Shown: positions 1 to 64,000 of the stretch, one piece after another
How positions within the stretch are numbered: position 1 is the stretch's first letter
How the letters are laid out: every line of letters starts with the position of its first letter
IMG/VR virus record: IMGVR_UViG_3300013306_000002
Location: 18,647 to 82,646 of that record
Length of the DNA: 64,000 bases
Reading direction: 5' to 3' (one strand)
DNA from: a virus
The notes under the pieces: model-generated
What the model saw: only the letters and a program-made list of their open reading frames with translations
What the model was told of the DNA's origin: nothing
The model's database searches: none
Program-made: the position numbers and the translations under genes

Positions 1-2
1 TC

Positions 3-137
3 TTCCAGACCGACCGGATCTGGACGCATGGCGCGACCCCGCTGCCGATTCGCGATGGGGTGTCGCTCAAGACCTCGCTTACGATTCCGGTCGACAACAT
101 CGCGGGCATGGTTCCCCAGCCGTTCCTGGAGCGCTAG
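3..137 (+). CDS. C-terminal fragment of an unknown protein
   Basis: An open frame enters from the left edge and ends at TAG 135-137, giving the last 44 residues of a protein that finishes with MVPQPFLER. The beta-prone composition and its position directly after the virion-like operon at the far end of the window make a structural protein possible, but the fragment is too short to identify. The next gene starts 3 bp downstream. Confidence 0.6.
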   Translation, partial: FQTDRIWTHGATPLPIRDGVSLKTSLTIPVDNIAGMVPQPFLER

Positions 138-140
138 GTA

Positions 141-893
141 ATGCTGGAGGCGACCGAAGTCATCATCCTGGCCCATGGCGCCGAGCGTCGCATGGGTGGC
201 CAGCAAGGCCCCCGCCAGCTCTTGCCGCTGCCCACGTGCGGTGGTGCGCCGATCCTATCGAGGACGCTGCGGCAACTGAGCGTGCTCTGGCCACAGGTCA
301 CCGCCACCGTGGTGGCGCCAATGGCTATCACGGACATGTTGTTCTCGCGCTGCCAGTGGCCGATCTATACCGTCTGTTTCGAGTTGCCGGCGCCCGGAAA
401 CTCGGCCCTGAAAGGCTTTGCTCGCTACCTCGAGCTCCGTGAGACTCAGGGGCGCCGATACCAGCGCACCATCGTGCTCCTGGGGGATGTGGTGTACTCC
501 TGGGACTGCCTACAGCAGATCTGGGAGATGTCCGCGGACTACGGGTTCGTCGGCACCCGAAACCTCTCGCTGTCGAAAGGCGACCTCTGGGGCGCTGGAT
601 GGTCAAGGCCGTACGAGGACTGGATGATGACCAAGTTGCGTGACGCCTTACTTCGGCATCCGCCGTTCGATGACGATCCCGAGCCGAGTCAACTCCGACG
701 CTGGATCAGCGGCATGCAGCGCGGGGATCTCGCGGACCATATCGCGAAACTGCGATGGGCGTCCCACTACGCATACGTGGACGACTACACGCACGACATC
801 GACATCCCGCACGATCTGGTGCTCCTACCCGATCTGTCCACGCTTGCGGCCGAGGACGATGCCAAGCACGGCGTGATCTGGACCAACCCGTGA
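141..893 (+). CDS. Nucleotidyltransferase-like GT-A fold protein
   Basis: The 250-residue product has the layout of sugar-nucleotide or MobA/IspD-type nucleotidyltransferases. An N-terminal ILAHGAERRMG followed by RQLLPL and PILSRTLRQL resembles the LAAGxGxRMG...PKxLLP...PILxRTL signature of that fold. A central LLGDVVYS could supply the metal-binding Asp, and the late DIDIPHDL matches the DIDTPEDL motif near the end of these enzymes. The usual second Ala of LAAG is His here. Family knowledge predicts transfer of a nucleotidyl group to a sugar phosphate or similar substrate; the substrate is unknown. The gene is first in a run of overlapping genes and its stop overlaps the next start (GTGA). 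Confidence 0.7.
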   Translation: MLEATEVIILAHGAERRMGGQQGPRQLLPLPTCGGAPILSRTLRQLSVLWPQVTATVVAPMAITDMLFSRCQWPIYTVCFELPAPGNSALKGFARYLELRETQGRRYQRTIVLLGDVVYSWDCLQQIWEMSADYGFVGTRNLSLSKGDLWGAGWSRPYEDWMMTKLRDALLRHPPFDDDPEPSQLRRWISGMQRGDLADHIAKLRWASHYAYVDDYTHDIDIPHDLVLLPDLSTLAAEDDAKHGVIWTNP

Positions 894-973
894 CTTGGCA
901 GATCTGGGCCGCCATCATCGGCTGTTTCATCGTCATCTGGGGCTGGCGGGATGCCAGTGGAAAGTCACCGTGA
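890..973 (+). CDS. Very small membrane peptide (27 aa)
   Basis: A GTG at 890 overlaps the stop of the previous gene (GTGA), and the frame encodes 27 residues dominated by one hydrophobic segment (WAAIIGCFIVIWGW) followed by a short polar tail. The stop again overlaps a GTG start (GTGA at 970). The coupling on both sides supports a real gene, but its function is unknown. A copy of the dispersed 15-bp pseudo-palindrome (950-964) lies in its 3' end. Confidence 0.45.
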   Translation: MTWQIWAAIIGCFIVIWGWRDASGKSP

Positions 974-1224
974 AGATCACGCAGCGCATCGACCGGGTTC
1001 TGTGGCCGTACTTGCGGAGCGGCCGGGTCTGCGCGACCCTGATGGTCGCCTATTTTCTAGGCAACGGCGTCATGGCGCTGCTCATGAAGCCGCTGTGGCT
1101 CGTGACGGTCTGCGACGTAGTAGCGCTGGCATTCGCCATGACATCCGTCGGGTCACGTCACAGGTACGTGCTATGGCGAGATTCACTCACTCGCGCGAGC
1201 CAGCGCAGGAGGATGTCGCAATGA
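970..1224 (+). CDS. Small membrane protein, two predicted TM segments
   Basis: GTG 970 is chosen because it overlaps the stop of the preceding mini-gene. The 84-residue product contains two hydrophobic stretches (about residues 18-36 and 42-58) and a strongly basic C-terminus ending RASQRRRMSQ. Its stop overlaps the ATG of the next gene (ATGA). The topology would suit a holin-like or virion membrane protein, but no family motif is recognised. Confidence 0.55.
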   Translation: MKITQRIDRVLWPYLRSGRVCATLMVAYFLGNGVMALLMKPLWLVTVCDVVALAFAMTSVGSRHRYVLWRDSLTRASQRRRMSQ

Positions 1225-1667
1225 TCAACATCGTCACGGATCTGCTCGGCAAGCGAGTCACCGTCAGCATGTGGATGACCAAGGGCTCCGCGCGGGATGC
1301 CGATGGCGACATGGTCCGCCTCATCACTGGGATCGTTCGCGCGATCGGGTCGGGCCCCGACTGCTTCATGATCCTGGTGCAGACCGAGATCGCCCACAAG
1401 GGGACCCGCAAGGTCGGCGCGCTCACCATGTTCTCCATCGGCCCCAGGGGCGGAGTGGAGGTGGTGCCAGAGATCGAGCCCCCTGGAATGCTTCAGTACC
1501 GCGGATTGGGGGCTCGCCTGCGCAAGATCAGGGCGGGCAAGGCCACCGGAGACGAGGAGCAAGTCGTCCTGGATGCGATGGAGCAGCTCTGGTGGACACT
1601 ATCCCAGGACGAGCGGGATGCGCTCGACAAGGAGGAGCCGACCTCCGATCCGCCCGGGGGCCCATGA
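1221..1667 (+). CDS. Hypothetical protein (148 aa)
   Basis: ATG 1221 is preceded by an AGGAGGA ribosome site at about 1206-1212 and overlaps the previous stop. The product has a beta-rich first half (VRLITGIVRAIG... FMILVQTEI) and a charged helical second half ending in Pro/Gly. No family was recognised. Its TGA overlaps the ATG of the DNA methyltransferase gene. Confidence 0.6.
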   Translation: MINIVTDLLGKRVTVSMWMTKGSARDADGDMVRLITGIVRAIGSGPDCFMILVQTEIAHKGTRKVGALTMFSIGPRGGVEVVPEIEPPGMLQYRGLGARLRKIRAGKATGDEEQVVLDAMEQLWWTLSQDERDALDKEEPTSDPPGGP

Positions 1668-2656
1668 CGATCTGCCGCCCCATGATCGATCCTACGATCT
1701 CCGCGCACTACACGGGCGATGTCCGCGCGCTACTCAAGCGACTCCCCGACCGCTGCGTACAGACCTGCGTGACCTCGCCGCCCTACTGGGGACTTCGCTC
1801 GTACCTCGATGACGACGATCCGATGAAGGAGTTCGAGATCGGACTTGAGGGCACCCCGGAGGAATACGTGGCGGTCATGGTGGAGGTGTTCGAGAAAGTG
1901 CGCAGGGTGCTACGGGATGACGGGGCGCTGTGGCTCAACATGGGGGACTGCTACGTCACGAACCCTCGCGGACCGGGAGGCGCCGAGCAGTCGACTCTCG
2001 AGGGGACCAGCAACGCCAAGCGGAGAGCGAAGGGGTCGGTGGACCCAAAGAACCTGCGCAAGTATGGTCACCAGGGCGCCCTCAAGCACAAGGACCTCGT
2101 CGGCATCCCCTGGATGGCCGCGTTCGCGCTGCGCGCCGATGGCTGGTACCTCCGCAGCGAGGTCATCTGGCACAAGCCGTCACCGATGCCCGAGTCGGTC
2201 ACGGACCGGCCGACGAAGGCGCACGAGCAGATCTTCCTGCTGAGCAAGAGCGCGTCGTACTTCTACGACGCGGACGCGATCGCGGAGCCTGCCGTACGCG
2301 GTGCAGCCGGATCGCGCTTCGATACCGGGAAGACCGCCGAACATCAACTCCGGCGCTCGTCATCGCGTGAGCGAGATGAGGTTGACATCCGCAACAAGCG
2401 CTCGGTCTGGACCGTCGCATCGCAGCCCTACGCCGGCGCCCACTTCGCCACCTTCCCGCCCGATCTGATCGAGCCCTGCATCCTGGCCTGCTCTCGCCCC
2501 GGTGACCTCGTGCTGGATCCGTTCTTCGGGTCGGGCACCACGGGTCAGGTCGCAGAGAAGCACGAGCGGCTGTGGATCGGCTTCGACATCAACCCCAAGT
2601 ACGCTGAGCTCGCCAAGGAACGAACGGCACAACGCAGCTTGCCACTATCAAGATAG
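1664..2656 (+). CDS. Site-specific DNA methyltransferase, beta class (N4-C or N6-A)
   Basis: The 330-residue protein carries TSPPYWG (residues 37-41 hold TSPPY, catalytic motif IV) near the N-terminus and DPFFGSGTT (285-293, SAM-binding motif I) near the C-terminus. This motif order defines beta-class amino-methyltransferases. S/TSPPY is commonest in N4-cytosine enzymes, though it also occurs in N6-adenine ones. The middle region (residues ~85-230) would be target recognition. The length is normal for a solitary phage enzyme. No restriction endonuclease gene is adjacent, so protection of viral DNA from host restriction is the likely role. Confidence 0.9.
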   Translation: MTICRPMIDPTISAHYTGDVRALLKRLPDRCVQTCVTSPPYWGLRSYLDDDDPMKEFEIGLEGTPEEYVAVMVEVFEKVRRVLRDDGALWLNMGDCYVTNPRGPGGAEQSTLEGTSNAKRRAKGSVDPKNLRKYGHQGALKHKDLVGIPWMAAFALRADGWYLRSEVIWHKPSPMPESVTDRPTKAHEQIFLLSKSASYFYDADAIAEPAVRGAAGSRFDTGKTAEHQLRRSSSRERDEVDIRNKRSVWTVASQPYAGAHFATFPPDLIEPCILACSRPGDLVLDPFFGSGTTGQVAEKHERLWIGFDINPKYAELAKERTAQRSLPLSR

Positions 2657-2669
2657 AAGGGAACTCTTC

Positions 2670-3137
2670 ATGAGAATTCTCGCGCTCGCACTCTGCATCG
2701 CCGCCTGCGTCAACGACGCTGCCACCGGAACATCCCGAGATCCGCTGTTGTTCGCCTCGGGGCCCAAGGCCTTCGAGGTGCTGGCCATGGCGCCGACGCT
2801 GCGCGGAATGGACCATCGCGCGATCGACTGCGGCGCGCCGGTCTCGGAGGCGGGGATTCTGACGTGCTCGCTGCTGGTGGCGTGCGCCCTGCCGATCGAT
2901 GTCTCCCTGGTGTCCGGCGGCATCGAATTCCCGGGTGACGCCGAACTCTTCACGAAGTGCCTGATGACAGTGTCCGCCGCGGAGATCTACGTGGCGTGGC
3001 TCATGGGACGACAACTCAGTCCGCGCGACCTCGCCCCGGCGTATAACAAGCTCAAGGGTCTGTTCTCTACGCGGATCGAGAAAGAGACCGCCAAAAGGGC
3101 GTACCTGCCGGCGCCTTCGTGGACGTCGCACGGGTGA
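2670..3137 (+). CDS. Putative lipoprotein (155 aa)
   Basis: ATG 2670 follows a GAAGGGA ribosome site. The N-terminus (MRILALALCIAACVN) is a short hydrophobic signal ending in an I-A-A-C lipobox with Cys at residue 13, so the mature protein could be lipid-anchored in a Gram-negative envelope. The rest has four further Cys residues and two hydrophobic patches, with no family recognised. Envelope modification or superinfection exclusion is speculation. The AAA gene starts immediately downstream. Confidence 0.6.
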   Translation: MRILALALCIAACVNDAATGTSRDPLLFASGPKAFEVLAMAPTLRGMDHRAIDCGAPVSEAGILTCSLLVACALPIDVSLVSGGIEFPGDAELFTKCLMTVSAAEIYVAWLMGRQLSPRDLAPAYNKLKGLFSTRIEKETAKRAYLPAPSWTSHG

Positions 3138-3145
3138 GTGGACTC

Positions 3146-3995
3146 ATGGCCACGCGCAAGATCGAACAGGCGATGCTCCTGCCGCTCGGCGAGGATGCGA
3201 GCCTCCTGGACCACGTCAAGGATCTCCGTCCGCTCACCGATCTCGTCCTGCCGGATGAGCCCCGCGGCGCGCTGGATCGCATCCTGGCCGAGAATTACCG
3301 GGCTGCAGATCTGCAGGCGCGCGGCCTTCGCCCGGCCAACCGCCTCCTGTTCCGGGGGCCGCCCGGATGCGGCAAGACCGTGGCGGCCGGTGGCCTAGCG
3401 CTGGCGCTGGGTATTCCGCTGGTTGTTGTTCGGCTCGATGGCCTCATCGACCAGTACCTAGGGAACACCTCCAAGAACCTCCGCAAGGTGATCGACTTCG
3501 CCCACGCTCAGCGCGTGGTCCTGTTCCTGGATGAGGTGGACGCGATCGGGCGCGCGAGAAACGGCCGGCTTAATGACGTCGCGGAGATGAACCGCATCAC
3601 GAACTCGCTTTTGGTCATGCTCGAGGGGTTCGCGGTCCAGGCTCGCCCCTCCCCTTCCCTGCTGGTCGCCGCAACCAACCACCAGGACATGCTCGACGTG
3701 GCCATGGAGCGCCGGTTTGACCAGATCGTTCCCGAGGCCCACCGCCATCCAGGCAGCGGCGCTTCTGAAGCGGCTGGTAGAGCGCTACGACACCAGAACG
3801 ATTACCAAGCTGTCGCCGCCACCGTGGAAGGCATGGCCCAAACGACTGGCCGGGATGTCATTCGCGGACGTTGAGCGGCTGGCGCTTGACGCTGTCAAGT
3901 CGACCGCGATGGACGAGGCGCTAGGCATCGAACAGGCGCTGATTTCGGCGAAGACTACGCATAAGCGACGAGGGTCGCCGCGGGGACGGAGATGA
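3146..3995 (+). CDS. AAA+ ATPase, reading frame interrupted by an apparent +1 shift
   Basis: Starting at ATG 3146, the first frame shows Walker A GPPGCGKT (residues 71-78), Walker B VVLFLDEVDA (from about 124), sensor-1 AATNH and the arginine-finger segment RRFD. It then loses homology after about 3735 and stops at 3874. The +1 frame continues the fold with FPRPTAIQAAALLKRL and LAGMSFADVERLALDAV (lid domain) to a stop at 3995. A one-base insertion (natural, sequencing, or a programmed +1 slip near GTT CCC at ~3728-3733) explains both. The intact product would be about 282 residues. Role: ATP-driven remodelling of an unknown substrate. The 3' end overlaps the next gene by ATGA. Confidence 0.8.
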
Positions 3996-4303
3996 CGGGA
4001 ATCGCCTGTCCCGTGTGCTCCGGGGATACCTACGTCCTTGAAACGAGGACCTGCGACGGACAGGTCCGGCGGCGTCGCGGTTGTGTCAACCGCCAGGGGT
4101 GCACCGGCCGGGTGACCACGGTGGAGATGGCGGTTCCCACATCGCGTCGAGGTCTCAAACTGCTGTCCGACATGGTCATCGCCCCAAAGCTACTCTTCGC
4201 GAAACTGCTGGAGTTGCAGTCCATGATCGCCGAGGTCCGCGGATGCATCTCCTTGGACCCAGCCATAGACGAAACGGCTCCAGAGACCGAGGCGCCACAA
4301 TGA
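3992..4303 (+). CDS. Small zinc-ribbon protein (NrdR-zinc-finger-like N-terminus)
   Basis: The 103-residue product begins with CPVC, then RRRRGCVN and GC, an arrangement like the zinc ribbon of NrdR-type or Ogr-type regulators. The remainder is helical and lacks the ATP-cone of NrdR, so it is not an NrdR orthologue. It is coupled on both sides by ATGA overlaps. DNA or RNA binding is a plausible inference only. Confidence 0.55.
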   Translation: MTGIACPVCSGDTYVLETRTCDGQVRRRRGCVNRQGCTGRVTTVEMAVPTSRRGLKLLSDMVIAPKLLFAKLLELQSMIAEVRGCISLDPAIDETAPETEAPQ

Positions 4304-5541
4304 GCGCGCGCATCATCACGCTCCCGGCCGAGGCTGCCAAGATACTGATCGACAGCGGGCTGATGATCGTCGCCTCCGTGTCCGGCGGGAAGGACTCCAC
4401 CGCGCTGATCCTGGCGCTCTTGGAGGCCGTCGAGCGAGGCGAGATTCCACGCCACATGCTGCGGTTCGCGTTCGCCGACACCGGATGGGAGGCGCCCGAG
4501 ACCTACGCTTACCTGGACTACCTCCGCGAGAAGCTCGGCATCGAGATCGTGGTGGTGGGCGTGGAGGGCGGCATGCGCGCTCGCATCGCGCATCGTGCCG
4601 GATTCCCCGGCCGGATGCAGCGCTGGTGCACGCGCGAGCTCAAGATTGAGCCGCTGCGTGCCTACCATGACAGGTTGATCGAAGAGACCGGAATGGAGAC
4701 GGTGAGTGCCATGGGCATCCGGGCCGCCGAGAGCGAGTCCAGGGCCAAGATGGCGGAGTGGGAGGACGAGCCCGAAGGTCAGCGCTCGTGGGGCGGCTAC
4801 GTGTGGCGCCCTCTGCTGCAATGGACCATCGAGGACGTGCTCACCATTCACAACCGCCACGGCGTGAAGGTCAACCCGCTCTACCAGCGGGGCCACAACC
4901 GCGTCGGGTGCTACCCGTGCATCTTCGCCAGCAAGGAGGAGATCGCGCTCATCGCCGAGCATGCTCCCGACCGCATTGATGAGATCCGCCGACTCGAGGC
5001 GGACATGACAGCACTTCGAGCACAGCGAAACGAGGAGCGACCGGGGCGCTATACGCACGAAGCATCGTTCTTTCAAACCCAGCGCCAGGGGTTCACCGGA
5101 ATCGATGCGGTGGTGAAGTGGGCACGCACTGACCATGGTGGCAAGCAGTACGCGCTGTTCGCGCTACCCCCGCAGGGCGGATGCATGCGGTGGGGGATCT
5201 GCGACATGCCGGATGCCGAGGTAAGTCAGGAGCACCGAGACTGGGCTCAGGCCGCCGAGATCGTCATGGCGGAGCGCCCGGATCCGCTGGCGGTGAACCG
5301 GGCGGTCAGCGAGAACCCCGTCGAGGTCGCCCAGGCGTCCGAGGCGATCCGCGAGAAGCGCCGCGGCGAGCTCGATGACGAAGCAGATCCGGGGCGACCA
5401 TTCGTATGCGCCGTCTGTGGCTGGGAACAAGATTCCGATGTGCGGTGCTGTGGTCGGAGTACGTGTGGCTCGCCGCGCGTGGTCGCGATCTCGTTCGTCG
5501 AAAAAATATTTGGCCCTAACTGGCGAAGGAACTTCGAGTGA
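4300..5541 (+). CDS. PAPS reductase/DndC-family protein (SGGKDS PP-loop)
   Basis: The 413-residue protein has the PP-loop SVSGGKDST (SGGKDS at 28-33), then FAFADTGWE, and RMQRWCTRELKIEPLR, the Cys-containing motif of the phosphoadenosine phosphosulfate reductase family. A second half carries CYPC and two C-terminal CxxC-like pairs (CAVC...CCGRSTC) that could bind zinc or an Fe-S centre. Family members adenylate or reduce sulfur carriers. Phage versions are common, but their substrate is rarely known. Sulfur metabolism linked to nucleic-acid modification is an inference supported only by the nearby TGT/DpdA-like fragment and methyltransferase. Confidence 0.85.
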   Translation: MSARIITLPAEAAKILIDSGLMIVASVSGGKDSTALILALLEAVERGEIPRHMLRFAFADTGWEAPETYAYLDYLREKLGIEIVVVGVEGGMRARIAHRAGFPGRMQRWCTRELKIEPLRAYHDRLIEETGMETVSAMGIRAAESESRAKMAEWEDEPEGQRSWGGYVWRPLLQWTIEDVLTIHNRHGVKVNPLYQRGHNRVGCYPCIFASKEEIALIAEHAPDRIDEIRRLEADMTALRAQRNEERPGRYTHEASFFQTQRQGFTGIDAVVKWARTDHGGKQYALFALPPQGGCMRWGICDMPDAEVSQEHRDWAQAAEIVMAERPDPLAVNRAVSENPVEVAQASEAIREKRRGELDDEADPGRPFVCAVCGWEQDSDVRCCGRSTCGSPRVVAISFVEKIFGPNWRRNFE

Positions 5542-6104
5542 TGCGCTGGCGCGAGTCATGGCGAGCGGACCCCGCCGGGCGCCGTATCGCCGACAACCAC
5601 TACAACCGCCAGAAGGTGGGCGCCAACCAGTTCGTGCCGCCCGGCCGGTGCGTGGTGCTGGTCATCCACGACCACCAGGTGGACGCCGCAGCGCTGTGGG
5701 TGACCTCGTGGCCGTTCGGCGAGTACGTGAAGCACGCATGGCCCGGTACCTGGGTGTGCTCAGCGTTCCGCAACCAGCGGCGTGACCTCTTCCTGTCCTC
5801 GGACCTGATCGTCGAGGCGCTGGCAGCGACGAGGTTCTACTGGGAGCCGCCGCCTGAGGGCATCATCACGTTCATCGACCCGTCCAAGACCAAGCACAAG
5901 CGGGATCCCGGGCGCTGCTTCCTGAAGGCGGGATTCCACGTGTCCGGGAAGGCCCCTGCCGGGGGCACCATGCGCCCTGTGTGCATCTGCGATGGTAAGC
6001 CCCCCCGGACGGCGGGCGGCCTCGTAGCGCTCCACATGGCCACGTCGAGGTTGCCAGCGGAATGCTCACCGCTGGGGGCGCAGGCGAGCCTGGGGCTTGG
6101 CTGA
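5541..6104 (+). CDS. GNAT-like conserved phage protein
   Basis: ATG 5541 overlaps the previous stop (TGATG). The ~187-residue product contains DNHYNRQKVGANQF, ALWVTSWPFGEYVKHAWPG, CSAFRNQ, LSSDLI and FIDPSKTKHKRDPGRCFLKAGFHVSG, then GGLVAL. This pattern matches conserved phage proteins with an acetyltransferase-like fold that often follow PAPS-reductase-type genes. The function is unproven. The last ~15 residues look like read-through of a worn C-terminus. A weak copy of the dispersed pseudo-palindrome lies at 6050-6064. Confidence 0.6.
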   Translation: MRWRESWRADPAGRRIADNHYNRQKVGANQFVPPGRCVVLVIHDHQVDAAALWVTSWPFGEYVKHAWPGTWVCSAFRNQRRDLFLSSDLIVEALAATRFYWEPPPEGIITFIDPSKTKHKRDPGRCFLKAGFHVSGKAPAGGTMRPVCICDGKPPRTAGGLVALHMATSRLPAECSPLGAQASLGLG

Positions 6105-6123
6105 ATCGAACAAGGAGATCGCG

Positions 6124-6762
6124 ATGCAAACGACCGACGGCATTGTTCACATCCATCATGAGGCGGACTGGTCATCCACGGCGCTGGTGTCATGGCAACC
6201 GCCGGGAGTTGACCCAAGAGAAGTCTCCGTGGAGGCAGAGTTGCTGTGGGGCGACAACCACGGCCTGAGCCCAGATCTTCGGCTCCCTGCGCCTGTTCAT
6301 GTCAGGGCAGTTCGACTGGCGACTCGAGGTCGCGCGCAGTGGGAGCACGATCAGGTGCTGTCGCGTCCCGTTCCCGGGCGGGTGATGGTTCCGTGGTCCG
6401 CGCGCGACACGGAGAAGCGGCACGACCCGACCGATGCATGGCTGTTCGATATCGCCCTCGCGAATGACAGTTCCGGTCCCAGGGCGCCACGCCGGCGGAT
6501 CCCCGTGGGGTGGGTGGAGAACGTCGCGATCGCGATGTTCAACAACGGCCTCACCTCCAAGCCGTCCTCGGTCCTCGTCGACATCGGAGCGCCTCGCCGT
6601 GACCCCTGCACCTGCGGGAAGGCGTTCCATGACGGCGGGTGTCCGCAGGACGAGGTCTTCCCCAGGATCGGGCGACTCGCCATCAACCTGCAGCGAATCG
6701 ACAGGTTCATCGAGACGATGCAGGCGGCGAAGACTTCGACGGAACGGATCTTCGTCCCATGA
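6124..6762 (+). CDS. Hypothetical protein (212 aa)
   Basis: ATG 6124 is preceded by AAGGAG at 6111-6116, which is why it is preferred over the upstream TTG at 6097. The product has a beta-rich middle (PGRVMVPWSA...) and a late CTCGKAFHDGGCPQ segment that may bind metal. It ends in a helix. No family is recognised, and it is coupled to the next gene by ATGA. Confidence 0.55.
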   Translation: MQTTDGIVHIHHEADWSSTALVSWQPPGVDPREVSVEAELLWGDNHGLSPDLRLPAPVHVRAVRLATRGRAQWEHDQVLSRPVPGRVMVPWSARDTEKRHDPTDAWLFDIALANDSSGPRAPRRRIPVGWVENVAIAMFNNGLTSKPSSVLVDIGAPRRDPCTCGKAFHDGGCPQDEVFPRIGRLAINLQRIDRFIETMQAAKTSTERIFVP

Positions 6763-7274
6763 CCGAGGCCGACCTCCCCGGGAGGACGCCAGGCGCCCAG
6801 CGCCTGATCCGCGAGAACGGGCACATGATCGAGATCACCACGACTGCCGAGACGGGCTTCCACTCGGGGCGCGCTCGATACCGCCTGGAGTGTATCGACT
6901 GCGGGACCGTCTACAGCGCTGCCGTTATCCACGAGGCGACCACCGGCCCGGTCGAGCTCGTCAACCAGCACATCCAGAGCCGGCCGCGCATCTGGGTCGA
7001 TGGGCTCGACTGGAACAACACCGGACGCTGGGCCGTGGTCATGCTGATCGCCGGTTCCTCAGGGGAGGGGTGGACCGTCCACGCGTCCATCGGCGTGTCG
7101 CGGTGGGAATCTCAGGAGTACGCGACCGCGTACGCTGAGCGACGGCGCAAGGCTGGACTGGTTGCCACTGCGGTCCTCGATTGGGGCGACGATCTGAAGC
7201 AAGAGCACCTGTTCACCAACGCACGCGTGCGCGCCGCGCTGGAGGCCCAGGGCGTCTCGTTCCGGGGGTCGTGA
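6759..7274 (+). CDS. Hypothetical protein (171 aa)
   Basis: The start at 6759 overlaps the previous stop. The product contains one CIDC pair and a long beta/alpha region with several Trp residues. No catalytic motif was found. The stop overlaps the next ATG (TGATG at 7272-7276). Confidence 0.55.
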   Translation: MTEADLPGRTPGAQRLIRENGHMIEITTTAETGFHSGRARYRLECIDCGTVYSAAVIHEATTGPVELVNQHIQSRPRIWVDGLDWNNTGRWAVVMLIAGSSGEGWTVHASIGVSRWESQEYATAYAERRRKAGLVATAVLDWGDDLKQEHLFTNARVRAALEAQGVSFRGS

Positions 7275-7519
7275 TGCGAGAGTTCCTGCAGCAGCTCGCG
7301 GCTCGCCACGGCCTCAGCGCCGCTGCGCTGTTCGAGGCGTGGGCGGAGCGGGCGGCAATCCGCCAGCACCTCGCGGGATTCGGCCTGCGCGCGGCTGAAC
7401 TGTTCGCGATCGGCGACGTCGAGCAGATGTACAAGATCGGCCTGCATTGTCCGGAGTCCCTGCAGCGGTGGGTGAAGGGCGGCGATCGCGTCCGCCCATC
7501 CAAGGCGGCGACCGAGTGA
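7274..7519 (+). CDS. Small helical protein (81 aa)
   Basis: It is translationally coupled at both ends (TGATG). The 81 residues are almost wholly helical with many Ala/Leu (LQQLAARHGLSAAALFEAWAERAAI), and the end is basic. The helix-turn-helix-like spacing is weak. The function is unknown. It directly precedes the TGT/DpdA-like fragment. Confidence 0.5.
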   Translation: MREFLQQLAARHGLSAAALFEAWAERAAIRQHLAGFGLRAAELFAIGDVEQMYKIGLHCPESLQRWVKGGDRVRPSKAATE

Positions 7520-7941
7520 TGGCGGAGTTGATCGCCTACGCCGTGCGCACGGGGACCAAGCGGAACCTTGCTGGGCTCCGCGAGCTCGGGTGGCGACTGC
7601 TCGTTTCGGCGGCCGGGGTGCAGAGTACCGAGGGCTTCGAGGACCTGGGCATCGCGCTCGACAACGGCGCGTGGTCAGCGCGCGGCACCGGCGAGTACCC
7701 GGACCGCCTGAAGCGGTTGTTCATCCGACTGGTGGTGACGCTCGGCTCGATCGCCGACTGGGCGGTCCCGCCTGACATCGTCGCTGGCGGCACGGCGTCC
7801 CTCAACCTGTCGCTGCACTGGTTACCCTGGGTGCTCAAGCACTGCCGCCGCGCGCTGCTGGCCGTGCAAGACGGGATGGTCGTTGACCAGGTCCGCCCGC
7901 ACCTGGGTCCTGATGTCGGGGTGTTCGTGGGGGGAACCTGA
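7519..7941 (+). CDS. Truncated TGT/DpdA-like protein (queuine/7-deazaguanine transglycosylase family)
   Basis: The 140-residue product begins with YAVRTGTKRNLAGLRELGW and DNGAW, then DWAVPPDIVAGG, SLHWLPWV, LLAVQDGM and GVFVGGT. These correspond to conserved segments of phage DpdA-like and archaeosine/queuine transglycosylases, where PDIVAGG carries the substrate-binding Asp and GGT starts the phosphate-binding region. Family members continue for roughly another 100 residues after FVGG (the EWK...HVGR part), but a stop follows at once here. No continuation is visible in the other two frames, so the C-terminal half is absent and activity is doubtful. The family exchanges guanine for a 7-deazaguanine in DNA or tRNA. 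Confidence 0.65.
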   Translation: MAELIAYAVRTGTKRNLAGLRELGWRLLVSAAGVQSTEGFEDLGIALDNGAWSARGTGEYPDRLKRLFIRLVVTLGSIADWAVPPDIVAGGTASLNLSLHWLPWVLKHCRRALLAVQDGMVVDQVRPHLGPDVGVFVGGT

Positions 7942-7946
7942 TCCCC

Positions 7947-8225
7947 ATGACCGCTATCACGCGATGCGGGAAGTGCCTTCGGCGTGGCGAACACACATGG
8001 TGGTGTCCCGAGACTGAGATCGAAGTGGCGTGGGCGACGCTGGTGCGGATGGGATTCGCCACACCCGAGAGGGCGTTTCGCACTGGTTACGCCTTGGGCC
8101 TGCTGCACACTCGACTTGACCCAGCACCAGCGGCGGTCGGCCACGCACTGCTTGAACTGTCCCCGGCGGATTTAGTCAGGGTGCAGGCGTTTGCATCAGG
8201 GCCCTTCCTGGATGATACTAAATAG
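7947..8225 (+). CDS. Small Cys-containing protein (92 aa)
   Basis: The gene starts 5 bp after the previous stop. The N-terminus has CGKC...WWC, a likely metal site, followed by a helical domain with ALLELSPADLVRVQAF. The TAG stop lies inside the AT-rich palindrome at 8214-8237, which probably ends or controls this transcription unit. No family is recognised. Confidence 0.5.
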   Translation: MTAITRCGKCLRRGEHTWWCPETEIEVAWATLVRMGFATPERAFRTGYALGLLHTRLDPAPAAVGHALLELSPADLVRVQAFASGPFLDDTK

Positions 8226-8237
8226 TAATTTAGTATC
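8214..8237. promoter_or_regulatory. AT-rich perfect palindrome (operator or terminator)
   Basis: Arm GATACTAAAT (8214-8223) is the exact reverse complement of ATTTAGTATC (8228-8237), with AGTA between. It stands out as strongly AT-rich in a GC-rich genome. It overlaps the stop of the upstream gene and lies 40 bp before the ATG at 8278, which has its own AAGGAG. No T-tract follows, so an operator is at least as likely as a terminator. Confidence 0.6.
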
Positions 8238-8277
8238 ACGATTCCACCATAACCACGTGATTTCAAGGAGTTAGAGC

Positions 8278-8673
8278 ATGTCCAAGGGGTTCGCGATCGA
8301 GTTCTCCGCCGTGACGTTCTTTTCCGAGGACGGCGACGAGCACAACACCATCCACCGCTTCCGCGTGCTGGTGAAGGACGAGGCGATCACGGCCTACGTC
8401 GCCTACGCCGGACCCTTCGGCGAGGGATGGGCGCGGATCGTCGATGACGAGGCCAGGGCGACCCGCGCGGATCTGCGTTCCTGCTCATGGACGGCGCCGT
8501 GCCACGAGAACCGGGTCATCGCGCTGGCGTTCGATGGCTACCACGAGTATTGGGCGGCACGGCTCCGGGCGCGGGTCGCGCCCTGCTCGATGATCCCACC
8601 GCCCTCCGATTGGAGCACGGAAGACAAGGGGCTCACGATCATCGACATCGGCACCATCAAGAGGGAGGCGTAG
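8278..8673 (+). CDS. Hypothetical protein (131 aa)
   Basis: ATG 8278 has an AAGGAG site 7-8 bp upstream and follows the AT-rich palindrome, so it probably opens a new transcription unit. The product is a mixed alpha/beta protein (GFAIEFSAVTFF, RFRVLVKDE, GFGEGW-like turn) with two Cys residues. No recognised family. Confidence 0.55.
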   Translation: MSKGFAIEFSAVTFFSEDGDEHNTIHRFRVLVKDEAITAYVAYAGPFGEGWARIVDDEARATRADLRSCSWTAPCHENRVIALAFDGYHEYWAARLRARVAPCSMIPPPSDWSTEDKGLTIIDIGTIKREA

Positions 8674-8676
8674 GCC

Positions 8677-9046
8677 ATGGACCTTGCGGACTGCGAGGCC
8701 TTGCGCCAGATGGTCTTCGCTGGCGACCGCGCGCTGTTCGACGGCCGGCCGCCCCGGACGCGCTCGTGCTCCACGTGTCACATTGGGGCCGTGCCCGATC
8801 CGTACTGCTTGGCGCCCCTGGACGCCGCCGTGAAGGGTGCGCCGGTGACCTCGGTCATGGCGATCACCGTCGGCTCCGCGGACATCTTCGAGACGACACG
8901 CGAGGCGCGCGAGATTGCCGACGCTCAAGCTGAGCAACGTCGCGCTACACCACCTCGGCCTGACCATCTTCGGCAACCCCAAGCATACGATGGCCCGCGG
9001 CAAGCACCGCATCCCGGCCGACCAGCAACCCATTCCCTGGATCTGA
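8677..9046 (+). CDS. Small CxxC protein, probably frameshifted
   Basis: ATG 8677 opens a frame with RSCSTCHIG (a possible zinc or haem-like CxxCH) that stays protein-like up to about residue 80. It then runs out of frame through the next gene to 9267. In the +1 frame, from about 8915, the translation LKLSNVALHHLGLTIFGNPK...PIPWI ends at TGA 9044-9046, just before the next ribosome site. A one-base insertion near 8913, or a separate small gene, would explain this. Confidence 0.4.
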
Positions 9047-9058
9047 AAGGTGCACATC

Positions 9059-9400
9059 ATGAGGAAGGCCATCAGGGCTCTCGGAATACTCGCGTGGATC
9101 GCTGTTTCCTCCCTGGCTACGGCGCTCATCCAGTCCTGGATGATGCAGTGCCTGTGGCGGTGGTTTCTCGCCCGCGAGTACGGGCATGGGCCCTCAATGG
9201 GAGCATGGTTCGGAGTCGCCACGATCACTGGCTTCGTGGTCCACAAGAGCACCAGGAACGGGACTAAGACCGAGGACGACAAGTCCATCGACGAACTCGT
9301 TTGGGACGGGGTCCGCGAGACAGTCGGCCTGTGGATAGGTTGCGTGATCATCCTGGGTATCGCATGGTGCGTCGGCGCGTTTATGGGGTGGGGCCCGTGA
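9059..9400 (+). CDS. Membrane protein, two TM segments (113 aa)
   Basis: ATG 9059 follows GAAAGG. Hydrophobic segments lie at about residues 8-24 and 91-108, with a charged loop (STRNGTKTEDDKSID) between. The GTG start of the next gene overlaps the stop (GTGA). Two small membrane genes in tandem resemble holin or envelope-protein pairs, but no motif confirms this. Confidence 0.5.
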   Translation: MRKAIRALGILAWIAVSSLATALIQSWMMQCLWRWFLAREYGHGPSMGAWFGVATITGFVVHKSTRNGTKTEDDKSIDELVWDGVRETVGLWIGCVIILGIAWCVGAFMGWGP

Positions 9401-9585
9401 CGCGCCTCCTGCTCGCCTCCATTTTGGCCGCGCTCCTGTGGTGCTGCGCCGAACTGCGCCACTTGAAGCAGCAGCGCCAGAGGCCCGCGACCTCGAACCC
9501 CTGGCCGACCACCATCCACTACTACGTGCCGGACGGCACCTGCATCAACGTGCGGAACCCTGACGGAGGACGAGATGACCGATAA
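9397..9585 (+). CDS. Small membrane-anchored protein (62 aa)
   Basis: GTG 9397 overlaps the preceding stop. A single N-terminal hydrophobic helix (LLLASILAALLWCCAEL) is followed by a basic, then polar tail (YYVPDGTCINVRNPDG). It could be a membrane-anchored partner of the preceding gene. The 3' end overlaps the next start at 9575. Confidence 0.5.
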   Translation: MTRLLLASILAALLWCCAELRHLKQQRQRPATSNPWPTTIHYYVPDGTCINVRNPDGGRDDR

Positions 9586-10195
9586 ATCACTTTTCGACCG
9601 AGTGCATGCCGCCGCGCTGGCGGAGCTCTGCGGCTACGCTGGCGTTGTCGAGGCGTCGCTCCGCGAGGGATCTCCGATCTTCAAGCACGCCATACGCATT
9701 GCCAGCGCGGCATCGGTGAAACCGGTGGAACCGGGCCACCCGACGGACGCGGAGACCATCGTGCGCGCAATCGATCGGATGGGCGACAAGATCGTCGCCT
9801 ATTACATGAGGAACCTCGACCTCATGGAGCGGATGTACGCGCGCCAGTTGAGCGGCGGCCCCACGCTCGAGTTGGCCGAGCAAGACGAACACAGCATCAC
9901 CTACCATGTAGGAGGCATCGTCCGCGACGAGGGCGAGAACGCAGGCGTTCTGGCGGTGACCGCCAACACCGACCCCAGCCCAAACTTCCCCGAGTCGGTC
10001 CGCATCGTCATCGGCGCACCCAAGAGGAGTCCACTGATGGCAGGCCGCATCCCGAAGATCGACACATTCGCCATGAGCGTGGAGACGGCCGAGCAGTGGG
10101 TTGCCACCGTCCAGCAGGCGATCCGGGACGTGAGGGCGGCGAAGACCATCCAACCGCCGAAGGGAGGGCACCATGCCGACCCGCAAGATCGCTGA
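9575..10195 (+). CDS. Hypothetical protein (206 aa)
   Basis: The ATG sits just after GGAGGACGAG inside the 3' end of the previous gene. The protein has a helical first half (DAETIVRAIDRMGDKIVAYYM) and a beta-containing second half (GVLAVTANTD, SVRIVIGAPKR). No family was recognised. Its last 23 bp overlap the next gene. Confidence 0.55.
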   Translation: MTDKSLFDRVHAAALAELCGYAGVVEASLREGSPIFKHAIRIASAASVKPVEPGHPTDAETIVRAIDRMGDKIVAYYMRNLDLMERMYARQLSGGPTLELAEQDEHSITYHVGGIVRDEGENAGVLAVTANTDPSPNFPESVRIVIGAPKRSPLMAGRIPKIDTFAMSVETAEQWVATVQQAIRDVRAAKTIQPPKGGHHADPQDR

Positions 10196-10406
10196 CCACC
10201 TATCCCCGCCCACCACCACGCGAGGTCGCAAGCCAGATCCGAACTCGGCATCCGCGAAGGCGGCGCGGTGGGCTGAAGCCAACAACGCCAGTTACAAGGA
10301 GGCCGGCGAGAAGTTCAACATCACCGCTCAGGCCGTCCAAATCGCATGGAGCAAACAACACCCCGGGCAGCGCCGCTGGGGGCGCTGTGGCAAGAGGGCC
10401 TCGTGA
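10173..10406 (+). CDS. Small helix-turn-helix-like protein (77 aa)
   Basis: ATG 10173 is preceded by AAGGGAGG. The basic N-terminus precedes NASYKEAGEKFNITAQAVQIAW, which has the spacing of a homeodomain-like helix-turn-helix. A small DNA-binding regulator is the likely reading. The stop overlaps a GTG (10403) that opens a short frame ended by TGA at 10445. Confidence 0.5.
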   Translation: MPTRKIADHLSPPTTTRGRKPDPNSASAKAARWAEANNASYKEAGEKFNITAQAVQIAWSKQHPGQRRWGRCGKRAS

Positions 10407-10519
10407 ACCGCCGCTACGGGGCCAGCAACCCGTCGAGGAAGCGGTGAGGCTGGGAGGCCTCGTTCACCCTCACTGAGGGCCCACACGCTGGGCAGCCTCA
10501 CGTCGTCGTCCACGAGGCG

Positions 10520-10807
10520 GTGCGCGGCCCGTGGTCCGAGATCCAGCGACGGTTCATATACCGCATCCAACTCTGCTACTGCGGCTCGGGGCGCTGGTAC
10601 GTGCCCACGTGGCATGACGTGGGCATCGTGTCCGACCAAGTCCCCGACAGCCTGCGTCTCCAGAGAGCCCGCTTCCTGTTGTCGGAGGTGACCGCTGATC
10701 CGGACGGATGGAAGCGCATCACCGTTGGGCGCGACGGCCAGTGTCGCCAAGTGATCGTGGGCCATATCAGTCAGGACGAGGCGCAACCAACAAAGGAGAA
10801 AGTCTGA
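10520..10807 (+). CDS. Hypothetical protein (95 aa or slightly longer)
   Basis: From GTG 10520 the frame encodes SEIQRRFIYRIQLCYCGSGRWYVPTWHDVG and further coherent sequence to a stop overlapping the next ATG. Protein-like translation extends upstream to TGA 10445-10447 (ASFTLTEGPHAGQP), and a GTG at 10403 lies in the same frame beyond that stop. The true start is therefore unclear: a non-standard start, an in-frame TGA or a sequence error are all possible. Confidence 0.45.
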   Translation: MRGPWSEIQRRFIYRIQLCYCGSGRWYVPTWHDVGIVSDQVPDSLRLQRARFLLSEVTADPDGWKRITVGRDGQCRQVIVGHISQDEAQPTKEKV

Positions 10808-11061
10808 TGCTGTCCACTCGACCACCACGTTCTGTGAAGCCCAACACCCGCTGGCGTAGCGCTCGCCGGCGCAGCCACGAGAAATCGGCCCGCCGGATCC
10901 GGCGCGAGCACGCCGACTACCTGAAGGTCATGGCGGACCTCGCCACGGCCACCGCTGATGACCGCGAGGCGATCGGGCTTCCGTCGCCGACGATCGTGCC
11001 GGATTCCCATTACGGGACAGGAACTGGACCGCGCGCCCAACAGGCGAAGCGCGACAAGTGA
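10807..11061 (+). CDS. Small basic protein (84 aa)
   Basis: ATG 10807 overlaps the previous stop and follows AAGGAGAAAG. The N-terminal half is very Arg/Lys-rich (TRWRSARRRSHEKSARRIRREH), which suggests nucleic-acid binding, and the C-terminus is polar. No family is recognised. Confidence 0.5.
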   Translation: MLSTRPPRSVKPNTRWRSARRRSHEKSARRIRREHADYLKVMADLATATADDREAIGLPSPTIVPDSHYGTGTGPRAQQAKRDK

Positions 11062-11091
11062 TACCTTCTTCGCGATTGAAAGGAGTTTGAT

Positions 11092-12318
11092 ATGGGACAG
11101 AAGACCGACCGCATCAGGGAACTCGAGACCGAGAACGCCGCCGCCCGTCATCTGCTGCGCAGCATCGGTGACACGATGGGCATCAGCCCGGCACCGCCGA
11201 CCACCATCGCCGACGCACTGGAATGGCATCAGCGGTTCCTGGAATCACTTCGGAGCAAGATGATCGCCCCGATCGACGCGGGCAAGCCGGCCTCCGACAT
11301 CCCCCCCATCCCCTCCCCGCGGCGTCGCATCAGGCCGGTCCCTGGCTCGTGGGACACGTTCGACGAGCATGTCGACGACCAGATCGAGCGCATGGAGGCG
11401 CAGGGGCTCACCAAACCACGCGAGGACGGCGGTGGCAGCGCGCTGGTCCGCCGAGATTCTGGAGACTCGCCGTTCCCGGCCGATGGTCCGTTCGCGACTG
11501 ACTCGACGGTCACGTCGATCGCCCAGGAACTCGGACTCAATCTCGACGGCATGGCGCTCGGCGAGGCGCTTGGCGCCATCCACGAAGAGATTGTTCGGGT
11601 CAAGAACCAGGGCGCCGACGTCGAGGCCGAGTCTGGCAGCAAGTACCTGTCCACTGGCAAGTCGCTGGGCCAAGCGATCGCCCACGACCATGCCCAGGCA
11701 GCCGAGCTCCGCGACGCCACCACCCAGGCTCGCACCATCGTCGCCCGACTTGCCGCTGTCATGCAGATCGGCCAGTGGGACAAGGACGGAACCGAGTTAC
11801 TGGAGCGCGCCCAGAAGTGGGAGATGTGGAAGTTCGATCTCATGAAGCGGATCCGCGAGCTCCGGGCGAAGCGCCCCGGCGCTGTGATGTCCATCGACGA
11901 GGGCGATCTCGCGGGTCGCATTGGCGAGGAACTCCAGCGCCAACTCGACCGACTCCTGACACCCCGGGAACTACAAAACTGGCTCAAGTCCCTCGAGAAG
12001 GCCGGCGCCGCAGTGAAAGTGGACGCCGGTCCGCCGGTGCCGCCCTACCCGTTCGAATTCCGGGGCGCGGACGTCGTCATGGTGCTTTCGGGGCTGGAGC
12101 ACAGGAAGGCCAGCGGTCTCGTCGAGGAACTCGGTACGGTCGCGGAGATCGGCGGGCGGCGGAGCGATGCCATGGTCGAAGTCTTCCGTGACATCGCCGT
12201 CTCCCGCGTCGCCACCGAGGAGTTCACCCGCACCATGAACCTGGTCATCCTGCCTATCCTGGCCCGCCAGCGAGCCGCTCAAAGGGTGCGCGAAGATGTC
12301 AGCCGACCCACCGAGTAG
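11092..12318 (+). CDS. Hypothetical protein with coiled-coil segments (408 aa)
   Basis: ATG 11092 has AAGGAG 7-8 bp upstream. The N-terminus (KTDRIRELETENAAARHLL) is a short coiled coil, followed by a Pro-rich linker (residues ~55-85). Long helical stretches (for example KWEMWKFDLMKRIRELRAKRP) fill the middle and end. No enzymatic motif is visible. A site matching 14 of 15 positions of the dispersed pseudo-palindrome lies inside it at 11647-11661. The next gene overlaps its 3' end by 23 bp. Confidence 0.6.
   Translation: MGQKTDRIRELETENAAARHLLRSIGDTMGISPAPPTTIADALEWHQRFLESLRSKMIAPIDAGKPASDIPPIPSPRRRIRPVPGSWDTFDEHVDDQIERMEAQGLTKPREDGGGSALVRRDSGDSPFPADGPFATDSTVTSIAQELGLNLDGMALGEALGAIHEEIVRVKNQGADVEAESGSKYLSTGKSLGQAIAHDHAQAAELRDATTQARTIVARLAAVMQIGQWDKDGTELLERAQKWEMWKFDLMKRIRELRAKRPGAVMSIDEGDLAGRIGEELQRQLDRLLTPRELQNWLKSLEKAGAAVKVDAGPPVPPYPFEFRGADVVMVLSGLEHRKASGLVEELGTVAEIGGRRSDAMVEVFRDIAVSRVATEEFTRTMNLVILPILARQRAAQRVREDVSRPTE
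11647..11661 (-). repeat. Dispersed 15-bp pseudo-palindrome copy
   Basis: On the minus strand this reads CTTGCCAGTGGACAG, one base off the consensus CTTGCCASTGGAAAG. It lies inside the coding region of a rightward gene, so it is more likely a protein-binding site than a promoter for this operon. Confidence 0.55.
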
Positions 12319-12523
12319 CGGCCTGCCGACCCCATCGATGTCGGCCACCATCGTGTTCGACCTGGATGGCGCACCCGGTCGCGTGGTGATCGGTTGCCAG
12401 GATCCGAAGGCCCGGAAACCAAAGGAACCACGCCGCCGTTGCCACTGCACGACCTGTGGCCGGCCGGGACACAACAGTCGCAGCCCCGAGTGTCCCGGCA
12501 AGGTCGCATCCGGATCCGGTTAG
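12296..12523 (+). CDS. Small zinc-knuckle-like protein (75 aa)
   Basis: The C-terminal part shows CTTCGRPGHNSRSPEC, close to a CCHC zinc knuckle (C-x2-C-x4-H-x4-C) but with six residues before the last Cys. The preceding KARKPKEPRRRCHC is basic. Nucleic-acid binding is a reasonable inference. The start overlaps the upstream gene by 23 bp. Confidence 0.55.
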   Translation: MSADPPSSGLPTPSMSATIVFDLDGAPGRVVIGCQDPKARKPKEPRRRCHCTTCGRPGHNSRSPECPGKVASGSG

Positions 12524-12594
12524 CGTTCCGCTGTCAATACCCACTTGACGGATCGATCTCCTACATGCAACTTGAGCATCAAGGAGATCACGCG

Positions 12595-12957
12595 ATGCTG
12601 ACCAGCCATGACCTCAACCACCTACGGACCCTCGCCGCCCCGGTGAATCAGCCACAGACCAGCGGTTCGACGCTGGGCCCGAAGGGCGCCGCCTGCGCGC
12701 TCTCCGGCGTCGTTCGGCTGGTGGCCACCAAGCACGGCCTGGGGACGATGCAGCGCTCCTGCGCGAAGCTGGCGCTTCTGGGGACCCCTGTGGGGCCAGC
12801 GCCCGGAGAGGCAACCGGCGAGGCCACCGAACTCTTGGCGGCGGCGGCCGATGGGCTGGCAGTGGTCGCCGGCCGCGAAAACGCGCGCGCCGCGCTGGCG
12901 TTCTGGGCCTGCGAGACCGACCCCGCGGTGTGGCGGGATGTTGCGGCGGCAGCCTGA
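12595..12957 (+). CDS. Small helical protein (120 aa)
   Basis: ATG 12595 is preceded by AAGGAG at 12581. The product is Ala-rich and helical (GGLAVVAGRENARAALAFWACETD-type composition) and has no recognised motif. A long antisense frame covers the whole gene, and the ribosome site supports the plus-strand reading. Confidence 0.5.
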   Translation: MLTSHDLNHLRTLAAPVNQPQTSGSTLGPKGAACALSGVVRLVATKHGLGTMQRSCAKLALLGTPVGPAPGEATGEATELLAAAADGLAVVAGRENARAALAFWACETDPAVWRDVAAAA

Positions 12958-13113
12958 GGCACGCCGCCGGCCAGTCCCGCGAACCAGGGCTCGCGACGTC
13001 AGGATACCGGGTTCGACCTGAAGTAGCGTGTGCGACGTGCCCTCCGGGTATGTGACCGTCTGGCCGATCGCCATCTCCTGCCCGCTGCGGGCGTCGATGA
13101 TCTTCATCGACAT
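12622..13113 (-). other. Possible antisense gene or gene remnant (5' part 12958-13113)
   Basis: From ATG 13113 on the minus strand the frame reads MSMKIIDARSGQEMAIGQTVTYPEG...LLQVEPGILTSRALV. It resembles small phage proteins built as MKIIDARSG...VTYPDGE...LL.V. The match fades where the frame enters the antisense of the plus-strand gene ending at 12957, although the frame stays open to 12622. A truncated remnant in the gap, divergent from the glycosyltransferase gene, is the simplest reading. Confidence 0.3.
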
Positions 13114-13130
13114 CAGTTTATACTGGATGG

Positions 13131-13820
13131 ATGAATTCAGACCCCAAGGAATGCTGCATTCTGGTTCCATCTCGAGGCCGGATCGATCCGGCGTGCGAGA
13201 TCGGACTGAAGACACTAGCCCAGCGCGGTTACCAGTTGCGCATCATGTCCGGGCCGTGGTCGATTGATCAGATACGAAGCCAGATGGCCACCGACGCACT
13301 GGCAGACGGCTTCCGAGAACTCTTCTGGATCGACGACGATGTCGTCTTCAACCCCGACGATGTTGATCGACTGAGGTGCTCCGACCTCCCGGTCATTGGC
13401 GGGGTGTATCCCAAGAAAGGAGAACGAGAGCTCGCCGTCCGGTGGAAGCCGAGTACCACATCCGTGGTGCTCGGCGAGGGCGGCGGAATCTTCGAGATCC
13501 AGTATGCGGCCACGGGATTCTTGCTGACCCGCGCCATCGTATACAGTACCCTCGCCGAGAAGCTCCTGGTGGATCCAAACGTCATCGGTCACTTCGGGCG
13601 TCGGATGGCACCGTACTTCCAACCGATGACCGTTCGGGACGGCGACATCGAGCGATACCTTGCGGAAGACTGGTCGTTCTGCCACCGCCTCGCTCAGGCT
13701 GGAATCCCGATCCATGTCGACACCAGACCGCGACTCCTTCACGTCGGTCGCTACGCCTACTCATGGGAGGATCTGATCCCGCGAGAGCCGATGGCTTCGC
13801 TCACCGTCCGGATCGATTGA
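13131..13820 (+). CDS. GT-A/GT2-type glycosyltransferase (229 aa)
   Basis: The product begins ILVPSRGRID and has LFWIDDDVVFNPDDVDRL, a DxD-type motif (68-70) that binds the metal and nucleotide sugar. It continues with PVIGGVYPKK, ATGFLLTRAIV and EDWSFCHRLAQAGIPIHVDTR, the typical ED acceptor-site region of these small GT-A enzymes. Likely targets are host surface glycans, virion proteins or modified bases; the nucleotidyltransferase-like gene at 141 could feed it. A TATACT-like hexamer at 13118-13123 lies just before the start. This is the last gene of the rightward block. Confidence 0.75.
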   Translation: MNSDPKECCILVPSRGRIDPACEIGLKTLAQRGYQLRIMSGPWSIDQIRSQMATDALADGFRELFWIDDDVVFNPDDVDRLRCSDLPVIGGVYPKKGERELAVRWKPSTTSVVLGEGGGIFEIQYAATGFLLTRAIVYSTLAEKLLVDPNVIGHFGRRMAPYFQPMTVRDGDIERYLAEDWSFCHRLAQAGIPIHVDTRPRLLHVGRYAYSWEDLIPREPMASLTVRID

Positions 13821-13928
13821 ACGTAAGGTGGCCATTGCCGACGGGGGGTTCGGACGTCACTCCCCTCCCGAGGCCGAGCGGCCATGCGCGGACATTCCAC
13901 TGCCCTTATTGGGGCAATCGGTAGGCGT

Positions 13929-14285
13929 TCAATCGTGGAACGAGACGTACATCTCGAGGGAGTTCGCCGTGGCCGAGCCGCTCGTGTTATGCAGACTGAT
14001 GCGGAAGTCAGCAACAGTCGAACCTGTTTTGCTGTTGTCGATGCCGCCCGACCCAGTGTTTTGGGTCTCGATATGCACCGAATCGGCCAGGGTCACCTCA
14101 GACCCTGGGTTGCCGTACGTGTACACGCTGGGCTGGAACGCGACAGGGAGCCTCACGTCGGGCGGGGTGCCCGTGGCGCCCGCCAAACCGATGGTCCCGG
14201 TCGCGCTGCCAGCCAGCGACAGCCCCGTAATCCGGACGATACGGTCGGAGATCTGCTTGATGGTGGCGGAGCCGGTGAATGCCAT
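13929..14285 (-). CDS. Small beta-rich putative virion protein (118 aa)
   Basis: The start MAFTGSATIKQISDRIV at 14285 is chosen from the translation; an upstream ATG at 14321 is in the same frame. The product is Gly/Ser/Thr-rich with alternating beta strands (VRITGLSLAGSATGTIGLAG, VTLADSVHIETQNTG, DFRISLHNTSG), as in capsid decoration or jelly-roll virion proteins. It is convergent with the glycosyltransferase gene and is the last gene of a leftward cluster of putative virion proteins. Confidence 0.5.
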   Translation of the reverse strand: MAFTGSATIKQISDRIVRITGLSLAGSATGTIGLAGATGTPPDVRLPVAFQPSVYTYGNPGSEVTLADSVHIETQNTGSGGIDNSKTGSTVADFRISLHNTSGSATANSLEMYVSFHD

Positions 14286-14336
14286 GGGCCTCACCGTACT
14301 ACCCCTGGGAGGGGAGTTCAAGGGTGCTCTGTCCGA

Positions 14337-14364
14337 CCCCGGAACGGTTCACGCCGTTCCGGGG
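14337..14364. terminator. Strong GC hairpin between leftward virion genes
   Basis: CCCCGGAACGG (14337-14347) pairs perfectly with CCGTTCCGGGG (14354-14364) around the loop TTCACG. A smaller hairpin, GTGGTC-CGCGAA-GACCAC, lies nearby at about 14401-14418. No U-tract follows in either direction, so attenuation or a processing site is as possible as termination. Confidence 0.45.
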
Positions 14365-14448
14365 CTTGGTTCGGGCGTCGGACACGCCGTGGTTCGGATC
14401 GTGGTCCGCGAAGACCACGTCGCCGATCGTGCCGCGTGAACGGCTGGA

Positions 14449-15279
14449 CTACCCCGCCCGCTCCGCCTCTGCCTGCTTCCTGGCGTGCGCGACATCCGCA
14501 TCGCTGGGGCCGCCGCCCAGATCGCCCGCGACCTCCGGCAGATCGGCGTCCGTGATGGCGTCGTCCGGCAGGGCTTCGCCATCCTCGAGCGTGGCTACCT
14601 TGAGCGGCGACGGGAGCGGCCTGGGCGGCGTGGGCGATGGCGCACCCAACCTGACCACCACCGGCCTGTTCGACACGGTGCGGTCGGGCGGCGGCGGCAC
14701 GACGCGCGGTGCGGACTGGCGTACCGTCACGTCCATCGGGATGCGGCGCCTCTGCTGAATGACCTGCGCGACTGCGGCGGTGGCGGCCGCGTGAGCGGAG
14801 GCCACCGCTGGCGCCAAGGATCGGCACTCGACGGCGTCGCCCTTGTGGACCCGGGCTGGCACCGGTTGGGCATGGCCGTTTACCAGCAGCTGGTGACCAC
14901 CCGGGATCGAGTTGACCACGCCATCGCTTTGGATCTGCGTCGGACCAAACGCGGCCGCTACCTGGTAGTCGGTCCCAGCGCTTGCCTCGCGCGCGCCGGG
15001 CGGCGCGACCTCCGGGGAGATCGACAAGTCGTCGAACCCAACCGGATCGGCCTCGCTCACGACTGGCATGGGCTCGATCACGGTGCTGCGACTCTTCTTC
15101 GATGCGCTCACGCGGTCACGGGCGACGAGCGCCTGCTGGTACGTCAGTCCCTGGCCGTTGCCGTCATCCCAGACCGTGGGCGGGTCGCCTTCACGGTCAC
15201 GAACGCGGTATCTGGTGCCATCCTCGCGGGGCTGGCGGTTCGATGGGACTGCGGATGCAGATGGTGGGGTGCGCGCCAT
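14449..15279 (-). CDS. Hypothetical Pro/Ala-rich protein (276 aa)
   Basis: The protein has a basic N-terminus and low-complexity Pro/Ala stretches (APPGAREASAG, PTPPRPLPSPLK), with an acidic Asp-rich C-terminus. A central beta-like segment (GGHQLLVNGHAQPVPARV) may be ordered. Its place between putative virion genes suggests a minor structural or assembly protein. No family is recognised. Confidence 0.5.
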   Translation of the reverse strand: MARTPPSASAVPSNRQPREDGTRYRVRDREGDPPTVWDDGNGQGLTYQQALVARDRVSASKKSRSTVIEPMPVVSEADPVGFDDLSISPEVAPPGAREASAGTDYQVAAAFGPTQIQSDGVVNSIPGGHQLLVNGHAQPVPARVHKGDAVECRSLAPAVASAHAAATAAVAQVIQQRRRIPMDVTVRQSAPRVVPPPPDRTVSNRPVVVRLGAPSPTPPRPLPSPLKVATLEDGEALPDDAITDADLPEVAGDLGGGPSDADVAHARKQAEAERAG

Positions 15280-15322
15280 GGACGAATCCTATCATGGGGC
15301 CGCGTCCATACGGGCTCGCGGG

Positions 15323-16069
15323 TCAGAACACGCTACGTGTGAGCACCCCATCCAGATGCACCCAGACCAGGGGTCGCGGGGCGATGTTTTCCGGCATGAT
15401 TTGAAGCAGGGCGGTCAGCGCTTGAGGGTCGCTGCGCAGGCGCACGGAGTAGTTCTGGCGCACCGGAACGATGACCGGACGAGTGAACGGGTAGACGCTG
15501 GCGGCAGCCAGCCAGACCTTGCGCTCGGCCGTGCGGAGATCGCTGAACTTCGCCCCCTTCATCGCCTTGCGCTCCTCGGCGCCAATGGTGGCGACCTCGA
15601 GATGTCGTCGCCACATCTTCTCGGCGAGTACCGCGATGTCGTCCCTCTCGGGGCCGGGATTGCCGCAAGCGTTGCCGAACATCCGCGACCCCAGGAGCTC
15701 GGCGAGTGGGCGGGTTGCCATTGGCTTGCATCCGATGACCAGTTCAGCGGTCGTCGCGTGCGCCCACGCGTCCCATGCGCGGATGACGTCCATCGACGGT
15801 AGCGCGTCGCCTCGGTAGGGCGCCCCGCTCTGGAACCGGCACACGTCGGTGACGTTGGTGCGCGCGTACCAAGTCAGGATGACGTAGGTCTGGTCGTACT
15901 CCAGTTGGCCACCCTGCTGCAGGTTGGTCAGCGCTGCGTTTCCGACGTTCCGGTTGTCGAACAGCCGGATCGTGGGGCTCTGGGGACCGCCGCCCCACAT
16001 GTCCTTCGGTGAGAACGCGTCGTACAGGGTGGAGTCGATGCGCTCAGGGTACCCAGGTAGGCGTGGCAT
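15323..16069 (-). CDS. Putative capsid-type (beta-rich) virion protein (248 aa)
   Basis: The protein opens LYDAFSPKDMWGGG and alternates strands: IRLFDNRNVGNAALTNLQQGG, DQTYVILTWYART, ELVIGCKPM, FTRPVIVPVRQNYSVRL and a closing PLVWVHLDGVLTRSVF. The strand content, length and absence of catalytic motifs fit a jelly-roll capsid or related virion protein. I recall similar endings (DGLxTR) in proteins of unclassified viral contigs, but cannot confirm that here. A helical insertion (~residues 120-190) is unusual for a single jelly roll. Neighbours on both sides are also virion-like. Confidence 0.4.
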   Translation of the reverse strand: MPRLPGYPERIDSTLYDAFSPKDMWGGGPQSPTIRLFDNRNVGNAALTNLQQGGQLEYDQTYVILTWYARTNVTDVCRFQSGAPYRGDALPSMDVIRAWDAWAHATTAELVIGCKPMATRPLAELLGSRMFGNACGNPGPERDDIAVLAEKMWRRHLEVATIGAEERKAMKGAKFSDLRTAERKVWLAAASVYPFTRPVIVPVRQNYSVRLRSDPQALTALLQIMPENIAPRPLVWVHLDGVLTRSVF

Positions 16070-16120
16070 GCGCTGATCATAACCCTAAACTGGGCGGGAC
16101 CCATGGTTAGAAGTCCGTCC

Positions 16121-16465
16121 CTAGACCCCGGTGCCGATATCGGTCGCCCCCCGCTTGAAGATCCATTTCCAGACCACGGTCGCCAGCGGGATCGACAGTG
16201 TGGCCAATATCTGGAGGAGCTTCATTGTGTCGCCCCGCTTCATTTCGGCCACACCGGCCTGGAGTTGTCCCAGGACGTTGGCTTGCCACTGTAACGTCGC
16301 TGGGTCCGGCCCTGGCGCTGGGAGGGTCGGCACGGTGATGGAGGTGGCGCCAGTTGTGTCATCCCCCAGTGACCCCAGCGCGCCAAACGCGACGCGCGGC
16401 CTCCATGTGACCGGGAACGTGGTCGAGACCCCGGAGAGCGCCCGTTGCTGCTTGCGGAAGTACAT
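16121..16465 (-). CDS. Small protein with C-terminal TM segment and basic tail (114 aa)
   Basis: The N-terminal half is polar (TTFPVTWRPRVAFGALGSLGDDTTGA), followed by a Pro-rich linker and a terminal hydrophobic helix (LLQILATLSIPLATVVWKWIF) with KRG after it. This layout recurs in at least five other proteins of the window and suggests anchoring in a membrane, perhaps a virion membrane. No family is recognised. Confidence 0.5.
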   Translation of the reverse strand: MYFRKQQRALSGVSTTFPVTWRPRVAFGALGSLGDDTTGATSITVPTLPAPGPDPATLQWQANVLGQLQAGVAEMKRGDTMKLLQILATLSIPLATVVWKWIFKRGATDIGTGV

Positions 16466-16475
16466 TCACGTTCTC

Positions 16476-17114
16476 CTAGTTGGCGAACACGCCCAGGTTC
16501 GCGGTGCCGATCGCGTCATCGATCGCCAGATCCGAACCATCGGTGGCCGGCGGGGACTGGTGGGGCTGGTTGGTGGGCGGCATGGGGCCCACCTTCATGG
16601 AGTTCGGTCCCTGCTGACCGCTGTACCTGCCCGCGTCGTAGGAATCATTGTAGGTGAATTCATTCGGGTCCTCGTTGGTCGGTTGCAGGTGCAACTGGGC
16701 CAGTTGCTGATCTGGTGCGGTGAGCGCGCTCTGGGCGGCGCCCGCCGCGAGCTCGGGTGTCGCGTCCGACACGATCCACCCCAAGAGGTTCGGGGCGTAG
16801 ATCTGGAGCAGCGACTGCCCGGCCGCGATCGCCGAGCCGACCACGATTGGGGTGTGCCACTTCTCAAGCAACCTCCACTTGTGGGCCAAAAACCACGCCG
16901 CCAGAAACGACCCGACCGAGGCGACCGCGCCGGCGTGCTTGCCCCAGGATGGGGCTCGCTGCGCGACCTGGGTCATGGCGACGCGCGTCACGAAGCGGGT
17001 GGCAGCGAACCCCCCGAACCCCGGCACCACGAACTCCACGAGGTCCGAAAGCAGTGGCGGGTTCGCCTTGAAGGTCTTCTTGACGTACCGGCGGTGCAGT
17101 CGGGATCTCGCCAT
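16476..17114 (-). CDS. Putative virion membrane protein (212 aa)
   Basis: ATG 17114 is chosen because a GGAG ribosome site lies about 6 bp upstream and the basic start MARSRLHRRYVKK fits. Two or three hydrophobic stretches follow (VEFVVPGFGGFAATRFV, AGAVASVGSFLAAWFLA, PIVVGSAIAAGQSLLQIYA). The polar C-terminus contains a glycine-tyrosine-rich segment (YNDSYDAGRYSGQQG). It is in the same leftward cluster as the capsid-type candidate. Multi-pass topology and position suggest an envelope or inner-membrane virion protein. Confidence 0.5.
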   Translation of the reverse strand: MARSRLHRRYVKKTFKANPPLLSDLVEFVVPGFGGFAATRFVTRVAMTQVAQRAPSWGKHAGAVASVGSFLAAWFLAHKWRLLEKWHTPIVVGSAIAAGQSLLQIYAPNLLGWIVSDATPELAAGAAQSALTAPDQQLAQLHLQPTNEDPNEFTYNDSYDAGRYSGQQGPNSMKVGPMPPTNQPHQSPPATDGSDLAIDDAIGTANLGVFAN

Positions 17115-17181
17115 TGTTGCTCCGTGGCGCGGGCCCGGAAGAACGCGCCTTCGGTAGCAGGGTACCCGGGCGCCCTCCGAA

Positions 17182-17487
17182 CTACAAGGGTCGGGTCGCT
17201 TTGGGGGCCGGCGGCGGGTTTGCCTGGAGCCACTCGCCGAGTTGACGATGCAGCAGTTCGACCTGTTCGCGGCCGAGGTTGAACCCTCCGTCGACCAGCG
17301 CTCGGGCGCCGATGACGAGATCGTACGGCTTGATCCGCAGGCCGAGGCTGACAGGGATTGCGCCGTCCATCTCGGCCGGGAAGTGGAACAACTCGAACGC
17401 GAGATGGTCGGGTCCACAGCCGCGGCTGTCGAACCAGAGTGTGGGCACGGTCTCGCCGATGACGCCGCGTTTCGTGTAGTCAGACAT
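17182..17487 (-). CDS. Hypothetical protein (101 aa)
   Basis: ATG 17487 has AAAGGGA upstream. The product has a beta start (YTKRGVIGETVPTLWFDS), a middle PYDLVIGARALVDGGF and an amphipathic helix (REQVELLHRQLGEWLQ) before a Pro-rich tail. No family is recognised. The upstream gene overlaps its start by 8 bp. Confidence 0.5.
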   Translation of the reverse strand: MSDYTKRGVIGETVPTLWFDSRGCGPDHLAFELFHFPAEMDGAIPVSLGLRIKPYDLVIGARALVDGGFNLGREQVELLHRQLGEWLQANPPPAPKATRPL

Positions 17488-17800
17488 GGTTCCCTTTCGT
17501 TGCTCGAGATGGGGGGCCTGAAATTGACAGACCGAGCGACACGCTCACCGATGAAGGCGTCGCGATGTCGGCATAGCGCGACATGAACTCGCGACCGTTG
17601 ACACCGAGCGCGTCGCACGCCTCGTTGATGTCCGACTTAGTCAGCATCGCGTCGGCACCGCGCGAGTACCGACCACCTCCGCGATCTGGGCGGATGTGGA
17701 TCTTGCTTCTCAGCGTCGGATGTTCGTCGAGCATCTTGGCTTCGTGCGGGTCGAAGGTGATGTGGTAGCGGATGACAGTCTCTGCACGGTGGATTTTCAT
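17480..17800 (-). CDS. Hypothetical protein (106 aa)
   Basis: Start MKIHRAETVIRYHITFDPHEAKML at 17800 lies 3 bp after the preceding stop. The product contains HPTLRSKIHIRPDRGGGRYS and a helical SDINEACDALGVNG, suggesting a small DNA- or protein-binding domain, but no family is recognised. Confidence 0.5.
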   Translation of the reverse strand: MKIHRAETVIRYHITFDPHEAKMLDEHPTLRSKIHIRPDRGGGRYSRGADAMLTKSDINEACDALGVNGREFMSRYADIATPSSVSVSLGLSISGPPSRATKGNHV

Positions 17801-17802
17801 GG

Positions 17803-18006
17803 TTACTTGAGCCTGGGACTCGGATCGATCTGCAGACGCGCACGCGCCACCCACCGAGCGCCGACCTGCGGATCCTCGGCATGATCAAGCACCTCGTCAT
17901 CGCTGACCTGGTAGGTGTCGAGGACTGTCGGCTCTGGTTCCGTGGGACCTTCCACGAGCATTCGGATCACCCGGAGTCGAGCTATTCTCTGGCGTTTGGT
18001 CATCAT
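17803..18006 (-). CDS. Small hypothetical protein (67 aa)
   Basis: The basic N-terminus (MMTKRQRIARLRVIRMLVEG) is followed by an acidic middle (DTYQVSDDEVLDHAEDPQ). It overlaps the stop of the upstream gene (ATGA-type) and is probably translated in coupling. The function is unknown. Confidence 0.45.
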   Translation of the reverse strand: MMTKRQRIARLRVIRMLVEGPTEPEPTVLDTYQVSDDEVLDHAEDPQVGARWVARARLQIDPSPRLK

Positions 18007-18419
18007 CGCGCTCCTCCGGTTCGATGGCGAGCGCCGCTAGCCGGACGCTGAATACTGCCCGTGTTGCGGATCTCGGCGATGAGACGAGCTCGAGCTGCCG
18101 TCGCCATGAGGTCTCCCCAGTGCTCGCAGATCCAGTCGGTAGCGACCTCCATATCTCGGGCGCGACACCATCCCATCATGGCCCCTATTAGCCCGCCGAT
18201 GGCGCCGCACCATTCGGGGTCCGGACTGGGAATTGCGGACAGGTGGCCATGATCTGCAAAAGGCCTTCCGAACAGCACATCCTGAAGGCTGCGGAGATGC
18301 TCCAGTGCGGCATCTGGGTCGGCGCCCGCCTGCACGGCGCCGCACAACGCGCCGCTAATGACCTTGCAGATCTCACGACTGGTCAGCGGGCGAGTTTCGC
18401 GGGAATCGAGCGTCGCCAT
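18003..18419 (-). CDS. Helical hypothetical protein (138 aa)
   Basis: Start ATG 18419 (MATLDSRETRPLTSREICK) is taken because the translation upstream of it is antisense to the next gene. The protein is helical with several Cys and Trp residues and a Gly-rich hydrophobic segment (CGAIGGLIGAMMGWC). No family is recognised. Confidence 0.45.
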   Translation of the reverse strand: MATLDSRETRPLTSREICKVISGALCGAVQAGADPDAALEHLRSLQDVLFGRPFADHGHLSAIPSPDPEWCGAIGGLIGAMMGWCRARDMEVATDWICEHWGDLMATAARARLIAEIRNTGSIQRPASGARHRTGGAR

Positions 18420-18424
18420 GCTAC

Positions 18425-18829
18425 TCACATGTCCGGGCACTTGCACACGATTGCGCCGGTGGATGGGTTCCGATGGCAGCCGTGCTCGCCGTAGTCCGGA
18501 TCGGCGTATTCCAGGATGATCTCGGCGTCGGCGTCGAGTCGCTTGCCGAAGGCGGCGCCAGAGCGGTCGATTGACCCGTCCTCCCGCTTGGTACCGGCAA
18601 AGAACGTCCCGATCGACCCGCACCCGAACACGCCGCGCTCCGTGCGGAGCAGTGTGCCTGAATGCGTTGGGTAGCTCTCGCCGCCCCCGCCGACCTTGGA
18701 CGTCCATTCCCTCCACGTGAGATTGATCGGGTGCCACGTGAACTTGGCATCGCCGCCACTCCCCTTCTTGAGCAGATCCGCCGCGTCTTTGAGCAACTGT
18801 TCGTTTCCATTCGCCTTGATCACCTTCAT
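18425..18829 (-). CDS. Hypothetical protein (134 aa)
   Basis: ATG 18829 is preceded by AAGGAG; a GTG just before it is in frame. The product has TWHPINLTWREWTSKVGGGG, RGVFGCGSIGTFF and a C-terminal CHRNPSTGAIVCKCPDM with three Cys that could bind zinc. The function is unknown. Confidence 0.5.
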   Translation of the reverse strand: MKVIKANGNEQLLKDAADLLKKGSGGDAKFTWHPINLTWREWTSKVGGGGESYPTHSGTLLRTERGVFGCGSIGTFFAGTKREDGSIDRSGAAFGKRLDADAEIILEYADPDYGEHGCHRNPSTGAIVCKCPDM

Positions 18830-18841
18830 CACGATCTCCTT

Positions 18842-19804
18842 TCAGTGCATCCTATACGACACGTTGGTCACCCTGCCATCCCAGCAGGCCCTGCATCCTC
18901 CGCACATGTTCACGTCCGCATCGATGGCGTGGCACACGATGGCGCCCTTGCGCTTGACGGGTGGCGGGTCGCCCTTCCTGTGTGTGGTCGATGTTGGTAG
19001 GTGGGCGATCTCGGGAGGCACCTCAGCCGCCTTTCCCACATAGTGCGCCGACAGCCTGACAGCGAGGTTGCTCGGGATCCTTCCACCGGCATGCAGGTAC
19101 GCAACCACATCCTCGTACTCGCGGGTCGGAATCCAGTGGCGGACATCCGGCGTGGCCTCAGCCACCGCGCAGATCGCCGCGAGATGCCACGAACCGTGCA
19201 GATCTCCGCTATCATGCCAGCGGAAAGACGCCTCCCCACCGCTGTCGACGTAGTTCCGAATGAGGCAGATCATCGCCTCCACCCAGTACGGGTGGTGAAT
19301 GCCGGCCTCGCGCCGCTCGCGCGCCACGATGGCTGGCCGCCACGTCCGGTAGAAGTTCTTCTTGGCGTAGCAGCCGTGGCAAGTCGATGCCGGATCATCC
19401 GCGAGTCGCGACCCGACGCGGCAGCGGAAGGCGTCCAGACCGTAGGCCGCGCCCGGCATCTTGCTGGGCTGCCCCAGCGACCCGGCGATGCCCTCGGCAT
19501 CGCGCGGCGACATGCGGGACGCCAAATGGAGTCGGTGGCCGAGAGGGCGGATCGTTGGCCTCGTCTCGAGGCGCACCGGTCGGTCCCCGGGGTATCGCCC
19601 GCCGCCATTGACGGTCTCGCAGGCCGGGACCATGGTCGTGCCATCGCCCAGGTCGACGGGCGAAGCGTGCTTCGAGCGCAGGCGACCGCACCAGATGCAC
19701 TCGGGATCGTCAATGACAGTTGGTGCGTCCACGACCGGCAGGTGGATGCGGCGCCGCGAGATGTTCATGACAACGCCGTCGGGATATGATCGGGCCTGTG
19801 TCAT
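18842..19804 (-). CDS. Phage Gene 88-like protein (GP88 family)
   Basis: The 320-residue protein shows SKMPGAAYGLDAFRC, STCHGCYAKKNFYR, IVARERREAG, FRWHDSGDLHG, TPDVRHWIPTREYEDV and late CGGCRACW. These match the phage Gene 88 family, which is conserved across many phages and has no established function. The Cys clusters (CxxCYA and CGGCxxCW) could hold metal or an Fe-S centre. ATG 19804 follows three tandem 9-bp repeats containing an AAGGGG ribosome site. A dispersed pseudo-palindrome copy lies inside at 19213-19227. Confidence 0.7.
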   Translation of the reverse strand: MTQARSYPDGVVMNISRRRIHLPVVDAPTVIDDPECIWCGRLRSKHASPVDLGDGTTMVPACETVNGGGRYPGDRPVRLETRPTIRPLGHRLHLASRMSPRDAEGIAGSLGQPSKMPGAAYGLDAFRCRVGSRLADDPASTCHGCYAKKNFYRTWRPAIVARERREAGIHHPYWVEAMICLIRNYVDSGGEASFRWHDSGDLHGSWHLAAICAVAEATPDVRHWIPTREYEDVVAYLHAGGRIPSNLAVRLSAHYVGKAAEVPPEIAHLPTSTTHRKGDPPPVKRKGAIVCHAIDADVNMCGGCRACWDGRVTNVSYRMH

Positions 19805-19830
19805 GAACCCCTTGAACCCATTGAACCCAT
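19801..19830 (-). promoter_or_regulatory. Tandem 9-bp repeat leader with a 9-codon mini-ORF before the GP88-like gene
   Basis: Reading leftward, three near-identical 9-mers (AATGGGTTC, AATGGGTTC, AAGGGGTTC) abut the start codon of the GP88-like gene. They also encode a nine-residue frame, MGSMGSRGS, starting at 19830, whose stop overlaps the gene start (ATGA). A leader peptide or translational control by repeat number is possible. Confidence 0.4.
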
Positions 19831-19991
19831 TGCCCGCCTACCATACCACTTCGTTGTGCGACTGTGATGCGCGCACAAAGCCCGGCTAGCGATCGGCTCG
19901 GAAGAGCATCCGCCCGCCCACGCCCCGAAGTCCTTTCGCTCTCCCCTGAAAATGACCGACACTCCGGGGTCAACCCTTCGAGGTCCGACCG

Positions 19992-20573
19992 ATGTCCCTA
20001 GACAAGCTTGCCAGCATGCTCTCGTTCGTTGGCGTTCCGGTCGGTGCCACGGCCACCCTGCCCCACGGTCTCACGCTGAGCGGTAGGTCGGTCACCCCAG
20101 ACCTCGTTTTTTTGCAGTATCCTTCGACGTTCGAGCTCGCTGGCGCGACGTCGACATCCATCACGTTGCGCAACACCGCGAACGCAAGCGGCGCCTGCTT
20201 GGCTTACGTGTCGGCGATCCATCCCGCCATCCGACTTCTCGGCATGGCTCCCGACGATGGGAATATGACCCAGGGGATGACGCCCAGGCCGTTCTGCCCT
20301 GGCACCCCGAACTCCGGTGGAGGCGGCGGCGGCAACGCGCAGGTGTTCGACTACACGGTAACCGGAGCGGAGCCCGACCCATCGGCGATCGTGATCGCCA
20401 TCCCACACGCTATGGCCGACGCAAACTACGAGGCGATCGCGACCATCCAGGGTGGACCAGTGCTGGCGTCCCTGGGGATCTCGGCCAAAACCAACACCGA
20501 TTTCGTACTGGATGCCACTGGCAACCTGCCAGCTGGCTTGGTGATCGGATTCATCGTCCTTCCAAAGACATAG
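19992..20573 (+). CDS. Short receptor-binding/fibre protein with shared N-terminal anchor module
   Basis: Residues 1-100 (KLASMLSFVGVPVGATATLP, TFELAGATSTSITLRNTA, HPAIRLLGMAPDDG, TPRPF) align closely with the N-termini of the two large spikes at 21273-23027 and 23153-26602. A Gly-rich hinge (GGGGGG) follows, then a beta C-terminal domain (VIAIPHAMADANYEAIAT) of the type seen at phage fibre tips. It is probably attached to the particle through the common module. Its strand is opposite to the two paralogues. Confidence 0.7.
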   Translation: MSLDKLASMLSFVGVPVGATATLPHGLTLSGRSVTPDLVFLQYPSTFELAGATSTSITLRNTANASGACLAYVSAIHPAIRLLGMAPDDGNMTQGMTPRPFCPGTPNSGGGGGGNAQVFDYTVTGAEPDPSAIVIAIPHAMADANYEAIATIQGGPVLASLGISAKTNTDFVLDATGNLPAGLVIGFIVLPKT

Positions 20574-20585
20574 GAGTCACCTTAC

Positions 20586-21230
20586 ATGGCCAAGCCTTTT
20601 CTTGCGCAGGTCATCCAGGAGGTCACGATCGAGATCGTAACCGCGGATGGGGGGTCCGGGAAGATCGTCCTGGATCAGACACTGGGCCCCGGCAATGACA
20701 CCGTCCAGATCACGACCGATCTGTTCTCCAAGGGCATCCTGGCACAGAACGACACCCAAGCGTTCATTAGGATGCGCGGAGGGAACGGAGAGTGGAATCT
20801 GCTGAACGGCAACCTGGCGCTCAACACGAGCCAGTTGCTGGAGCTCGGTTCTGGGAACCTTGAGCAGAACATGGTGACCGTCAACAACTCGGTGGTTCTT
20901 AACCCGGCGAACGCCAACTACAACGAGTTCAACAACACCTCGGTCGGCGGCCTAAATGTCGTGTCGCGTGTCAACTTGTTCCCGGACGCTGGCGGAACAT
21001 CGATCCAGTCCATCATTCTGAGCCCCGGCAACCCGAATCCCGACGGTCGGCAACTGTGGTGGCAGAACATCGGCGTCACTTCCCTGACGTTCGTGAACCT
21101 GTCGGGCGCGGGCACCATTGGCGGTCTGATCTTGTGCCCGAACTCGGCCGACTTTGTGATCAGGCCCGGTGGCGGGATGGGCATGATGTTCGATGAGTCG
21201 TCGAATCTGTGGTTTGTGCGCGTAGCCTGA
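20586..21230 (+). CDS. Beta-rich putative virion/fibre protein (214 aa)
   Basis: An AGGAG site precedes ATG 20586, and the gene starts 12 bp after the short fibre gene. The sequence is Asn/Gly/Ser-rich with repeated short strands (TVQITTDLFSKG, NLALNTSQLLELGSG, NNTSVGGLNVVSRVN) and a hydrophobic end (FVIRPGGGMGMMFDESS). This is typical of tail-fibre or decoration proteins. No enzymatic motif is seen. Confidence 0.55.
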   Translation: MAKPFLAQVIQEVTIEIVTADGGSGKIVLDQTLGPGNDTVQITTDLFSKGILAQNDTQAFIRMRGGNGEWNLLNGNLALNTSQLLELGSGNLEQNMVTVNNSVVLNPANANYNEFNNTSVGGLNVVSRVNLFPDAGGTSIQSIILSPGNPNPDGRQLWWQNIGVTSLTFVNLSGAGTIGGLILCPNSADFVIRPGGGMGMMFDESSNLWFVRVA

Positions 21231-21272
21231 GTCGTTGTCCGGCCGTTCGCTAATCCACCGGCGACCCGCGAA

Positions 21273-23027
21273 TCAAGGGCGCTGGAAGACTCGGCTGCCG
21301 CTGCACCCTCCGCTGCCGGCCCCTCCGACATCATCGCCACCAGGCGTGCTGAGTCCGCTCGCGACATTGACGACGAACGGTGTCTGCAGATCGAATTGGT
21401 TCTTGGTCGGAACCAGGGTGCGAAAATCTACCCATGTCCTCACGGGTAGGGTTCCGACCTTCATATCGCCTCCGGTCCCTGTGATGTTTGTGGCGTCGTC
21501 GAGCACACGCACGAAGGCCCCATCATTCACACGGAGTCCAACCCCGCCGTTGCCGGTGCCTGTGACACCCGCTGTCTTAAGCATGACCAGATCTCGGACT
21601 GATAGTCCATCGCCGACGCTATCGTCGATTTGCACTTCCTGTAGAGAGTAAGCACCGGCCTGAGAGGCAGCAAAACCATCACCCGTGCTGTTTCGTATCA
21701 GCACGTTCAGGAGTTCCCATCCACCAGGGAAAAGGGCGCCCTCGTTCGTTGCGAATAGTCCTGGGCCCAACGCCGCACATCCATCGAGAACGACCTGTCG
21801 GAAGACTTGGCCGGGGCCACCGCTTATCCCAAAGCCGGAATCCAACAGGAGACTGCGCCGAGGAGTCCAGGACGATGCTTGCGCGAAGACGAAGTTGCGG
21901 ATCACGTTGGACAGCGTCAGGCATTGCAACTGGACGCCAGACATGACCAAGCCGTCGATGTCGCAGAGCTCCGTGACTGGTAGAAGGGTGTTGGAGATCC
22001 CCAGCGACAGTTGAGCGTCGGACCCTCCGCCAGCGATCGTGAACTTGATCCCCTGAATGGCGAGGGATGGCGCCGCAGACACGTCGAAGCCGCTCCCGTC
22101 GCCTCCTGGCCCAGCGGATGCGAACACCGCGGACGGCTCGACGAGCGACAGCGTCTGACTCGTTACGTGACTCGGCGTATTGCACAAAAATAGATGGGTC
22201 GCGTCGGAGCCGTAAACGACGCAGTTGACCTGCGCGTCTCCGGCGCTGCCGATGATCATGGCCGTCTTGGCGCCGTCGGCCGCCCACGAAGCGCGGGGCG
22301 GGGCCACCTGGACGGAGGTCAACCCAGGCCCAATCGATGTGATGGCGACGATATCCCCGGCGGGCACGGTCGTGTCTGCTGAGGGGAGCCCACTGAACGA
22401 GCGGGGAGTCGCGCGAATATTGAGCGCTGCCAGCGCGGCAAAGGGGAGTGTCGATGGATCCAGAAACAGATATTCCTGGACGGATGCTTGAAATGGTGGA
22501 AGTGCGTATCCAGTGACGGGGAACGGTTCGGTCAGGCCCGTCACATCGACGATATAGGCGTAGCCAGCGGCAATCACGTTCGGAACCTGGAGGATCGCGT
22601 GTTTGAACGTCCGATAGGGATGCGCGAGCGAGCCGTCGCCTGTCTCATCGCTTCCGGTTGTTCGGGCGTAAATCGTGGTGACGACCGGGGTGTTGACCGG
22701 AAACGGCGGCGATGTGGTCGCTCCGGTGAGGAACGGCTGCGGATCAAGGTGCTGCGCGAGCGAGCCGTCATCCGGAGGACTACCGAATGAGCGCATCACC
22801 GGATGCAAGACCTCGCACCACGCCTGACAATCTCCGACGCCATCCGCGACGTTTCGTAGCGTCACCGTGGTCGTCGTCGCTGCGACCACCTCAAAGGTGT
22901 TCGGAAACTGCAAATCCACCCTGTCGGGCGTAAGGCGCCTGCCGTTGATCACCAGCCCATGGGCGATCTGTTGCGTACCGCCGATCGGAATCCCTGCAAA
23001 TCTGATGATCGCGTAGAGCCTGTCCAT
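21273..23027 (-). CDS. Spike/receptor-binding protein with beta-helix-like body (584 aa)
   Basis: The first ~105 residues (YAIIRFAGIPIGGTQQIAHG, TFEVVAATTTTVTLRNVA, HPVMRSFGSPPDDGSLAQHL) are the shared anchor module. The body begins TIYARTTGSDETGDGSLAHPYRT, then shows short repeated strands with Gly/Asn/Val ladders typical of right-handed parallel beta-helix spikes (for example VIRNFVFAQASSW, VVLDGCAALG, VLIRNSTGDGF). Such spikes bind or degrade host surface polysaccharide. The C-terminus is Gly/Ser-rich. Catalytic residues cannot be assigned by eye. Confidence 0.75.
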   Translation of the reverse strand: MDRLYAIIRFAGIPIGGTQQIAHGLVINGRRLTPDRVDLQFPNTFEVVAATTTTVTLRNVADGVGDCQAWCEVLHPVMRSFGSPPDDGSLAQHLDPQPFLTGATTSPPFPVNTPVVTTIYARTTGSDETGDGSLAHPYRTFKHAILQVPNVIAAGYAYIVDVTGLTEPFPVTGYALPPFQASVQEYLFLDPSTLPFAALAALNIRATPRSFSGLPSADTTVPAGDIVAITSIGPGLTSVQVAPPRASWAADGAKTAMIIGSAGDAQVNCVVYGSDATHLFLCNTPSHVTSQTLSLVEPSAVFASAGPGGDGSGFDVSAAPSLAIQGIKFTIAGGGSDAQLSLGISNTLLPVTELCDIDGLVMSGVQLQCLTLSNVIRNFVFAQASSWTPRRSLLLDSGFGISGGPGQVFRQVVLDGCAALGPGLFATNEGALFPGGWELLNVLIRNSTGDGFAASQAGAYSLQEVQIDDSVGDGLSVRDLVMLKTAGVTGTGNGGVGLRVNDGAFVRVLDDATNITGTGGDMKVGTLPVRTWVDFRTLVPTKNQFDLQTPFVVNVASGLSTPGGDDVGGAGSGGCSGSRVFQRP

Positions 23028-23152
23028 GCATGGATCATACAGTCATTCGCGAGCGTCCGTGTACGGGGAAACGCACCGGCAGGCGCGGTTGCGCTGATCG
23101 ACGCGACCCACTTGGTTGGGCGGTGCGCGCGCGCGCGCGAGTTGGTTGGCCC

Positions 23153-26100
23153 CTAGAACCCGACCCAGCCTGCGTTGCCACTGTCACGCGCCCCGCGAAA
23201 CAGAGCGATCTGCGCCATGATCCGGGGACCGTTGTGAGTAATTGTGGGCGCTGGCATGCTCGAGTTTAGCGCTCTGGCACCGAACAGTTGCATCTGGACA
23301 CCCTGATTCACGCCGAACGCCCCAACGACCGGAGAATTGGGGAACTGGATCCATTGCGGATCCGTGATCGCCGCGCCTGTGTCGCCTTCGTTGAGCATGA
23401 TCATGACGACCCCAAGATCGTTCTCTGAGTGGGCGGGCCATGGTGGGGCAATGCTCACGTTGCCACCCTGCGTTCGAGGGCCATTCGCGACCCAGTGTGG
23501 TGGCACGGTAGGGACCTGAGGAGCCAGGGCGAACGTGTACGTGCCGTTGCCAAACTCGCTTGAAACCGCGTTCTGCCGCACGGTCCCTACGCCGCTGCTT
23601 CCGAAGAGGGGCAGCACACCGGCTGCGGCGGCGAAGTCTCCACCGCCCCCGGTGTCCGTCTCTTGAGTGATCTGCGCGAAGCTAGCCAAGGGAGCGTTGG
23701 TCCACTGATCCCAGTCCGAGCTCCCGGCGCCGGGCACGGCCACCAGTGCCTGCACAACAAGGCAGTTGTCGATCGTGGTCACAACAGCGTCCAGGTTGAG
23801 GATCTGCCCTGTGGCCTTGACGTCGCCCGCTCGATCCGTCTTCGCGGTGACGTTCACGGGGAGACCGCCGATTTCCTTGACATAGAAGGTCGACCCCGAT
23901 CCACCGTCGCGGCGGTAGAAGGTGGAGGCCAGCGGAGCTGTGACGACGTTCTCGGGGGATCCGTAGCCTGAATACTGCTGGTGGGGCCCGTCGACCTCGA
24001 TCCAGTAGCCGCTAGTCAACCCGCCCACGTTCTGGTTGACCGACTCGCCGGTCCGATTCCCGAACAGGACAAGCTTCTTGACCTGGGTCAGGACATCGAA
24101 TGCCCCGGCCTGGTTGTCGAAGAAGACGCAGTCGGTGCACGTCGGCACCGGCTGGTTGTCGTAGGCGAAGTTGTTGCACACGGACAGGTACTTGATGGAC
24201 GGCGGGCTGAACAGGAATACGTGGATCCCGTGGGGGTTCGCGCCGCGGATCGTGTTGCCCTCGATGTTCACCCGCAAGTCGTTGAAGAACACCCCCCAGT
24301 CGCTGGTGGTGGTCAGATGGATGCCGTAGCGTCCGGCGGTTTGCCCGTCGCTCGCCACGCAGTCGAGGGTGTTGCCGACAACGCTGACGACGCCGCCGGT
24401 CGGCTGAATCGTGAAGGCCGCTGCGGGCGGCGTCGACTGCGGCTGTCCGCCGGAGTCCGTCCAGCCGTGGATTCCGTCGTTGTGCCACGTCGCCAGGGTA
24501 AGTGTGTCGCTCGTGTTGGAGAAGACGGTGGCCACGACCCCACCAGACACCACTTGGTGTCCCAGGAACTCGTTGGCGGTCCAGCCAGCTCCCGTTTGGA
24601 CCAGCGTGGTATTCGTGATCGCGGTGGCGACCCCGGCGAAGCCAGCGCCGCCGCCCGGCGAGGCCACGTAGATCCCGTCCACCCCTCCTCGCGCATGGAC
24701 GGTGTTGCCCCGAATGGTGACATTCGCTGACTGCGTCTCGGAGACAGCATCCACCACGAGCCGGAACACTTCGATGCCGCCCCGGTTGGCATCGTTCGTC
24801 TGGCCGTTGCGCATGTAGACGTAGTTGTCCAGGATCCAGATGTCGTCGCAGAACTCCGTGAGGAACACGGGTGCGTCCGAGCCAGAGACGAAGTCGCTGA
24901 TGACCGTGTTGCCAGCGAACTGCACGTCGATGGCGTCCGAGATGAGAACCGATCCATAGATCCGACAGCGGTTCACCCGGTAGTCCTGCGCATAGTTCCA
25001 AAAGGCCGGGGTCCCTGCGGCCCCACCCGAGATGCTCAAGGCCTCCTTCGACAGATCCCGAAATTCGTCCCACCATAGGGACAGCACGCAGTCCTCGATG
25101 ACGATCTTCACGACCTGTGCTTCGACTGGCTCGGTGTCGATTGCGGTCGTGATGATGTTGGTGAAGTTGCAGTGCTCGAAGCGACCGTCGGTCACGTAGA
25201 TCAGGGATGCGCCGTTGCGGGCGCACATGTCGAAGGTGCAGTCGCGAACTACGACCCCCTGCGTGCCGCCGATGGCCCCCGACTCGCCGCCGCTTGAGCC
25301 ATCGCCGCCCAGCCAGAGCCCGTCACCGTACGCCTGGCTGAAGGTGACGCGGTTGATCTTGAGGTTGCGGATGTCGCCCCCCACGGCATGGGAGAAGATC
25401 AGGTGGTTGTGGGGGTCGCGCTGGGTGGGTTGGTTGATACCGTTGGCCGGATTCCACACGCCGTCGCCGGTGTGCATGGTGCCGGTGCCACCGGACGCGC
25501 CCGTGAAGGTGGTCGGCGTCTTGCCGGTGTACGTGACGATCTGATCCCCGTCGAGTTGCGTGCCGATGACAATCTGACCTGAGCTCGGAAACGTGGTCGT
25601 GCTGGCGACGTTGATAACGGCCTGGGGCAGAACGGCGCCATCGCTGGCAACCGTGATGTGCGTGTTGCCAGGGCTCAGCAAGCCCACAGGGTCACCGATG
25701 CGACCCAGATCGCCGTTGCCGCGCAGCGTGCCGGTGCCACCGGACGCGCCCGTGAAGGAGGTGGCGGTCTTTCCGGTATACGTGATGGTCTGCGCGCCGC
25801 CGGGCAGGATGATGAGCACCGTGCCGGACGACGGGAAACCCGCCGTGCTGGCGACGTTGATAACGGCCTGGGGCAGCACGGCGCCGTCGCTGGCGGACGC
25901 CACTGTCGTGACGGCGTTGCCCCAGTTCCCGTTGAGCTCGAGATCCGCGATCTCCATGTTCGTTCCGCCAGAGATCTCGAGCAGGGAGCAGGAACTCGCG
26001 CCGGCGGCGACGTTCGCCACCTGCTTGATTACCGAGTGCCCGAGCACGCCGTACATGGCCACGTTGTCGCCGCGGATCAGGAGGCAATGGAAGGTGCCGG

Positions 26101-26602
26101 GTGCCCGGCTCACCATGTAGATGCCTGGCGGAAAGTAGATGGGTCCAGCGCCGCCGGTCAGAATGGCCAGATCGATCGCCGCCTGGATGGGGGCGCGGTC
26201 ATCGGCGATGCCGTTGCCGACCGCTCCCAGCGTCTTCACGTTGATCACAATGGGAGGCGTCGGGGGCCCGAAGTTGGCGGCCCCGGACTTCATCACGAAG
26301 GGACGGGGCGTCAGATGCAGCGCCAGTGACCCGTCATCGGGCGCGAGCCCGAACGACCGCTCGATGGGATGCCACACCTCCGCGAGAACCAGGATGGTGC
26401 CCGGCGCCGCCCCGTCGTTCCGCACGCTCAGGTTCGCCGTGTCGCTGGAGACCAGGGCGAAGTTGCCGCTGTCATCCCCCGCAAACCCCAGGTGGTCGGG
26501 CGCGCGAGCGACGCCGTTCATCACCAATCCATGCGGAAGCGTTGCCGTCGCCCCCGCGGGGACGGCAACGAAGGCAACATACTTCTTGATGGCGTCCAGC
26601 AA
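23153..26602 (-). CDS. Large pectate-lyase-fold spike (1149 aa), TTG start
   Basis: TTG 26602 is chosen because the resulting N-terminus (LDAIKKYVAFVAVPAGATAT) lines up with the anchor module of the two other spike genes. After ~125 residues, INVKTLGAVGNGIADDRAPIQAAIDLA and YFPPGIYMVS mark a pectate_lyase_3 beta-helix start. Two ~60-residue repeats sharing SDGAVLPQAVINVAS and TYTGKT...FTGASGGTGT interrupt the helix (about 25906-25715 and 25660-25470). The last ~250 residues form further beta domains, possibly carbohydrate-binding or trimerising. Likely role: polysaccharide depolymerase or receptor-binding spike. Confidence 0.85.
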   Translation of the reverse strand: MLDAIKKYVAFVAVPAGATATLPHGLVMNGVARAPDHLGFAGDDSGNFALVSSDTANLSVRNDGAAPGTILVLAEVWHPIERSFGLAPDDGSLALHLTPRPFVMKSGAANFGPPTPPIVINVKTLGAVGNGIADDRAPIQAAIDLAILTGGAGPIYFPPGIYMVSRAPGTFHCLLIRGDNVAMYGVLGHSVIKQVANVAAGASSCSLLEISGGTNMEIADLELNGNWGNAVTTVASASDGAVLPQAVINVASTAGFPSSGTVLIILPGGAQTITYTGKTATSFTGASGGTGTLRGNGDLGRIGDPVGLLSPGNTHITVASDGAVLPQAVINVASTTTFPSSGQIVIGTQLDGDQIVTYTGKTPTTFTGASGGTGTMHTGDGVWNPANGINQPTQRDPHNHLIFSHAVGGDIRNLKINRVTFSQAYGDGLWLGGDGSSGGESGAIGGTQGVVVRDCTFDMCARNGASLIYVTDGRFEHCNFTNIITTAIDTEPVEAQVVKIVIEDCVLSLWWDEFRDLSKEALSISGGAAGTPAFWNYAQDYRVNRCRIYGSVLISDAIDVQFAGNTVISDFVSGSDAPVFLTEFCDDIWILDNYVYMRNGQTNDANRGGIEVFRLVVDAVSETQSANVTIRGNTVHARGGVDGIYVASPGGGAGFAGVATAITNTTLVQTGAGWTANEFLGHQVVSGGVVATVFSNTSDTLTLATWHNDGIHGWTDSGGQPQSTPPAAAFTIQPTGGVVSVVGNTLDCVASDGQTAGRYGIHLTTTSDWGVFFNDLRVNIEGNTIRGANPHGIHVFLFSPPSIKYLSVCNNFAYDNQPVPTCTDCVFFDNQAGAFDVLTQVKKLVLFGNRTGESVNQNVGGLTSGYWIEVDGPHQQYSGYGSPENVVTAPLASTFYRRDGGSGSTFYVKEIGGLPVNVTAKTDRAGDVKATGQILNLDAVVTTIDNCLVVQALVAVPGAGSSDWDQWTNAPLASFAQITQETDTGGGGDFAAAAGVLPLFGSSGVGTVRQNAVSSEFGNGTYTFALAPQVPTVPPHWVANGPRTQGGNVSIAPPWPAHSENDLGVVMIMLNEGDTGAAITDPQWIQFPNSPVVGAFGVNQGVQMQLFGARALNSSMPAPTITHNGPRIMAQIALFRGARDSGNAGWVGF

Positions 26603-26672
26603 TCTCGACCCCCAGTGAATAGGTGAGGCAAGCCTACCAGCGGCGACCCGGAACCGTCAGGGATTTCTCGGG

Positions 26673-26939
26673 TCAGGCGGTCGGGCTAGTCGTCCGCCAC
26701 AGCCCGCGAACCAACTCGATCTTGCCAGCCTGCTTTAGGCGCTGGAGCGCCTCACCGACGTAGCGGTAGTCGGGCTTCTCCTCGGGAAGCCCCTTGAGGG
26801 CCTCCATGACGATAGGGGCGGCCATGATCACGCCAGCACGGTCGGGGCCATAGGATCGGATCACCGCCAGAACGGCCTCGTCCATCTTCTGCCGTTGCTC
26901 ATCGGTCAACGTTACAGCGGGCGCGCGATTTCTTCTCAT
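26673..26939 (-). CDS. Small winged-helix-like protein (88 aa)
   Basis: ATG 26939 follows GGGGAGG. The product is basic at the start (MRRNRAPAVTLTDEQ) and ends with YRYVGEALQRLKQAGKIELVRGLWR, a pattern like the recognition helix and wing of small winged-helix proteins. It could be a regulator of the leftward operon upstream of it. Confidence 0.5.
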   Translation of the reverse strand: MRRNRAPAVTLTDEQRQKMDEAVLAVIRSYGPDRAGVIMAAPIVMEALKGLPEEKPDYRYVGEALQRLKQAGKIELVRGLWRTTSPTA

Positions 26940-26983
26940 TGAAACCTCCCCAAGCGGAGGGGAGCGTTTGAGCGGAGGGCGCT

Positions 26984-27742
26984 TCATATGCGCATTGGCA
27001 TGATCAGAAACTTCACTCCGGCCGTGTTCTCGAAGACCATGGCGCCCAGGCGGTCCTTGCTCCAGGCGACGACCTTCACGCCTCGCATGCCCGGATCGCA
27101 TGTTTGGTTGGTGACCTCCGCTATGTCGGCAAGGTAGTTCGGGTCCAGGCCGTACCCCTCAGGGCCATCGGACTCCTGTTTGGAGGAGATCTTGACCACG
27201 TCCTCATAGGACGGAAACGCCCTGGCGTCAGCCGCTGGAACGAGCAGGCCGATCTCGGGCCTTCGGGAATCAAGGCCGAGTCGAATGAGCGATGGTGAGA
27301 ATACCTTGAGCGAAGGATCGACGTCGACCGGGGCGAGCGTGATCTCCTGGCCGTCTTTCATGGCGCGCTGAGCGGCAACGGCCGCTAACAGGTACCCGCG
27401 GGCCACGCCGAGAGTCAGACCGAAGGTCTCGCATGGAGCGATCACCATTCGATGGCCATCGACCGCCACCATAACCCCCTTTGAAAAGAACACCTGGTGG
27501 AGATGGGGTCTAGTCTCGTCCGTGCCGGTCCACCTCGCGACAGATTCGAGCACGTTGGTGGGAACGGAAATCACAGCAGTCTTGGTTACGGATGTTGGCT
27601 TGGTCTTTGTCACGATCTCATCTCCTTGGTTGGGTCGTTCGGGGCACGGACAACCCACGCAGATGAACGCGAGCTCGCGTCCAGCGTGCTGATGTCCGCA
27701 CTTGGGGCACTTCGTAGCCTGCACGGTGAACGTTGGGATCAC
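26984..27742 (-). CDS. DNA polymerase sliding-clamp (DnaN)-like protein, with a zinc-ribbon-like N-terminus
   Basis: The C-terminal ~210 residues contain AVDGHRMVIAP, PSYEDVVKI, LDPNYLADI and end FLIMPMRI. These mirror the A.DGHRL, FPDY and terminal MPMR(L/I) motifs of bacterial beta clamps. It is much shorter than a three-domain clamp (~370 residues). The first 43 residues (CPKCGHQH...CVGCPCP) look like a separate zinc ribbon. Two GTG starts, at 27742 and 27613, each follow nearly the same leader (CCAAGGAGA then GAGA.CGTG), so the clamp part may also be made alone. Likely role: processivity factor or decoy clamp in viral replication. Confidence 0.6.
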   Translation of the reverse strand: MIPTFTVQATKCPKCGHQHAGRELAFICVGCPCPERPNQGDEIVTKTKPTSVTKTAVISVPTNVLESVARWTGTDETRPHLHQVFFSKGVMVAVDGHRMVIAPCETFGLTLGVARGYLLAAVAAQRAMKDGQEITLAPVDVDPSLKVFSPSLIRLGLDSRRPEIGLLVPAADARAFPSYEDVVKISSKQESDGPEGYGLDPNYLADIAEVTNQTCDPGMRGVKVVAWSKDRLGAMVFENTAGVKFLIMPMRI

Positions 27743-28836
27743 GGTCTCGTCTCCTTGGTGTTGGGAAACGCGCGGTGCTGGACACCGTCAAGATAGGGGA
27801 GGCCGATGATGCCACCGGCCTTGCGCTTGGAGCCCGGCCCCGCGGTGACGATGTCGGTGAAGCGAGTGCGGTCGATCGGCGACACCGCCTTGATGATCTC
27901 GGGTGGCGAGCTCGATGGTGCAACGCATCCCTTCTTGACCTCTCGAACTTGCTTGAGGAAGTACGGCACCCCGGCCTCCTTGCACTGGTCACGCAGGCGC
28001 CTGTACCAGTCGACCTCGGCGGGGCGGGCGCCGGGGCCGCTCTCGCAGCCCGCGATGACCCAGTCAATGCGGTTCCAGTCATTCTCGATCGGATAGTGCG
28101 TCCTGCCGGCGAGCGCGTTGCTATGAAACACGCTGCTCGGAGCAACGCTCGTGAGATCGAGGGGCCCGAGCAGGGGCTCACAACTCAGGAACCGAACGGC
28201 GGCAGGCGTCCGCAGTAGCCACTGGACCCGCTCGTCGGCTGCGTCCTGGTTCTCGACCGAAACCCCCAGCCACACATTGGGCAGCGGCCATGGAACATCG
28301 ACGACCGAGGGCATTGCTTGCTCGGGCAGATGAGCATTCGCGCGCTCATAGCAGTGAAACACACACAACGAGGCGCGCGCGTCATGGATGCTGGTCGCGC
28401 AGTCGCGCCCTGACCAGTCAAGGGCAGCACTCTCGATCTCGTTGTCAAGCCACGCGAACCACTCGCGCATCCGCTTGGCGCGCTTCGTCAAGATCTGGAA
28501 CGTGTGCTGCGGGCATGCTGCCATAATCCCGAACACTGCCGCGATCTCCTCGTTCGTGAACTCCTCGTAGAAGAGGTCGGACATCGAGTTCACGAAGATC
28601 CGCCGGGGCCTCTTCCAGTGCAGCGGTTTGGCTAACTTTCCAGTGTCAAGCCTGCCCTCTCCTGTCCAGATGGCGCGCTTGTTCTTGCCGATGGTCACTA
28701 GGCCGTGGTAGCGCTCTCCCGGTTTGGCGAACCGGCCCGCGAGCCGCATGGCGTAACAGTTGGCGCACCCCGGCGAGCACACCTTGCAGCCATCGGTGGG
28801 ATTCCATGTCTCGTCCGTCCACTCGATCTCGCTCAC
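27739..28836 (-). CDS. Phage Gp37/Gp68 family protein (DUF5131)
   Basis: GTG 28836 gives the standard family start SEIEWTDETWNPTDGC; an ATG at 28875 would add 13 unusual residues. CKVCSPGCANCYAMRLAGR carries the Cys cluster, followed by FVNSMSDLFYEEF, QILTKRAKRM, VWLGVSVENQDAADER, FLSCEPLLGPLDL, WVIAGCESGPGARP and FLKQV. This is a full set of family motifs resembling radical-SAM-type Fe-S proteins. The reaction is unknown. It overlaps the clamp-like gene at 27739-27742. Confidence 0.9.
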   Translation of the reverse strand: MSEIEWTDETWNPTDGCKVCSPGCANCYAMRLAGRFAKPGERYHGLVTIGKNKRAIWTGEGRLDTGKLAKPLHWKRPRRIFVNSMSDLFYEEFTNEEIAAVFGIMAACPQHTFQILTKRAKRMREWFAWLDNEIESAALDWSGRDCATSIHDARASLCVFHCYERANAHLPEQAMPSVVDVPWPLPNVWLGVSVENQDAADERVQWLLRTPAAVRFLSCEPLLGPLDLTSVAPSSVFHSNALAGRTHYPIENDWNRIDWVIAGCESGPGARPAEVDWYRRLRDQCKEAGVPYFLKQVREVKKGCVAPSSSPPEIIKAVSPIDRTRFTDIVTAGPGSKRKAGGIIGLPYLDGVQHRAFPNTKETRP

Positions 28837-29198
28837 GAAAGCCTCGCGCGGTGCATGGCATGGAAACAACGACACATTCCGTCTGCCCCCCGAAATCGCT
28901 GAAGCGGTCGCCTACCACAGGTGCCACACCGATGGCGATTGCAGCAGCAATGCAGGTAGTGAAGCCCTGTTGTCGGGCACGCCCAGTTGGCCGGAATGTA
29001 CGGAAACCGCACTGACAAGGAGCCTGTGCGCAGTGAGAAGATCCCGTGCCTGAACGGGCACCAACAGAACGTTCCTGGCACCGACGGGAATCCTGATAGA
29101 CACACCCCATCATAGTCGTGTGCGTGATGATGTCCGCAATCGGGGCACCACCTTTCGCAGAGACCCGACTCCGCCCGCTTGTCGATCTGCCAGTCCAT
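28833..29198 (-). CDS. Cys/His-rich multi-zinc protein (121 aa)
   Basis: ATG 29198 follows AGGAGG and overlaps the stop of the upstream gene (TGATG). The product has about fifteen Cys and ten His residues in several clusters (CPDCGHHHAHDYDG, CWCPF, CCCNRHRCGTCG, CRCFHAMH), suggesting three or more zinc sites. No enzymatic residues are seen. Nucleic-acid or protein scaffolding is a guess. Confidence 0.55.
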   Translation of the reverse strand: MDWQIDKRAESGLCERWCPDCGHHHAHDYDGVCLSGFPSVPGTFCWCPFRHGIFSLRTGSLSVRFPYIPANWACPTTGLHYLHCCCNRHRCGTCGRRPLQRFRGADGMCRCFHAMHRARLS

Positions 29199-30055
29199 CA
29201 CCCCTCCTCCTTCCTGAAGGTATACGCCCACACCCAGGGGTTCTGGTCCCAGGGCGACGGGCCCGGCTTGAGATTCCAATTCGGACCGGTGTGGATGCAG
29301 TTCCACGCATTCGCGAACGCGTCTCGGGGACCGCGGAGGCACTCCTCGTCGTTATTCGATGGCCCGTAGTGCCAACCTGCCCGTTGCTCTCGGTACTGGT
29401 CGCGGCCGTAGTTAGTGAACGTCACGCCCTCCGCAATGGCGTCCTCATCGGTGATGTCCTGCAGGTGCATCAGCCGAGCTTGAATAGGGATGAGGTTGGT
29501 GCGCGATGCCCAACGCGGCATGAAGATCCCGGGGCGCCAGTGGTCGCCGTATTTTCCGTTGTCGTGCGCAACGACCCACTGCCCTGCGCCTCTCTGGCTG
29601 TTCTCGATCCGCACGAACGCGCCGTCAAAGAAGCGAACGCCGTCGGTCCCGTCCTTGAGTTCCTCCGCACGCCATCTCTCGCGCACCCACAGCCGCTGCT
29701 CGCCGACCGGAGTGATAGTCCAGACCTTCTTGTCGTTGCCGTGGTCCGCGAGGTGCGTTGTGCCATCCACCAGCGGGCACCGGAAGTGGAACTCGCCGGT
29801 CTTCAGCCCGAGAGATTCGCCGGTCTTCAGGATCAGGAACACCGCGCCCTGAGGGTTCAGGCGAACTCGATACCGGCCCTTCTGGGCGACCCGGCGTTCG
29901 CTCGCGGGCATCTCGTACCAAAGGTCAGACCGCACTGTTGCTGGCAGGTCGACGCTCAGGTGATCCAGATCCACGACCCGCCGAGTCTGGGTCTTGGTGC
30001 CATCCATCACCATCGGGATGGATGGGCCAGTGAACAGGATGGGGCGCTCCTTCAC
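29198..30055 (-). CDS. ASCH-like conserved phage protein
   Basis: The 285-residue protein starts RPILFTGPSIPMVMDGTKTQTRRVV and contains EQRLWVRERWR, GIFMPRWASRTNLIPIQ, LMHLQDITDEDAIAEGV and a final NPWVWAYTFRK. These are hallmarks of the widespread phage protein family related to ASCH domains. ASCH domains are thought to bind RNA or modified nucleosides. The cellular function of the phage family is not established. Confidence 0.85.
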   Translation of the reverse strand: MKERPILFTGPSIPMVMDGTKTQTRRVVDLDHLSVDLPATVRSDLWYEMPASERRVAQKGRYRVRLNPQGAVFLILKTGESLGLKTGEFHFRCPLVDGTTHLADHGNDKKVWTITPVGEQRLWVRERWRAEELKDGTDGVRFFDGAFVRIENSQRGAGQWVVAHDNGKYGDHWRPGIFMPRWASRTNLIPIQARLMHLQDITDEDAIAEGVTFTNYGRDQYREQRAGWHYGPSNNDEECLRGPRDAFANAWNCIHTGPNWNLKPGPSPWDQNPWVWAYTFRKEEG

Positions 30056-30420
30056 GGCCCCGCCAACTCCTCGGCCACGACCGAGAAGAACGCCCAGCGG
30101 TCATCATCGGGCACCCCGTGGACGTTCTTGCGTCGCCAGTGCCTATTGTTGAACTCGCGCTGCAAACGTCGCGCGACGCGCTGGGCGTCGGAGAGTTCCA
30201 GGTCTGCGCATAGGTCGTTCAAACTTAGGCCCGAAGGGACATATCGCGCCAGCGCTGCGCTGCGATCGGCGTCGCTGACCTCGACGGTGTGCGATCCGGC
30301 GTACCACTTACCCGTCCACATCTCGTGGTCGGTTCCCGGATCGTCGATGTCGGCCTTCCAGTCGTCGGGCCACCGGGAACGCTCCTTCTGCAGTTCCACG
30401 ATGCTTGGCTTATCGCTCAT
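30052..30420 (-). CDS. Hypothetical protein (122 aa)
   Basis: ATG 30420 overlaps the upstream stop. The product is charged and helical, with LSLNDLCADLELSDAQRVARRLQ resembling a helix-turn-helix and RRKNVHGVPDDDRWAFFSV following. A DNA-binding role is possible but not shown. Confidence 0.5.
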   Translation of the reverse strand: MSDKPSIVELQKERSRWPDDWKADIDDPGTDHEMWTGKWYAGSHTVEVSDADRSAALARYVPSGLSLNDLCADLELSDAQRVARRLQREFNNRHWRRKNVHGVPDDDRWAFFSVVAEELAGP

Positions 30421-30923
30421 GATCTCCCCCATGTGGTCCATCTCGTCAGGTGCGCAAAGACCTTGGTGAACCTCTCCGGCCTGGGTCCGAAGTAGGTCAG
30501 CGCCGGCTCGAACCGGCAACTCATGCGCTTCTGCCCGGCCTGGTCGGCGAACGGATCCAGGAACGCGATCCGCTTGAGCGCCAGGATGCGCGGGTTGCGT
30601 CTGGGCTTCATGCACATGTCCGCCCACCACTTCGCCGACGTCGAAAACATCGACAGCCGGATGTGCTCTCGCACGTTGCCGGTGGCGAGCTCGGCCAGCA
30701 TCTTGGCGGTCCATGTATCCGCCTGGGAATACGGGTCATTCTGGTACCCGGTACGCTTGGGCGTCCGCCAGGGCGCGACCAGCCCACCCGAGGTCAGGGC
30801 CACGACCGCCCGGATGATGGAGCGGTTATTCGAGCAAGGGTCGATGCCCACCTGTCCCCCGAAGAACTCCTCGAGCGGATCGGCGATCGCGGGCGGCGAG
30901 CACCACCAGTCGGACGTGGCCAT
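30417..30923 (-). CDS. Phage DNA N6-adenine methyltransferase (Dam family)
   Basis: The 168-residue product follows the phage Dam pattern: DWWCSPPAIADPLEEFFG, GIDPCSNN, NDPYS (in place of the usual N/DPPY), WTAKMLAELATG and late RIAFLDP and ALTYFGPR. The normal motif IV N-P-P-Y reads N-D-P-Y here, so activity needs testing. Family members methylate adenine in short sites such as GATC. It is one of four methyltransferase genes in the window. Confidence 0.8.
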   Translation of the reverse strand: MATSDWWCSPPAIADPLEEFFGGQVGIDPCSNNRSIIRAVVALTSGGLVAPWRTPKRTGYQNDPYSQADTWTAKMLAELATGNVREHIRLSMFSTSAKWWADMCMKPRRNPRILALKRIAFLDPFADQAGQKRMSCRFEPALTYFGPRPERFTKVFAHLTRWTTWGRS

Positions 30924-31163
30924 CTACCGCATCTTTCCAGTGGCAAGTAGGTGGTTCAGCAAGGCCACCAGTCCCGGCATTACCCGGGCGTACATCTCGT
31001 TCTCGCTGAGGAGATCGCGACTTCGCGCCACCGCTGCCTCGCGCTCCTGCTCAAGCTCTCGGATTCGCTTCTGCAAAGGGAATTCAAGGCGCTCGAGCTG
31101 GTTACGTAGGTCCCGGTTGGCCTGCAGCGCGTCTGCCAACTGGTCGCGTCGTCTGGGTGGCAT
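30924..31163 (-). CDS. Small coiled-coil protein (79 aa)
   Basis: Almost the whole sequence is a heptad coiled coil (LQANRDLRNQLERLEFPLQKRIRELEQEREAAVARS). The stop lies next to the start of the Dam gene. A perfect copy of the dispersed pseudo-palindrome lies in the 3' coding end (30933-30947). The function is unknown. Confidence 0.5.
   Translation of the reverse strand: MPPRRRDQLADALQANRDLRNQLERLEFPLQKRIRELEQEREAAVARSRDLLSENEMYARVMPGLVALLNHLLATGKMR
30933..30947 (-). repeat. Dispersed 15-bp pseudo-palindrome, consensus copy
   Basis: The minus strand reads CTTGCCACTGGAAAG, matching the consensus at all 15 positions. It sits in the last codons of the coiled-coil gene, 10 bp before the Dam gene, so it could act at a gene boundary. 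Confidence 0.65.
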
Positions 31164-31174
31164 CTGAACTCGGT

Positions 31175-31248
31175 CGCGTCGTCGCGATGCTGATGAAGAA
31201 TCTTGGGGCGGAGCGAATTCTCCGCTTACCTAGTATCGCGACGACGCG
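31175..31248. promoter_or_regulatory. Long inverted repeat with internal hairpin in a leftward intergenic region
   Basis: CGCGTCGTCGCGAT (31175-31188) and ATCGCGACGACGCG (31235-31248) are perfect 14-bp inverted arms. Between them lies a second hairpin, GCGGAG (31208-31213) with CTCCGC (31220-31225) around CGAATT. A further GGTCGCGTCGTC lies at 31142-31153 as a direct repeat. The element occupies the only sizeable gap (31164-31266) in this part of the leftward operon. It could be a terminator-promoter boundary or a protein-binding site. Confidence 0.55.
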
Positions 31249-31266
31249 TCTACGTTTGTAGCACAA

Positions 31267-31725
31267 TCAGTCCAAGTCCAGCAATGACATGCGAATGACC
31301 GTGGCGTCCCGCTGGTCCTCTGTCTGTGGGAGTTCGGGTGCGGACGTGTGCTTGACGAGCTCGGCGCGTGCAGCGTTCCGCTCGCGGATAGCGGCATCCC
31401 GTGCGACCTCAGCTTGGACTTGTCGGCTCACCGCCTCATCTCGCTCAAGCCCGGCGTTGTCGACCCGCTCGTCCGCCATGCGCGCTGCCTGTTCGGAGTT
31501 CAGCGCGCGCTGTCGCTCCTGTTGAAGCGCAACGGCCTGGCGCCGCTGGCTCTCCTGAGCCGATACCAGCTTGCTGCGCAAGTCTGCTAACTCTCGCTGG
31601 TATCGCTGGCCGATGGTCTCCTGGCCGGAGAACGCGCAGGATCGGTGCATCACCTCGGTCCCAAGCACCCGGACATCGTTGCCCGCAATGATGGACTGCA
31701 GGCAGATAGCGCAGGTCGCAGGCAT
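31267..31725 (-). CDS. CxxC plus coiled-coil protein (152 aa)
   Basis: The N-terminus (CAICLQSI...HRSC) looks like a small zinc site of RING/treble-clef spacing. It is followed by a long coiled coil (residues ~40-125) and a polar tail. No enzyme motif is seen. The function is unknown. Confidence 0.5.
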   Translation of the reverse strand: MPATCAICLQSIIAGNDVRVLGTEVMHRSCAFSGQETIGQRYQRELADLRSKLVSAQESQRRQAVALQQERQRALNSEQAARMADERVDNAGLERDEAVSRQVQAEVARDAAIRERNAARAELVKHTSAPELPQTEDQRDATVIRMSLLDLD

Positions 31726-31735
31726 GCCGATGGAT

Positions 31736-32308
31736 TCAGTGCTGCGTCGACCGCGCGATCATGATCCGCTCAACCGCGTCGCGGATCTCGACGAGCGTGT
31801 CGGGATCGGCCTCGGAGCACAGCGCTTGCACACACTCGACGATCATTACAGGCTCCCTGAGGTGCGGCAAAAGCTGAGTTACTAACGCGCCAATGACTTC
31901 CTGCCGAGGATGTTGACTAGTGACAAACCGAACTCGAATATCGGTTGCCGCCTCGCCGATAAAACTCGTTAGAATCGCCGGTACCGCAATGTTGAACTCG
32001 AGCCCGCTGAGCTTGATGGTCTCAGTTTCGTAACTCTCAATGAAGTCTTCGTGCTCCATCACATCCAGATCGAAAACAGGGATATCGCGTTCCTCGTCGC
32101 GCTCGCCGGCCCCATAGTCGGTGCGAACTACCCAGTCGCCAGTCTCCGCGAAGATCGGTTCTCCATCGGTGTGGATGACGAGCAGAGGGTCGCCGGCCGA
32201 CTTGACCGCGATCTCTCTCGTCCCAAACAGCGCCTGCAATTCCGGCGTGACCTCGCCTTTCCACTGCGCGGCGGTCACCTCGTGGGGGATGCTCCTGAAC
32301 CTGGGCAT
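31736..32308 (-). CDS. PGDYG-type conserved phage protein (190 aa)
   Basis: Start MPRFRSIPHEVTAAQW at 32308. The pattern HTDGEPIFAETGDWVVRTDYG...DLDVMEHEDFIESYE matches small phage proteins that read VEAxQW...GDWIxRGxxGE...FxxxYE. The last ~75 residues are an extra alpha/beta domain. The same N-terminal motif occurs in the NADAR fusion encoded just upstream, so the two may be related by duplication. The function of the family is unknown. Confidence 0.6.
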   Translation of the reverse strand: MPRFRSIPHEVTAAQWKGEVTPELQALFGTREIAVKSAGDPLLVIHTDGEPIFAETGDWVVRTDYGAGERDEERDIPVFDLDVMEHEDFIESYETETIKLSGLEFNIAVPAILTSFIGEAATDIRVRFVTSQHPRQEVIGALVTQLLPHLREPVMIVECVQALCSEADPDTLVEIRDAVERIMIARSTQH

Positions 32309-32514
32309 CAGCGAATGTCCTCGTCGCGGGTCCCGAGATGAAACCACGACGGGGTTCGCGGCGCGCGCATGAGGGTCGCCAGCGCTTGGCCAAAGAACCC
32401 GCCGATGGCCGCAGAGACTTCGCAGTCCCGCTTCAAGGACTCGAAGTCGACCGCTGGCGGATCGCGATCCGCGACTTGTTGGCGCTCACGTGTTGAGCGG
32501 TGAGGACGAGGCAT
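32308..32514 (-). CDS. Small hypothetical protein (68 aa)
   Basis: ATG 32514 is preceded by AAAGGAG, and the stop overlaps the start of the following gene. The product is basic at the start (RPHRSTRERQQVADR) with a hydrophobic middle (EVSAAIGGFFGQALATLM). The start overlaps the 3' end of the NADAR gene by 29 bp. Confidence 0.5.
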   Translation of the reverse strand: MPRPHRSTRERQQVADRDPPAVDFESLKRDCEVSAAIGGFFGQALATLMRAPRTPSWFHLGTRDEDIR

Positions 32515-33283
32515 GTTGTGAACTCCTTTCGTTCAGGGGCCGGATTTGAGCGCGGATCTCCATCCAGAGATGGCCTAGCATGTTCTGCCCGTCGCGGTTC
32601 GGTCCCCATCCCCAGAAGCTGTCGCGCCACGAGTCCTCGATGAGGATGCGGTCGCCGGTCTCGAGCAACTTCTTGCGCACGTACGAGTGCTGCTCGACCT
32701 TGGCGCGCAGGATGTCCCGCATGACATCAACCCGCATGTCGCCCCAAGTGGGGACCTTGAGGAGATCGTTGTTCTGGGCGATCTTGAACGCCTCGTGCGC
32801 GGAGCCGGCGTTGCGGATCTCGTCGCGAACCATGGCTCGCCGACCGTTGGTCTCCTCGTCGAAGAACTTCTCCCACTGGTAGGCGGCCTCGCTCGTATCA
32901 AACCGATGCCCTCGCCAGCGAAGCGTGAATGCGCTGAAGTTGCTCAGCACGTAGAACTCATTTCCGTAGAAACACACCTGATCAGCAGGTTCATAGATCG
33001 CCTCGAAAGCTTCGGCCGACCAGGAGGCGAACTGACCCTGCCTGTCCCGGGCGATCCACGAGCCGGCCGATACTGGCATCGGACCATGTTGCGTCGTCAC
33101 CATCGCGCACGGAGGCGTCTCGGTGTAGTCGAACTGACACAGAAGCTCCGAGCGACCAGCCGGAGCGTCCGGCCACGCGACCCGCACCTCGGCGCCAGCG
33201 AGCCATGTCGTGAGTTCTTCCACGTTCGCCCCGGTCCATCGGAACGCATCGACCACACTTGATTTTCTCTGAAACTTGGCCAT
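32486..33283 (-). CDS. PGDYG-like domain fused to a NADAR (YbiA/DUF1768) domain
   Basis: Residues 1-100 (DAFRWTGANVEEL, GPMPVSAGSWIARDRQGQF, FEAIYEP) form a PGDYG-like domain. Residues ~103-250 are NADAR: FYGNEFYVLSNFSAF, RFDTSEAAYQWEKFF, RAKVEQHSYVRKKLLETGDR, LIEDSWRDSFWGWGP and GQNMLGHLWMEIR. NADAR domains are glycohydrolases acting on ADP-ribose or riboflavin intermediates, and some reverse ADP-ribosylation of guanine in DNA. In a phage this could counter a DNA-ADP-ribosylating defence or act in NAD metabolism. The 265-residue length fits the two domains. Confidence 0.88.
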   Translation of the reverse strand: MAKFQRKSSVVDAFRWTGANVEELTTWLAGAEVRVAWPDAPAGRSELLCQFDYTETPPCAMVTTQHGPMPVSAGSWIARDRQGQFASWSAEAFEAIYEPADQVCFYGNEFYVLSNFSAFTLRWRGHRFDTSEAAYQWEKFFDEETNGRRAMVRDEIRNAGSAHEAFKIAQNNDLLKVPTWGDMRVDVMRDILRAKVEQHSYVRKKLLETGDRILIEDSWRDSFWGWGPNRDGQNMLGHLWMEIRAQIRPLNERSSQHASSSPLNT

Positions 33284-33302
33284 CTCGTGAACTCCTTTTC
33301 GC

Positions 33303-34391
33303 TCAGAACGAGTCTGCCATGGCCTTGGCCCGCACGTCTCGCAAGTCGAGCGTCCTTCGTGCCTTACTCACTTCGGCTACGATGTCGCACCCCACCAGCC
33401 AGCGGGCGCTCAGCCGCTGCCCTGAAATCGCGCTGTACTCGCGCAGGAGCGCGAGGTCGTCCATGGTCACCCGATCGGCGACCCAGACCGGGATCATCGC
33501 GCTGAGCGCGTTCTGGTGGCTCCTGTCGAATGCCGGGTCCCACCTGCCCTGGGACAGTTCCCGGATGATCTCCGCAGCGGTGAACGGAGGCACCAGCGCA
33601 AGCACGGGTCGCGCCCCTCTCCCCCCCTCCCCCTCTCCGGAAGAGATCAGATCCTCCGGGATCCGGGATCCGGGATCCGGGATCCTGTTGGTATCCGATA
33701 CGGTATCGGATACGGTTTCCGGAGCCCTGATTTCTTTCGGTTGACGCAAGATGGCAGAGTTATCCACAGATGGCTGTGGATTCTGTGAACAACCTGCTCC
33801 ATGCTGCGGAGCGATACCGTTTCCAGACCCCGAAGCAGTCGCAAAGAGAGATGGCTGAACGGAAGTCCCGGTGTCCGAATCGGCCAGACGTCGGACGCCG
33901 CGGCGCCGCGGTTGCGGGACCACGATGGTCGCGAACGTCTCCTGCCATGCGGACTGGTGATGCGAGCTCATGGTCTTGCCTGATGCCCGGGATCCTTCGT
34001 CGCAGATCCACGCAAGCAACTTCACATGGCTGTCGCGGACGGGGCACTGCGGCACCGTCCGGAACTTCGTCCACCACCCCAGGATCACCTTGCCGTTAGA
34101 TGGGTACTCGCCCGCATCGGGGAGTTCGCAGAGACGCAAGACGCGGAGTTTGGCATCGTATTCGACGAGTTCACGCTGGAGCAGCTTGTCGAGCGCGTCG
34201 ATGACATCGTCAGGCGGGAGGCGAGCAGCATCAGCCATCGATGGAATGCCGCCGTGCCAGAGCCCGGGAACATGCCGCTTGGCTTCAGCGGAGGTGTAGA
34301 GCGCCAACCACAGGACACGCGGCAACGGGGCTAGGTCGGTCCATGGCTCCCAGTCCCACAGCGAGGAACCCAGCCGGGTGAAGGCCGTCAT
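33303..34391 (-). CDS. Replication-initiator-like protein (362 aa) containing an origin-like repeat region
   Basis: The N-terminal ~135 residues (LPRVLWLALYTSAEAKRHVPGLWHGG, MADAARLPPDDVIDALDKLLQRELVEYD, LRVLRLCELP) read as a winged-helix domain like those of phage primosomal or initiator proteins. A long low-complexity linker (~165-265) is encoded by the repeat cluster at 33652-33790. The C-terminal ~90 residues are helical (HQNALSAMIPVWVADRVTMDDL), possibly for helicase loading. The arrangement resembles lambdoid initiator genes whose origin lies inside the gene. The identity is inferred from architecture, not from strong motifs. Confidence 0.55.
   Translation of the reverse strand: MTAFTRLGSSLWDWEPWTDLAPLPRVLWLALYTSAEAKRHVPGLWHGGIPSMADAARLPPDDVIDALDKLLQRELVEYDAKLRVLRLCELPDAGEYPSNGKVILGWWTKFRTVPQCPVRDSHVKLLAWICDEGSRASGKTMSSHHQSAWQETFATIVVPQPRRRGVRRLADSDTGTSVQPSLFATASGSGNGIAPQHGAGCSQNPQPSVDNSAILRQPKEIRAPETVSDTVSDTNRIPDPGSRIPEDLISSGEGEGGRGARPVLALVPPFTAAEIIRELSQGRWDPAFDRSHQNALSAMIPVWVADRVTMDDLALLREYSAISGQRLSARWLVGCDIVAEVSKARRTLDLRDVRAKAMADSF
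33652..33790. other. Candidate replication origin: iteron-like repeats, palindrome and DnaA-box pair
   Basis: Tandem 7-mers ATCCGGG occur at 33661, 33668 and 33675, flanked by ATCC units. TATCCGATA (33692-33700) and TATCGGATA (33704-33712) form an inverted repeat around CGG. TTATCCACA (33760-33768) is an exact DnaA box, and it forms an 8-bp inverted repeat (ATCCACAG-ATGG-CTGTGGAT, 33762-33781) with a degenerate partner. All lie inside the initiator-like gene, in its low-complexity linker. Confidence 0.5.
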
Positions 34392-34777
34392 TTCTTCCTC
34401 GGGCGATGCCGTCGCGACGCCACTCCCATGAGGCGTCCGTCGGGCGTCCGCTCGTTGAAAAGTCTGTTCTTGACGTCGGTGAGGTGCGAGATCTCGCCGT
34501 TTAGGCGAGTTATCGTCTCATTCATTCGCGCGAGGATCCGGTTCCCCTCGTCGATCTTGGCGTCGACCGCGCCCTCTTGTCGCTTTCGCCACGCGACCAG
34601 TTCTTCACGATACTCACACAGCTTCCTTATGTACCACCACGGATCAACAGCCTTCCCGCAATCATCGCAACTGAGTTCCGCTGCCTTGAATGAGACCGTG
34701 ACATTGTCATGGTCGCAGGTTTCCTGCTGCCGTCGACGCAGGCGTGGGATCAGATCGATGATCTTCGCTTCATCCAT
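34388..34777 (-). CDS. Zinc-ribbon plus coiled-coil protein (129 aa)
   Basis: The N-terminal part has CDHD...LSCDDCGKAVDPWWYIRKL (a CxxC knuckle), then a coiled coil (AKIDEGNRILARMNETITRLNGE) and a basic tail (SRRHRPRKK). It overlaps the initiator-like gene by ATGA and may be a replication partner or accessory protein. Confidence 0.55.
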   Translation of the reverse strand: MDEAKIIDLIPRLRRRQQETCDHDNVTVSFKAAELSCDDCGKAVDPWWYIRKLCEYREELVAWRKRQEGAVDAKIDEGNRILARMNETITRLNGEISHLTDVKNRLFNERTPDGRLMGVASRRHRPRKK

Positions 34778-34919
34778 CGACCATGCCTCCAGTGCCCGGG
34801 GGCTCCGGAAAGTCGGCGCCCTCGACGGGCGCGTAGTACGTGCCGTCGAGCATCGCCAACCCTATTCCGAGGAGATCGTACCAGTAGATGAAGTAGGCCA
34901 GGACATGCAGGCGCCACAT
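34770..34919 (-). CDS. Small membrane peptide (49 aa)
   Basis: From ATG 34919 the frame encodes WRLHVLAYFIYWYDLLGIGLAM, a single hydrophobic segment, then an acidic/Pro/Gly tail (YYAPVEGADFPEPPGTGG). The TGA at 34770-34772 overlaps the start of the next gene. No ribosome site is obvious. Confidence 0.4.
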   Translation of the reverse strand: MWRLHVLAYFIYWYDLLGIGLAMLDGTYYAPVEGADFPEPPGTGGMVDG

Positions 34920-35039
34920 GGCAACCAACAGTACGCCACCCGCGACGTAGATCGTGCGTTCTCGTCACTGGTGGCGTGTTATGCGGCACGCTGGACAGCC
35001 GCACAGCACCACCTGTAGCGTGTCAGGTCGTCGACCACC

Positions 35040-35801
35040 CTACAAATCAACGACGGCAATGTGACCAGGATCCGTGATCACCCAGTGATCCCCGTCGGCG
35101 CGGTGGACGAGCCCTAGGTTTCCAGCGTGGATGTCGCCGAAAAAGATGTGCTGGGCGCGGTAGGTCTCAACGAGGCCATCGCCGAGCTCGCGCAGTTCTG
35201 GCACCTGAGTCTGTCTGGCCATCTGCTCGCACGTCTCCAGCCACGCCGCGATCGTACGACGCATTACCTCGTGCGGTCGTCCTCCCTGTCCAAGTCCATT
35301 GATTGCCTTGTAAGCCTCTTGTGCCGCGTCCCACTGCGTATTGATGAGCAACATGGCGCGATCACCTTGCCGTGAATTATCGGTGCGCTGGTCGAAGAAG
35401 ACATCGATCTGGCCGACGTAAGCCGCGCTTTCGCGCCAGAGCAAATAGACCTGCGCGCCCTTCTGATCCAGTGCGCCCTCGGGACGGATCGCCATGTAGT
35501 AGCGCACGCAGATCGGCCTTTCGAGCGTACCGGCCAACTCGGCGGCGAACTCCGCCTCGGTGTCGTCGGCCGTCATCTTCAAGACCACCTGGTCGTCGAG
35601 CGTCGGGAAGACGCATCCATACTTGCCGCACCCGTATTCTCGGACGCTCGCTTCTACGACCTCACCGTCGATGGGTACGATGTCCTGGAACCGGGGCAAC
35701 CATCGCGCAGGCACGCCCATGCCGCTGAGGGAATCGTACGTATCGGCGATGATCTTCGTGGCCCAGGGCGGATTGGGGACCATGCGAGAAGCGCGGGGCA
35801 T
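35040..35801 (-). CDS. Protein-kinase-like protein (253 aa)
   Basis: A nucleotide-binding loop (YGCGKYGCVF, 56-65), VVLKM with Lys75, and nearby acidic residues (E82-E88) form an N-lobe. The C-lobe has IFFGDIHAGNLG with Asp223 and Asn228 in the catalytic loop, and WVITDPGHIAVVDL with Asp244 in the place of DFG. These are the Lys-Asp-Asn-Asp set of kinase/aminoglycoside-phosphotransferase folds. The length is about that of a minimal kinase. The substrate is unknown; a protein phosphatase gene lies 1.4 kb away beyond the integrase. The gene is divergent from the integrase with a 21-bp gap. Confidence 0.75.
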   Translation of the reverse strand: MPRASRMVPNPPWATKIIADTYDSLSGMGVPARWLPRFQDIVPIDGEVVEASVREYGCGKYGCVFPTLDDQVVLKMTADDTEAEFAAELAGTLERPICVRYYMAIRPEGALDQKGAQVYLLWRESAAYVGQIDVFFDQRTDNSRQGDRAMLLINTQWDAAQEAYKAINGLGQGGRPHEVMRRTIAAWLETCEQMARQTQVPELRELGDGLVETYRAQHIFFGDIHAGNLGLVHRADGDHWVITDPGHIAVVDL

Positions 35802-35822
35802 GGTGGTATCCTACAGCGGACG

Positions 35823-36671
35823 ATGGAGATCACGGACGAAAACCTGGGCAAGTTCAAGGCGTGGCTCCTTGAGCGAGGGCGCACCGAAGGTACCGCCGAC
35901 GCCTACGTCACGAACCTCCGCAGTTGCGCGGGCGATCGCAAGGGGCTGACTCACCGCCTCGTCGCAGGCGATCTTTCACCCAACTCCCTCCGCACGAACC
36001 TCGCGGCACTGAGATCCTGGGCGGTCTTCATCGAAGATCCCAGGCTCAGCAAGCGCCTGGGAGACATCCGCTTGCCGCCAGCGCGCCGCATCCACACCAA
36101 ACAGCCCTTGGCGATCGATATCCTGCGGAAGCTGATCAAGCACCTACAAGTCTGCCGAATGCCTTCGGAAGCCATGCGTCAAGTCTTACTTATCATGGCC
36201 ATCCGAGGCTTCCGGTCGGGCGATGTCCTTCGTCTACGACGGACCGAGATCCAGCGCGCGCTTGACACCGGCAAGTTGGTTTACGAGGGGAAGGGCCGAA
36301 AGCGCCTGGAGTTCGCGGCACAGCCGTTCCGCACTCAACTCGAGGCCCTGATTCAGATCAGGGGCTGGGACCGGGTGAGGGATCTGATCGCGCACTCCCG
36401 AGATCCCAAGGTGGCCAGTGTCAAGGTTTGGCGCGCCGCGCGGCGCGCGGCGAACGAGGTCGGCGTTCCCGACATGAACCCCCACCGCTTCCGCCACACC
36501 TTCGCAACCCGCTATCTCGAGCAGCTGCGCGGAGATCCCAACGCGATCATCAAGCTCCAGAAGTACATGGGGTGGGAATCCATGAATACGGCCGCGCGCT
36601 ACGTGGATGCGGTGTCACAGGACGAACTCGATGCTATCGGGGCCGGGTTGGTGTCCGGGCTCTTGGACTGA
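35823..36671 (+). CDS. Tyrosine recombinase/integrase (282 aa)
   Basis: An N-terminal SAM-like domain (NLGKFKAWLLERGRTEGTADAYVTNL) precedes the catalytic core. The core has RGFRSGDVLRL (Arg131), a Lys-containing turn (EGKGRKRL), HRFRHTFATRYLE (His221, Arg224), MGWESMNTAARYVD with Trp in the usual last His position, and nucleophile Tyr260. It could integrate the genome, resolve multimers or invert DNA. No att core could be recognised nearby. Codon use resembles its neighbours. Confidence 0.92.
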   Translation: MEITDENLGKFKAWLLERGRTEGTADAYVTNLRSCAGDRKGLTHRLVAGDLSPNSLRTNLAALRSWAVFIEDPRLSKRLGDIRLPPARRIHTKQPLAIDILRKLIKHLQVCRMPSEAMRQVLLIMAIRGFRSGDVLRLRRTEIQRALDTGKLVYEGKGRKRLEFAAQPFRTQLEALIQIRGWDRVRDLIAHSRDPKVASVKVWRAARRAANEVGVPDMNPHRFRHTFATRYLEQLRGDPNAIIKLQKYMGWESMNTAARYVDAVSQDELDAIGAGLVSGLLD

Positions 36672-36900
36672 GGTTCTGGCACCACGCAGTCCTTCGTGGC
36701 CTCATCGACGATACTGGCCATCGACTGTCCGGTCTCCTCGCTGCGCTTCTGACCACTCCACTCCGTAAGCGCAAGAAGAACGCCGTGATCGAGCCGCTAC
36801 CCGTAGCGTGCAGCAAACCACTGCACCGCCATGCGAGACATGGATCTGACCGTCCGGATTGGGTACCCTGCAGGAGATGCCACCATCGAGATCTGCCGTG

Positions 36901-37248
36901 ATGAACGACGATCCACCACCCACCCAGGAGAAGTGGGTGGATCTGGATCCTCCCTTGCGCAACTCTGATCAACTCGTGGCCGTGTTTTCGCAATGTCGAT
37001 GGGACGGGAGGATCACGTTCGCGATCCACCGGGAGTTCGAGCGCTACGACTACAAGACCGGAGAGACCCACATTCTCAAGACCTCCTTCGTTCCGGAAAG
37101 TCTCACGGCCTCGTACGCGGCGATCTTGCAACTTGCGCTGCAGCACATCGAGAAGCTCAAGGGTGAGCGCCTCGCCGGAAAGCTACCCTACCCGGAGGGT
37201 GGGGTGGAATCAGAATCCAGGCGCCGCCGGCGTCGCCCGGCCGGATGA
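36901..37248 (+). CDS. Hypothetical protein (115 aa)
   Basis: ATG 36901 is preferred; in-frame alternatives are ATG 36877 and TTG 36859. The product has a beta-rich core (QLVAVFSQCRWDGRITFAIHREFERYDY) and an Arg-rich tail (ESRRRRRRPAG). The 229 bp between the integrase stop and this gene hold no convincing gene. Its stop overlaps the phosphatase start. Confidence 0.5.
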   Translation: MNDDPPPTQEKWVDLDPPLRNSDQLVAVFSQCRWDGRITFAIHREFERYDYKTGETHILKTSFVPESLTASYAAILQLALQHIEKLKGERLAGKLPYPEGGVESESRRRRRRPAG

Positions 37249-37832
37249 CTGGTTGTATCGCGCCCGGGGCGGGCAATCTGCGATGCCCGGAACCCCGGGA
37301 GCCCGGGAGCCTGTTCTGCAGGGCCCACGAGAACGCCCCTGCCCCGCAACGCGGCGGCTGGCTATCGGCTGAGCGCCGGAGACGCAAGATGGCGGCACAC
37401 CACGAGCAGCGACTCGACGCGTCTAACGTGGCCACTCGCCTGTGGGTGGGCGGCAGGCCACCATTTGACCGCGATCTGCCAGAGTTCGATGTCCTGGTGC
37501 TGTGCGCTCAGGAACTCCAGCCCCGCGAGCTCGCCTTCCACGGGCGCGTGCTGCGTTGCCCCATCCCCGATGGCACACTTGACCACCAGGAATTGACACG
37601 GGCCGTGCTCACGGCCAAGGATGTCGGCGATGAACTCCTGGCCGGTCGGCGTGTTTTTGTGACCTGTGCGATGGGCCTCAACCGATCGGCGCTCGTGGCC
37701 GCACTGGCACTGGCCCGCGCGACCAAAATGACCGCCCCGGAGATTATCGGGCGAATCCGCCAGCGTAGACATGCCACCGCACTCTACAACGCGCACTTTC
37801 AGGAGATCATCAAGCGCTTAGTGCGCCGATAG
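37245..37832 (+). CDS. Dual-specificity/tyrosine phosphatase (195 aa)
   Basis: VFVTCAMGLNRSALVAALALA contains the CX5R signature (Cys141, Arg147) of the PTP superfamily. A candidate general acid Asp lies in CPIPDGTLD (109-113). WVGGRPPF and FDVLVLCAQE fit the dual-specificity fold. The N-terminal 30 residues carry a C-x9-C-x10-C-x2-H zinc-like motif also seen in the J-domain protein at 40256-40828. It could reverse phosphorylation by the nearby kinase-like protein. Confidence 0.8.
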   Translation: MTGCIAPGAGNLRCPEPREPGSLFCRAHENAPAPQRGGWLSAERRRRKMAAHHEQRLDASNVATRLWVGGRPPFDRDLPEFDVLVLCAQELQPRELAFHGRVLRCPIPDGTLDHQELTRAVLTAKDVGDELLAGRRVFVTCAMGLNRSALVAALALARATKMTAPEIIGRIRQRRHATALYNAHFQEIIKRLVRR

Positions 37833-37835
37833 TCT

Positions 37836-38192
37836 TTACGGGAAGGCGATGTTGGTGTTGTAGCTCGCCAGGAGCGTGTTCCCCTGGGATATCGAGATGC
37901 CACCGGTGCTCTGAAGGAAGCTGGCCATCCAGCAGAGGCCGTAGAGCGCCTTGGCCGCCTGAGTGAGTTGAGTGAGCGTGATGTTGACTGCGGGCAACTG
38001 GTTCGCGATCGCGGAGAGCACCGTCAACCAGTTACTGACCGGATGGGAGTCCGGCTGCGACTCCGGGAACAGCGGTAGATTCTGAGAGCAAAAAACGGTG
38101 AGTACGTTCTTGACCTGATTCGCAATCGACCGCAGTGCCAGGTTGTCATACGACTGCCCAGCTGCCGCCGCGAGGGAAGTTGCAAAGGTCAT
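37836..38192 (-). CDS. Hypothetical protein of the second virion-type cluster (118 aa)
   Basis: The product is Ala/Leu/Asn-rich and mostly helical (LRSIANQVKNVLTVFCSQNLPLF, LTVLSAIANQLPAVNITLTQL), with two moderately hydrophobic segments and a polar C-terminus. It is the last gene of the leftward cluster running from ParB through transglycosylase. Convergent with the phosphatase. No family is recognised. Confidence 0.5.
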   Translation of the reverse strand: MTFATSLAAAAGQSYDNLALRSIANQVKNVLTVFCSQNLPLFPESQPDSHPVSNWLTVLSAIANQLPAVNITLTQLTQAAKALYGLCWMASFLQSTGGISISQGNTLLASYNTNIAFP

Positions 38193-38974
38193 GACTCGTC
38201 CTGGTCGGCTACATCGATTCGCAGGGGCGCCGGTCCTCCGTTGTTAAGCGAGAAGACCAACGCGTCAAACATCCCGTCGACTGTGGCGCGGATGATTTTC
38301 CGCACCGATGCCCCTGGGGCCACCACCGCTGGCGCCAGGATCGTCGTCTCCTGGTGGAAAGGGTTCACGCTGCTATCATCCGTAATGGCGTAGTTGACGG
38401 CGCTGATCCCGAACGTGTTGGGCGACACGTTATTACGGTTCGTGAAGTTCACGAACGCGTAGCGCCTTCCGTAATAGGGAACGACGATGTAGAGCACGTG
38501 GCCACCGGGCACCACGTAGTTTTGGAACACAAACTCCTTGTTGATTCTGGGCGGGACCACGGAGGCGAGCGGCGTAAAATACTGGACCACATCGAGCAGT
38601 GGAGGAACGAACTGGATCGTATCCCCTGCGACGGCGGCGCTGGGCCTGAAGTTTGGATCGTAGATGTCGTCCGACCAGAATAGGATCCTCCCGGGGCGAC
38701 CAGCGGGAACGTACTGGGCATCGTTGCGCGCGTTGACGAGACCCGTGAATGATCGGGTGGGCGAGATCGTCATAAACTGCATGAACGTCGGCACCTGATC
38801 ATCGAAGTACGCCATGTTGACGTTGGCGATGTCGCTATTGGGGCCCACGCAGAAGGCATGGCCACCCTGGTCAGACTCGTAGATGTCCCCAGGCGATGAG
38901 AGTGGCGTGTTCAGGCGAAAAAACCCGTAGTTGTTGACGGAGTAGGGTGTGGCTTGCGGTTGAGGAAAGGACAT
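38189..38974 (-). CDS. Beta-rich putative virion protein (261 aa)
   Basis: ATG 38974 overlaps the preceding stop (TGATG). The sequence is aromatic and beta-rich (YGFFRLNTPLSSPG, RILFWSDDIYD, EFVFQNYVVPGGHVLYIVVPYYGRRYAFVNF) and ends with KIIRATVDGMFDALVFSLNNG. There are no catalytic motifs. The size and strand pattern fit a capsid, spike or vertex protein. It is one of two capsid-type candidates, together with the gene at 15323. Confidence 0.45.
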   Translation of the reverse strand: MSFPQPQATPYSVNNYGFFRLNTPLSSPGDIYESDQGGHAFCVGPNSDIANVNMAYFDDQVPTFMQFMTISPTRSFTGLVNARNDAQYVPAGRPGRILFWSDDIYDPNFRPSAAVAGDTIQFVPPLLDVVQYFTPLASVVPPRINKEFVFQNYVVPGGHVLYIVVPYYGRRYAFVNFTNRNNVSPNTFGISAVNYAITDDSSVNPFHQETTILAPAVVAPGASVRKIIRATVDGMFDALVFSLNNGGPAPLRIDVADQDES

Positions 38975-39447
38975 CAGCGACCCGACTTTCCACTGGAAAG
39001 CATGGTCGCCGGGGCGGCCGGGACAACCCCCGAGGCCGCGCCCGCGAGACCCGTGATGGTCTCGAGCCACGGGTACGCTTCCACCAGGACCGCCACCGGG
39101 TTCACGCTGGTTGCGGCGATGTAGAGTCGATGCCCCTTCGCCACGTTGAAGGCGGTCGGCACGCCAGTTTGCAGGAGCTGACCGCGCCCCGAGAGAACTG
39201 GCGTTAGGTTGGCGTGTTGCCCGACCGCCACCGGGCCGGCCGTCTTGAGTGTCAGCGTGACCTTGGCCCACATTCGGTCAGCGTTGTACAGGATGTGCGT
39301 GCCGCCAATCTTGGTCAGGTATGTGGACACCTCGTTGCGATTCTCGGCGTCGCCCGTTGTGGCGGCCGGGGCCCTGGCCTGTGCCACGCTGGGGTTCAGC
39401 GAGACTGGAGCGAGTTTGTTGGAGCGGGGCGGGGCTGGCACGTTCAC
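38974..39447 (-). CDS. Small beta-barrel-like putative virion protein (157 aa)
   Basis: The start is GTG 39447, overlapping the transglycosylase stop (GTGA). A disordered Pro/Ala N-terminus precedes short strands (GGTHILYN, WAKVTLTLKTAGPVAVGQHANL, HRLYIAATSVNPVAVLVEAYPW) and a Gly/Ala/Pro-rich tail. It resembles small decoration or penton-type proteins. A perfect palindromic copy of the dispersed site lies in its 3' end (38986-39000). Confidence 0.45.
   Translation of the reverse strand: MNVPAPPRSNKLAPVSLNPSVAQARAPAATTGDAENRNEVSTYLTKIGGTHILYNADRMWAKVTLTLKTAGPVAVGQHANLTPVLSGRGQLLQTGVPTAFNVAKGHRLYIAATSVNPVAVLVEAYPWLETITGLAGAASGVVPAAPATMLSSGKSGR
38986..39000. repeat. Dispersed 15-bp site, fully palindromic copy
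   Basis: CTTTCCACTGGAAAG is a perfect palindrome around its central base and differs from the consensus by one base. It lies at the boundary of two putative virion genes. The symmetry argues for a dimeric binding protein. Confidence 0.65.
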
Positions 39448-40175
39448 CTCTTCAAGAGGAGCAGGTACCCCAGAATGAGAGCACCGACGGTGATCATGAT
39501 GGTACCAGAAAGCGGCTCGGTGAAATAGGGGGCGGCGTCATCCGGGATGGTGTACGGGCCGACCGGCGGGTCCGGGATTAGGATTGGCGGTCCGCTCAAC
39601 CCGGAAGAGACCGCCTGGCCGATCGCCCACTGCCGGTCGATGTCGAGTACGCGCGCGGCGACTTTTGTGGCGCTCTGACTTCCGAGCGGGACCGCGCCGC
39701 TCGAGGCCGTCCACTTTGCGATGTCGTGATAGACGTCGCCCGTCGTTAATCCACCGAGCGCAGCCTGGGCGAACTGCGCGAGTTGATGGGAACCAGCACG
39801 TCCCACCGCGAATGCTAGGCGTGCCAGCTTCCAGGAATCGTCTGTTCCGAGAATCGCCTCAGGGAAGGTAAGCATCCAGAGAACGGCCTCGAGTTCGTAC
39901 TCGAGCACGCCGATGGCAATGTTGGATTCCGGATCCATGCGGGCACCCGCGTCGAGGCTGAACAGTGGCGGTACATATGCCGCTACCTGCATGAACCCAA
40001 CCTCTCCAAGCGTCGGGTCGCCGGGCGCCCCGAAGTTACCGCCGCTCTCGTGCAGGATGATCGAGGCAACCCAGCCGGCCGGCAGCCCACCGCGGTACCT
40101 GTCGATCCATACCCCGAGCTGGTCGTAGATCGCCTTCGCGCGTGCTACGTCCGCGTCGAAGTTCGGGTCGGCCAC
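39444..40175 (-). CDS. Lytic transglycosylase (SLT-like) with C-terminal TM anchor (243 aa)
   Basis: GWVASIILHESGGNFGA holds the catalytic Glu43 in the H-E-S-G-G-N motif of SLT enzymes, and VGFMQVAAYVPPLF is the GxMQ motif. FAVGRAGSHQLAQFAQAAL follows. The C-terminus is a single membrane segment (SGTIMITVGALILGYLLLLKR) with a basic end. The enzyme cleaves peptidoglycan during entry or exit. A membrane-anchored transglycosylase within a virion cluster recalls membrane-containing phages such as PRD1 and PM2-like viruses. Confidence 0.8.
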   Translation of the reverse strand: MADPNFDADVARAKAIYDQLGVWIDRYRGGLPAGWVASIILHESGGNFGAPGDPTLGEVGFMQVAAYVPPLFSLDAGARMDPESNIAIGVLEYELEAVLWMLTFPEAILGTDDSWKLARLAFAVGRAGSHQLAQFAQAALGGLTTGDVYHDIAKWTASSGAVPLGSQSATKVAARVLDIDRQWAIGQAVSSGLSGPPILIPDPPVGPYTIPDDAAPYFTEPLSGTIMITVGALILGYLLLLKR

Positions 40176-40255
40176 GGAACGGGAGCGTAACGCGAGGCTG
40201 GCGCGACCGCAACCGCCGCTTCAAATGCCCCAGAAGCGGGGGCGCAAGAAGATGC

Positions 40256-40828
40256 TCACAGCGCCGCCATCAGGACATCCCTGGCCAAGTTGATGTTCGC
40301 CATCTTTTGGGTCGACCCCCCGTGATCCGGGTGATGCTTCTTGACCAGCACGCGGTGCCGCGCCTTGATCTTGTCGGCGTCCAGCAACTCGTGCATCTGG
40401 AACCCCATCACCTGCCGTGCCGCCGCCCGTGCCCTGTGGATCTCGGCCCCGGGGGGTGGTTGCTGCCGATGTCCGCCTGCGTGCGGGATATTCCAGTTCC
40501 ACGGGCGACGGGCGCCTGACTGGGCCCTCCGGTGAGATGCATCCTCCGAGACCCCGGAGATGTCCGGCCGGTAATCGCCCCCGATGCCAGCGACCCACTG
40601 GTTCAGAAACGCCTCCGCCGCGCCCAGGGTGGCCTCCCGGTTGATAGGGTTGCCCTGCAAGAAATCGCTCAGCGAGTCCAGCAGGACCCGCGCCGGCGGT
40701 CTTGGGCGGCTGGCCTCCGCCAGTGACACACGATGCGGCGGGCAGAGCGCTGGGTCGCCCGATCCGTCCATCGGACACCGGCGCGTGCCCTCCTTGTACG
40801 TGCAGCGCGGGACCCTGGCGCGTGGCAT
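40256..40828 (-). CDS. J-domain protein with N-terminal zinc-like motif (190 aa)
   Basis: Start ATG 40828 (MPRARVPRCTYKEGTRRC...ALCPPH) is favoured because the upstream translation lies within the neighbouring gene's region. Residues ~145-190 are a J domain: DADKIKARHRVLVKKHHPDHGGSTQKMANINLARDVL, with the HPD motif that stimulates Hsp70/DnaK. The N-terminal Cys/His motif matches that of the phosphatase gene. It may recruit host DnaK for virion assembly. Confidence 0.8.
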   Translation of the reverse strand: MPRARVPRCTYKEGTRRCPMDGSGDPALCPPHRVSLAEASRPRPPARVLLDSLSDFLQGNPINREATLGAAEAFLNQWVAGIGGDYRPDISGVSEDASHRRAQSGARRPWNWNIPHAGGHRQQPPPGAEIHRARAAARQVMGFQMHELLDADKIKARHRVLVKKHHPDHGGSTQKMANINLARDVLMAAL

Positions 40829-40835
40829 GCCCGGA

Positions 40836-41492
40836 TCACTCGGTCTCGGACGGATCGCCCAGCACAACCTCGGAGGTTGGTGTTGGTGTGGCCGTGCTGG
40901 CGGCGGCTGCGCGGGCGGCGATCTTCTCGGCAAGTCCGCGGTTCACCGGGATAGTGATCGGCGAACGCCGGTTATAGTCGTGCGGGACGGGCGGCTTGGG
41001 TCCGTACACCCCATCGAAGTCGATCGGGGGCACCACGGAGCGACCATCGTCGGCGACCACACATGTCATCGCTCCGTCGATGGGTACTGTGACCACGGAT
41101 CCGTCTGCGCCCTCCGTCGTGGTAGGCGGTGCGCCGTAATCGCGTACCATGCTCGTGTAGTTGGGCGGGAGATTGTCTCCCAAGGCATCCGCGAATATAT
41201 CGCCATCAAGGGTGCCGAACGGCCCTAGCGACTCGACGCCCATGGGCCATTGGGGGGCCACATCAGGGGTCTCCGCGTCGAAGTACGCGCGAGAATCGAA
41301 CGTCGGAGCATCGGTTGGCGCGGCGCCGGGTCGCGACCAGATGTGGCGAACGACAGCGACCACCGTCGTGGACAGCGCATACAGAATGGTCACCCACTTC
41401 GCGACATCTACGAACTGGTCAGGCGGGAGGAGCCCGAACGCACAGAGGGCCAGGATGCCAGCTGTGGTCAGGCCGAAGAACGCGTGTGGCAT
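40836..41492 (-). CDS. Membrane protein, paralogue of next gene (218 aa)
   Basis: Two N-terminal TM segments (FFGLTTAGILALCAFGLLP and WVTILYALSTTVVAVV) are followed by a long soluble tail rich in Pro/Asp. The stretch ALCAFGLLPPDQFVDVAKWVT resembles TLCALGFVAVDQWLDYTKW in the gene just upstream, which suggests duplication. The holin-like two-TM start makes a lysis or virion-membrane role possible. Confidence 0.5.
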   Translation of the reverse strand: MPHAFFGLTTAGILALCAFGLLPPDQFVDVAKWVTILYALSTTVVAVVRHIWSRPGAAPTDAPTFDSRAYFDAETPDVAPQWPMGVESLGPFGTLDGDIFADALGDNLPPNYTSMVRDYGAPPTTTEGADGSVVTVPIDGAMTCVVADDGRSVVPPIDFDGVYGPKPPVPHDYNRRSPITIPVNRGLAEKIAARAAAASTATPTPTSEVVLGDPSETE

Positions 41493-41498
41493 GCTCGG

Positions 41499-41846
41499 TC
41501 ACCCAGCCTTCGGCGGCGGAACGATGGCGACTGGCGGCGCGGGCGGCGACTCAGGTCTGGCCGGCGCCCGCTCGGTCGCCATCCTGGCCACGATGCCCGT
41601 GATCAGCGGCTCGATCTGCTGCCACACTGCCAGCGGCGCCTTCGGTTGCGCGGACGCAATCCCCACTACCCCGGTCACGGTCTTGGCGGCCGCATAGGTC
41701 ACGAAAATCCATTTCGTGTAGTCGAGCCACTGATCGACCGCGACAAATCCCAAGGCGCACAGCGTAGTGGCGGCAGCGATGAGCGCGACCGCGACAAGGC
41801 CGCGTTCGCTTTTCCAAAGATCCAGGATAGCTCCCATGGTGGGCAT
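41499..41846 (-). CDS. Small membrane protein, holin-like (115 aa)
   Basis: Two hydrophobic helices (LVAVALIAAATTLCALGFV, WIFVTYAAAKTVTGVVGI) with a short turn, an amphipathic helix and a Pro-rich C-terminus. It is related to the downstream protein. A second ATG 9 nt downstream (MGAILDLWKSER) is an alternative start. No proven family. Near the transglycosylase gene it could form a lysis pair. Confidence 0.5.
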   Translation of the reverse strand: MPTMGAILDLWKSERGLVAVALIAAATTLCALGFVAVDQWLDYTKWIFVTYAAAKTVTGVVGIASAQPKAPLAVWQQIEPLITGIVARMATERAPARPESPPAPPVAIVPPPKAG

Positions 41847-41899
41847 CCTGGCATGGAAGACGGTCCAACCTCAACATGAGGGAACCGCCGCTAAAGGTT

Positions 41900-41960
41900 G
41901 CGCGACCGGATCATGTCATCCAAGAACACCCGGTCGCGCTTCGCGCGGAGAATTCCGCGC
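41900..41960. terminator. Two adjacent hairpins downstream of parB-like gene
   Basis: GCGCGACCGG (41900-41909) pairs with CCGGTCGCGC (41930-41939), and GCGCGGA (41943-41949) pairs with TCCGCGC (41954-41960) around GAAT. They lie between the ParB stop (41966) and the next leftward gene (41846). The small hairpin has the same GCGG(A)...AATT...CCGC form as the one at 31208-31225. A terminator or RNA-processing site is likely; there is no U-tract. Confidence 0.5.
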
Positions 41961-41965
41961 CAAGG

Positions 41966-43396
41966 CTACTTGCGCTTGCCCTTCTTAGGGGGCTTGGCCG
42001 GAGTCGTGCCGGTCGCGTGGTGGATGTACTGGTGCCACTGCTTGGGTAGCGTCTCCATATCCATTCGGCCCGACGCCACCATGATGCCGAGGACCACGCC
42101 CTTCACCAAGTCGTGCGTCGGTGGCTTCTTGGCGGTCATGACCAGCAGATCCTCGATGATGACGGCCTGCATGGGTTTGGGTTTGGTCGGGGCAGCGGCC
42201 GGCGCAGGCTTATCAGGGCCCGAGGCAGCGGCCGGCGCAGACTTATCAGGGCCCGAGGCCAGTGGCAGATCGGCCTGGGGACCTGCGACCACCGGGCCCT
42301 TCTTACCCTTGCCCTGCTTCTTGGCGGCGCGCTTGGCCTCCTTGTCGGCCTTCCTCTGTGCCTTCGCCGCGTCCTTGTCGGCCTTGGCTTTGTCGCGCTT
42401 GACCTGCGCCTCCAGGCGGGCGACCTCCCTTCTTTCCTTGGCGCTCTGCCGCGCCCCGGACTTGTCGCCGGACGCCCGCGCCTCGGCCACGGCATCGGCC
42501 TGCTTCTCCTGCTCTGCACCCTTGGCGCTTACGGCCAGATCCCGGAACTGCTCCTCGCTGATCTCGCCTTTGCGCCAGCGCTCCAGCAACTTGGCACTCG
42601 CAGCCTTGCGAGCGGTCAGAATCTTGGAGACCCATGACTCGGATCGGCCAATCGTGGCCGCGATCGCCGCCATGGTGGTGATGTTTCCGGTATCGGGGTC
42701 GTTGGTCGCCCTCAACTCGGCCGCGCTCTCACTGAGTTCGAAGGCCGAGAGTCCCTCGCGCAACCCGACGACCCGCAGAACCTCCCGCAGATATAGTCGC
42801 GCCAAGTCCTGCGACCACTTGACGGGAACCGGCTCTCGGTCTCGCACCGGGATCAGGGCATCGTCTCCCAGTTCGGCCATGGTCGCCGCCTTGTGCCGCC
42901 GCTGTCCGTCCAGCACGAGCTCGTGGATCTCGCTCTTCGGGCCTTGAATGCGGACGACCAGCAGGGGGTCATTGATCCCCGCCAGGAGACCTTCCTCGGT
43001 GTTCTTCGAGTTCCGCTTGATGTCGTCGGCCAGGAGCCTGATCGAATCCGGATCCAGACCCGTGAAGGAGCGAGGATTTCGCCAGTGCTTGTAATCGAGC
43101 AGGAGATCGCCCAGCCGCGCCCATCGCGGCGTGCGTGCCTCGATCTCGTCGGCCGCCAACGCCTCAGCTTCGTTGTCGATCACCTCGGTCCCCTCGTCGG
43201 TTGGCCCCGCTCCGGGGCTGTCGTTCTCGATTTCGTTGTCATCCTCCCCATCCGCCTCGACGCCGGGGTCGGTCTCCTCCTCATGGGTAACCAGCCCCTC
43301 ATCCTCCTCGTCGTCGTCTTCATCCAGGGGACCCACCGTGCTGTCGTCGTACTCTTTGTCGCGGAGGTCCGGATCCAGAAACTCGAGGCTGCGCAT
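41966..43396 (-). CDS. parB: ParB/Spo0J-like DNA-binding protein (476 aa)
   Basis: ATG 43396 follows AGGAG. An acidic N-terminus (~residues 15-85) precedes LLAGINDPLLVVRIQ, HELVLDGQRRHKAATMAELGDDALIPV (the ParB-type DG.RR box) and TTMAAIAATIGRSESWVSKILTARK (helix-turn-helix). A basic coiled linker with two copies of the 11-residue unit SGPDKPAPAAA (33-bp repeats at 42195-42260) leads to a small C-terminal domain and a KKGKRK tail. No ParA partner is visible in the window. Role: centromere binding or transcription regulation, possibly at the dispersed 15-bp sites. Confidence 0.8.
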   Translation of the reverse strand: MRSLEFLDPDLRDKEYDDSTVGPLDEDDDEEDEGLVTHEEETDPGVEADGEDDNEIENDSPGAGPTDEGTEVIDNEAEALAADEIEARTPRWARLGDLLLDYKHWRNPRSFTGLDPDSIRLLADDIKRNSKNTEEGLLAGINDPLLVVRIQGPKSEIHELVLDGQRRHKAATMAELGDDALIPVRDREPVPVKWSQDLARLYLREVLRVVGLREGLSAFELSESAAELRATNDPDTGNITTMAAIAATIGRSESWVSKILTARKAASAKLLERWRKGEISEEQFRDLAVSAKGAEQEKQADAVAEARASGDKSGARQSAKERREVARLEAQVKRDKAKADKDAAKAQRKADKEAKRAAKKQGKGKKGPVVAGPQADLPLASGPDKSAPAAASGPDKPAPAAAPTKPKPMQAVIIEDLLVMTAKKPPTHDLVKGVVLGIMVASGRMDMETLPKQWHQYIHHATGTTPAKPPKKGKRK

Positions 43397-43584
43397 GGTC
43401 AATCTCCTGTCGGTTGGAAGAAAAGGTGGCAGGGACAACGGCATGAGGGGACCGTCGTCCTTTGCGTCGGTGGTGGGGTGTGCACCACTTCGCGGGCTAC
43501 TGCCATTGCCGGCCCTTGGCGTCTACCACCTCGGGCCAAGAGTCATCACCCATCATCTCGTTGCTGAACATCATGCACATCGGG

Positions 43585-43599
43585 CTTTCCACTGGCAAG
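43585..43599 (-). repeat. Dispersed 15-bp pseudo-palindrome, consensus copy
   Basis: The minus strand reads CTTGCCAGTGGAAAG, matching the consensus at all positions. It is in the intergenic region between the Dcm-like gene and the ParB-like gene, about 190 bp upstream of parB. Autoregulation of ParB from this site is possible. Confidence 0.65.
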
Positions 43600-43613
43600 G
43601 GCTTCGCAGCGTC

Positions 43614-44931
43614 TTACGCGCTCTGCTGTGCGATGGCTTCCAGGGAGGCCACGATGAACTCCACAGCTACCTGCGGGACGATCGAGTTGCCGTAGCCCCG
43701 CAGAAGCCCCACTCGGCCGGGTAACCCTGCAACCAGCGGGAATGTTCCGGGTTCAACTGGCCGGGCGACGGGTGGTCCGCCGGATGGGTCTCGGCAGAGG
43801 ACCCAGTCGGCATCGGCCCAGAATCCGCCAGTTGCGCCTGCAGGGATAGCGAGGTCACAGACTCGCCGATGTGGGTACCCGTCGCCTTGGTCTTGCGCTT
43901 GCGCTCCAGGAACGCTGGGGTCGCCCAGGATGCCGCTCGTATCACTTCGCCCGCCGTTGTCGGCAGATCCTGGCCGGTCGCCACCCTTCGCTTGCCGCCC
44001 TTGGCGCCGTCCGCCGCGCGGGGCGTCGGCCAGGACGCCAGCGCCGCCGCTCCGTGCAGGGTCAGTTGCACCTTCGTCCCGCTCTTCCTGGTCATGCCCT
44101 CGGGTGGCCCGACCGTTCCGCGCGCGTGCGCGTCGGGAGTCGGCCAGTGGCTCAGTCTCGCCACTTCGTTCAGCGGCCGGGCGTTCTCGCCGTGCATGTT
44201 CGACGCGCTGGACTTCCAGTCCCTTGCCGCCGGGGTGGACCATGGCTGCCGTCCGGGCCGCGCCCAGTAGCATCGGATTGTTCGGCCCGTGGTGGAATGT
44301 CTCCCTGCTCGCCGTGCCATCGCTGGCCAGCGGGGTTGGCCACACGGCGGTCTTTGCCGCCCCCGCCAGCTTGAGCGTCGGCGTCTCGTGGTCCCCGTTC
44401 GCGTACGAGTAGTCCCCGCGGGACACGGTCGGTGTAGGCCACGAAGTACAGCCGCTGTCGCTGGTGCGGAGCGCCGACGCCCGCCGCGCACAGATCCGCC
44501 GCCCCGACGGTGTAACCGCATCGTTCCAGGTCAGCGAAAACAACGTCGAGCCACCCAAGGCCATCCTTGCTCGCAACCTGCTCTCCAAAGAGGATTGGAG
44601 GGCGACACTCCTGGATGAGTGCGAACCATGCTGGCCAAAGATGTCGAGCGTCGCGAACTCCTTCCCCCTTGCCCGCATCGCTGAACGGCTGGCAGGGGCA
44701 ACTGCCGGTCCAGATGTCGGCGTCATCAGGGATGCTCGCGAGGCGGAGGGCATACGACCAGCCGCCGATGCCCCCGAAGAAATGCCGCTGTCCAGGTCCA
44801 GCGACGTCTGCGGGTGTGAGATCGGCGATGGAGCGCCGGTCAACTCGTCCTGGGGCGATGTGGCCATGGGTGATGAGACTCTCCAGCCAGTCGGCTGCGA
44901 AGGGATCGTTCTCGTTGTAGAGGGCCGTCAC
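43614..44931 (-). CDS. dcm: DNA cytosine-5 methyltransferase, split by a one-base insertion
   Basis: GTG 44931 overlaps the upstream stop. The first frame has YNENDPFAADWLESLI, HFFGGIGGWSYALRLA (motif I), WTGSCPCQPFSDAGKG (motif IV with the Pro-Cys nucleophile), FGEQVASKDGLGW (in place of ENV) and GAPHQRQRLYFVA (motif VIII), but it runs to a spurious stop at 44170. The other half, ending GRVGLLRGYGNSIVPQ (motif X) at 43614, lies in another frame. Removing one base near 44243 joins them into a normal-length phage Dcm of about 438 residues. As sequenced, the enzyme is probably inactive unless frameshifting occurs. Confidence 0.85.
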
Positions 44932-45212
44932 CGGGCCCAGGTGCGCTGACAGACATCGGGAACGGAATACGATCCATCCCAGGTCCGCTGCATCGTGGCT
45001 ACGGCCCCCAGGCAGGCATCCTGGTCCCGATCGTTCACCGTCCCGCCCATGCCGCACCACTGGTGATAGACGATCGGGCAACCCGGAGCGCCGGGCGCCG
45101 CCGCGTCGCACCAAGCGTCGGCCTGTTCCTGGCAGGCCTCCGCGCGGGGCATGTCAGGGATGGAGATGGTGCAGGCGGTGAGCGCCAGCGTGCAGAGGAT
45201 GGCGACGCGCAT
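44928..45212 (-). CDS. Cys-rich lipoprotein (94 aa)
   Basis: The N-terminus MRVAILCTLALTACTIS has a lipobox L-T-A-C with Cys14. The mature part has six further Cys (ACQEQADAWC, GCPIVYHQWC, DACLGAV, VCQRTW) spaced as in exported disulfide-rich proteins. It follows a tiny membrane protein gene by TGATG overlap. A spanin-like outer-membrane partner or envelope protein is possible; a Gram-negative host is implied. Confidence 0.6.
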   Translation of the reverse strand: MRVAILCTLALTACTISIPDMPRAEACQEQADAWCDAAAPGAPGCPIVYHQWCGMGGTVNDRDQDACLGAVATMQRTWDGSYSVPDVCQRTWAR

Positions 45213-45301
45213 CACAACCACCACCCGAGGGTAACGACCGAGACCAGCACGCCAGCCAGGACGCCGCTGGCGAAGGCCAGTGGGTATGCGAGAGCGCGCA
45301 T
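45212..45301 (-). CDS. Very small membrane peptide (29 aa)
   Basis: ATG 45301 and TGA 45212-45214 both overlap neighbouring genes (TGATG). The whole product is one hydrophobic helix (ALAYPLAFASGVLAGVLVSV). Its coupling to the lipoprotein suggests the two are made together at the envelope, but it lacks the coiled periplasmic part of an inner-membrane spanin. Confidence 0.45.
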   Translation of the reverse strand: MRALAYPLAFASGVLAGVLVSVVTLGWWL

Positions 45302-45924
45302 CACGCGGCACCTCCGAGCTCTGCCTCGGCCTCTTGTAGCGCCACATTGAGTTCTGCTGCGCGCTCGTTGGTCCCACCCTTGTCCGGGTGGGCAATCTGC
45401 ATGGCCTGACGGTGGCGGAGCTTGATGGTCTCCAGCGTTCGCGCCTTGTCTACGAGCCCCATCTCGTAGGCATCGGCGACATCCTTGCCAAGCAGCTCGC
45501 GCCACCCCTTCCAAGGGGCGGAGGCCGGTGGTAGCGCAGCGAACCCCGAGAACGCCCGCGTCACCATGTCCGCCGCGCCCCAGTTCTCGAGGCCACGCAG
45601 CGCCTCCACGGTCTTGCCGATGGCGCGGAGGTTTGCCGCAGCCGTAGACCAGCGGTCACAGGCGAACACCCGCTCGGCGCCGTTGATGACAACCCAGACG
45701 GCGATCCCGGGGTCCTCGGCCTTGCCACTGGAATACGGCACGCCCTTGCTGGTGGTGGGGAGGTCGGACGTGATGACCACGTTGTCGGCCTTCATGAGCC
45801 GGAGTTCGTAGAGTAGGTCCTGGATGCCCTCGGTCAGGGTGACGCGGAACAGGGCGCGCTCGCGCTTGGAGGAGTCGGTGCGGGCCCAGCCGGCGGGCCA
45901 CTGCAGGGGAAAGGGCTGGCGCAT
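45301..45924 (-). CDS. J-domain-containing phage protein (207 aa)
   Basis: ATG 45924 (MRQPFPLQWPAGWARTDSSKR) gives the usual phage start. Family segments follow: NVVITSDLPTTSKGVPYSS, DPGIAVWVVINGAERVFACDRW, NLRAIGKTVEALRGLENWG and a C-terminal J domain (ETIKLRHRQAMQIAHPDKGGTNERAAELNVA) with HPD. This phage family is widespread, and the J domain should engage host DnaK. A partial copy of the dispersed site lies inside at 45721-45735. Confidence 0.85.
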   Translation of the reverse strand: MRQPFPLQWPAGWARTDSSKRERALFRVTLTEGIQDLLYELRLMKADNVVITSDLPTTSKGVPYSSGKAEDPGIAVWVVINGAERVFACDRWSTAAANLRAIGKTVEALRGLENWGAADMVTRAFSGFAALPPASAPWKGWRELLGKDVADAYEMGLVDKARTLETIKLRHRQAMQIAHPDKGGTNERAAELNVALQEAEAELGGAA

Positions 45925-46178
45925 CACCGCAGCTCCGGGAAGCAACGCGGGTGAAGGATCTCTTCCGATCCATCCTCCATCCGCACCCTCACCGCCTGGG
46001 CGGCGAGGTGGCCCAGGTAGGTGACCTTGACACCGGCATGCACCATGAGCCCCCGCTCGCTGATGCAGGGCCGGTCGCTGGTCATGGACAGATCGAGCGG
46101 CGCCGCGAAGTTGCGCCGGTTCATTCCTGGCCGCGGATGGTCTACTGACCTACCGGGCACGATCTTCTGCTTTGTCAC
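45924..46178 (-). CDS. Small hypothetical protein (84 aa)
   Basis: GTG 46178 is chosen because AAGGAG lies 6 bp before it; the same leader-plus-GTGACAAAG start occurs at 27613. The product has a beta-containing C-terminus (VKVTYLGHLAAQAVRVRMEDGSEEIL) that could be a small SH3-like fold. The function is unknown. Confidence 0.5.
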   Translation of the reverse strand: MTKQKIVPGRSVDHPRPGMNRRNFAAPLDLSMTSDRPCISERGLMVHAGVKVTYLGHLAAQAVRVRMEDGSEEILHPRCFPELR

Positions 46179-46377
46179 GTCGATCTCCTTGGTTGAGGTG
46201 CCGCTGCCACGCGCTGGCTTGCGGATCGGGCTTGGGACGGTCGCTCTGCCACCGGGCCGGGCCGGTCCCCGGCCAATACTTGAACCCCATCCAGACCAGC
46301 ACTGTATCACCCAGATCACCCAGGATGCCAGCGAGCGGCCACAGGATGGCGCGCAGGAACGTCCAGTACCCGCTCAT
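46150..46377 (-). CDS. Small membrane protein (75 aa)
   Basis: Start ATG 46377 overlaps the upstream stop. A hydrophobic N-terminal region (YWTFLRAILWPLAGILGDLGDTVLVWMGF) is followed by a basic tail (RPKPDPQASAWQRH...RRDKAEDRAR). The 3' 29 bp overlap the next gene and contain its ribosome site. The function is unknown. Confidence 0.45.
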   Translation of the reverse strand: MSGYWTFLRAILWPLAGILGDLGDTVLVWMGFKYWPGTGPARWQSDRPKPDPQASAWQRHLNQGDRRDKAEDRAR

Positions 46378-46829
46378 TGGTTGCCTCGTTTGTTGATCGC
46401 GAAACATATGCGACCGGCCGCCGCGCGGATCTCCGCGTCCGTGCCATCGCGGTACAGCACCGTGTCGCAATCAAGCACCATCCGAGACGCGACGTCCGGC
46501 GGCAGCAGAAGCGTTCGTTGGCGCTCTTCGCGAAGGATTGCTTCGGTAAGATCCGCCGGGCTGAGTATAGCGGCAGCAGATCCTGACGCTCGCCCGATCT
46601 GGCTTCCGATTCCAAGTCGTTGGCGTGCCGTGGTCTGATTCATCCCACCGATTCGGCTCCGCTCGATAGGGGTCAGGCGTCTATAGGTGGAGTAGGTCAC
46701 CAGGCCCATGTGAGCCTTCTCGAGTACGGCGACGGCCTCCCATGTGGCCCGGCCGAGCTCAGCCTGGGCGACTAGCTCGGTGACTTCGCTTGGTATGACC
46801 AACTCCCAGATCGTCGTGATCGTGCTCAT
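46374..46829 (-). CDS. Hypothetical protein (151 aa)
   Basis: The product has a helical N-terminus (TELVAQAELGRATWEAVAVLEKA), a basic RRLTPIERSRIGG segment and MNQTTARQRLGIGSQIGRASG, which may be a DNA-binding helix-turn-helix. No family is recognised. It overlaps the downstream gene start by ATGA. Confidence 0.5.
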   Translation of the reverse strand: MSTITTIWELVIPSEVTELVAQAELGRATWEAVAVLEKAHMGLVTYSTYRRLTPIERSRIGGMNQTTARQRLGIGSQIGRASGSAAAILSPADLTEAILREERQRTLLLPPDVASRMVLDCDTVLYRDGTDAEIRAAAGRICFAINKRGNQ

Positions 46830-46835
46830 GGGGTC

Positions 46836-47237
46836 TCACCGATCCCTGATGGGTCGCCACGCGGCGATCCGCTTATCCGGCGGCACATCCGGGTCAGACA
46901 GGTTGACGACCACATGCCAGTGGCAATCGCGGGCGAGCCATGTCGGGCCGATCACCCAGTCAACGCGGCCGGCGGGGTCAACGCACTCCGCGATCGAGTC
47001 CGCGATGATGTCGGTGTCGGCGCCCACCGTGAATCCGGCCAGCACGAAGTAGTGCGACTCGGCCGGATGCCGCAGCGTCGTGTCCAGATCCAGGGTCTGT
47101 TCACGTTCGATCTGGACCGGGATGCCGACCATGGTGTTGGACTGGACAGCGGTTGCCTCCAGGTCTGGATCGTCGACAACGACAGTATCGTCATCATCGT
47201 AAGACAGGACAGGGATCTCAACGGCTCGGGTACGCAT
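46836..47237 (-). CDS. Hypothetical acidic protein (133 aa)
   Basis: Start MRTRAVEIPVLSYDDDDTVVVDDPDLE follows a GAGG site. It continues with beta strands (SHYFVLAGFTVGADTDIIA, VDWVIGPTWLARDCHWHVVVNL). No family is recognised. A partial copy of the dispersed pseudo-palindrome lies at 46913-46927. Confidence 0.5.
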   Translation of the reverse strand: MRTRAVEIPVLSYDDDDTVVVDDPDLEATAVQSNTMVGIPVQIEREQTLDLDTTLRHPAESHYFVLAGFTVGADTDIIADSIAECVDPAGRVDWVIGPTWLARDCHWHVVVNLSDPDVPPDKRIAAWRPIRDR

Positions 47238-47304
47238 AACGACCTCGGTGTGGAAGCGTAGAACGAACGTGACGGCGGAAAGGTGGAGCGAAGTGAGGCG
47301 GCGG

Positions 47305-47511
47305 CTACCCGTCCGACAAGATCGACGCCTCCACCTCCACGGGGGCGACATCGAACACGACGTCCTGACGGCAACCCCGTTGATTGGCTCGATTGGCTCG
47401 GTCAGCCCAGGACTGCGCTTCCCATCGGTCATCAAACAAGAGAGCTCGGCACTTCGGCCATGTCACCCGTCGCCCATCTGACCAGTTCTCGCGGATGGTC
47501 CAGCGTGTCAC
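47305..47511 (-). CDS. Small Trp-rich protein (68 aa)
   Basis: GTG 47511 overlaps the upstream stop (GTGA). The sequence is Trp/Arg-rich (RWTIRENWSDGRRVTWPKC, DDRWEAQSWADRAN) with a short beta C-terminus. The function is unknown. Confidence 0.45.
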   Translation of the reverse strand: MTRWTIRENWSDGRRVTWPKCRALLFDDRWEAQSWADRANRANQRGCRQDVVFDVAPVEVEASILSDG

Positions 47512-48209
47512 AGCACGTACTCCCTGCTAAGGTTCCGCCTCGCCCACTGCACGGTCACCAGGGCCGACCGCTCGAAGGTCATACCCCCGCACTTTTTGCA
47601 AGCGCCCCGGTGCTCGCGCACCTCGACGGACACCGTCTCCCGGCTGGCGCCCTGCATCCAGGGGTGCCGCTGAATCTCAGCGGTCGCCTCCTGGATTCGG
47701 AGGAGCGTGCGGTACTCGGGGGCCGTGAGGCGTGGGTTGGTCGCGGTCTCCCATGTCACCAGGTCGGCGAGCGCCTTCGTGGCTCCACCGATCGCGGTCC
47801 CCTGCAGGCATGTCCAGACTCCCCGGACGTCGACCGGGTGGGGAATGTCCGCGAACACCATCTGCCGGCGCTTGGTGAGTAGGCCGAACGGCCGGAACAG
47901 TTCGGTTCGCGCGATGCCCAGGAGCTCCTCATCAGGCAAAAGACAAGCAATCCACCGGGCGCGCTGGTCGGAGTTGCCCCGATCTCTCAGCGCAGCGTGC
48001 TCCTGCAAGTGATCCCGGTTCCTGAGCTCCTGCTGCTCGAGTGCGGTCAGCGGGGTGATGTGGACTGAGGTGACATGCTCGGGGCGAACCCCGGGGCGGC
48101 GCAGCGCAGCCCGCCTGGCTTGCTCGGTAGCGGAATCCATGTCGCTGGACTCGACCATCAGGCGTACCTGGAGCGTAATGTCGGCGTGGTAGCGGTGGGT
48201 AGCGGTCAT
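47508..48209 (-). CDS. Hypothetical protein with C-terminal CxxC (233 aa)
   Basis: ATG 48209 follows GGAG. The N-terminal YHADITLQVRLMVESSDMDSA...VRPEHVTSVHITPL is a small ferredoxin-like alpha/beta unit. The middle is helical, and the C-terminus has ACKKCGGMTFERSALVTV. No enzyme motif is visible. Confidence 0.55.
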   Translation of the reverse strand: MTATHRYHADITLQVRLMVESSDMDSATEQARRAALRRPGVRPEHVTSVHITPLTALEQQELRNRDHLQEHAALRDRGNSDQRARWIACLLPDEELLGIARTELFRPFGLLTKRRQMVFADIPHPVDVRGVWTCLQGTAIGGATKALADLVTWETATNPRLTAPEYRTLLRIQEATAEIQRHPWMQGASRETVSVEVREHRGACKKCGGMTFERSALVTVQWARRNLSREYVL

Positions 48210-48285
48210 GTGGTCTCCATACTTGAGCGGTCCCGCGAAGACACGTAGCGAAGGGCCACGTGTCGCCGAAGGACACTCCAGCGAT

Positions 48286-48879
48286 TCAGCCGTCGTTAAG
48301 GATCTCGTCGATCTCCGCCGATGCCCCTTGCGACGTCGGATAGGAGTGTCCGGCGTGCATGAGTTTGCCCGCTCGCTCCCAGATCGGGTGTCCGCCGATG
48401 CGGCGCCCGCCGGGGCCGACGATAAGGGTCGTGCTGGTCGTGTTGGTTCGCTGGATCACGCGGTAGCCGCCATCGTCGCTAAGGATGGCGTAGGTCGGCG
48501 GAGCGGTCACACTGGCGTCGGTGTCGGCAGGAACCTCGGGGGGCGCGGGGGGCGCGAGCGCGAACACTCCGCGCTCCAGGAAGATCTGCACACCCTCGGT
48601 GAACGAGATCACCTGCTCCTGCACCCCGCTCGCGCTGTAGCCGTGCGCGGCGTGCCAGCGTCTGTGAACGAGCCAGCACTGAAACGGCTCAGCCCCCGTG
48701 AATGCCGGGTAGATCGTGACAGCGTCGCAGCCAGCGGCCGAGTGGCGATCCTCGAACGCCAGCGCCGCCCGGTCGCCCACGAGGAGCAAGCCGTCAACCT
48801 CTCGGTCAGGCTCCTGCTCGACGGGACCACGGGTGCGAAGGGTGCGAATCTGCGCGTACTTGAGCGTCGTCCTGGTCAT
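48286..48879 (-). CDS. Hypothetical protein (197 aa)
   Basis: ATG 48879 has AAGGAG upstream. A beta-rich start (REVDGLLLVGDRAALAFEDR) leads to a Pro-rich linker (LAPPAPPEVPADTD) and a C-terminal unit RVIQRTNTTSTTLIVGPGGRRIGGHPIWERAG. No family is recognised. The ~80 bp to the helicase gene hold nothing recognised. Confidence 0.55.
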   Translation of the reverse strand: MTRTTLKYAQIRTLRTRGPVEQEPDREVDGLLLVGDRAALAFEDRHSAAGCDAVTIYPAFTGAEPFQCWLVHRRWHAAHGYSASGVQEQVISFTEGVQIFLERGVFALAPPAPPEVPADTDASVTAPPTYAILSDDGGYRVIQRTNTTSTTLIVGPGGRRIGGHPIWERAGKLMHAGHSYPTSQGASAEIDEILNDG

Positions 48880-48961
48880 ATCTATCTCCTTTGGGTGGTC
48901 GAAGTCTGAAGGCAGTCCCACAGAAGCACGTGTGTAGAACCACATGCCGCCAGAGGATGCC

Positions 48962-51900
48962 TTAGGCCGCGAGACTGCGCCGGTGGTAGGTCCGGAACCG
49001 AGCGGCGCGCTTGGCCATCGCCTCGCGGTAGGCGCTGGGGGATCCGGCGCCACGGGATCCGGGGCGGCTCTCAGCAGATTGAAACCGCTCGGGGGGCGTT
49101 TCGGGCTGAGCCAGTGGACGCGGCGCTGGTGGTAGCGGAGGAGGCGGAGCGGGCTGCAGTACCTCGTGCGCGAGCTCGAGCAGGAAGTTGCCCCCGCCCG
49201 CGTCGAACTGGGCGAGCCCCCCGGCCATATCACCGTCAACCAACTCGGCCGCCCGCATCTTGCGCGCAATCAAATCGATCGCCGTGGCCTGCATTGTGCC
49301 GCGGTAGCCCATGAAGACGACCCGGACCGGCTTGTCCTGGCCCAGCCTCCAGCTGCGGCGGATCGACTGGCGCAGCGTGTTGATCGAGTATTCGATCCCG
49401 TACTGCACGATCGTGTTCGCGAACATCAGATCCAGCCCGGTCTCCACAAGCCGACCATTCGTGAACATGACGTCAAAACCCGCCCGGACCTGAGCGCGCA
49501 TCCACTCCTCGCGCTTTTCCGGTTCGACGTTCGAGTCGAGGATGACGACACGCAGCCCGGCGGCCTCTAGAGCGGCGCGGACGCGCGGGCGCGCGTCACG
49601 GCGATGCGTTTGCGTAAAAAACACGAGCACCTTGCGCTCCTTGGCGTGCTCCTTGTGCACCAAGTCGATCAAGGCCTCATCTTTGGGCCAGAGGTCACCT
49701 TCGATTGCGTCCACAGACGCCAGGACTTCCGTGCGCTCGCCATCCTCATCGATATCGTAGATGTCTTCGCGCTGGTCGGGGCGATCCGGCCATCCTAGGC
49801 ATGCCTGCAGGTAGGCGCCGAGCGCCCTGGGATGTTCCCGTATCAGGGCGCGTAGCTCGCCCTGGAATCTCGACACAGCCGCAAGCACCCCGGCGTCAGG
49901 CTCGACGAGGAGGACCTCCTCTGTGTATTCGGGAAGCTCAAGACGTAGGTCGCGGAGCTTCACAAATACCGTGTACGGTAGTAAGAGTGGAATCATGGCA
50001 GGGGACATGCCGGGGATTTCCCGGATCCGGCCGCCAGTGTTTCCCTTGCGGTAACCGAACGTGGAAGTGCGCTCATCCTCTTTGTGGATCGTCTCGAATA
50101 GTCCGTGATGCTGGACGAAGGTCGCGCAATCGGTGGCCTTGTAGGCTGCGCGGAACGCGGGATCCAGTCGATAGAGTAGATGGAAGATAGACGATGCGCG
50201 TCCGCCGTAGAGGGTTCCGGTCATCACGAGGATTTTCCGTGCGCCGGTCATGAGTTGATGCACCGCGCGCGCCTGGTCTGTCTCCCCCTTTGCATGCTGG
50301 TGTGCTTCGTCGACTACCAGCACATAGCGGCGCGCGTAACGATGGTGCAGGTAGGCTGCGAGCGGCCACCGTTTGGTGCCCTTGGCGGTGATTGGTGTGA
50401 ACTGGTACAGCGGTTCCGAGCAGCCAGCGCACTTCGACTGCACCTTAGGATCAAGCGTGACCTCGGCGCCGCATGCCGGGCAAGCATCGAACTTGCGGCG
50501 CTCACTGACCATCTCGCTGATCGTGCGGCTTGACCAGTCCTCCGCGCGCTTCACTTCGCGCGTTACGACCTTGCTCCCGGTCGCACACGCGGTCTCCCAT
50601 CTCGCGCCGAGCTTCGCGGTCTCCTTGCTCAAAACCAAGTAGGTCGCCGAGTTCGACGCCGCAAAGAATGTGTCGATGTCGGCGAGCCGCTTGGCGATCA
50701 TGGCCGATCCGGGCCGACCTGTGATGATCTCGATCTCCCTCGCCCATTTGGGTACAAGGTGCGTAGGGCACACCACGACAACCTTATCCGCCCGCGCGAG
50801 TTCCGAGGCCACGATCGCCATCGTGGTTTTCCCGGTGCCCATCTCTCCGCACAGGATCACAGCCTTGTGACCGCGACGGCGACGGCTTGGCGTGGGTCCG
50901 CCGTACCATCGGTGCACAACGGCCGCGGACGCCTCGCGTTGAACCTGCAGGATCTCCGGCTCGCTGCGTCCGGGTAGGATGCCAGGTGCGCGCAGGCCGG
51001 CTAGATCGTACGCGTCCAGGTCAGAGGGGCGGAATTGCGGCGAATGTGCCGCCAGGATTCCACTGGCAAGAGCTTCGCCATGCAACTTGAACCAATCGCC
51101 GGTTTTCGTTTGATCGTCCTCGACTTGCCATGAGTCAAGGATTCCGGTCGATAGGTCCAGTACGGACAGGTAAGACGCGATGCGTTCACGGTGAATCGTC
51201 TCGCCCTCGCCCTCGATCACCGCGGTGACCTTGCGACTCCCTCCCTTGACGAGTAGGCGCGCATCGCCGTCGGACAGTTCGAGGCCATTGAGCGCGCCCG
51301 CAGCGAGGAGCATCGCTTGGTGACCCGGTCGCGGCGCGACCAGCGGAGCGAGGCTATGTGCAGCACCCTCGCCCGTGTGGGCGTCCCATTGCTGCGCCAG
51401 CCATGCGCCCTCATTCTCGAGCGGTTGGTAACTCTCAGGCGCCCGCCCCACCAGCGCAACGCGCGCGGTCGCAACGGGTACGCTGATCTCGTAGGGTTCG
51501 GCCGTATCGAGGGACGGCAAGGCCCCGACGTCTTCGAGTGCCGAGACATCGCTGTAGCAGTAGCCTCCGCTACTCCCCCGGCGCGCGAGCACCACGACCT
51601 GATCAAACGCTTCGACCTCGGGCGCCGGAAACGCGTAGGCGCGGATATCGATGTAGTTCCGTTGCATGAACTCGCGGAAGGCCTCGATCTTCAATATCTT
51701 GCGCGGTGGTATGAACACGAGCAGTCCGCCCGGTGCCAGAAAAGGCGTTGTTGCGCGCAGGAACTCGACTTCCTGTCGCATGTCGGCGCCCGTCTCGTCG
51801 GTGCCATCATCGTAGGGAGGATTCAGAAATAGGATCCCGAAAGGTCGCGCGCCCGCAGCGGGGTAGTGCCCTTCGCTGGCCAGCGGTTCGCCCGCCTCTG

Positions 51901-52171
51901 AGATGGCGGTAAGCTGGTGATAGGAACCCTGCTGTGCCCATGTGAGCACGCGTGCAGAGGCCTCCGCGCGCCCCTTGTGTAGCTCAACGCCATACGACAG
52001 CACGTTCCAGCGCCGCGCCAGCGCTGCGGCTGCAGCGCCCTCGCCCGCGCACGGATCGAGTAATGCCGCACCCTCGGAGTCGTCAAGCCGCACGGTGTCG
52101 CCGATGATCCCCACGACGCGATCAGGGCTCGGATAGTACAGGGCCCGCGCGATCGCTTCCAAGCGCGCCAT
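48962..52171 (-). CDS. Fused DNA methyltransferase-SF2 helicase (1069 aa)
   Basis: ATG 52171 is chosen over the longer frame because GGGGAG precedes it and it overlaps the previous stop (TAATG). Residues ~35-200 are an N6-adenine methyltransferase-like domain with DPCAGEG (39-45) and LNPPYDD (NPPY 117-120), as in DUF6094 proteins. Residues ~435-960 are an SF2/SNF2-type helicase with GEMGTGKTT (Walker A, 442-449), a zinc pair CPACG/CAGC (564-584), VLVVDEAH (DEAH 621-624), VMTGTLYGG and QSIRRSWRLGQDKPV (motif VI-like). A Pro-rich C-terminus follows. Likely role: DNA modification coupled to translocation, or remodelling during replication. Confidence 0.88.
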   Translation of the reverse strand: MARLEAIARALYYPSPDRVVGIIGDTVRLDDSEGAALLDPCAGEGAAAAALARRWNVLSYGVELHKGRAEASARVLTWAQQGSYHQLTAISEAGEPLASEGHYPAAGARPFGILFLNPPYDDGTDETGADMRQEVEFLRATTPFLAPGGLLVFIPPRKILKIEAFREFMQRNYIDIRAYAFPAPEVEAFDQVVVLARRGSSGGYCYSDVSALEDVGALPSLDTAEPYEISVPVATARVALVGRAPESYQPLENEGAWLAQQWDAHTGEGAAHSLAPLVAPRPGHQAMLLAAGALNGLELSDGDARLLVKGGSRKVTAVIEGEGETIHRERIASYLSVLDLSTGILDSWQVEDDQTKTGDWFKLHGEALASGILAAHSPQFRPSDLDAYDLAGLRAPGILPGRSEPEILQVQREASAAVVHRWYGGPTPSRRRRGHKAVILCGEMGTGKTTMAIVASELARADKVVVVCPTHLVPKWAREIEIITGRPGSAMIAKRLADIDTFFAASNSATYLVLSKETAKLGARWETACATGSKVVTREVKRAEDWSSRTISEMVSERRKFDACPACGAEVTLDPKVQSKCAGCSEPLYQFTPITAKGTKRWPLAAYLHHRYARRYVLVVDEAHQHAKGETDQARAVHQLMTGARKILVMTGTLYGGRASSIFHLLYRLDPAFRAAYKATDCATFVQHHGLFETIHKEDERTSTFGYRKGNTGGRIREIPGMSPAMIPLLLPYTVFVKLRDLRLELPEYTEEVLLVEPDAGVLAAVSRFQGELRALIREHPRALGAYLQACLGWPDRPDQREDIYDIDEDGERTEVLASVDAIEGDLWPKDEALIDLVHKEHAKERKVLVFFTQTHRRDARPRVRAALEAAGLRVVILDSNVEPEKREEWMRAQVRAGFDVMFTNGRLVETGLDLMFANTIVQYGIEYSINTLRQSIRRSWRLGQDKPVRVVFMGYRGTMQATAIDLIARKMRAAELVDGDMAGGLAQFDAGGGNFLLELAHEVLQPAPPPPLPPAPRPLAQPETPPERFQSAESRPGSRGAGSPSAYREAMAKRAARFRTYHRRSLAA

Positions 52172-52725
52172 TACTGCAACTCCCCTGCGAGCAGGGCCTC
52201 GCGCACGATAGGCTCCCACGTGTCGGTCACGGTGGAAACCTTCCACGCCTCGCGACCGTGACCGGACGCTTGAACGATCGCGCCATGCTTGCGCCCGAGA
52301 TCCCACAGGGATGAACGCCATGCGACGCGAAGCGGCACGGGACACCAGCGGGCGAGCCTGGTGAAGTACCGGCGATCTGCGTTGGGTCCGGTCTGGTAGA
52401 ACCAACCCACATCCGGCGCATTGTGACTGAACATCGGATGAAAGATCACGGTGTGCAACATCCCACGCTCGAGCGGCGCGCTCACCGTCAGATAGCTAAC
52501 GCTTTCGCTCATGCCGACATTGCTACCGCCGACGGTTATCGATCCGCAACGTCCGCGCCGACCGGATGACTTAGAGAGATTGGCCCACGCAGCACGTACG
52601 GCATTGCGCGGACCGAACATACTCAGCATGACCAGATCCGAGCGCCACCCGCTACCACTCACACGGAGCGTGTCGCTGTAGCAGGGAAGCGCTCCCTCGA
52701 TCTCGAGCAGCATGCCGGAACCCAT
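52171..52725 (-). CDS. Hypothetical partner of the methyltransferase-helicase (184 aa)
   Basis: ATG 52725 follows AAGGAG, and the stop overlaps the helicase start. The product is beta-rich at the start (MLLEIEGALPCYSDTLRVSGSG), then VMLSMFGPRNAVRAAWANL and GVGWFYQTGPNADRRYFTRL-type segments. Genes of this kind tend to sit directly beside DUF6094-helicase genes in mobile elements (from memory), so joint function is inferred. No catalytic motif is seen. Confidence 0.6.
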   Translation of the reverse strand: MGSGMLLEIEGALPCYSDTLRVSGSGWRSDLVMLSMFGPRNAVRAAWANLSKSSGRRGRCGSITVGGSNVGMSESVSYLTVSAPLERGMLHTVIFHPMFSHNAPDVGWFYQTGPNADRRYFTRLARWCPVPLRVAWRSSLWDLGRKHGAIVQASGHGREAWKVSTVTDTWEPIVREALLAGELQ

Positions 52726-52879
52726 GGTTATACTCCTTGCCCCCAAGGGGCCTTGATTGGTTGACGTCTGTATCGCCGCACCGATGGCGGGATCGGCGCT
52801 AGCTGGACAGCGGCAAGCTACAGCTTGCGTATGTAGTTGGTGAGCGCTGCTAGTGCACGGAGCCTGCCAGCGTGTGACT

Positions 52880-53302
52880 TCAGGTGAACCGCGCGCGCCC
52901 TCTGATTGTGCACGTGCAGACAGGCCATGTAGGCGCCACGATCTCGGACATACAATCCAGCAGTTCGCTCCTCGAAGGCCCACGCTGGCGCACCGCGCCC
53001 AGATCGGCGGTTTGCACTGTGACCACACGTCCACTGCCGTGGTGTTCACCGCCACACTGGCAGTCACAACTCGGGCCCGTCGCGCCCGTGCACCGGCCAT
53101 CGCACACGGCGTGATCTTCCAACCTCACCACACGATGCCGCCGCACGACACCGATGTAGGAGATCTTCCCACCGCACGCGCACGTCGTGCCGACCGGAAG
53201 CGCACCCTCCACAACCTGGGAAGTCAGGCAGTCCCCGCAGCGGTAGTAGGAGCGGCGCGGTTTGGCCGGTCGCGGTGGAGTGGTTCCAGCGAGCGAGATC
53301 AC
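52880..53302 (-). CDS. Conserved phage zinc-ribbon protein (140 aa)
   Basis: GTG 53302 overlaps the upstream stop and follows GGAGGGG. RSYYRCGDCLTSQV...TCACGGKISYIGVV and CDGRCTGATGPSCDCQCGGEHHGSG give about five Cys pairs, with a His-Gly tail typical of a widespread phage family of unknown function. It probably binds two or more zinc ions. The 154-bp gap upstream of the helicase partner gene holds a small hairpin (GCAAGC-TACA-GCTTGC, 52813-52828). Confidence 0.65.
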   Translation of the reverse strand: MISLAGTTPPRPAKPRRSYYRCGDCLTSQVVEGALPVGTTCACGGKISYIGVVRRHRVVRLEDHAVCDGRCTGATGPSCDCQCGGEHHGSGRVVTVQTADLGAVRQRGPSRSELLDCMSEIVAPTWPVCTCTIRGRARFT

Positions 53303-53565
53303 AGGGCATCCCCTCCGATCAGCGCGCATCCCTCGCGGTGGTAGCCGATCCCGTTGCACACATTGCACAGTGTCATCTCCACGCCACACGTGAGACAGAA
53401 CCCATGCTCGTCCTCGTGACACTTGGCGCCCGCCGCCGCTTCGTGGAGAGTCTTCTCTGTGTCCAGGTAGGAAGCTACCGATGCGTCGTGCTCCGTCGCC
53501 GTGTGGGAGTGGTCGTGGTAGCAGTGCTTACAGCGACCGTCGTACACTCGCGAGGGCTCGCTCAT
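53299..53565 (-). CDS. Cys/His-rich small protein (88 aa)
   Basis: ATG 53565 overlaps the upstream stop (ATGA). CKHCYHDHSH, GFCLTCGVEMTLCNVCNGIGYHREGC form two or three zinc-binding knuckles like DnaJ-type CxxC repeats. No family assignment. It is coupled to the zinc-ribbon gene downstream. Confidence 0.5.
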   Translation of the reverse strand: MSEPSRVYDGRCKHCYHDHSHTATEHDASVASYLDTEKTLHEAAAGAKCHEDEHGFCLTCGVEMTLCNVCNGIGYHREGCALIGGDAL

Positions 53566-53897
53566 GGGGTCCACCCGAGCTCGCCGACCGACGGTACGAT
53601 CCGCACCTCGGGCTCCACATACTCACGCCGCCCCACGATGACATGGGCGATCCGCCCGCTGGGGAGCCGCCGCTCCTCACGGCGCTCGATCACGGCATAG
53701 GGGGCATGTCCCAGGTCACGCTCCCATGTCCACGAGGTTCCTTCCACGAAAGGGACGGGGAGCATGTTCCGGGCCCGCTCGCGCGCGTGCTTGAGGTCGG
53801 ATCCGAGGTTGTGAACCGCACCGATTCTGCGGTAGGCGCCACGACCGGCCGCGATGTTGCGTTGCCAGACGGCTGCGATGTAGGTGTGCTTGCGCAT
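53562..53897 (-). CDS. Hypothetical basic protein (111 aa)
   Basis: ATG 53897 has GGAGG 5-6 bp upstream. The N-terminus is basic and helical (RKHTYIAAVWQRNIAAGRG, LKHARERARNML); the C-terminus is beta-rich (SGRIAHVIVGRREYVEPEVRIVPS). No family is recognised. The 93 bp upstream have no gene. Confidence 0.5.
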   Translation of the reverse strand: MRKHTYIAAVWQRNIAAGRGAYRRIGAVHNLGSDLKHARERARNMLPVPFVEGTSWTWERDLGHAPYAVIERREERRLPSGRIAHVIVGRREYVEPEVRIVPSVGELGWTP

Positions 53898-53990
53898 GGG
53901 TACCTCCAAGAGGTTTCAGGGTTGCGAGTCGCGATGTCTGTCCATCTTGCCAGCGTCATGCCTGACAGGATCGACGGAAACCGCGCCGTA

Positions 53991-54347
53991 CTACCAGAGT
54001 CGCACATGGCTGGCGCAGCACGCCAGCACTACCACGAGCAGGATCAGCGCCGCGCTTGCCAGTGTCCAGCCATGCCCCGGGCGGCGCGACTCCGAGAACT
54101 CGACATCCGACATGGCGTAGCGTGTGGGTGCGCTGTGCCTAGCGCGCCGCGCCAGAATCAGGGCTGGTGGCGACAACCGGGTGGAGTGGCGACGGGTGAG
54201 GAACATGCGCTGGATTCGGTGGCCGGTGAACCCGTGCGCCGTGTAGCTCACGCGGCGACGGGCAAGCACAAGCACGTACACGCCAGTGCCGACACCGCAT
54301 CCGACCACGATCACTCCGCTGGAACGAGCCGCGATGAGCGCCTGCAT
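53991..54347 (-). CDS. Membrane protein, two TM segments (118 aa)
   Basis: Start 54347 lies just after GAGGTTACC. Hydrophobic segments are at ~11-28 and ~95-112, with a very basic loop between. An internal ATG (MSDVEFSES...) could give a 40-residue product with only the second segment. The function is unknown. Confidence 0.4.
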   Translation of the reverse strand: MQALIAARSSGVIVVGCGVGTGVYVLVLARRRVSYTAHGFTGHRIQRMFLTRRHSTRLSPPALILARRARHSAPTRYAMSDVEFSESRRPGHGWTLASAALILLVVVLACCASHVRLW

Positions 54348-54349
54348 CT

Positions 54350-54595
54350 TCAGGTAACCTCGACCGCTTCGCTCGTGTCGTACCGATCGTCATCGAAAGA
54401 CGGAACGATCCAACTAATCTCCTGTCCCGACCAGCGATTGTACCCTGCAACGATGGCCATATCGCGTACGTTGCGCACATTGCGACGATACGCCAGGACA
54501 ACCCACGGCTTGGTCGCATGCTCGTCATATTCGCGCGCCGCACGACTCCGCACCCATCCGGGAGCGTGCTGCGCGTACCACTCGGCGGCAGTCAC
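54350..54595 (-). CDS. Small hypothetical protein (81 aa)
   Basis: ATG 54595 overlaps the upstream stop. The product is helical and basic in the first half and acidic at the end (FDDDRYDTSEAVEV). It contains no recognised motif. Confidence 0.45.
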   Translation of the reverse strand: MTAAEWYAQHAPGWVRSRAAREYDEHATKPWVVLAYRRNVRNVRDMAIVAGYNRWSGQEISWIVPSFDDDRYDTSEAVEVT

Positions 54596-54933
54596 GCTGC
54601 ACGCTCCGGTAGCTTGCCGCTCTCAGCAACCGCGAGGAGCTTAGCCCGGAAGTCTCCGAGGTCGGGCGCCATGGAGATCGGCTGGCAATGCGCCAGTTTC
54701 CACGCCACGATCTGGTCGCGCGTGCTCTCCTGCCAGTCGCTCCCGGCGTGGACCATGACGCGGTGGAATTTCCAGCCCGGGAACAACGTCGGAAGCATTT
54801 CCACGACGGCGATGTCGCACTCCGCGTGCTCCGTCTGCCAGTGCTCGACGCGTTGCGCCGTGTTCTGGTCGACGATCGTCCAATCGTCGCCGAGCGCCAC
54901 GTGCATGCAGTCCTCGCAGAGCTGGATCTGCAT
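54592..54933 (-). CDS. Hypothetical protein (113 aa)
   Basis: The N-terminus QIQLCEDCMHVALGDD has a CxxC, and a long alpha/beta region follows (CDIAVVEMLPTLFPGWKFHRVMVHAG). It is coupled to the next gene by ATGA. No family is recognised. Confidence 0.5.
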   Translation of the reverse strand: MQIQLCEDCMHVALGDDWTIVDQNTAQRVEHWQTEHAECDIAVVEMLPTLFPGWKFHRVMVHAGSDWQESTRDQIVAWKLAHCQPISMAPDLGDFRAKLLAVAESGKLPERAA

Positions 54934-54935
54934 GG

Positions 54936-55490
54936 CTATGCCACCTCGGACGTGACGCGCTCGCCTGTGGCGACGCTGTAGATCGGAAACGGTGCGGGGT
55001 TGTCCTCGTCAAACCAGTCCGGGCCCGGACAGTAGGCGCGCTCGCCGTCCTCGCACGGTGAGGTCAGATAGCACGCGCCCGGCGCACAAGGCGAGCAGAA
55101 CGCTGCGCGCGTGTAGTACGGTGAGAGCGTGAACCACGCGTCACCGGACGAGTCGAGGTGAGCCTTGTAGCCATGCTCGTCGCAGATCTGCGAGCTAGGT
55201 TCGTCGCAGATCTGCGAGCTAGGTTCGTCGCAGATCTGCGAGCTAGGTTCGTCGCCGAACTGCTCGCCGTCGCGCACGTGATTCCCGCACGCAGGGCAAT
55301 TCGCTGGAGTGTCGAGATCTTCCGGCCAGTCCTCGCCGCAGTGCCCGCACGTAGCGTCGTAGTGCGGCTCGAAGGATTCATGTGCGAATTCCCCAAGCGC
55401 ACCGAGCGGGATCACGCCGTAGCGGATCCCCGTGTCCGGGTCGCGGTTGCAGGTACCGAGCGGACCGCTGTAGTCAATGCCACGCCCCAT
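54936..55490 (-). CDS. Conserved phage zinc protein with in-frame octapeptide repeats (184 aa)
   Basis: Start MGRGIDYSGPLGTCNRDPDTGIRYGVIP at 55490 is the family's normal start. CGHCGEDW...NCPACGNHV is a zinc ribbon, and FTLSPYYTRAAFCSPCAPGACYL and AYCPGPDWFD are conserved in many phages. Between the ribbon and the second half, the octapeptide DEPSSQIC (24-bp repeat, 55177-55248) is present three times. The function is unknown. It is the first gene of the leftward operon from the control region. Confidence 0.7.
   Translation of the reverse strand: MGRGIDYSGPLGTCNRDPDTGIRYGVIPLGALGEFAHESFEPHYDATCGHCGEDWPEDLDTPANCPACGNHVRDGEQFGDEPSSQICDEPSSQICDEPSSQICDEHGYKAHLDSSGDAWFTLSPYYTRAAFCSPCAPGACYLTSPCEDGERAYCPGPDWFDEDNPAPFPIYSVATGERVTSEVA
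55177..55248. repeat. Three tandem 24-bp repeats with palindromic core
   Basis: Three identical 24-mers (55177-55200, 55201-55224, 55225-55248), each containing the palindrome CGCAGATCTGCG, lie inside the gene at 54936-55490 and keep its frame. A partial fourth copy follows. The identity of the copies implies recent expansion. Confidence 0.8.
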
Positions 55491-55570
55491 GGGCCTAGCC
55501 TTCCTACCCTCCAAGAGGGTGTCAGGTCCCCGACGGGAATCGCCGGGTCGGAAAGAGGTACTGCAGGGAC

Positions 55571-55585
55571 CTTGCCAGCGGAAAG
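55571..55585 (+). repeat. Dispersed 15-bp pseudo-palindrome copy in the control region
   Basis: CTTGCCAGCGGAAAG differs from the consensus at one position. It lies in the divergent intergenic region, 80 bp upstream of the leftward operon and close to the CACTCCGGAGTG operators. Confidence 0.6.
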
Positions 55586-55590
55586 TCAGG

Positions 55591-55722
55591 CCACTCCGGA
55601 GGCCCCCAGCGGGCCTAGGCGCTCGGACCCACTCCGGAGTGGTGAAAAGTGTCGAAACCCTGACAACTGGGGTGTCGGATCTGGTCGATTTTAACCACTC
55701 CGGAGTGCCTCCTGACAGGCAC
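55591..55722. promoter_or_regulatory. Divergent control region with CACTCCGGAGTG operators
   Basis: The 393-bp gap between the leftward and rightward operons holds a half site at 55592-55599, the 14-bp palindrome CCACTCCGGAGTGG at 55629-55642 and the 12-bp palindrome CACTCCGGAGTG at 55696-55707. A small hairpin GTGCCT-CCTGAC-AGGCAC (55705-55722) follows. Further CTCCGGA copies occur near 55735-55755. Repeated identical palindromes between divergent operons suggest repressor binding. Promoter hexamers could not be assigned. Confidence 0.65.
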
Positions 55723-55883
55723 TTGAGAGGGTTCTCGCTCCGGATTTGGGCTCCGGAATGGGGTCAAGCAACCCCTAGGCCAGTGACCATGGGCTGCAGA
55801 CCCCAGATCGACCTGCCTCGAAAGCGCTCCGAAATCCCACCTCGAGTCCACCGGAACCCCACGGGAGCGCGCATGATGCCCGA

Positions 55884-56729
55884 ATGAAGACCCAAGACCC
55901 CCACTCCGAGCTCCAAGACGGGTTCGAGGTGGCTCCGCTACCGCCCATCGGGCCCGATGGGGCGCCCCAGATTCCACCTCAGCGCGCCGATCCGCCCGTA
56001 AGACCCTCGCTCTGCCAGGCCGGACCCTGCCGGCGCTACCACCGGCTCGTGGTCCAGGTGGATGCGGCGACCCCGGGCGCCGTTCGGCTCCCCATCGCGC
56101 CAGCCTACAACCACACGCGCGAGGATTCCCCGCGGACCCCATGCCCGGAGTGCGCCCAGGGTGTTCTCTACCGCGCACCAGCTGCGTTCCACGTCCAGAC
56201 CCATCACTACTGCTACCCAGACACGGGGATCGAGATGCCCCTGGGGGCGCTTCCGGTGGTGGAGTGCAACAGGTGGGATCCTGGTGGTGTGTTTCGGGAT
56301 TCGCATGGCCACGAGTTGGAGGCGTCGACCAAAGAGGATCGCATCTTCCTGTTCTGGCAGCGCGAAGCCGGGGCCGATTATCGCGCCCGGGTGGGCGCAT
56401 GGGAAGCCGCGCGCGCGGCTGAGCAGTCCGAGGCAGCGGAGGCCGAGCGGCTGATCGCCCAGTCCATGGCCGACACGCCGACCATCGCCTGCCAAGTGTG
56501 CGGCCAGAAGTTTGAGAAGCACGAGCTCGACGACCAGATGCGATGCCGCTCCTGCAATGGCGTCAGTCTGCAGCCCCGCTCACGCGCGTCGATGGATATC
56601 CCGCCCCGTGACCATGTCGACAGGTTGCATCCAGAGAGCCTCATCTATAGGTGCGAGTGCGGCGAGGAATCGCCCGGTAACCGAGTCTGTGCGACATGCC
56701 GGGCCTCCCGGCCCAAGGAGACTCCATGA
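55884..56729 (+). CDS. Conserved hypothetical protein, first gene of rightward virion operon (281 aa)
   Basis: The first 45 residues are Pro-rich and disordered. SLCQAGPCRRYHRLVVQVDA, TPCPECAQG, FHVQTHHYCYPDTGIEM and LPVVECNRWDP form a Cys/His-containing middle domain. The C-terminal CQVCGQKF...CRSC and CECGEESPGNRVCATC are two zinc ribbons. No ribosome site is obvious. It leads the operon that continues to the window end, and its role in structure or assembly is inferred from context. Confidence 0.55.
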   Translation: MKTQDPHSELQDGFEVAPLPPIGPDGAPQIPPQRADPPVRPSLCQAGPCRRYHRLVVQVDAATPGAVRLPIAPAYNHTREDSPRTPCPECAQGVLYRAPAAFHVQTHHYCYPDTGIEMPLGALPVVECNRWDPGGVFRDSHGHELEASTKEDRIFLFWQREAGADYRARVGAWEAARAAEQSEAAEAERLIAQSMADTPTIACQVCGQKFEKHELDDQMRCRSCNGVSLQPRSRASMDIPPRDHVDRLHPESLIYRCECGEESPGNRVCATCRASRPKETP

Positions 56730-57175
56730 GCATCGAGCAACTGAAGCAAGATCTGAAGGATGTCACCAGCGCGCTGCCGACCGGCCCGCTCGTGACAGCG
56801 GCCGAGATGTCGGCCTACCTGAAGAACAACCTTCTACCCTTCATCGAGTCCGCTATAACCGAGATGGAGGAGATGGACGGGTCCATCGAAGATCTCGTCG
56901 TCCACGGCCAGGAGGTGCTGCACGAAGAGAATGCAGCGTTGTTCATGGCGCTCATCACGAGCGGGACAACCCTGGCCAAGGAACTCGAAGAGTTGGCCGC
57001 GAAGACCGGAGACGGCAAGCGGATCGCGTTGCTCATCAAGGAGTGGCGCGATCTTGCTGAGCAGGGCGCGGAGGTGCTCGAGGACATCACGATCCCGGAC
57101 CCCGACGCGGAGCCCGAGCCGGATGAGACTCCGGCCGTCGAATCTCCTGCCCTACCGGCGGGAGGGAAAGCATGA
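56726..57175 (+). CDS. Helical protein, probable virion/assembly component (149 aa)
   Basis: ATG 56726 follows AAGGAG and overlaps the previous stop. Long helices (QLKQDLKDVTSALP, MSAYLKNNLLPFIESAITEMEEM, ITSGTTLAKELEELAAK) fill the first 110 residues, and the acidic Pro-rich tail is disordered. No family is recognised. It is coupled to the coiled-coil gene by ATGA. Confidence 0.5.
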   Translation: MSIEQLKQDLKDVTSALPTGPLVTAAEMSAYLKNNLLPFIESAITEMEEMDGSIEDLVVHGQEVLHEENAALFMALITSGTTLAKELEELAAKTGDGKRIALLIKEWRDLAEQGAEVLEDITIPDPDAEPEPDETPAVESPALPAGGKA

Positions 57176-58881
57176 AGGGCCGCGCAGGCGTCGCCGCGAC
57201 CGCGGAAGATGCGGATGCGGAGCCCGACCAGCCAGCGGCGGCGTCCACGGATGATGCGCCCAAGGAGCCAGCGGCGGTCGCGGAGGAGGCGTCCAAGAAG
57301 ACCGAGCCACAGCGCGAGAAACTCTCCCCGACGATGCGGAAGATCCGCGATGAGGAGGAGCAGTCGCTCAAGGCCTGGCTCGAGACCATCGGCACCCAGG
57401 GAGCATTCAAAGTTCAACTCCGGCGGACCGAGCCGGCCACCTGCTGGGACATCCGCAAGAACGACAACGTCAAGGTGAAGGGCTACCTTGGCACCTTCGA
57501 CCACACCATCGACGAGGCGTTCATCGCGCGCGAGTACGGCGGCGGCACCTTCGCGCTGCGGGTGACGAGGCAGGGCGCCGATGGAAGCTTTCAGTACGAG
57601 AAGGGGCTCCACCGGACGATCGAGATCGCTGGCGAGCCCAGGACCGACCGACTTCCTTCGAACGCGCCGCAACCGCCCCCGCAAGCACCCCCGAACCACG
57701 GTGAGAGCGGCACCGTCGTCCAGCACGCGCTCGATATGATGGAGCGCATGGTCAGCAAGCAGGGAGCGCACGAGCCCAAGGGGATCGACCCGGCCATGGC
57801 GATGCTGGTCGAGCAGATGAGGGAGTCGCAGCGCACCCAAGCCAAGGAGATGGCGGATCTCCGCGCCGAACTCTCAGCCGCGCGCAACCAGAAGCCGCCC
57901 GAGGATCCGTTCCGGGACCGGATGCTCGACAAGCTGATCGATGGCGACTCGGCGCGCGTCACCGCGCTCCGCACGCAGCACGACAGCGAGATCCGCATGC
58001 TCAAGGAGGGCCACCAGCAGGAGATCCGTCTGCTTGAGGATCGCCACGACCGCTCCATGAAGCAGATGCAGCAGAGCCACGAGCTCATGCTGGCGAACAT
58101 GAAGGCCAGCTATGAGCGCGAGATTGCCGCCTTAAACACCGCGCACCAAGTGGCTGCGACGGCGACCTCGACCACAAAGGATGTCACCGTCACGACGCTC
58201 AACGCCGAGCTCCGCCGCATGGACGCCGAGCTCGCCGCGTTGCGCGCCGAGAACAAGGAACTCCGCGAGCGCAAGGACAAGTCCGTGATCGAGCAGATAA
58301 AGGACATGAACGTGCTCAAGGAGGCGCTGGGCGGTGACGGGGACGGGGACGGGTCGACCATCAAGGAGGCCATCGCGATGGTCCCGGCGGCCATCGAAGG
58401 CATCGGCGCCATCGTTGCCAGCCGGTCGGCGGCGCAGCAGCAACCGCAGCAAGTCCAGGGTCGCGCCACGGCGCAGGCCCAGCAACAGCGACCGCGGGTG
58501 GTCGCGGCGCCGAACGGGGAGCGCCTGATGCAGGTCGGCAACAGGCTCGTCCCGGTCAAGCCCAAGCCCAAGGTGGTGACCACGGACGCTGGCGAGACCA
58601 TCGAGATCCCCAAGATCGAGGATCCCACCATCAAGCTCATCATCTCCCAACTCGAGGCGGCGTTCGGTCGAGACGAAGACCCCAACATCGTGGCCCAGTC
58701 CGCCAAGGCTATGATTCCGCCCGACATCCTGGCATGGATCCGCCAGCACCACACCGAGCAGGTGGCGGGCGTTGACCTGTTCATGCAGAAGGTGGCAAAG
58801 TTGCCGGGCACCTCGCCCCTGGCAACGCAGGGGGGGCGCAACTGGTTACGCAAGGTCGGGGCAGCCCTCATCGGAGAGTGA
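57172..58881 (+). CDS. Long coiled-coil structural protein (569 aa)
   Basis: A disordered acidic start (1-45) precedes a beta domain (KVQLRRTEPATCWDIRKNDN, VKGYLGTFDHTIDEAFIA, YGGGTFALRVTRQGADGSFQY). From ~190 to ~390 the chain is a coiled coil (ALRTQHDSEIRMLKEGHQQE, NAELRRMDAELAALRAENKE). A Gln-rich linker and a helical C-terminus (DPTIKLIISQLEAAFGRDED) follow. The layout suits a scaffold or a fibre-like virion protein. No tape-measure features (long Ala/Gly, TM, peptidase) are seen. Confidence 0.55.
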   Translation: MKGRAGVAATAEDADAEPDQPAAASTDDAPKEPAAVAEEASKKTEPQREKLSPTMRKIRDEEEQSLKAWLETIGTQGAFKVQLRRTEPATCWDIRKNDNVKVKGYLGTFDHTIDEAFIAREYGGGTFALRVTRQGADGSFQYEKGLHRTIEIAGEPRTDRLPSNAPQPPPQAPPNHGESGTVVQHALDMMERMVSKQGAHEPKGIDPAMAMLVEQMRESQRTQAKEMADLRAELSAARNQKPPEDPFRDRMLDKLIDGDSARVTALRTQHDSEIRMLKEGHQQEIRLLEDRHDRSMKQMQQSHELMLANMKASYEREIAALNTAHQVAATATSTTKDVTVTTLNAELRRMDAELAALRAENKELRERKDKSVIEQIKDMNVLKEALGGDGDGDGSTIKEAIAMVPAAIEGIGAIVASRSAAQQQPQQVQGRATAQAQQQRPRVVAAPNGERLMQVGNRLVPVKPKPKVVTTDAGETIEIPKIEDPTIKLIISQLEAAFGRDEDPNIVAQSAKAMIPPDILAWIRQHHTEQVAGVDLFMQKVAKLPGTSPLATQGGRNWLRKVGAALIGE

Positions 58882-58882
58882 C

Positions 58883-59404
58883 ATGACAGCGGAAAGTTTC
58901 CTGGATGTCTACCTCGCCGCGCTGCTCGCTGGAATCACGCTCTGGGCGTTCGTGTTCACGGTCTACAAGCCGATATCCGAGTACCTGATGCGGCGGAACG
59001 GATGGAAGCAAACGGCCCCAGACGAGTGGACCTACTCGGACGATGATGTGCCCGACCGGGGGATCGTGACCGAGGCACCAGCGCGCTCGCATCGGATCTG
59101 GGCACGCAGGGGGCATGCTCATGCTGGCGGTCGCCTGCAGGTGTTTGTGGACATTCCAGGTATCGGGTGGAAGGTCGTATTCGACGAACCCTGGCCTCTC
59201 GGCGCGTGCAACATCGAGTGCCTCTGGAATGGCGATCTCACGAAGCTGAAGCTCGCGCAGAATGGCCCTGCCCTCACACTGGAGGAACTGTCGGAGGATC
59301 CGCGAACGAGAGGGAATGGCAGCGTAAGCATGCATTGGGACGGCCCTGGGACGGCCCCGCGCTATCAAAGCGGTGGAATGGAGGCCGGACGCGGACAACG
59401 CTGA
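58883..59404 (+). CDS. Membrane-anchored protein (173 aa)
   Basis: The N-terminal hydrophobic segment (FLDVYLAALLAGITLWAFVFTVYKP) is followed by a soluble beta domain (AGGRLQVFVDIPGIGWKVVFDE) and a polar tail. It starts 1 bp after the coiled-coil gene. A weak copy of the dispersed site overlaps its start codon (58882-58896). The 74 bp that follow contain no gene. Confidence 0.5.
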   Translation: MTAESFLDVYLAALLAGITLWAFVFTVYKPISEYLMRRNGWKQTAPDEWTYSDDDVPDRGIVTEAPARSHRIWARRGHAHAGGRLQVFVDIPGIGWKVVFDEPWPLGACNIECLWNGDLTKLKLAQNGPALTLEELSEDPRTRGNGSVSMHWDGPGTAPRYQSGGMEAGRGQR

Positions 59405-59478
59405 TTCCACGCCGGAATCTCTCGATATCGAGTAGAATCGGCGGGTCGCCTCTCATCTTTTCCGGGTGAAGGCAATGC

Positions 59479-60096
59479 TTGCACCGAGCCCCCCATAGCC
59501 TGACGGTCTCGCCGCTCCAGCCGATATCCGGCCTGGGGTACGGTGGATCGCGCCTGTTCTGGATGCCGGATGAGCCACCCACCAGTCTTTGTGGCTACCT
59601 CGGGGCACCGCAGACGATCAGCGTGATGCGTCAGGCGGCGCTCGACGACGCCAGCCACTTCGAGACACGCCAGCTTGCCGAGGCGGTGTGTGAGGGCCTC
59701 GACTCGAAGGACTACTGCTCCGAGTATATGGCGCTCTACTACTGCCTGCTCCAGCGGACGCGCTACATGCGCGACCCCCGGCGCACCGAGCTCGTCCGGG
59801 CACCCTACATCATCAGCCGCCAGATCCTGGCCGGCCACCGGCCCTCGATTGATTGCGACGATGGAGCCCTGTGGCTCGCCGCAGCGATCCTCTCAGTAGG
59901 GGGCCAGCCAGACTTCATCACCTGCGCCTTCAAGCGCATGTACTACGATGGGCGCATCCAGCACAGCCATGTGTTCACCCGGGCGCTCGAGCCCCGGAAT
60001 CGGACCCGCATCGTGCTGGATCCGGTCGCCGCCGAGAAGACCCCACAGATGCTACGCCGTATCGTCGATGCCTCCGTCTGGCCGGTCGCGGCCTAA
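59479..60096 (+). CDS. Transglutaminase-like protein (205 aa)
   Basis: TTG 59479 is the best upstream start; ATG 59563 is an alternative. RPSIDCDDGALWLAAAILSVGG carries a candidate nucleophile Cys126 in the DCDD(G)A context of transglutaminase-like folds. QHSHVFTRA gives His162/164 and RIVLDPVA gives Asp181, completing a Cys-His-Asp triad. DPRRTELVRAPYIISRQILAG precedes the active site as in the family. It could be a protease or a cross-linking enzyme acting on virion or cell-wall substrates. Confidence 0.7.
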   Translation: MHRAPHSLTVSPLQPISGLGYGGSRLFWMPDEPPTSLCGYLGAPQTISVMRQAALDDASHFETRQLAEAVCEGLDSKDYCSEYMALYYCLLQRTRYMRDPRRTELVRAPYIISRQILAGHRPSIDCDDGALWLAAAILSVGGQPDFITCAFKRMYYDGRIQHSHVFTRALEPRNRTRIVLDPVAAEKTPQMLRRIVDASVWPVAA

Positions 60097-60110
60097 CCCA
60101 AGGAATCAAG

Positions 60111-61922
60111 ATGGCCTACAACCTTCCACCAGCCTGGGATGCAGGGTTCGCGCTCCCCAAGAACGTCCGCGACGAGGGCCTGCAGCGCCGCGCGTTCGTC
60201 ACCAAGCAGATGCCGCGCGGCACGTACGACGACTCGACCGACGGGACGGCCGGTTACAACGTCCCGCAGTACATCAAGGACGAGGGCACTGGCCAGGGCG
60301 CGTTCACCACGTTCTGGCAACCGCGCGGCACGTACAACGGCGGCAAGGTTCCGCACTGGCTGAACAAGCGACCGACCGTCACCGGCGTGATCCCGCTTCC
60401 CGGCGGCGGCCAGCAGATCACCATGCAACCAGCGGGCATGGGCGACGACGCGCCGATGGGCGAGCCGTTCGACACCTACGGCCAGAAGGCGGCGCAACTC
60501 ATCATCTCGAGGTTTCAGACTGTTCCCCAGCCCCAGCGCCAGAAGGCGATGCGAGCCTTCCTGGATTCCGTCGACAAGAGCCTGTGGACCCGGACCACGG
60601 ACATCTTCAACCGCTACGTGCAGCAGCAGAAGATCCCCCCGGCCAACGCCTTTCCGCTGGCGCTGGCACGCGCACTTTCCACTGGCATCACGGCCGAGAT
60701 CATCGCGACGGGCCTCCGACGTACGGCGCCCCAGGCCAACTCGCTCCTGGGCCTGGGGTGCTATGGCTGTGCAGCCTTTCTGGGAGCGATGGGGGATGAC
60801 ACCGCCGGATGTCAGGCGGCGCCCGCCGGATACACGTGGATCTATGGAGCCACAGTGAACGGCCAAGCCATCCCCGGCCACTGGGCGAAGGCGGCGGCGG
60901 GGCAACCTGTGCAGGCGTTCTGCTTGACGCCGCCGCCTGGAGCCATCACGGCCGCCACCATCGCGGCGACCGGGACGACCGAAGTGAGAGACCACGGGGC
61001 TGGCTATGACTGGTTCGTCGGTCCGTTTGGGTTCAACTCGAGCACCTTCAAGCCCCGCGTGTGGGGCATCGGGGCCCCCTCCGCGACCATCGCGAACCGG
61101 GCTGCGCCACCGGACATCATGTACTTGACCCCCGGGGATCTCCCGGCGACCCCCCAGCTCGCCTACGTCCGGCCCATGATCCCCGAGGTGCTGGCGTGGC
61201 TGAAGGCGCGACTGACCGAGGCCAAGGACTCAAGCGGCAACGGCGACACTCCGACGACGTATGTCGATATGGCCGGCAACCGCCAAGCGTCGAGCTACAT
61301 GTTCGATGGCAACGGCAATCTCTCGCAGGGCCAAGCAGACGACGCCAAGATGTGGTTCGATGCGATGGGCATCCAGCCGGGTACGCCGGTCCGACTTCAC
61401 ACGCTCTGGAACCTGAAAACCGGCGGCGCGCCCATGGCCAGGACGACCCACATCAAGACGGGCGCCAACATGGCACTGGCGGTGTCACTGGCGCCGATGG
61501 ATCTCACCAGGGGAGACTGGTCCAAGGCCAATCCGCTCGTGCTCAAGGTCTGGCTCTCGTCGGTCCCCGATCCGAACATTTTCGGCGCTCTCTGGAATCC
61601 GATGATCCTGATCAACCCCCTGACCGCCCTGCAGGCCATCGCCTCGGTGACGGCGGGCATCGCGCCGATCCTGGGGAATCTCGCCTGCGACGTCCTCGGC
61701 AACCCCGCAGCTGGCGCAGCCGCCGGGGCTGCGGCTGCGGCGTACGGAATCCCGCCGCAGGCCGGCACCGCTGGCGTCGCTCTGGCAGCGTCGCAATGCG
61801 GGCAGCCGCCACCACCGCCACCCGTGGTGGCTGCAAAGCGCTCCGTCTGGCCGTGGGTGCTGGGGGGTGGCGCGGTCGTCGTGGCGGCGCTGCTAACCAA
61901 GCCCAGGAGGGCAACGCCATGA
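60111..61922 (+). CDS. Large putative virion protein with C-terminal TM (603 aa)
   Basis: ATG 60111 is preceded by AAGGAATC. The N-terminus has two related units (PKNVRDEGLQRRAFVTKQMPRGTYD and VPQYIKDEGTGQGAFTTFWQPRGTYN). The middle mixes helices and beta segments, and a Gly/Ala-rich hydrophobic region lies at ~500-555. The C-terminus is a TM segment (SVWPWVLGGGAVVVAALL) with TKPRRATP. Its size and operon position indicate a major structural component anchored in a membrane. No family is recognised. Confidence 0.55.
   Translation: MAYNLPPAWDAGFALPKNVRDEGLQRRAFVTKQMPRGTYDDSTDGTAGYNVPQYIKDEGTGQGAFTTFWQPRGTYNGGKVPHWLNKRPTVTGVIPLPGGGQQITMQPAGMGDDAPMGEPFDTYGQKAAQLIISRFQTVPQPQRQKAMRAFLDSVDKSLWTRTTDIFNRYVQQQKIPPANAFPLALARALSTGITAEIIATGLRRTAPQANSLLGLGCYGCAAFLGAMGDDTAGCQAAPAGYTWIYGATVNGQAIPGHWAKAAAGQPVQAFCLTPPPGAITAATIAATGTTEVRDHGAGYDWFVGPFGFNSSTFKPRVWGIGAPSATIANRAAPPDIMYLTPGDLPATPQLAYVRPMIPEVLAWLKARLTEAKDSSGNGDTPTTYVDMAGNRQASSYMFDGNGNLSQGQADDAKMWFDAMGIQPGTPVRLHTLWNLKTGGAPMARTTHIKTGANMALAVSLAPMDLTRGDWSKANPLVLKVWLSSVPDPNIFGALWNPMILINPLTALQAIASVTAGIAPILGNLACDVLGNPAAGAAAGAAAAAYGIPPQAGTAGVALAASQCGQPPPPPPVVAAKRSVWPWVLGGGAVVVAALLTKPRRATP
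60675..60689 (-). repeat. Dispersed 15-bp pseudo-palindrome copy
   Basis: The minus strand reads GATGCCAGTGGAAAG, two bases off the consensus and identical to the copy at 950-964. It is inside the coding region of the 603-residue virion protein and opposite to its direction. Confidence 0.5.
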
Positions 61923-62383
61923 AGCAGACTTCTCGCGATCTCCTGAGCGCCATCGGCATGGGGCAGCACAACGCCACGCAGGCGATCCCGTACCTGATGA
62001 TTGCGCCCGCGACCACGGACCCCAAAACGCCGATGGTCATCAACATGGTCCGCCACGTCCAGCAGCAGCTCTACCAAATGGGGGCGACCGACGTGGCCAA
62101 CAGTGGCTACCTGGATGCGCCGACCGCTGCGGCGCTGCTGCAGATCGCTGGACCCGACTGGGAGCGGATGTCGTGGGCCCAGAACATCCAGGCGGTCCTG
62201 GGTGCTCGCGACCGCGGGATGAGCCTCTCGCCGCCCCCGCCCGCCCGGTCCGCCGCGCCTATGCCAGCGGCGGTCAGCGGCCCCTTGGACTTCCTGCCCG
62301 ACGTCCCCGGCGGTATCGTCACCTACGGCGTGGCGTTCTACCTGCTCTACCGTCACTTCACCAAGCCAAGGAGCGCGCGATGA
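61919..62383 (+). CDS. Small virion-type protein with C-terminal TM (154 aa)
   Basis: ATG 61919 overlaps the previous stop. The middle VINMVRHVQQQLYQMGATDV...LDAPTAAALLQIAG resembles a degenerate peptidoglycan-binding repeat. A Pro/Ala linker leads to a TM segment (GGIVTYGVAFYLLYRHF) and the basic tail TKPRSAR. It is probably membrane-anchored with a soluble head. Confidence 0.55.
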   Translation: MKQTSRDLLSAIGMGQHNATQAIPYLMIAPATTDPKTPMVINMVRHVQQQLYQMGATDVANSGYLDAPTAAALLQIAGPDWERMSWAQNIQAVLGARDRGMSLSPPPPARSAAPMPAAVSGPLDFLPDVPGGIVTYGVAFYLLYRHFTKPRSAR

Positions 62384-63084
62384 CCTACCTCGTGAGGAGG
62401 CGACCCGGGATGGGCGACTTCATGACCGATTCGAACCCGTTCTGGTCGGGCGACAACACGGGCCTAGTCGACTTCATGACCGGCACGAGCGCGGTCACCG
62501 CGGATGCCGCGCCCGCCTCCGACAACGTGAACCAGACGGCGACGGGAACCACGACCAGCGCCGCCGACTTCACCGTGGTCAGCGGCGTATGCAAGCCCAT
62601 GAACTTCCCGGCGCTGGCGACCGTGCGCGCGTTTCAGGCGCAGCTCAACCGCGTCGCGCAGGCCAAGGGGTTCTCCAAGATCGCCGCCGATGGGGCCGTT
62701 GGGCCCGCGACGATGGCGCTGTTCAAGAAGGTCCAGGCTGCAGCGCCGCGCGGCCAGATCATGGGGGATGCCTCCACCTGCATCAACATCTCCGCGGATG
62801 TCGACGTGCTGGGGCAGCAGATCCAGGTGTTCGCCGACGCGCTGGGTGCACCGGCCACGGTGGGCGCCTCGCCCTCGCTGTCGCCGCCCAGCATCACGAC
62901 CAAGAGCGGAGCCACGGTGGTGGCACCGGATGCTGGCATCCTAGGGTCGCTGGCCACGCTGTCGGGCACCGAGAAGCTGGCGCTCCTGGGGGTCGCCGGC
63001 GGGCTGGGTTACATGCTGCTCAAGAAAAAGCCCAGGGTGCACCAGACGGTGCGCTACACGCGGCGAACCACACGGAGGCGGTAA
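62380..63084 (+). CDS. Peptidoglycan-binding-like protein with C-terminal TM (234 aa)
   Basis: Residues ~85-125 (VRAFQAQLNRVAQAKGFSKIAADGAVGPATMALFKKVQ) fit the PG_binding_1 pattern with DGxxGPxT. The head is Thr/Ala-rich. The C-terminus has a hydrophobic segment (LALLGVAGGLGYMLLKKK) followed by VRYTRRTTRRR. Together with the transglycosylase it would place cell-wall-binding functions at the membrane, as in entry machinery of membrane-containing phages. Confidence 0.65.
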   Translation: MTYLVRRRPGMGDFMTDSNPFWSGDNTGLVDFMTGTSAVTADAAPASDNVNQTATGTTTSAADFTVVSGVCKPMNFPALATVRAFQAQLNRVAQAKGFSKIAADGAVGPATMALFKKVQAAAPRGQIMGDASTCINISADVDVLGQQIQVFADALGAPATVGASPSLSPPSITTKSGATVVAPDAGILGSLATLSGTEKLALLGVAGGLGYMLLKKKPRVHQTVRYTRRTTRRR

Positions 63085-63323
63085 TGTACCTACCCATGGG
63101 CGATGCGGCGCCGGTCGCGCCCCCGAGATCAAGCATCCACGACATCGTCGCCTCGGAGGGCGTGAGCACGGCCGCGACCATCGCGCTGACCTACCACGGG
63201 TACAAGCGGACGGGTTCGCTCGTCTGGGCGCTGATCTACGGCATGGCCGGGCGGTGGTTCCCGGTGGTGGCGGTGCCGGTGTCGCTCGCACAGGGGTTCG
63301 GCGAAAGGAAGCCCTGCCCATGA
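63084..63323 (+). CDS. Small membrane protein (79 aa)
   Basis: ATG 63084 overlaps the previous stop. A polar N-terminus is followed by VSTAATIALTYHGYKRTGSLVWALIYGMAG and WFPVVAVPVSLAQGF, giving two hydrophobic helices. It is coupled to the next gene by ATGA. A virion membrane component is inferred from context. Confidence 0.5.
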   Translation: MYLPMGDAAPVAPPRSSIHDIVASEGVSTAATIALTYHGYKRTGSLVWALIYGMAGRWFPVVAVPVSLAQGFGERKPCP

Positions 63324-63712
63324 GGCATACGTACGGCTACACCTACCGCGGGGGCCCGCTCATTCGCTGGGGCCACGGGTCGCCAGTTCAGGCCAAGGCG
63401 GCGGACGCCCAGTCACTGGGGTCGCTCGAAGAGTCGACGCTGTCCACGCCGACCCTATACGGGTCCAGCATCCTGCCGGCGCCCGGCGCCCCCGAGCCGA
63501 TCGGCGTGTCCAACCAGCGCATGCAGGCCATGGGGGACACCCAGGTCTACGAGGCGATGGGCGGATGCAGCTGCAGCGGGACCTGTGGATGTGGAACGCC
63601 CGCCGCGGCGACCGGCGCGCTGTCGGGGTTCGCGGACGCGGTGCCCGGCGGCTGGGTCACGCTGGGCGTGGGAACGCTCCTATTGTGGCACTTCATGAAG
63701 AGGCGGAGGTAG
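63320..63712 (+). CDS. Small virion-type protein with Cys cluster and C-terminal TM (130 aa)
   Basis: The N-terminus YGYTYRGGPLIRWGHG is followed by a disordered Ser/Pro stretch, a cluster CSCSGTCGCG that could bind metal, and a TM segment (GGWVTLGVGTLLLWHFM) with KRRR. It repeats the anchored-tail design of the three genes before it. Confidence 0.55.
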   Translation: MRHTYGYTYRGGPLIRWGHGSPVQAKAADAQSLGSLEESTLSTPTLYGSSILPAPGAPEPIGVSNQRMQAMGDTQVYEAMGGCSCSGTCGCGTPAAATGALSGFADAVPGGWVTLGVGTLLLWHFMKRRR

Positions 63713-63714
63713 TG

Positions 63715-63813
63715 ATGCAGCGGTCGTTCATCACCGTCCACAACTGGCGTCTCTGTGCGTATGTCGCGTCATCATGGGGGGCGCGCTGGAGGATTAAGGG
63801 AGCGCGAGCCTGA
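63715..63813 (+). CDS. Very small basic protein (32 aa)
   Basis: ATG 63715 follows the previous stop by 2 bp (TAGTGATG). The product has Trp and Arg residues at intervals (HNWRLCAYVASSWGARWRIKGARA). Operon position is the only support. Confidence 0.35.
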   Translation: MQRSFITVHNWRLCAYVASSWGARWRIKGARA

Positions 63814-63819
63814 ACTCTC

Positions 63820-64000
63820 ATGCGCTACTCGGTCTACGACTACAATCGGCACGCCTTCGACTACTACGAGGCCCCGGGCGTCGGCGGAACCCACGCCGGA
63901 TCGCCGCCCGTCCCTCGAGCGGTGGGCGAAATCGGCACGCCGGCTGAGCGCGCAGCCTGGAAACTGCCGGCCTCCGCCCGGAAGGTCGGCACCGGCTTCC
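63820..64000 (+). CDS. N-terminal fragment of a probable virion protein
   Basis: ATG 63820 opens a frame that runs off the window: RYSVYDYNRHAFDYYEAPG, then a Gly/Pro-rich segment and ERAAWKLPASARKVGTGF. The Tyr-rich, Gly/Pro-rich start and operon position suggest a structural protein. Confidence 0.55.
   Translation, partial: MRYSVYDYNRHAFDYYEAPGVGGTHAGSPPVPRAVGEIGTPAERAAWKLPASARKVGTGF

What the first reader, a model, noticed from the sequence alone, without database searches (positions are those of the whole stretch)
37836..63712. Possible membrane-containing, tailless virion encoded by two or three clusters
At least six proteins end in one hydrophobic segment plus a basic tail (genes at 16121, 39444, 60111, 61919, 62380 and 63320). 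One is a lytic transglycosylase and two carry peptidoglycan-binding-like segments. Beta-rich capsid-type candidates (15323, 38189, 38974, 13929) sit beside them. No terminase, portal, tape measure, tail tube or baseplate gene is visible in 64 kb. Membrane-containing phages such as PRD1 and PM2 use membrane-bound transglycosylases and jelly-roll capsids. The large size and the beta-helix spikes would be novel for that group.
Basis: inference. Interest (0 to 1): 0.78.

Follow-up and report, generated by a model that had tools for sequence, protein, structure and literature searches.

The report
Large tailless membrane phage family
This 82.5-kb circular genome belongs to an apparently undescribed family of 13 virus genomes that seem to build tailless, membrane-lined particles from two small jelly-roll capsid proteins, are three to five times larger than known viruses of that build, and lack any recognisable DNA-packaging motor, as expected of a missing evolutionary intermediate.

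Summary
The window is part of a complete 82,646-bp record (exact 123-bp end repeat; one gene reads across the join). I found 12 relatives (10 virus contigs, 2 contigs in genome bins); complete ones are mostly 75-86 kb. AlphaFold2/Foldseek places those two adjacent proteins nearest the small and large single-jelly-roll capsid proteins of SH1/HHIV-2/P23-77 (Halopanivirales); the large one also hits SPV1 (Portogloboviridae). These fold matches are weak but agree with each other and with gene order. Directly upstream, a ~548-aa protein joins a 40% Arg/Lys domain to membrane helices. Genomes carry 8-17 tail-anchored basic membrane proteins (tailed controls 0-1). No terminase, tail, portal or packaging ATPase was found (controls rang); no conserved cluster shares a Walker A motif. 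Best reading: a new family of large, tailless, internal-membrane phages with two vertical single-jelly-roll capsid proteins that condense DNA rather than pump it. It fails the ATPase and genome-size criteria of Halopanivirales. No earlier report was found in the papers searched.

The parts
57172..58881 (+). g125, 569-aa coiled-coil protein that opens the main virion module (the module continues across the circular join: g006 core protein record 2338-3984, g007 small capsid candidate record 4134-4709, g008 large capsid candidate record 4840-5481, membrane proteins g009-g011 record 5559-7091, all on L001 and outside the window)
   Evidence: 10/13 records, syntenic; no family hit above cut-off; capsid genes:
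59563..60096 (+). g127, transglutaminase-like cysteine peptidase (invariant C98, H136, D153)
   Evidence: two relatives carry an intein directly before the catalytic Cys
60111..61922 (+). g128, 603-aa protein with C-terminal membrane anchor
   Evidence: 10/13 records; anchor
61919..62383 (+). g129, tail-anchored protein with weak peptidoglycan-binding-like segment
62410..63084 (+). g130, tail-anchored protein with weak peptidoglycan-binding-like segment
63084..63712 (+). g131 and g132, small membrane proteins of the same module
63820..63999 (+). g133, first half of a ~97-aa membrane protein that continues across the circular join as g001 (record 45-233)
   Evidence: exact 123-bp terminal repeat and in-frame overlap
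39444..40175 (-). g098, tail-anchored lytic transglycosylase-like protein
38974..39441 (-). g097, 155-aa conserved structural candidate
   Evidence: 11/13 records
38189..38974 (-). g096, 261-aa beta-rich conserved structural candidate (possible penton, vertex or spike protein; fold not tested)
   Evidence: 9/13 records, 25-87% identity; no PDB sequence hit
37836..38192 (-). g095, 118-aa conserved partner of g096
   Evidence: 8/13 records
15323..16069 (-). g065, diverged paralog of the small capsid candidate g007 (possible penton or minor capsid)
   Evidence: 38% identity to g007 over 124 aa, E 9e-16
16476..17114 (-). g067, paralog of the g006 membrane domain without the Arg/Lys-rich domain
16121..16465 (-). 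g066, tail-anchored membrane protein
13929..14285 (-). g062, domain shared with the ice-binding adhesin g024 (accessory or receptor-binding, not capsid)
   Evidence: 45% identity; PF11999 in g024
19992..26602 (.). g073 (+), g075 (-), g076 (-): beta-helix/spike-like proteins sharing a ~105-aa N-terminal anchor domain
   Evidence: 38-44% identity; pectate-lyase/beta-helix in g076

Best explanation
The window is most of a complete circular ~82.5-kb genome of a prokaryotic virus (host unproven) from a new family. Its virion is most likely a tailless icosahedron with an internal lipid membrane. The shell is built from two vertical single-jelly-roll capsid proteins (g007 small, g008 large) encoded side by side. 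The membrane carries about ten or more tail-anchored proteins with basic C-terminal tails, including peptidoglycan-cleaving enzymes (g098 transglycosylase-like, g021 M23 peptidase) used to enter or leave the cell. Exchangeable beta-helix and adhesin proteins share anchor domains and act as receptor spikes. Inferred packaging mechanism: no motor pumps DNA into a preformed shell; the Arg/Lys-rich membrane protein g006 condenses the circular genome onto the membrane, and the shell assembles around that core, as in SPV1. Shown: genome completeness, family, synteny, absence of detectable tail, terminase and known ATPase genes, excess of tail-anchored proteins. Supported by prediction only: the jelly-roll folds. 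Inferred: lipid membrane in the particle, ATPase-free packaging, entry role of the enzymes.
For: Complete genome: exact 123-bp terminal repeat, one gene reads across the join; 10 of 13 family records have exact end repeats of 32-141 bp. Family and synteny K3-K6-K0-K1-K4-K2. Capsid fold: for g008 the PDB hits include HHIV-2 6h82_A (rank 1, prob 0.99), SPV1 6oj0_A (rank 2, 0.93), P23-77 VP17 3zmn_A (rank 4, 0.96) and SH1 6qt9_C (rank 10, 0.89); for g007 the best hit is SH1 6qt9_a, with 6qt9_g and HHIV-2 6h82_I also listed. Small-then-large order with structural genes around it matches P23-77 VP15-VP16-VP17 and SH1 VP12-VP7-VP4-VP13. Tail anchors: 8-17 versus 0-1. No tail, head or packaging family among the PHROGs matched by 101 proteins; no terminase in 9 virus records; the Halopanivirales ATPase profile rings in P23-77 (3e-40) and SH1 (2e-78) but finds only two marginal matches here, in helicase-type P-loop proteins; no conserved cluster shares a Walker A motif. 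Arg/Lys-rich membrane protein in every record.
Against: No isolate, electron micrograph or proteome. The g007 model is poor (pLDDT 57, pTM 0.53); TM-scores to known capsid proteins are about 0.3 for both, and no PDB hit has E below 1e-3. There is no sequence similarity to known single-jelly-roll capsid proteins. The genome is about 3-5 times larger than known Halopanivirales. An unrecognised motor cannot be excluded. The tail-anchored array is itself unlike SH1 and P23-77, which have one such protein each by the same filter.
Confidence: 0.7

Rival explanations
1. Same kind of virion, but packaging uses an ATPase that is too diverged to recognise or is borrowed from the host (for example a host FtsK or HerA protein).
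For: Known Halopanivirales carry a packaging ATPase, and diverged P-loop proteins can be missed; several conserved proteins have no assigned function.
Against: No conserved cluster shares a Walker A motif; the profile that detects P23-77 and SH1 ATPases finds only two marginal helicase-type matches; FtsK and HerA Pfam models find nothing, although those models were not shown to detect P23-77 or SH1 ATPases; SPV1 and FLiP show that motor-free membrane viruses exist (PMC8812541).
Confidence: 0.2
2. A tailed phage whose head, tail and terminase genes have diverged beyond recognition.
For: Most structural proteins have no database match; one weak tape-measure-like PHROG hit to g128 (E 0.63) and beta-helix spikes that tailed phages also have.
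Against: No terminase in 9 virus records with a profile that rings in 11 of 14 control genomes; none of the 24 PHROGs matched by 101 proteins is a head, tail or packaging family; no large tape-measure-like protein in the conserved module; excess of tail anchors; fold matches to single-jelly-roll capsids.
Confidence: 0.05
3. The elements are plasmids or episomes whose conserved module makes a surface or secretion structure, not a virion; g007 and g008 would be jelly-roll adhesins or spike proteins.
For: ParB-like g102, tyrosine recombinase and circular genome; jelly-roll and adhesin folds overlap; two members were binned into bacterial genomes.
Against: Nothing similar to g007 in 72,556 plasmid records; the other members are in a virus collection; two adjacent proteins independently match the small and the large capsid protein of the same virus group in the right order; lytic enzymes, spikes and a DNA-condensing-type protein are in the same syntenic modules.
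Confidence: 0.07

Closest known systems
Halopanivirales (SH1, HHIV-2, P23-77, SNJ1; kingdom Helvetiavirae, realm Singelaviria)
   Same: Two adjacent single-jelly-roll capsid candidates, small then large, with membrane-type genes around them; lytic enzymes; circular DNA as in P23-77 and SNJ1.
   Different: 75-86 kb instead of 16-31 kb; no FtsK/HerA-type packaging ATPase found; no sequence similarity; an Arg/Lys-rich membrane protein upstream of the capsid pair; a large array of tail-anchored proteins.
Portogloboviridae (SPV1)
   Same: Circular DNA, no packaging ATPase (PMC8812541), internal membrane and nucleoprotein core (PMC8459092); g008 matches the SPV1 capsid chain 6oj0_A.
   Different: SPV1 is 20 kb, infects archaea and has one hexamer-forming jelly-roll capsid protein plus a penton protein; here there are two conserved capsid candidates plus a diverged paralog.
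Finnlakeviridae (FLiP), Corticoviridae (PM2), Tectiviridae (PRD1)
   Same: Tailless internal-membrane bacterial viruses; FLiP also lacks a packaging ATPase (PMC8812541).
   Different: Double-jelly-roll capsid protein and small genomes (from general knowledge and PMC8812541); no double-jelly-roll capsid chain from these viruses appears among the 50 listed PDB hits for either protein.

Membership tests
Halopanivirales / Singelaviria | Two major capsid proteins with vertical single jelly rolls | tested here: inconclusive
   AF2 plus Foldseek: best hits are the corresponding capsid proteins, but with weak E-values and TM about 0.3
Halopanivirales / Singelaviria | FtsK/HerA-type genome packaging ATPase | tested here: not met
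   phrog_2666 positive in P23-77 and SH1; only two marginal helicase-type matches in the family; no shared Walker A motif in conserved clusters
Halopanivirales / Singelaviria | Small and large capsid genes adjacent, small first, among other structural and membrane-protein genes | tested here: met
Halopanivirales / Singelaviria | Genome of about 16-31 kb | tested here: not met
   75.6-86.4 kb for most complete-like members, 68 kb for one binned contig
Halopanivirales / Singelaviria | Internal lipid membrane | not testable with these tools
   Only indirect: 8-17 tail-anchored proteins per genome
Halopanivirales / Singelaviria | Detectable capsid protein sequence homology | tested here: not met
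   hhalign E 0.71 and 0.095 against P23-77 VP16 and VP17; no PHROG hit for g007 or g008. Known members also share little sequence identity between families, so this is a weak criterion
Portogloboviridae | Circular dsDNA, no packaging ATPase, nucleoprotein core | tested here: inconclusive
   Circular and no ATPase found; Arg/Lys-rich g006 suggests but does not show a nucleoprotein core
Portogloboviridae | ~20-kb genome, Sulfolobales hosts | tested here: not met
   Genome size; host unknown, binned contigs labelled Thermomicrobiales and Deltaproteobacteria
Caudoviricetes (tailed phages) | Large terminase, portal, HK97 capsid, tail genes | tested here: not met
[quoted passage not shown]
   The two most conserved capsid candidates are about 200 aa, one barrel each by prediction; g096 was not modelled

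The most novel reading that the evidence does not exclude
A class- or order-level group of large (75-86 kb) viruses with two single-jelly-roll capsid proteins but no packaging motor. It is the intermediate predicted between portogloboviruses (one jelly-roll hexamer protein, no motor) and helvetiaviruses (two, with motor), so capsid gene duplication came before motor acquisition, and motor-free DNA condensation can serve a genome four times that of SPV1.
Probability: 0.4. Interest if true: 0.88.

Novelty: new variant of a known kind. Interest (0 to 1): 0.78.

Why it matters
PMC8812541 proposes that two-jelly-roll membrane viruses arose from an SPV1-like ancestor by capsid gene duplication plus capture of a packaging ATPase. 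A family with two capsid candidates and no ATPase would let the order of those two steps be tested, would take this capsid type from about 30 kb to over 80 kb, and would show that a motor-free route can package an 80-kb genome. The phage and plasmid records and protein-family libraries used here hold nothing that resembles its capsid genes.

Tried and rejected
FtsK (PF01580) and HerA (PF01935) searches were empty, but I later found that these models had not been shown to detect P23-77 or SH1 ATPases, so I replaced them with phrog_2666, which does. Sequence searches of g007 and g008 in phages, plasmids and PDB gave nothing credible. hhalign of the beta-rich clusters against the other conserved clusters found no remote paralogs; the first run mis-parsed its output and was repeated. 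Searching 395 and 400 genomes from the phyla of the two binned contigs found no copy other than those contigs, so host and provirus state stay open. Rfam found no group I intron in G011. The SPV1 record (KY780159) was not in the collections. G009 gene calls (72% G+C) were unreliable and were excluded from the N-terminal leader count. A Tyr-containing N-terminal leader is enriched in tail-anchored proteins (93/170 vs 137/1256; per cluster odds ratio 6, p 7e-10), but the pattern was chosen after seeing the data.
Full report
What the record is. The window is bases 18647-82646 of an 82,646-base virus record. I fetched the other 18.6 kb. The record has an exact 123-bp terminal repeat, and g133 at the right end and g001 at the left end are two halves of one ~97-aa gene with the overlap in frame, which matches the intact 94-111-aa orthologs in relatives. 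The genome is therefore complete and circular or circularly permuted, so absence of genes can be argued. Record coordinate = window coordinate + 18646.

The family. A profile of the paralogs g007 and g065 found eight virus contigs and two contigs in genome bins labelled Thermomicrobiales and Deltaproteobacteria. A profile of g007 alone added two more virus contigs, and an independent scan with g008 returned the same ten virus contigs. Together with this record, 13 are in hand (G000-G012). Ten have exact terminal repeats of 32-141 bp; nearly all full-length records are 75.6-86.4 kb, one binned contig with repeats is 68 kb, and two others are fragments of 22.9 and 55 kb. Nothing similar to g007 exists in 50,697 phage or 72,556 plasmid records. 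No paper in the held library names the contigs tried, and topical searches found no description of such viruses; most subscription papers and bioRxiv are not covered.

The virion module. Gene order is strongly conserved: coiled-coil g125, transglutaminase-like g127, membrane-anchored g128-g132, g001, g002-g005, then g006-g007-g008-g009-g010-g011. In this record the module starts at window 57172 and continues across the join into record positions 1 to about 12,000.

Capsid candidates. g007 (record 4134-4709) is in all 13 records (191 aa in most, 61-99% identity). g008 (record 4840-5481) follows it in 12. AlphaFold2 gave eight strands for g007 with low confidence (pLDDT 57) and a long helix plus nine strands for g008 (pLDDT 74). 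In the PDB the best match of g007 is SH1 chain 6qt9_a, with 6qt9_g and HHIV-2 6h82_I also listed. The matches of g008 include HHIV-2 6h82_A (rank 1), SPV1 6oj0_A (rank 2), P23-77 VP17 (rank 4) and SH1 6qt9_C (rank 10), with probabilities of 0.89-0.99 for these chains. In the HHIV-2 paper subunit A is a VP4 (large) and D and I are VP7 (small) subunits (PMC6414509); I assign the SH1 chains by length (inference). So two neighbouring genes independently match the small and the large capsid protein of the same virus group, in the same order as in P23-77 and SH1. Each match alone is weak (E about 6e-3 to 7e-3 at best, TM about 0.3), and sequence comparison is negative. In the library of predicted viral structures the named hits of g008 include several circovirus-type capsid proteins, mixed with other viral proteins.

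Membrane side. Family genomes encode 8-17 proteins with one C-terminal hydrophobic segment and a basic tail (5 in the 22.9-kb fragment); tailed-phage stretches have 0-1 and shuffled proteins of this genome 1.9 on average. g098 keeps the transglycosylase motif in all orthologs. g021 is an M23 peptidase (E 1e-10) with a C-terminal membrane segment. g127 keeps a C-H-D triad, relatives score as transglutaminase-like (E 3e-6), and in two relatives an intein sits directly before the catalytic Cys.

Packaging. The terminase profile phrog_2 is absent from all nine virus records searched. The profile that finds the P23-77 and SH1 ATPases finds only two marginal matches, in helicase-type proteins. No conserved cluster shares a Walker A motif. 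None of the 24 PHROGs matched by 101 of the record's proteins is a head, packaging or tail family. In contrast, the gene upstream of g007 encodes a protein with a long N-terminal domain of roughly 35-45% Arg+Lys fused to membrane helices; in this record the longest frame is 548 aa, record 2338-3984. SPV1 and FLiP lack packaging ATPases (PMC8812541), and SPV1 holds circular DNA as a nucleoprotein core inside a lipid layer (PMC8459092). I infer the same strategy here; this step is not shown.

Spikes. g073, g075 and g076 share a ~105-aa N-terminal domain with different C-terminal parts, one a beta-helix. g024 joins the g062-type domain to an ice-binding-like adhesin domain (E 4e-64). These look like exchangeable receptor-binding proteins.

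Judgement. Observation confirmed; interpretation supported in its core but corrected in detail. By kind this is a new variant: single-jelly-roll membrane viruses of unusual size without a recognised motor. It should not be filed as Halopanivirales, because two tested features (ATPase, genome size) are not met, though it probably works like one in its shell and like SPV1 in its packaging.

Noticed in passing
L070:14244-15672 (G011): The small capsid gene of relative G011 is interrupted by an ~0.8-kb insert with stops and a LAGLIDADG-like reading frame (WLAGLIDGEG), i.e. an intron-like element in the capsid gene; neither Rfam nor Pfam recognised it.
   Followed up: partly
L085:852-2225 and L070:6616-8076: Inteins with LAGLIDADG domains inserted directly before the catalytic Cys of the transglutaminase-like peptidase in two relatives.
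   Followed up: partly
L027:14498-16459 and relatives in 6 genomes: A 531-653-aa protein family with a Cas12f1/TnpB-like nuclease domain (Pfam E 6e-5, below cut-off); no direct repeats beside it in L027.
   Followed up: partly
N-termini of tail-anchored proteins, e.g. L001:8762-9025, L070:18191-20312: A shared Met-x-Tyr plus basic plus Leu-Gly N-terminal leader in many tail-anchored proteins, possibly a virion-targeting or cleavage signal (pattern chosen post hoc).
   Followed up: partly
window:43614-44197 (-): Overlapping fragments that look like a broken DNA methylase; 78 bp match Rhodobacter phage DNA methylase genes at 92-94% identity.
   Followed up: no
window:48962-52171 (-): 1069-aa fusion of a DUF6094 methyltransferase and an SNF2-type helicase, resembling phage anti-restriction proteins.
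   Followed up: no
window:32486-33283 (-) and 27739-28836 (-): NADAR-domain protein (E 5e-26) and DUF5131 protein (E 5e-81).
   Followed up: no
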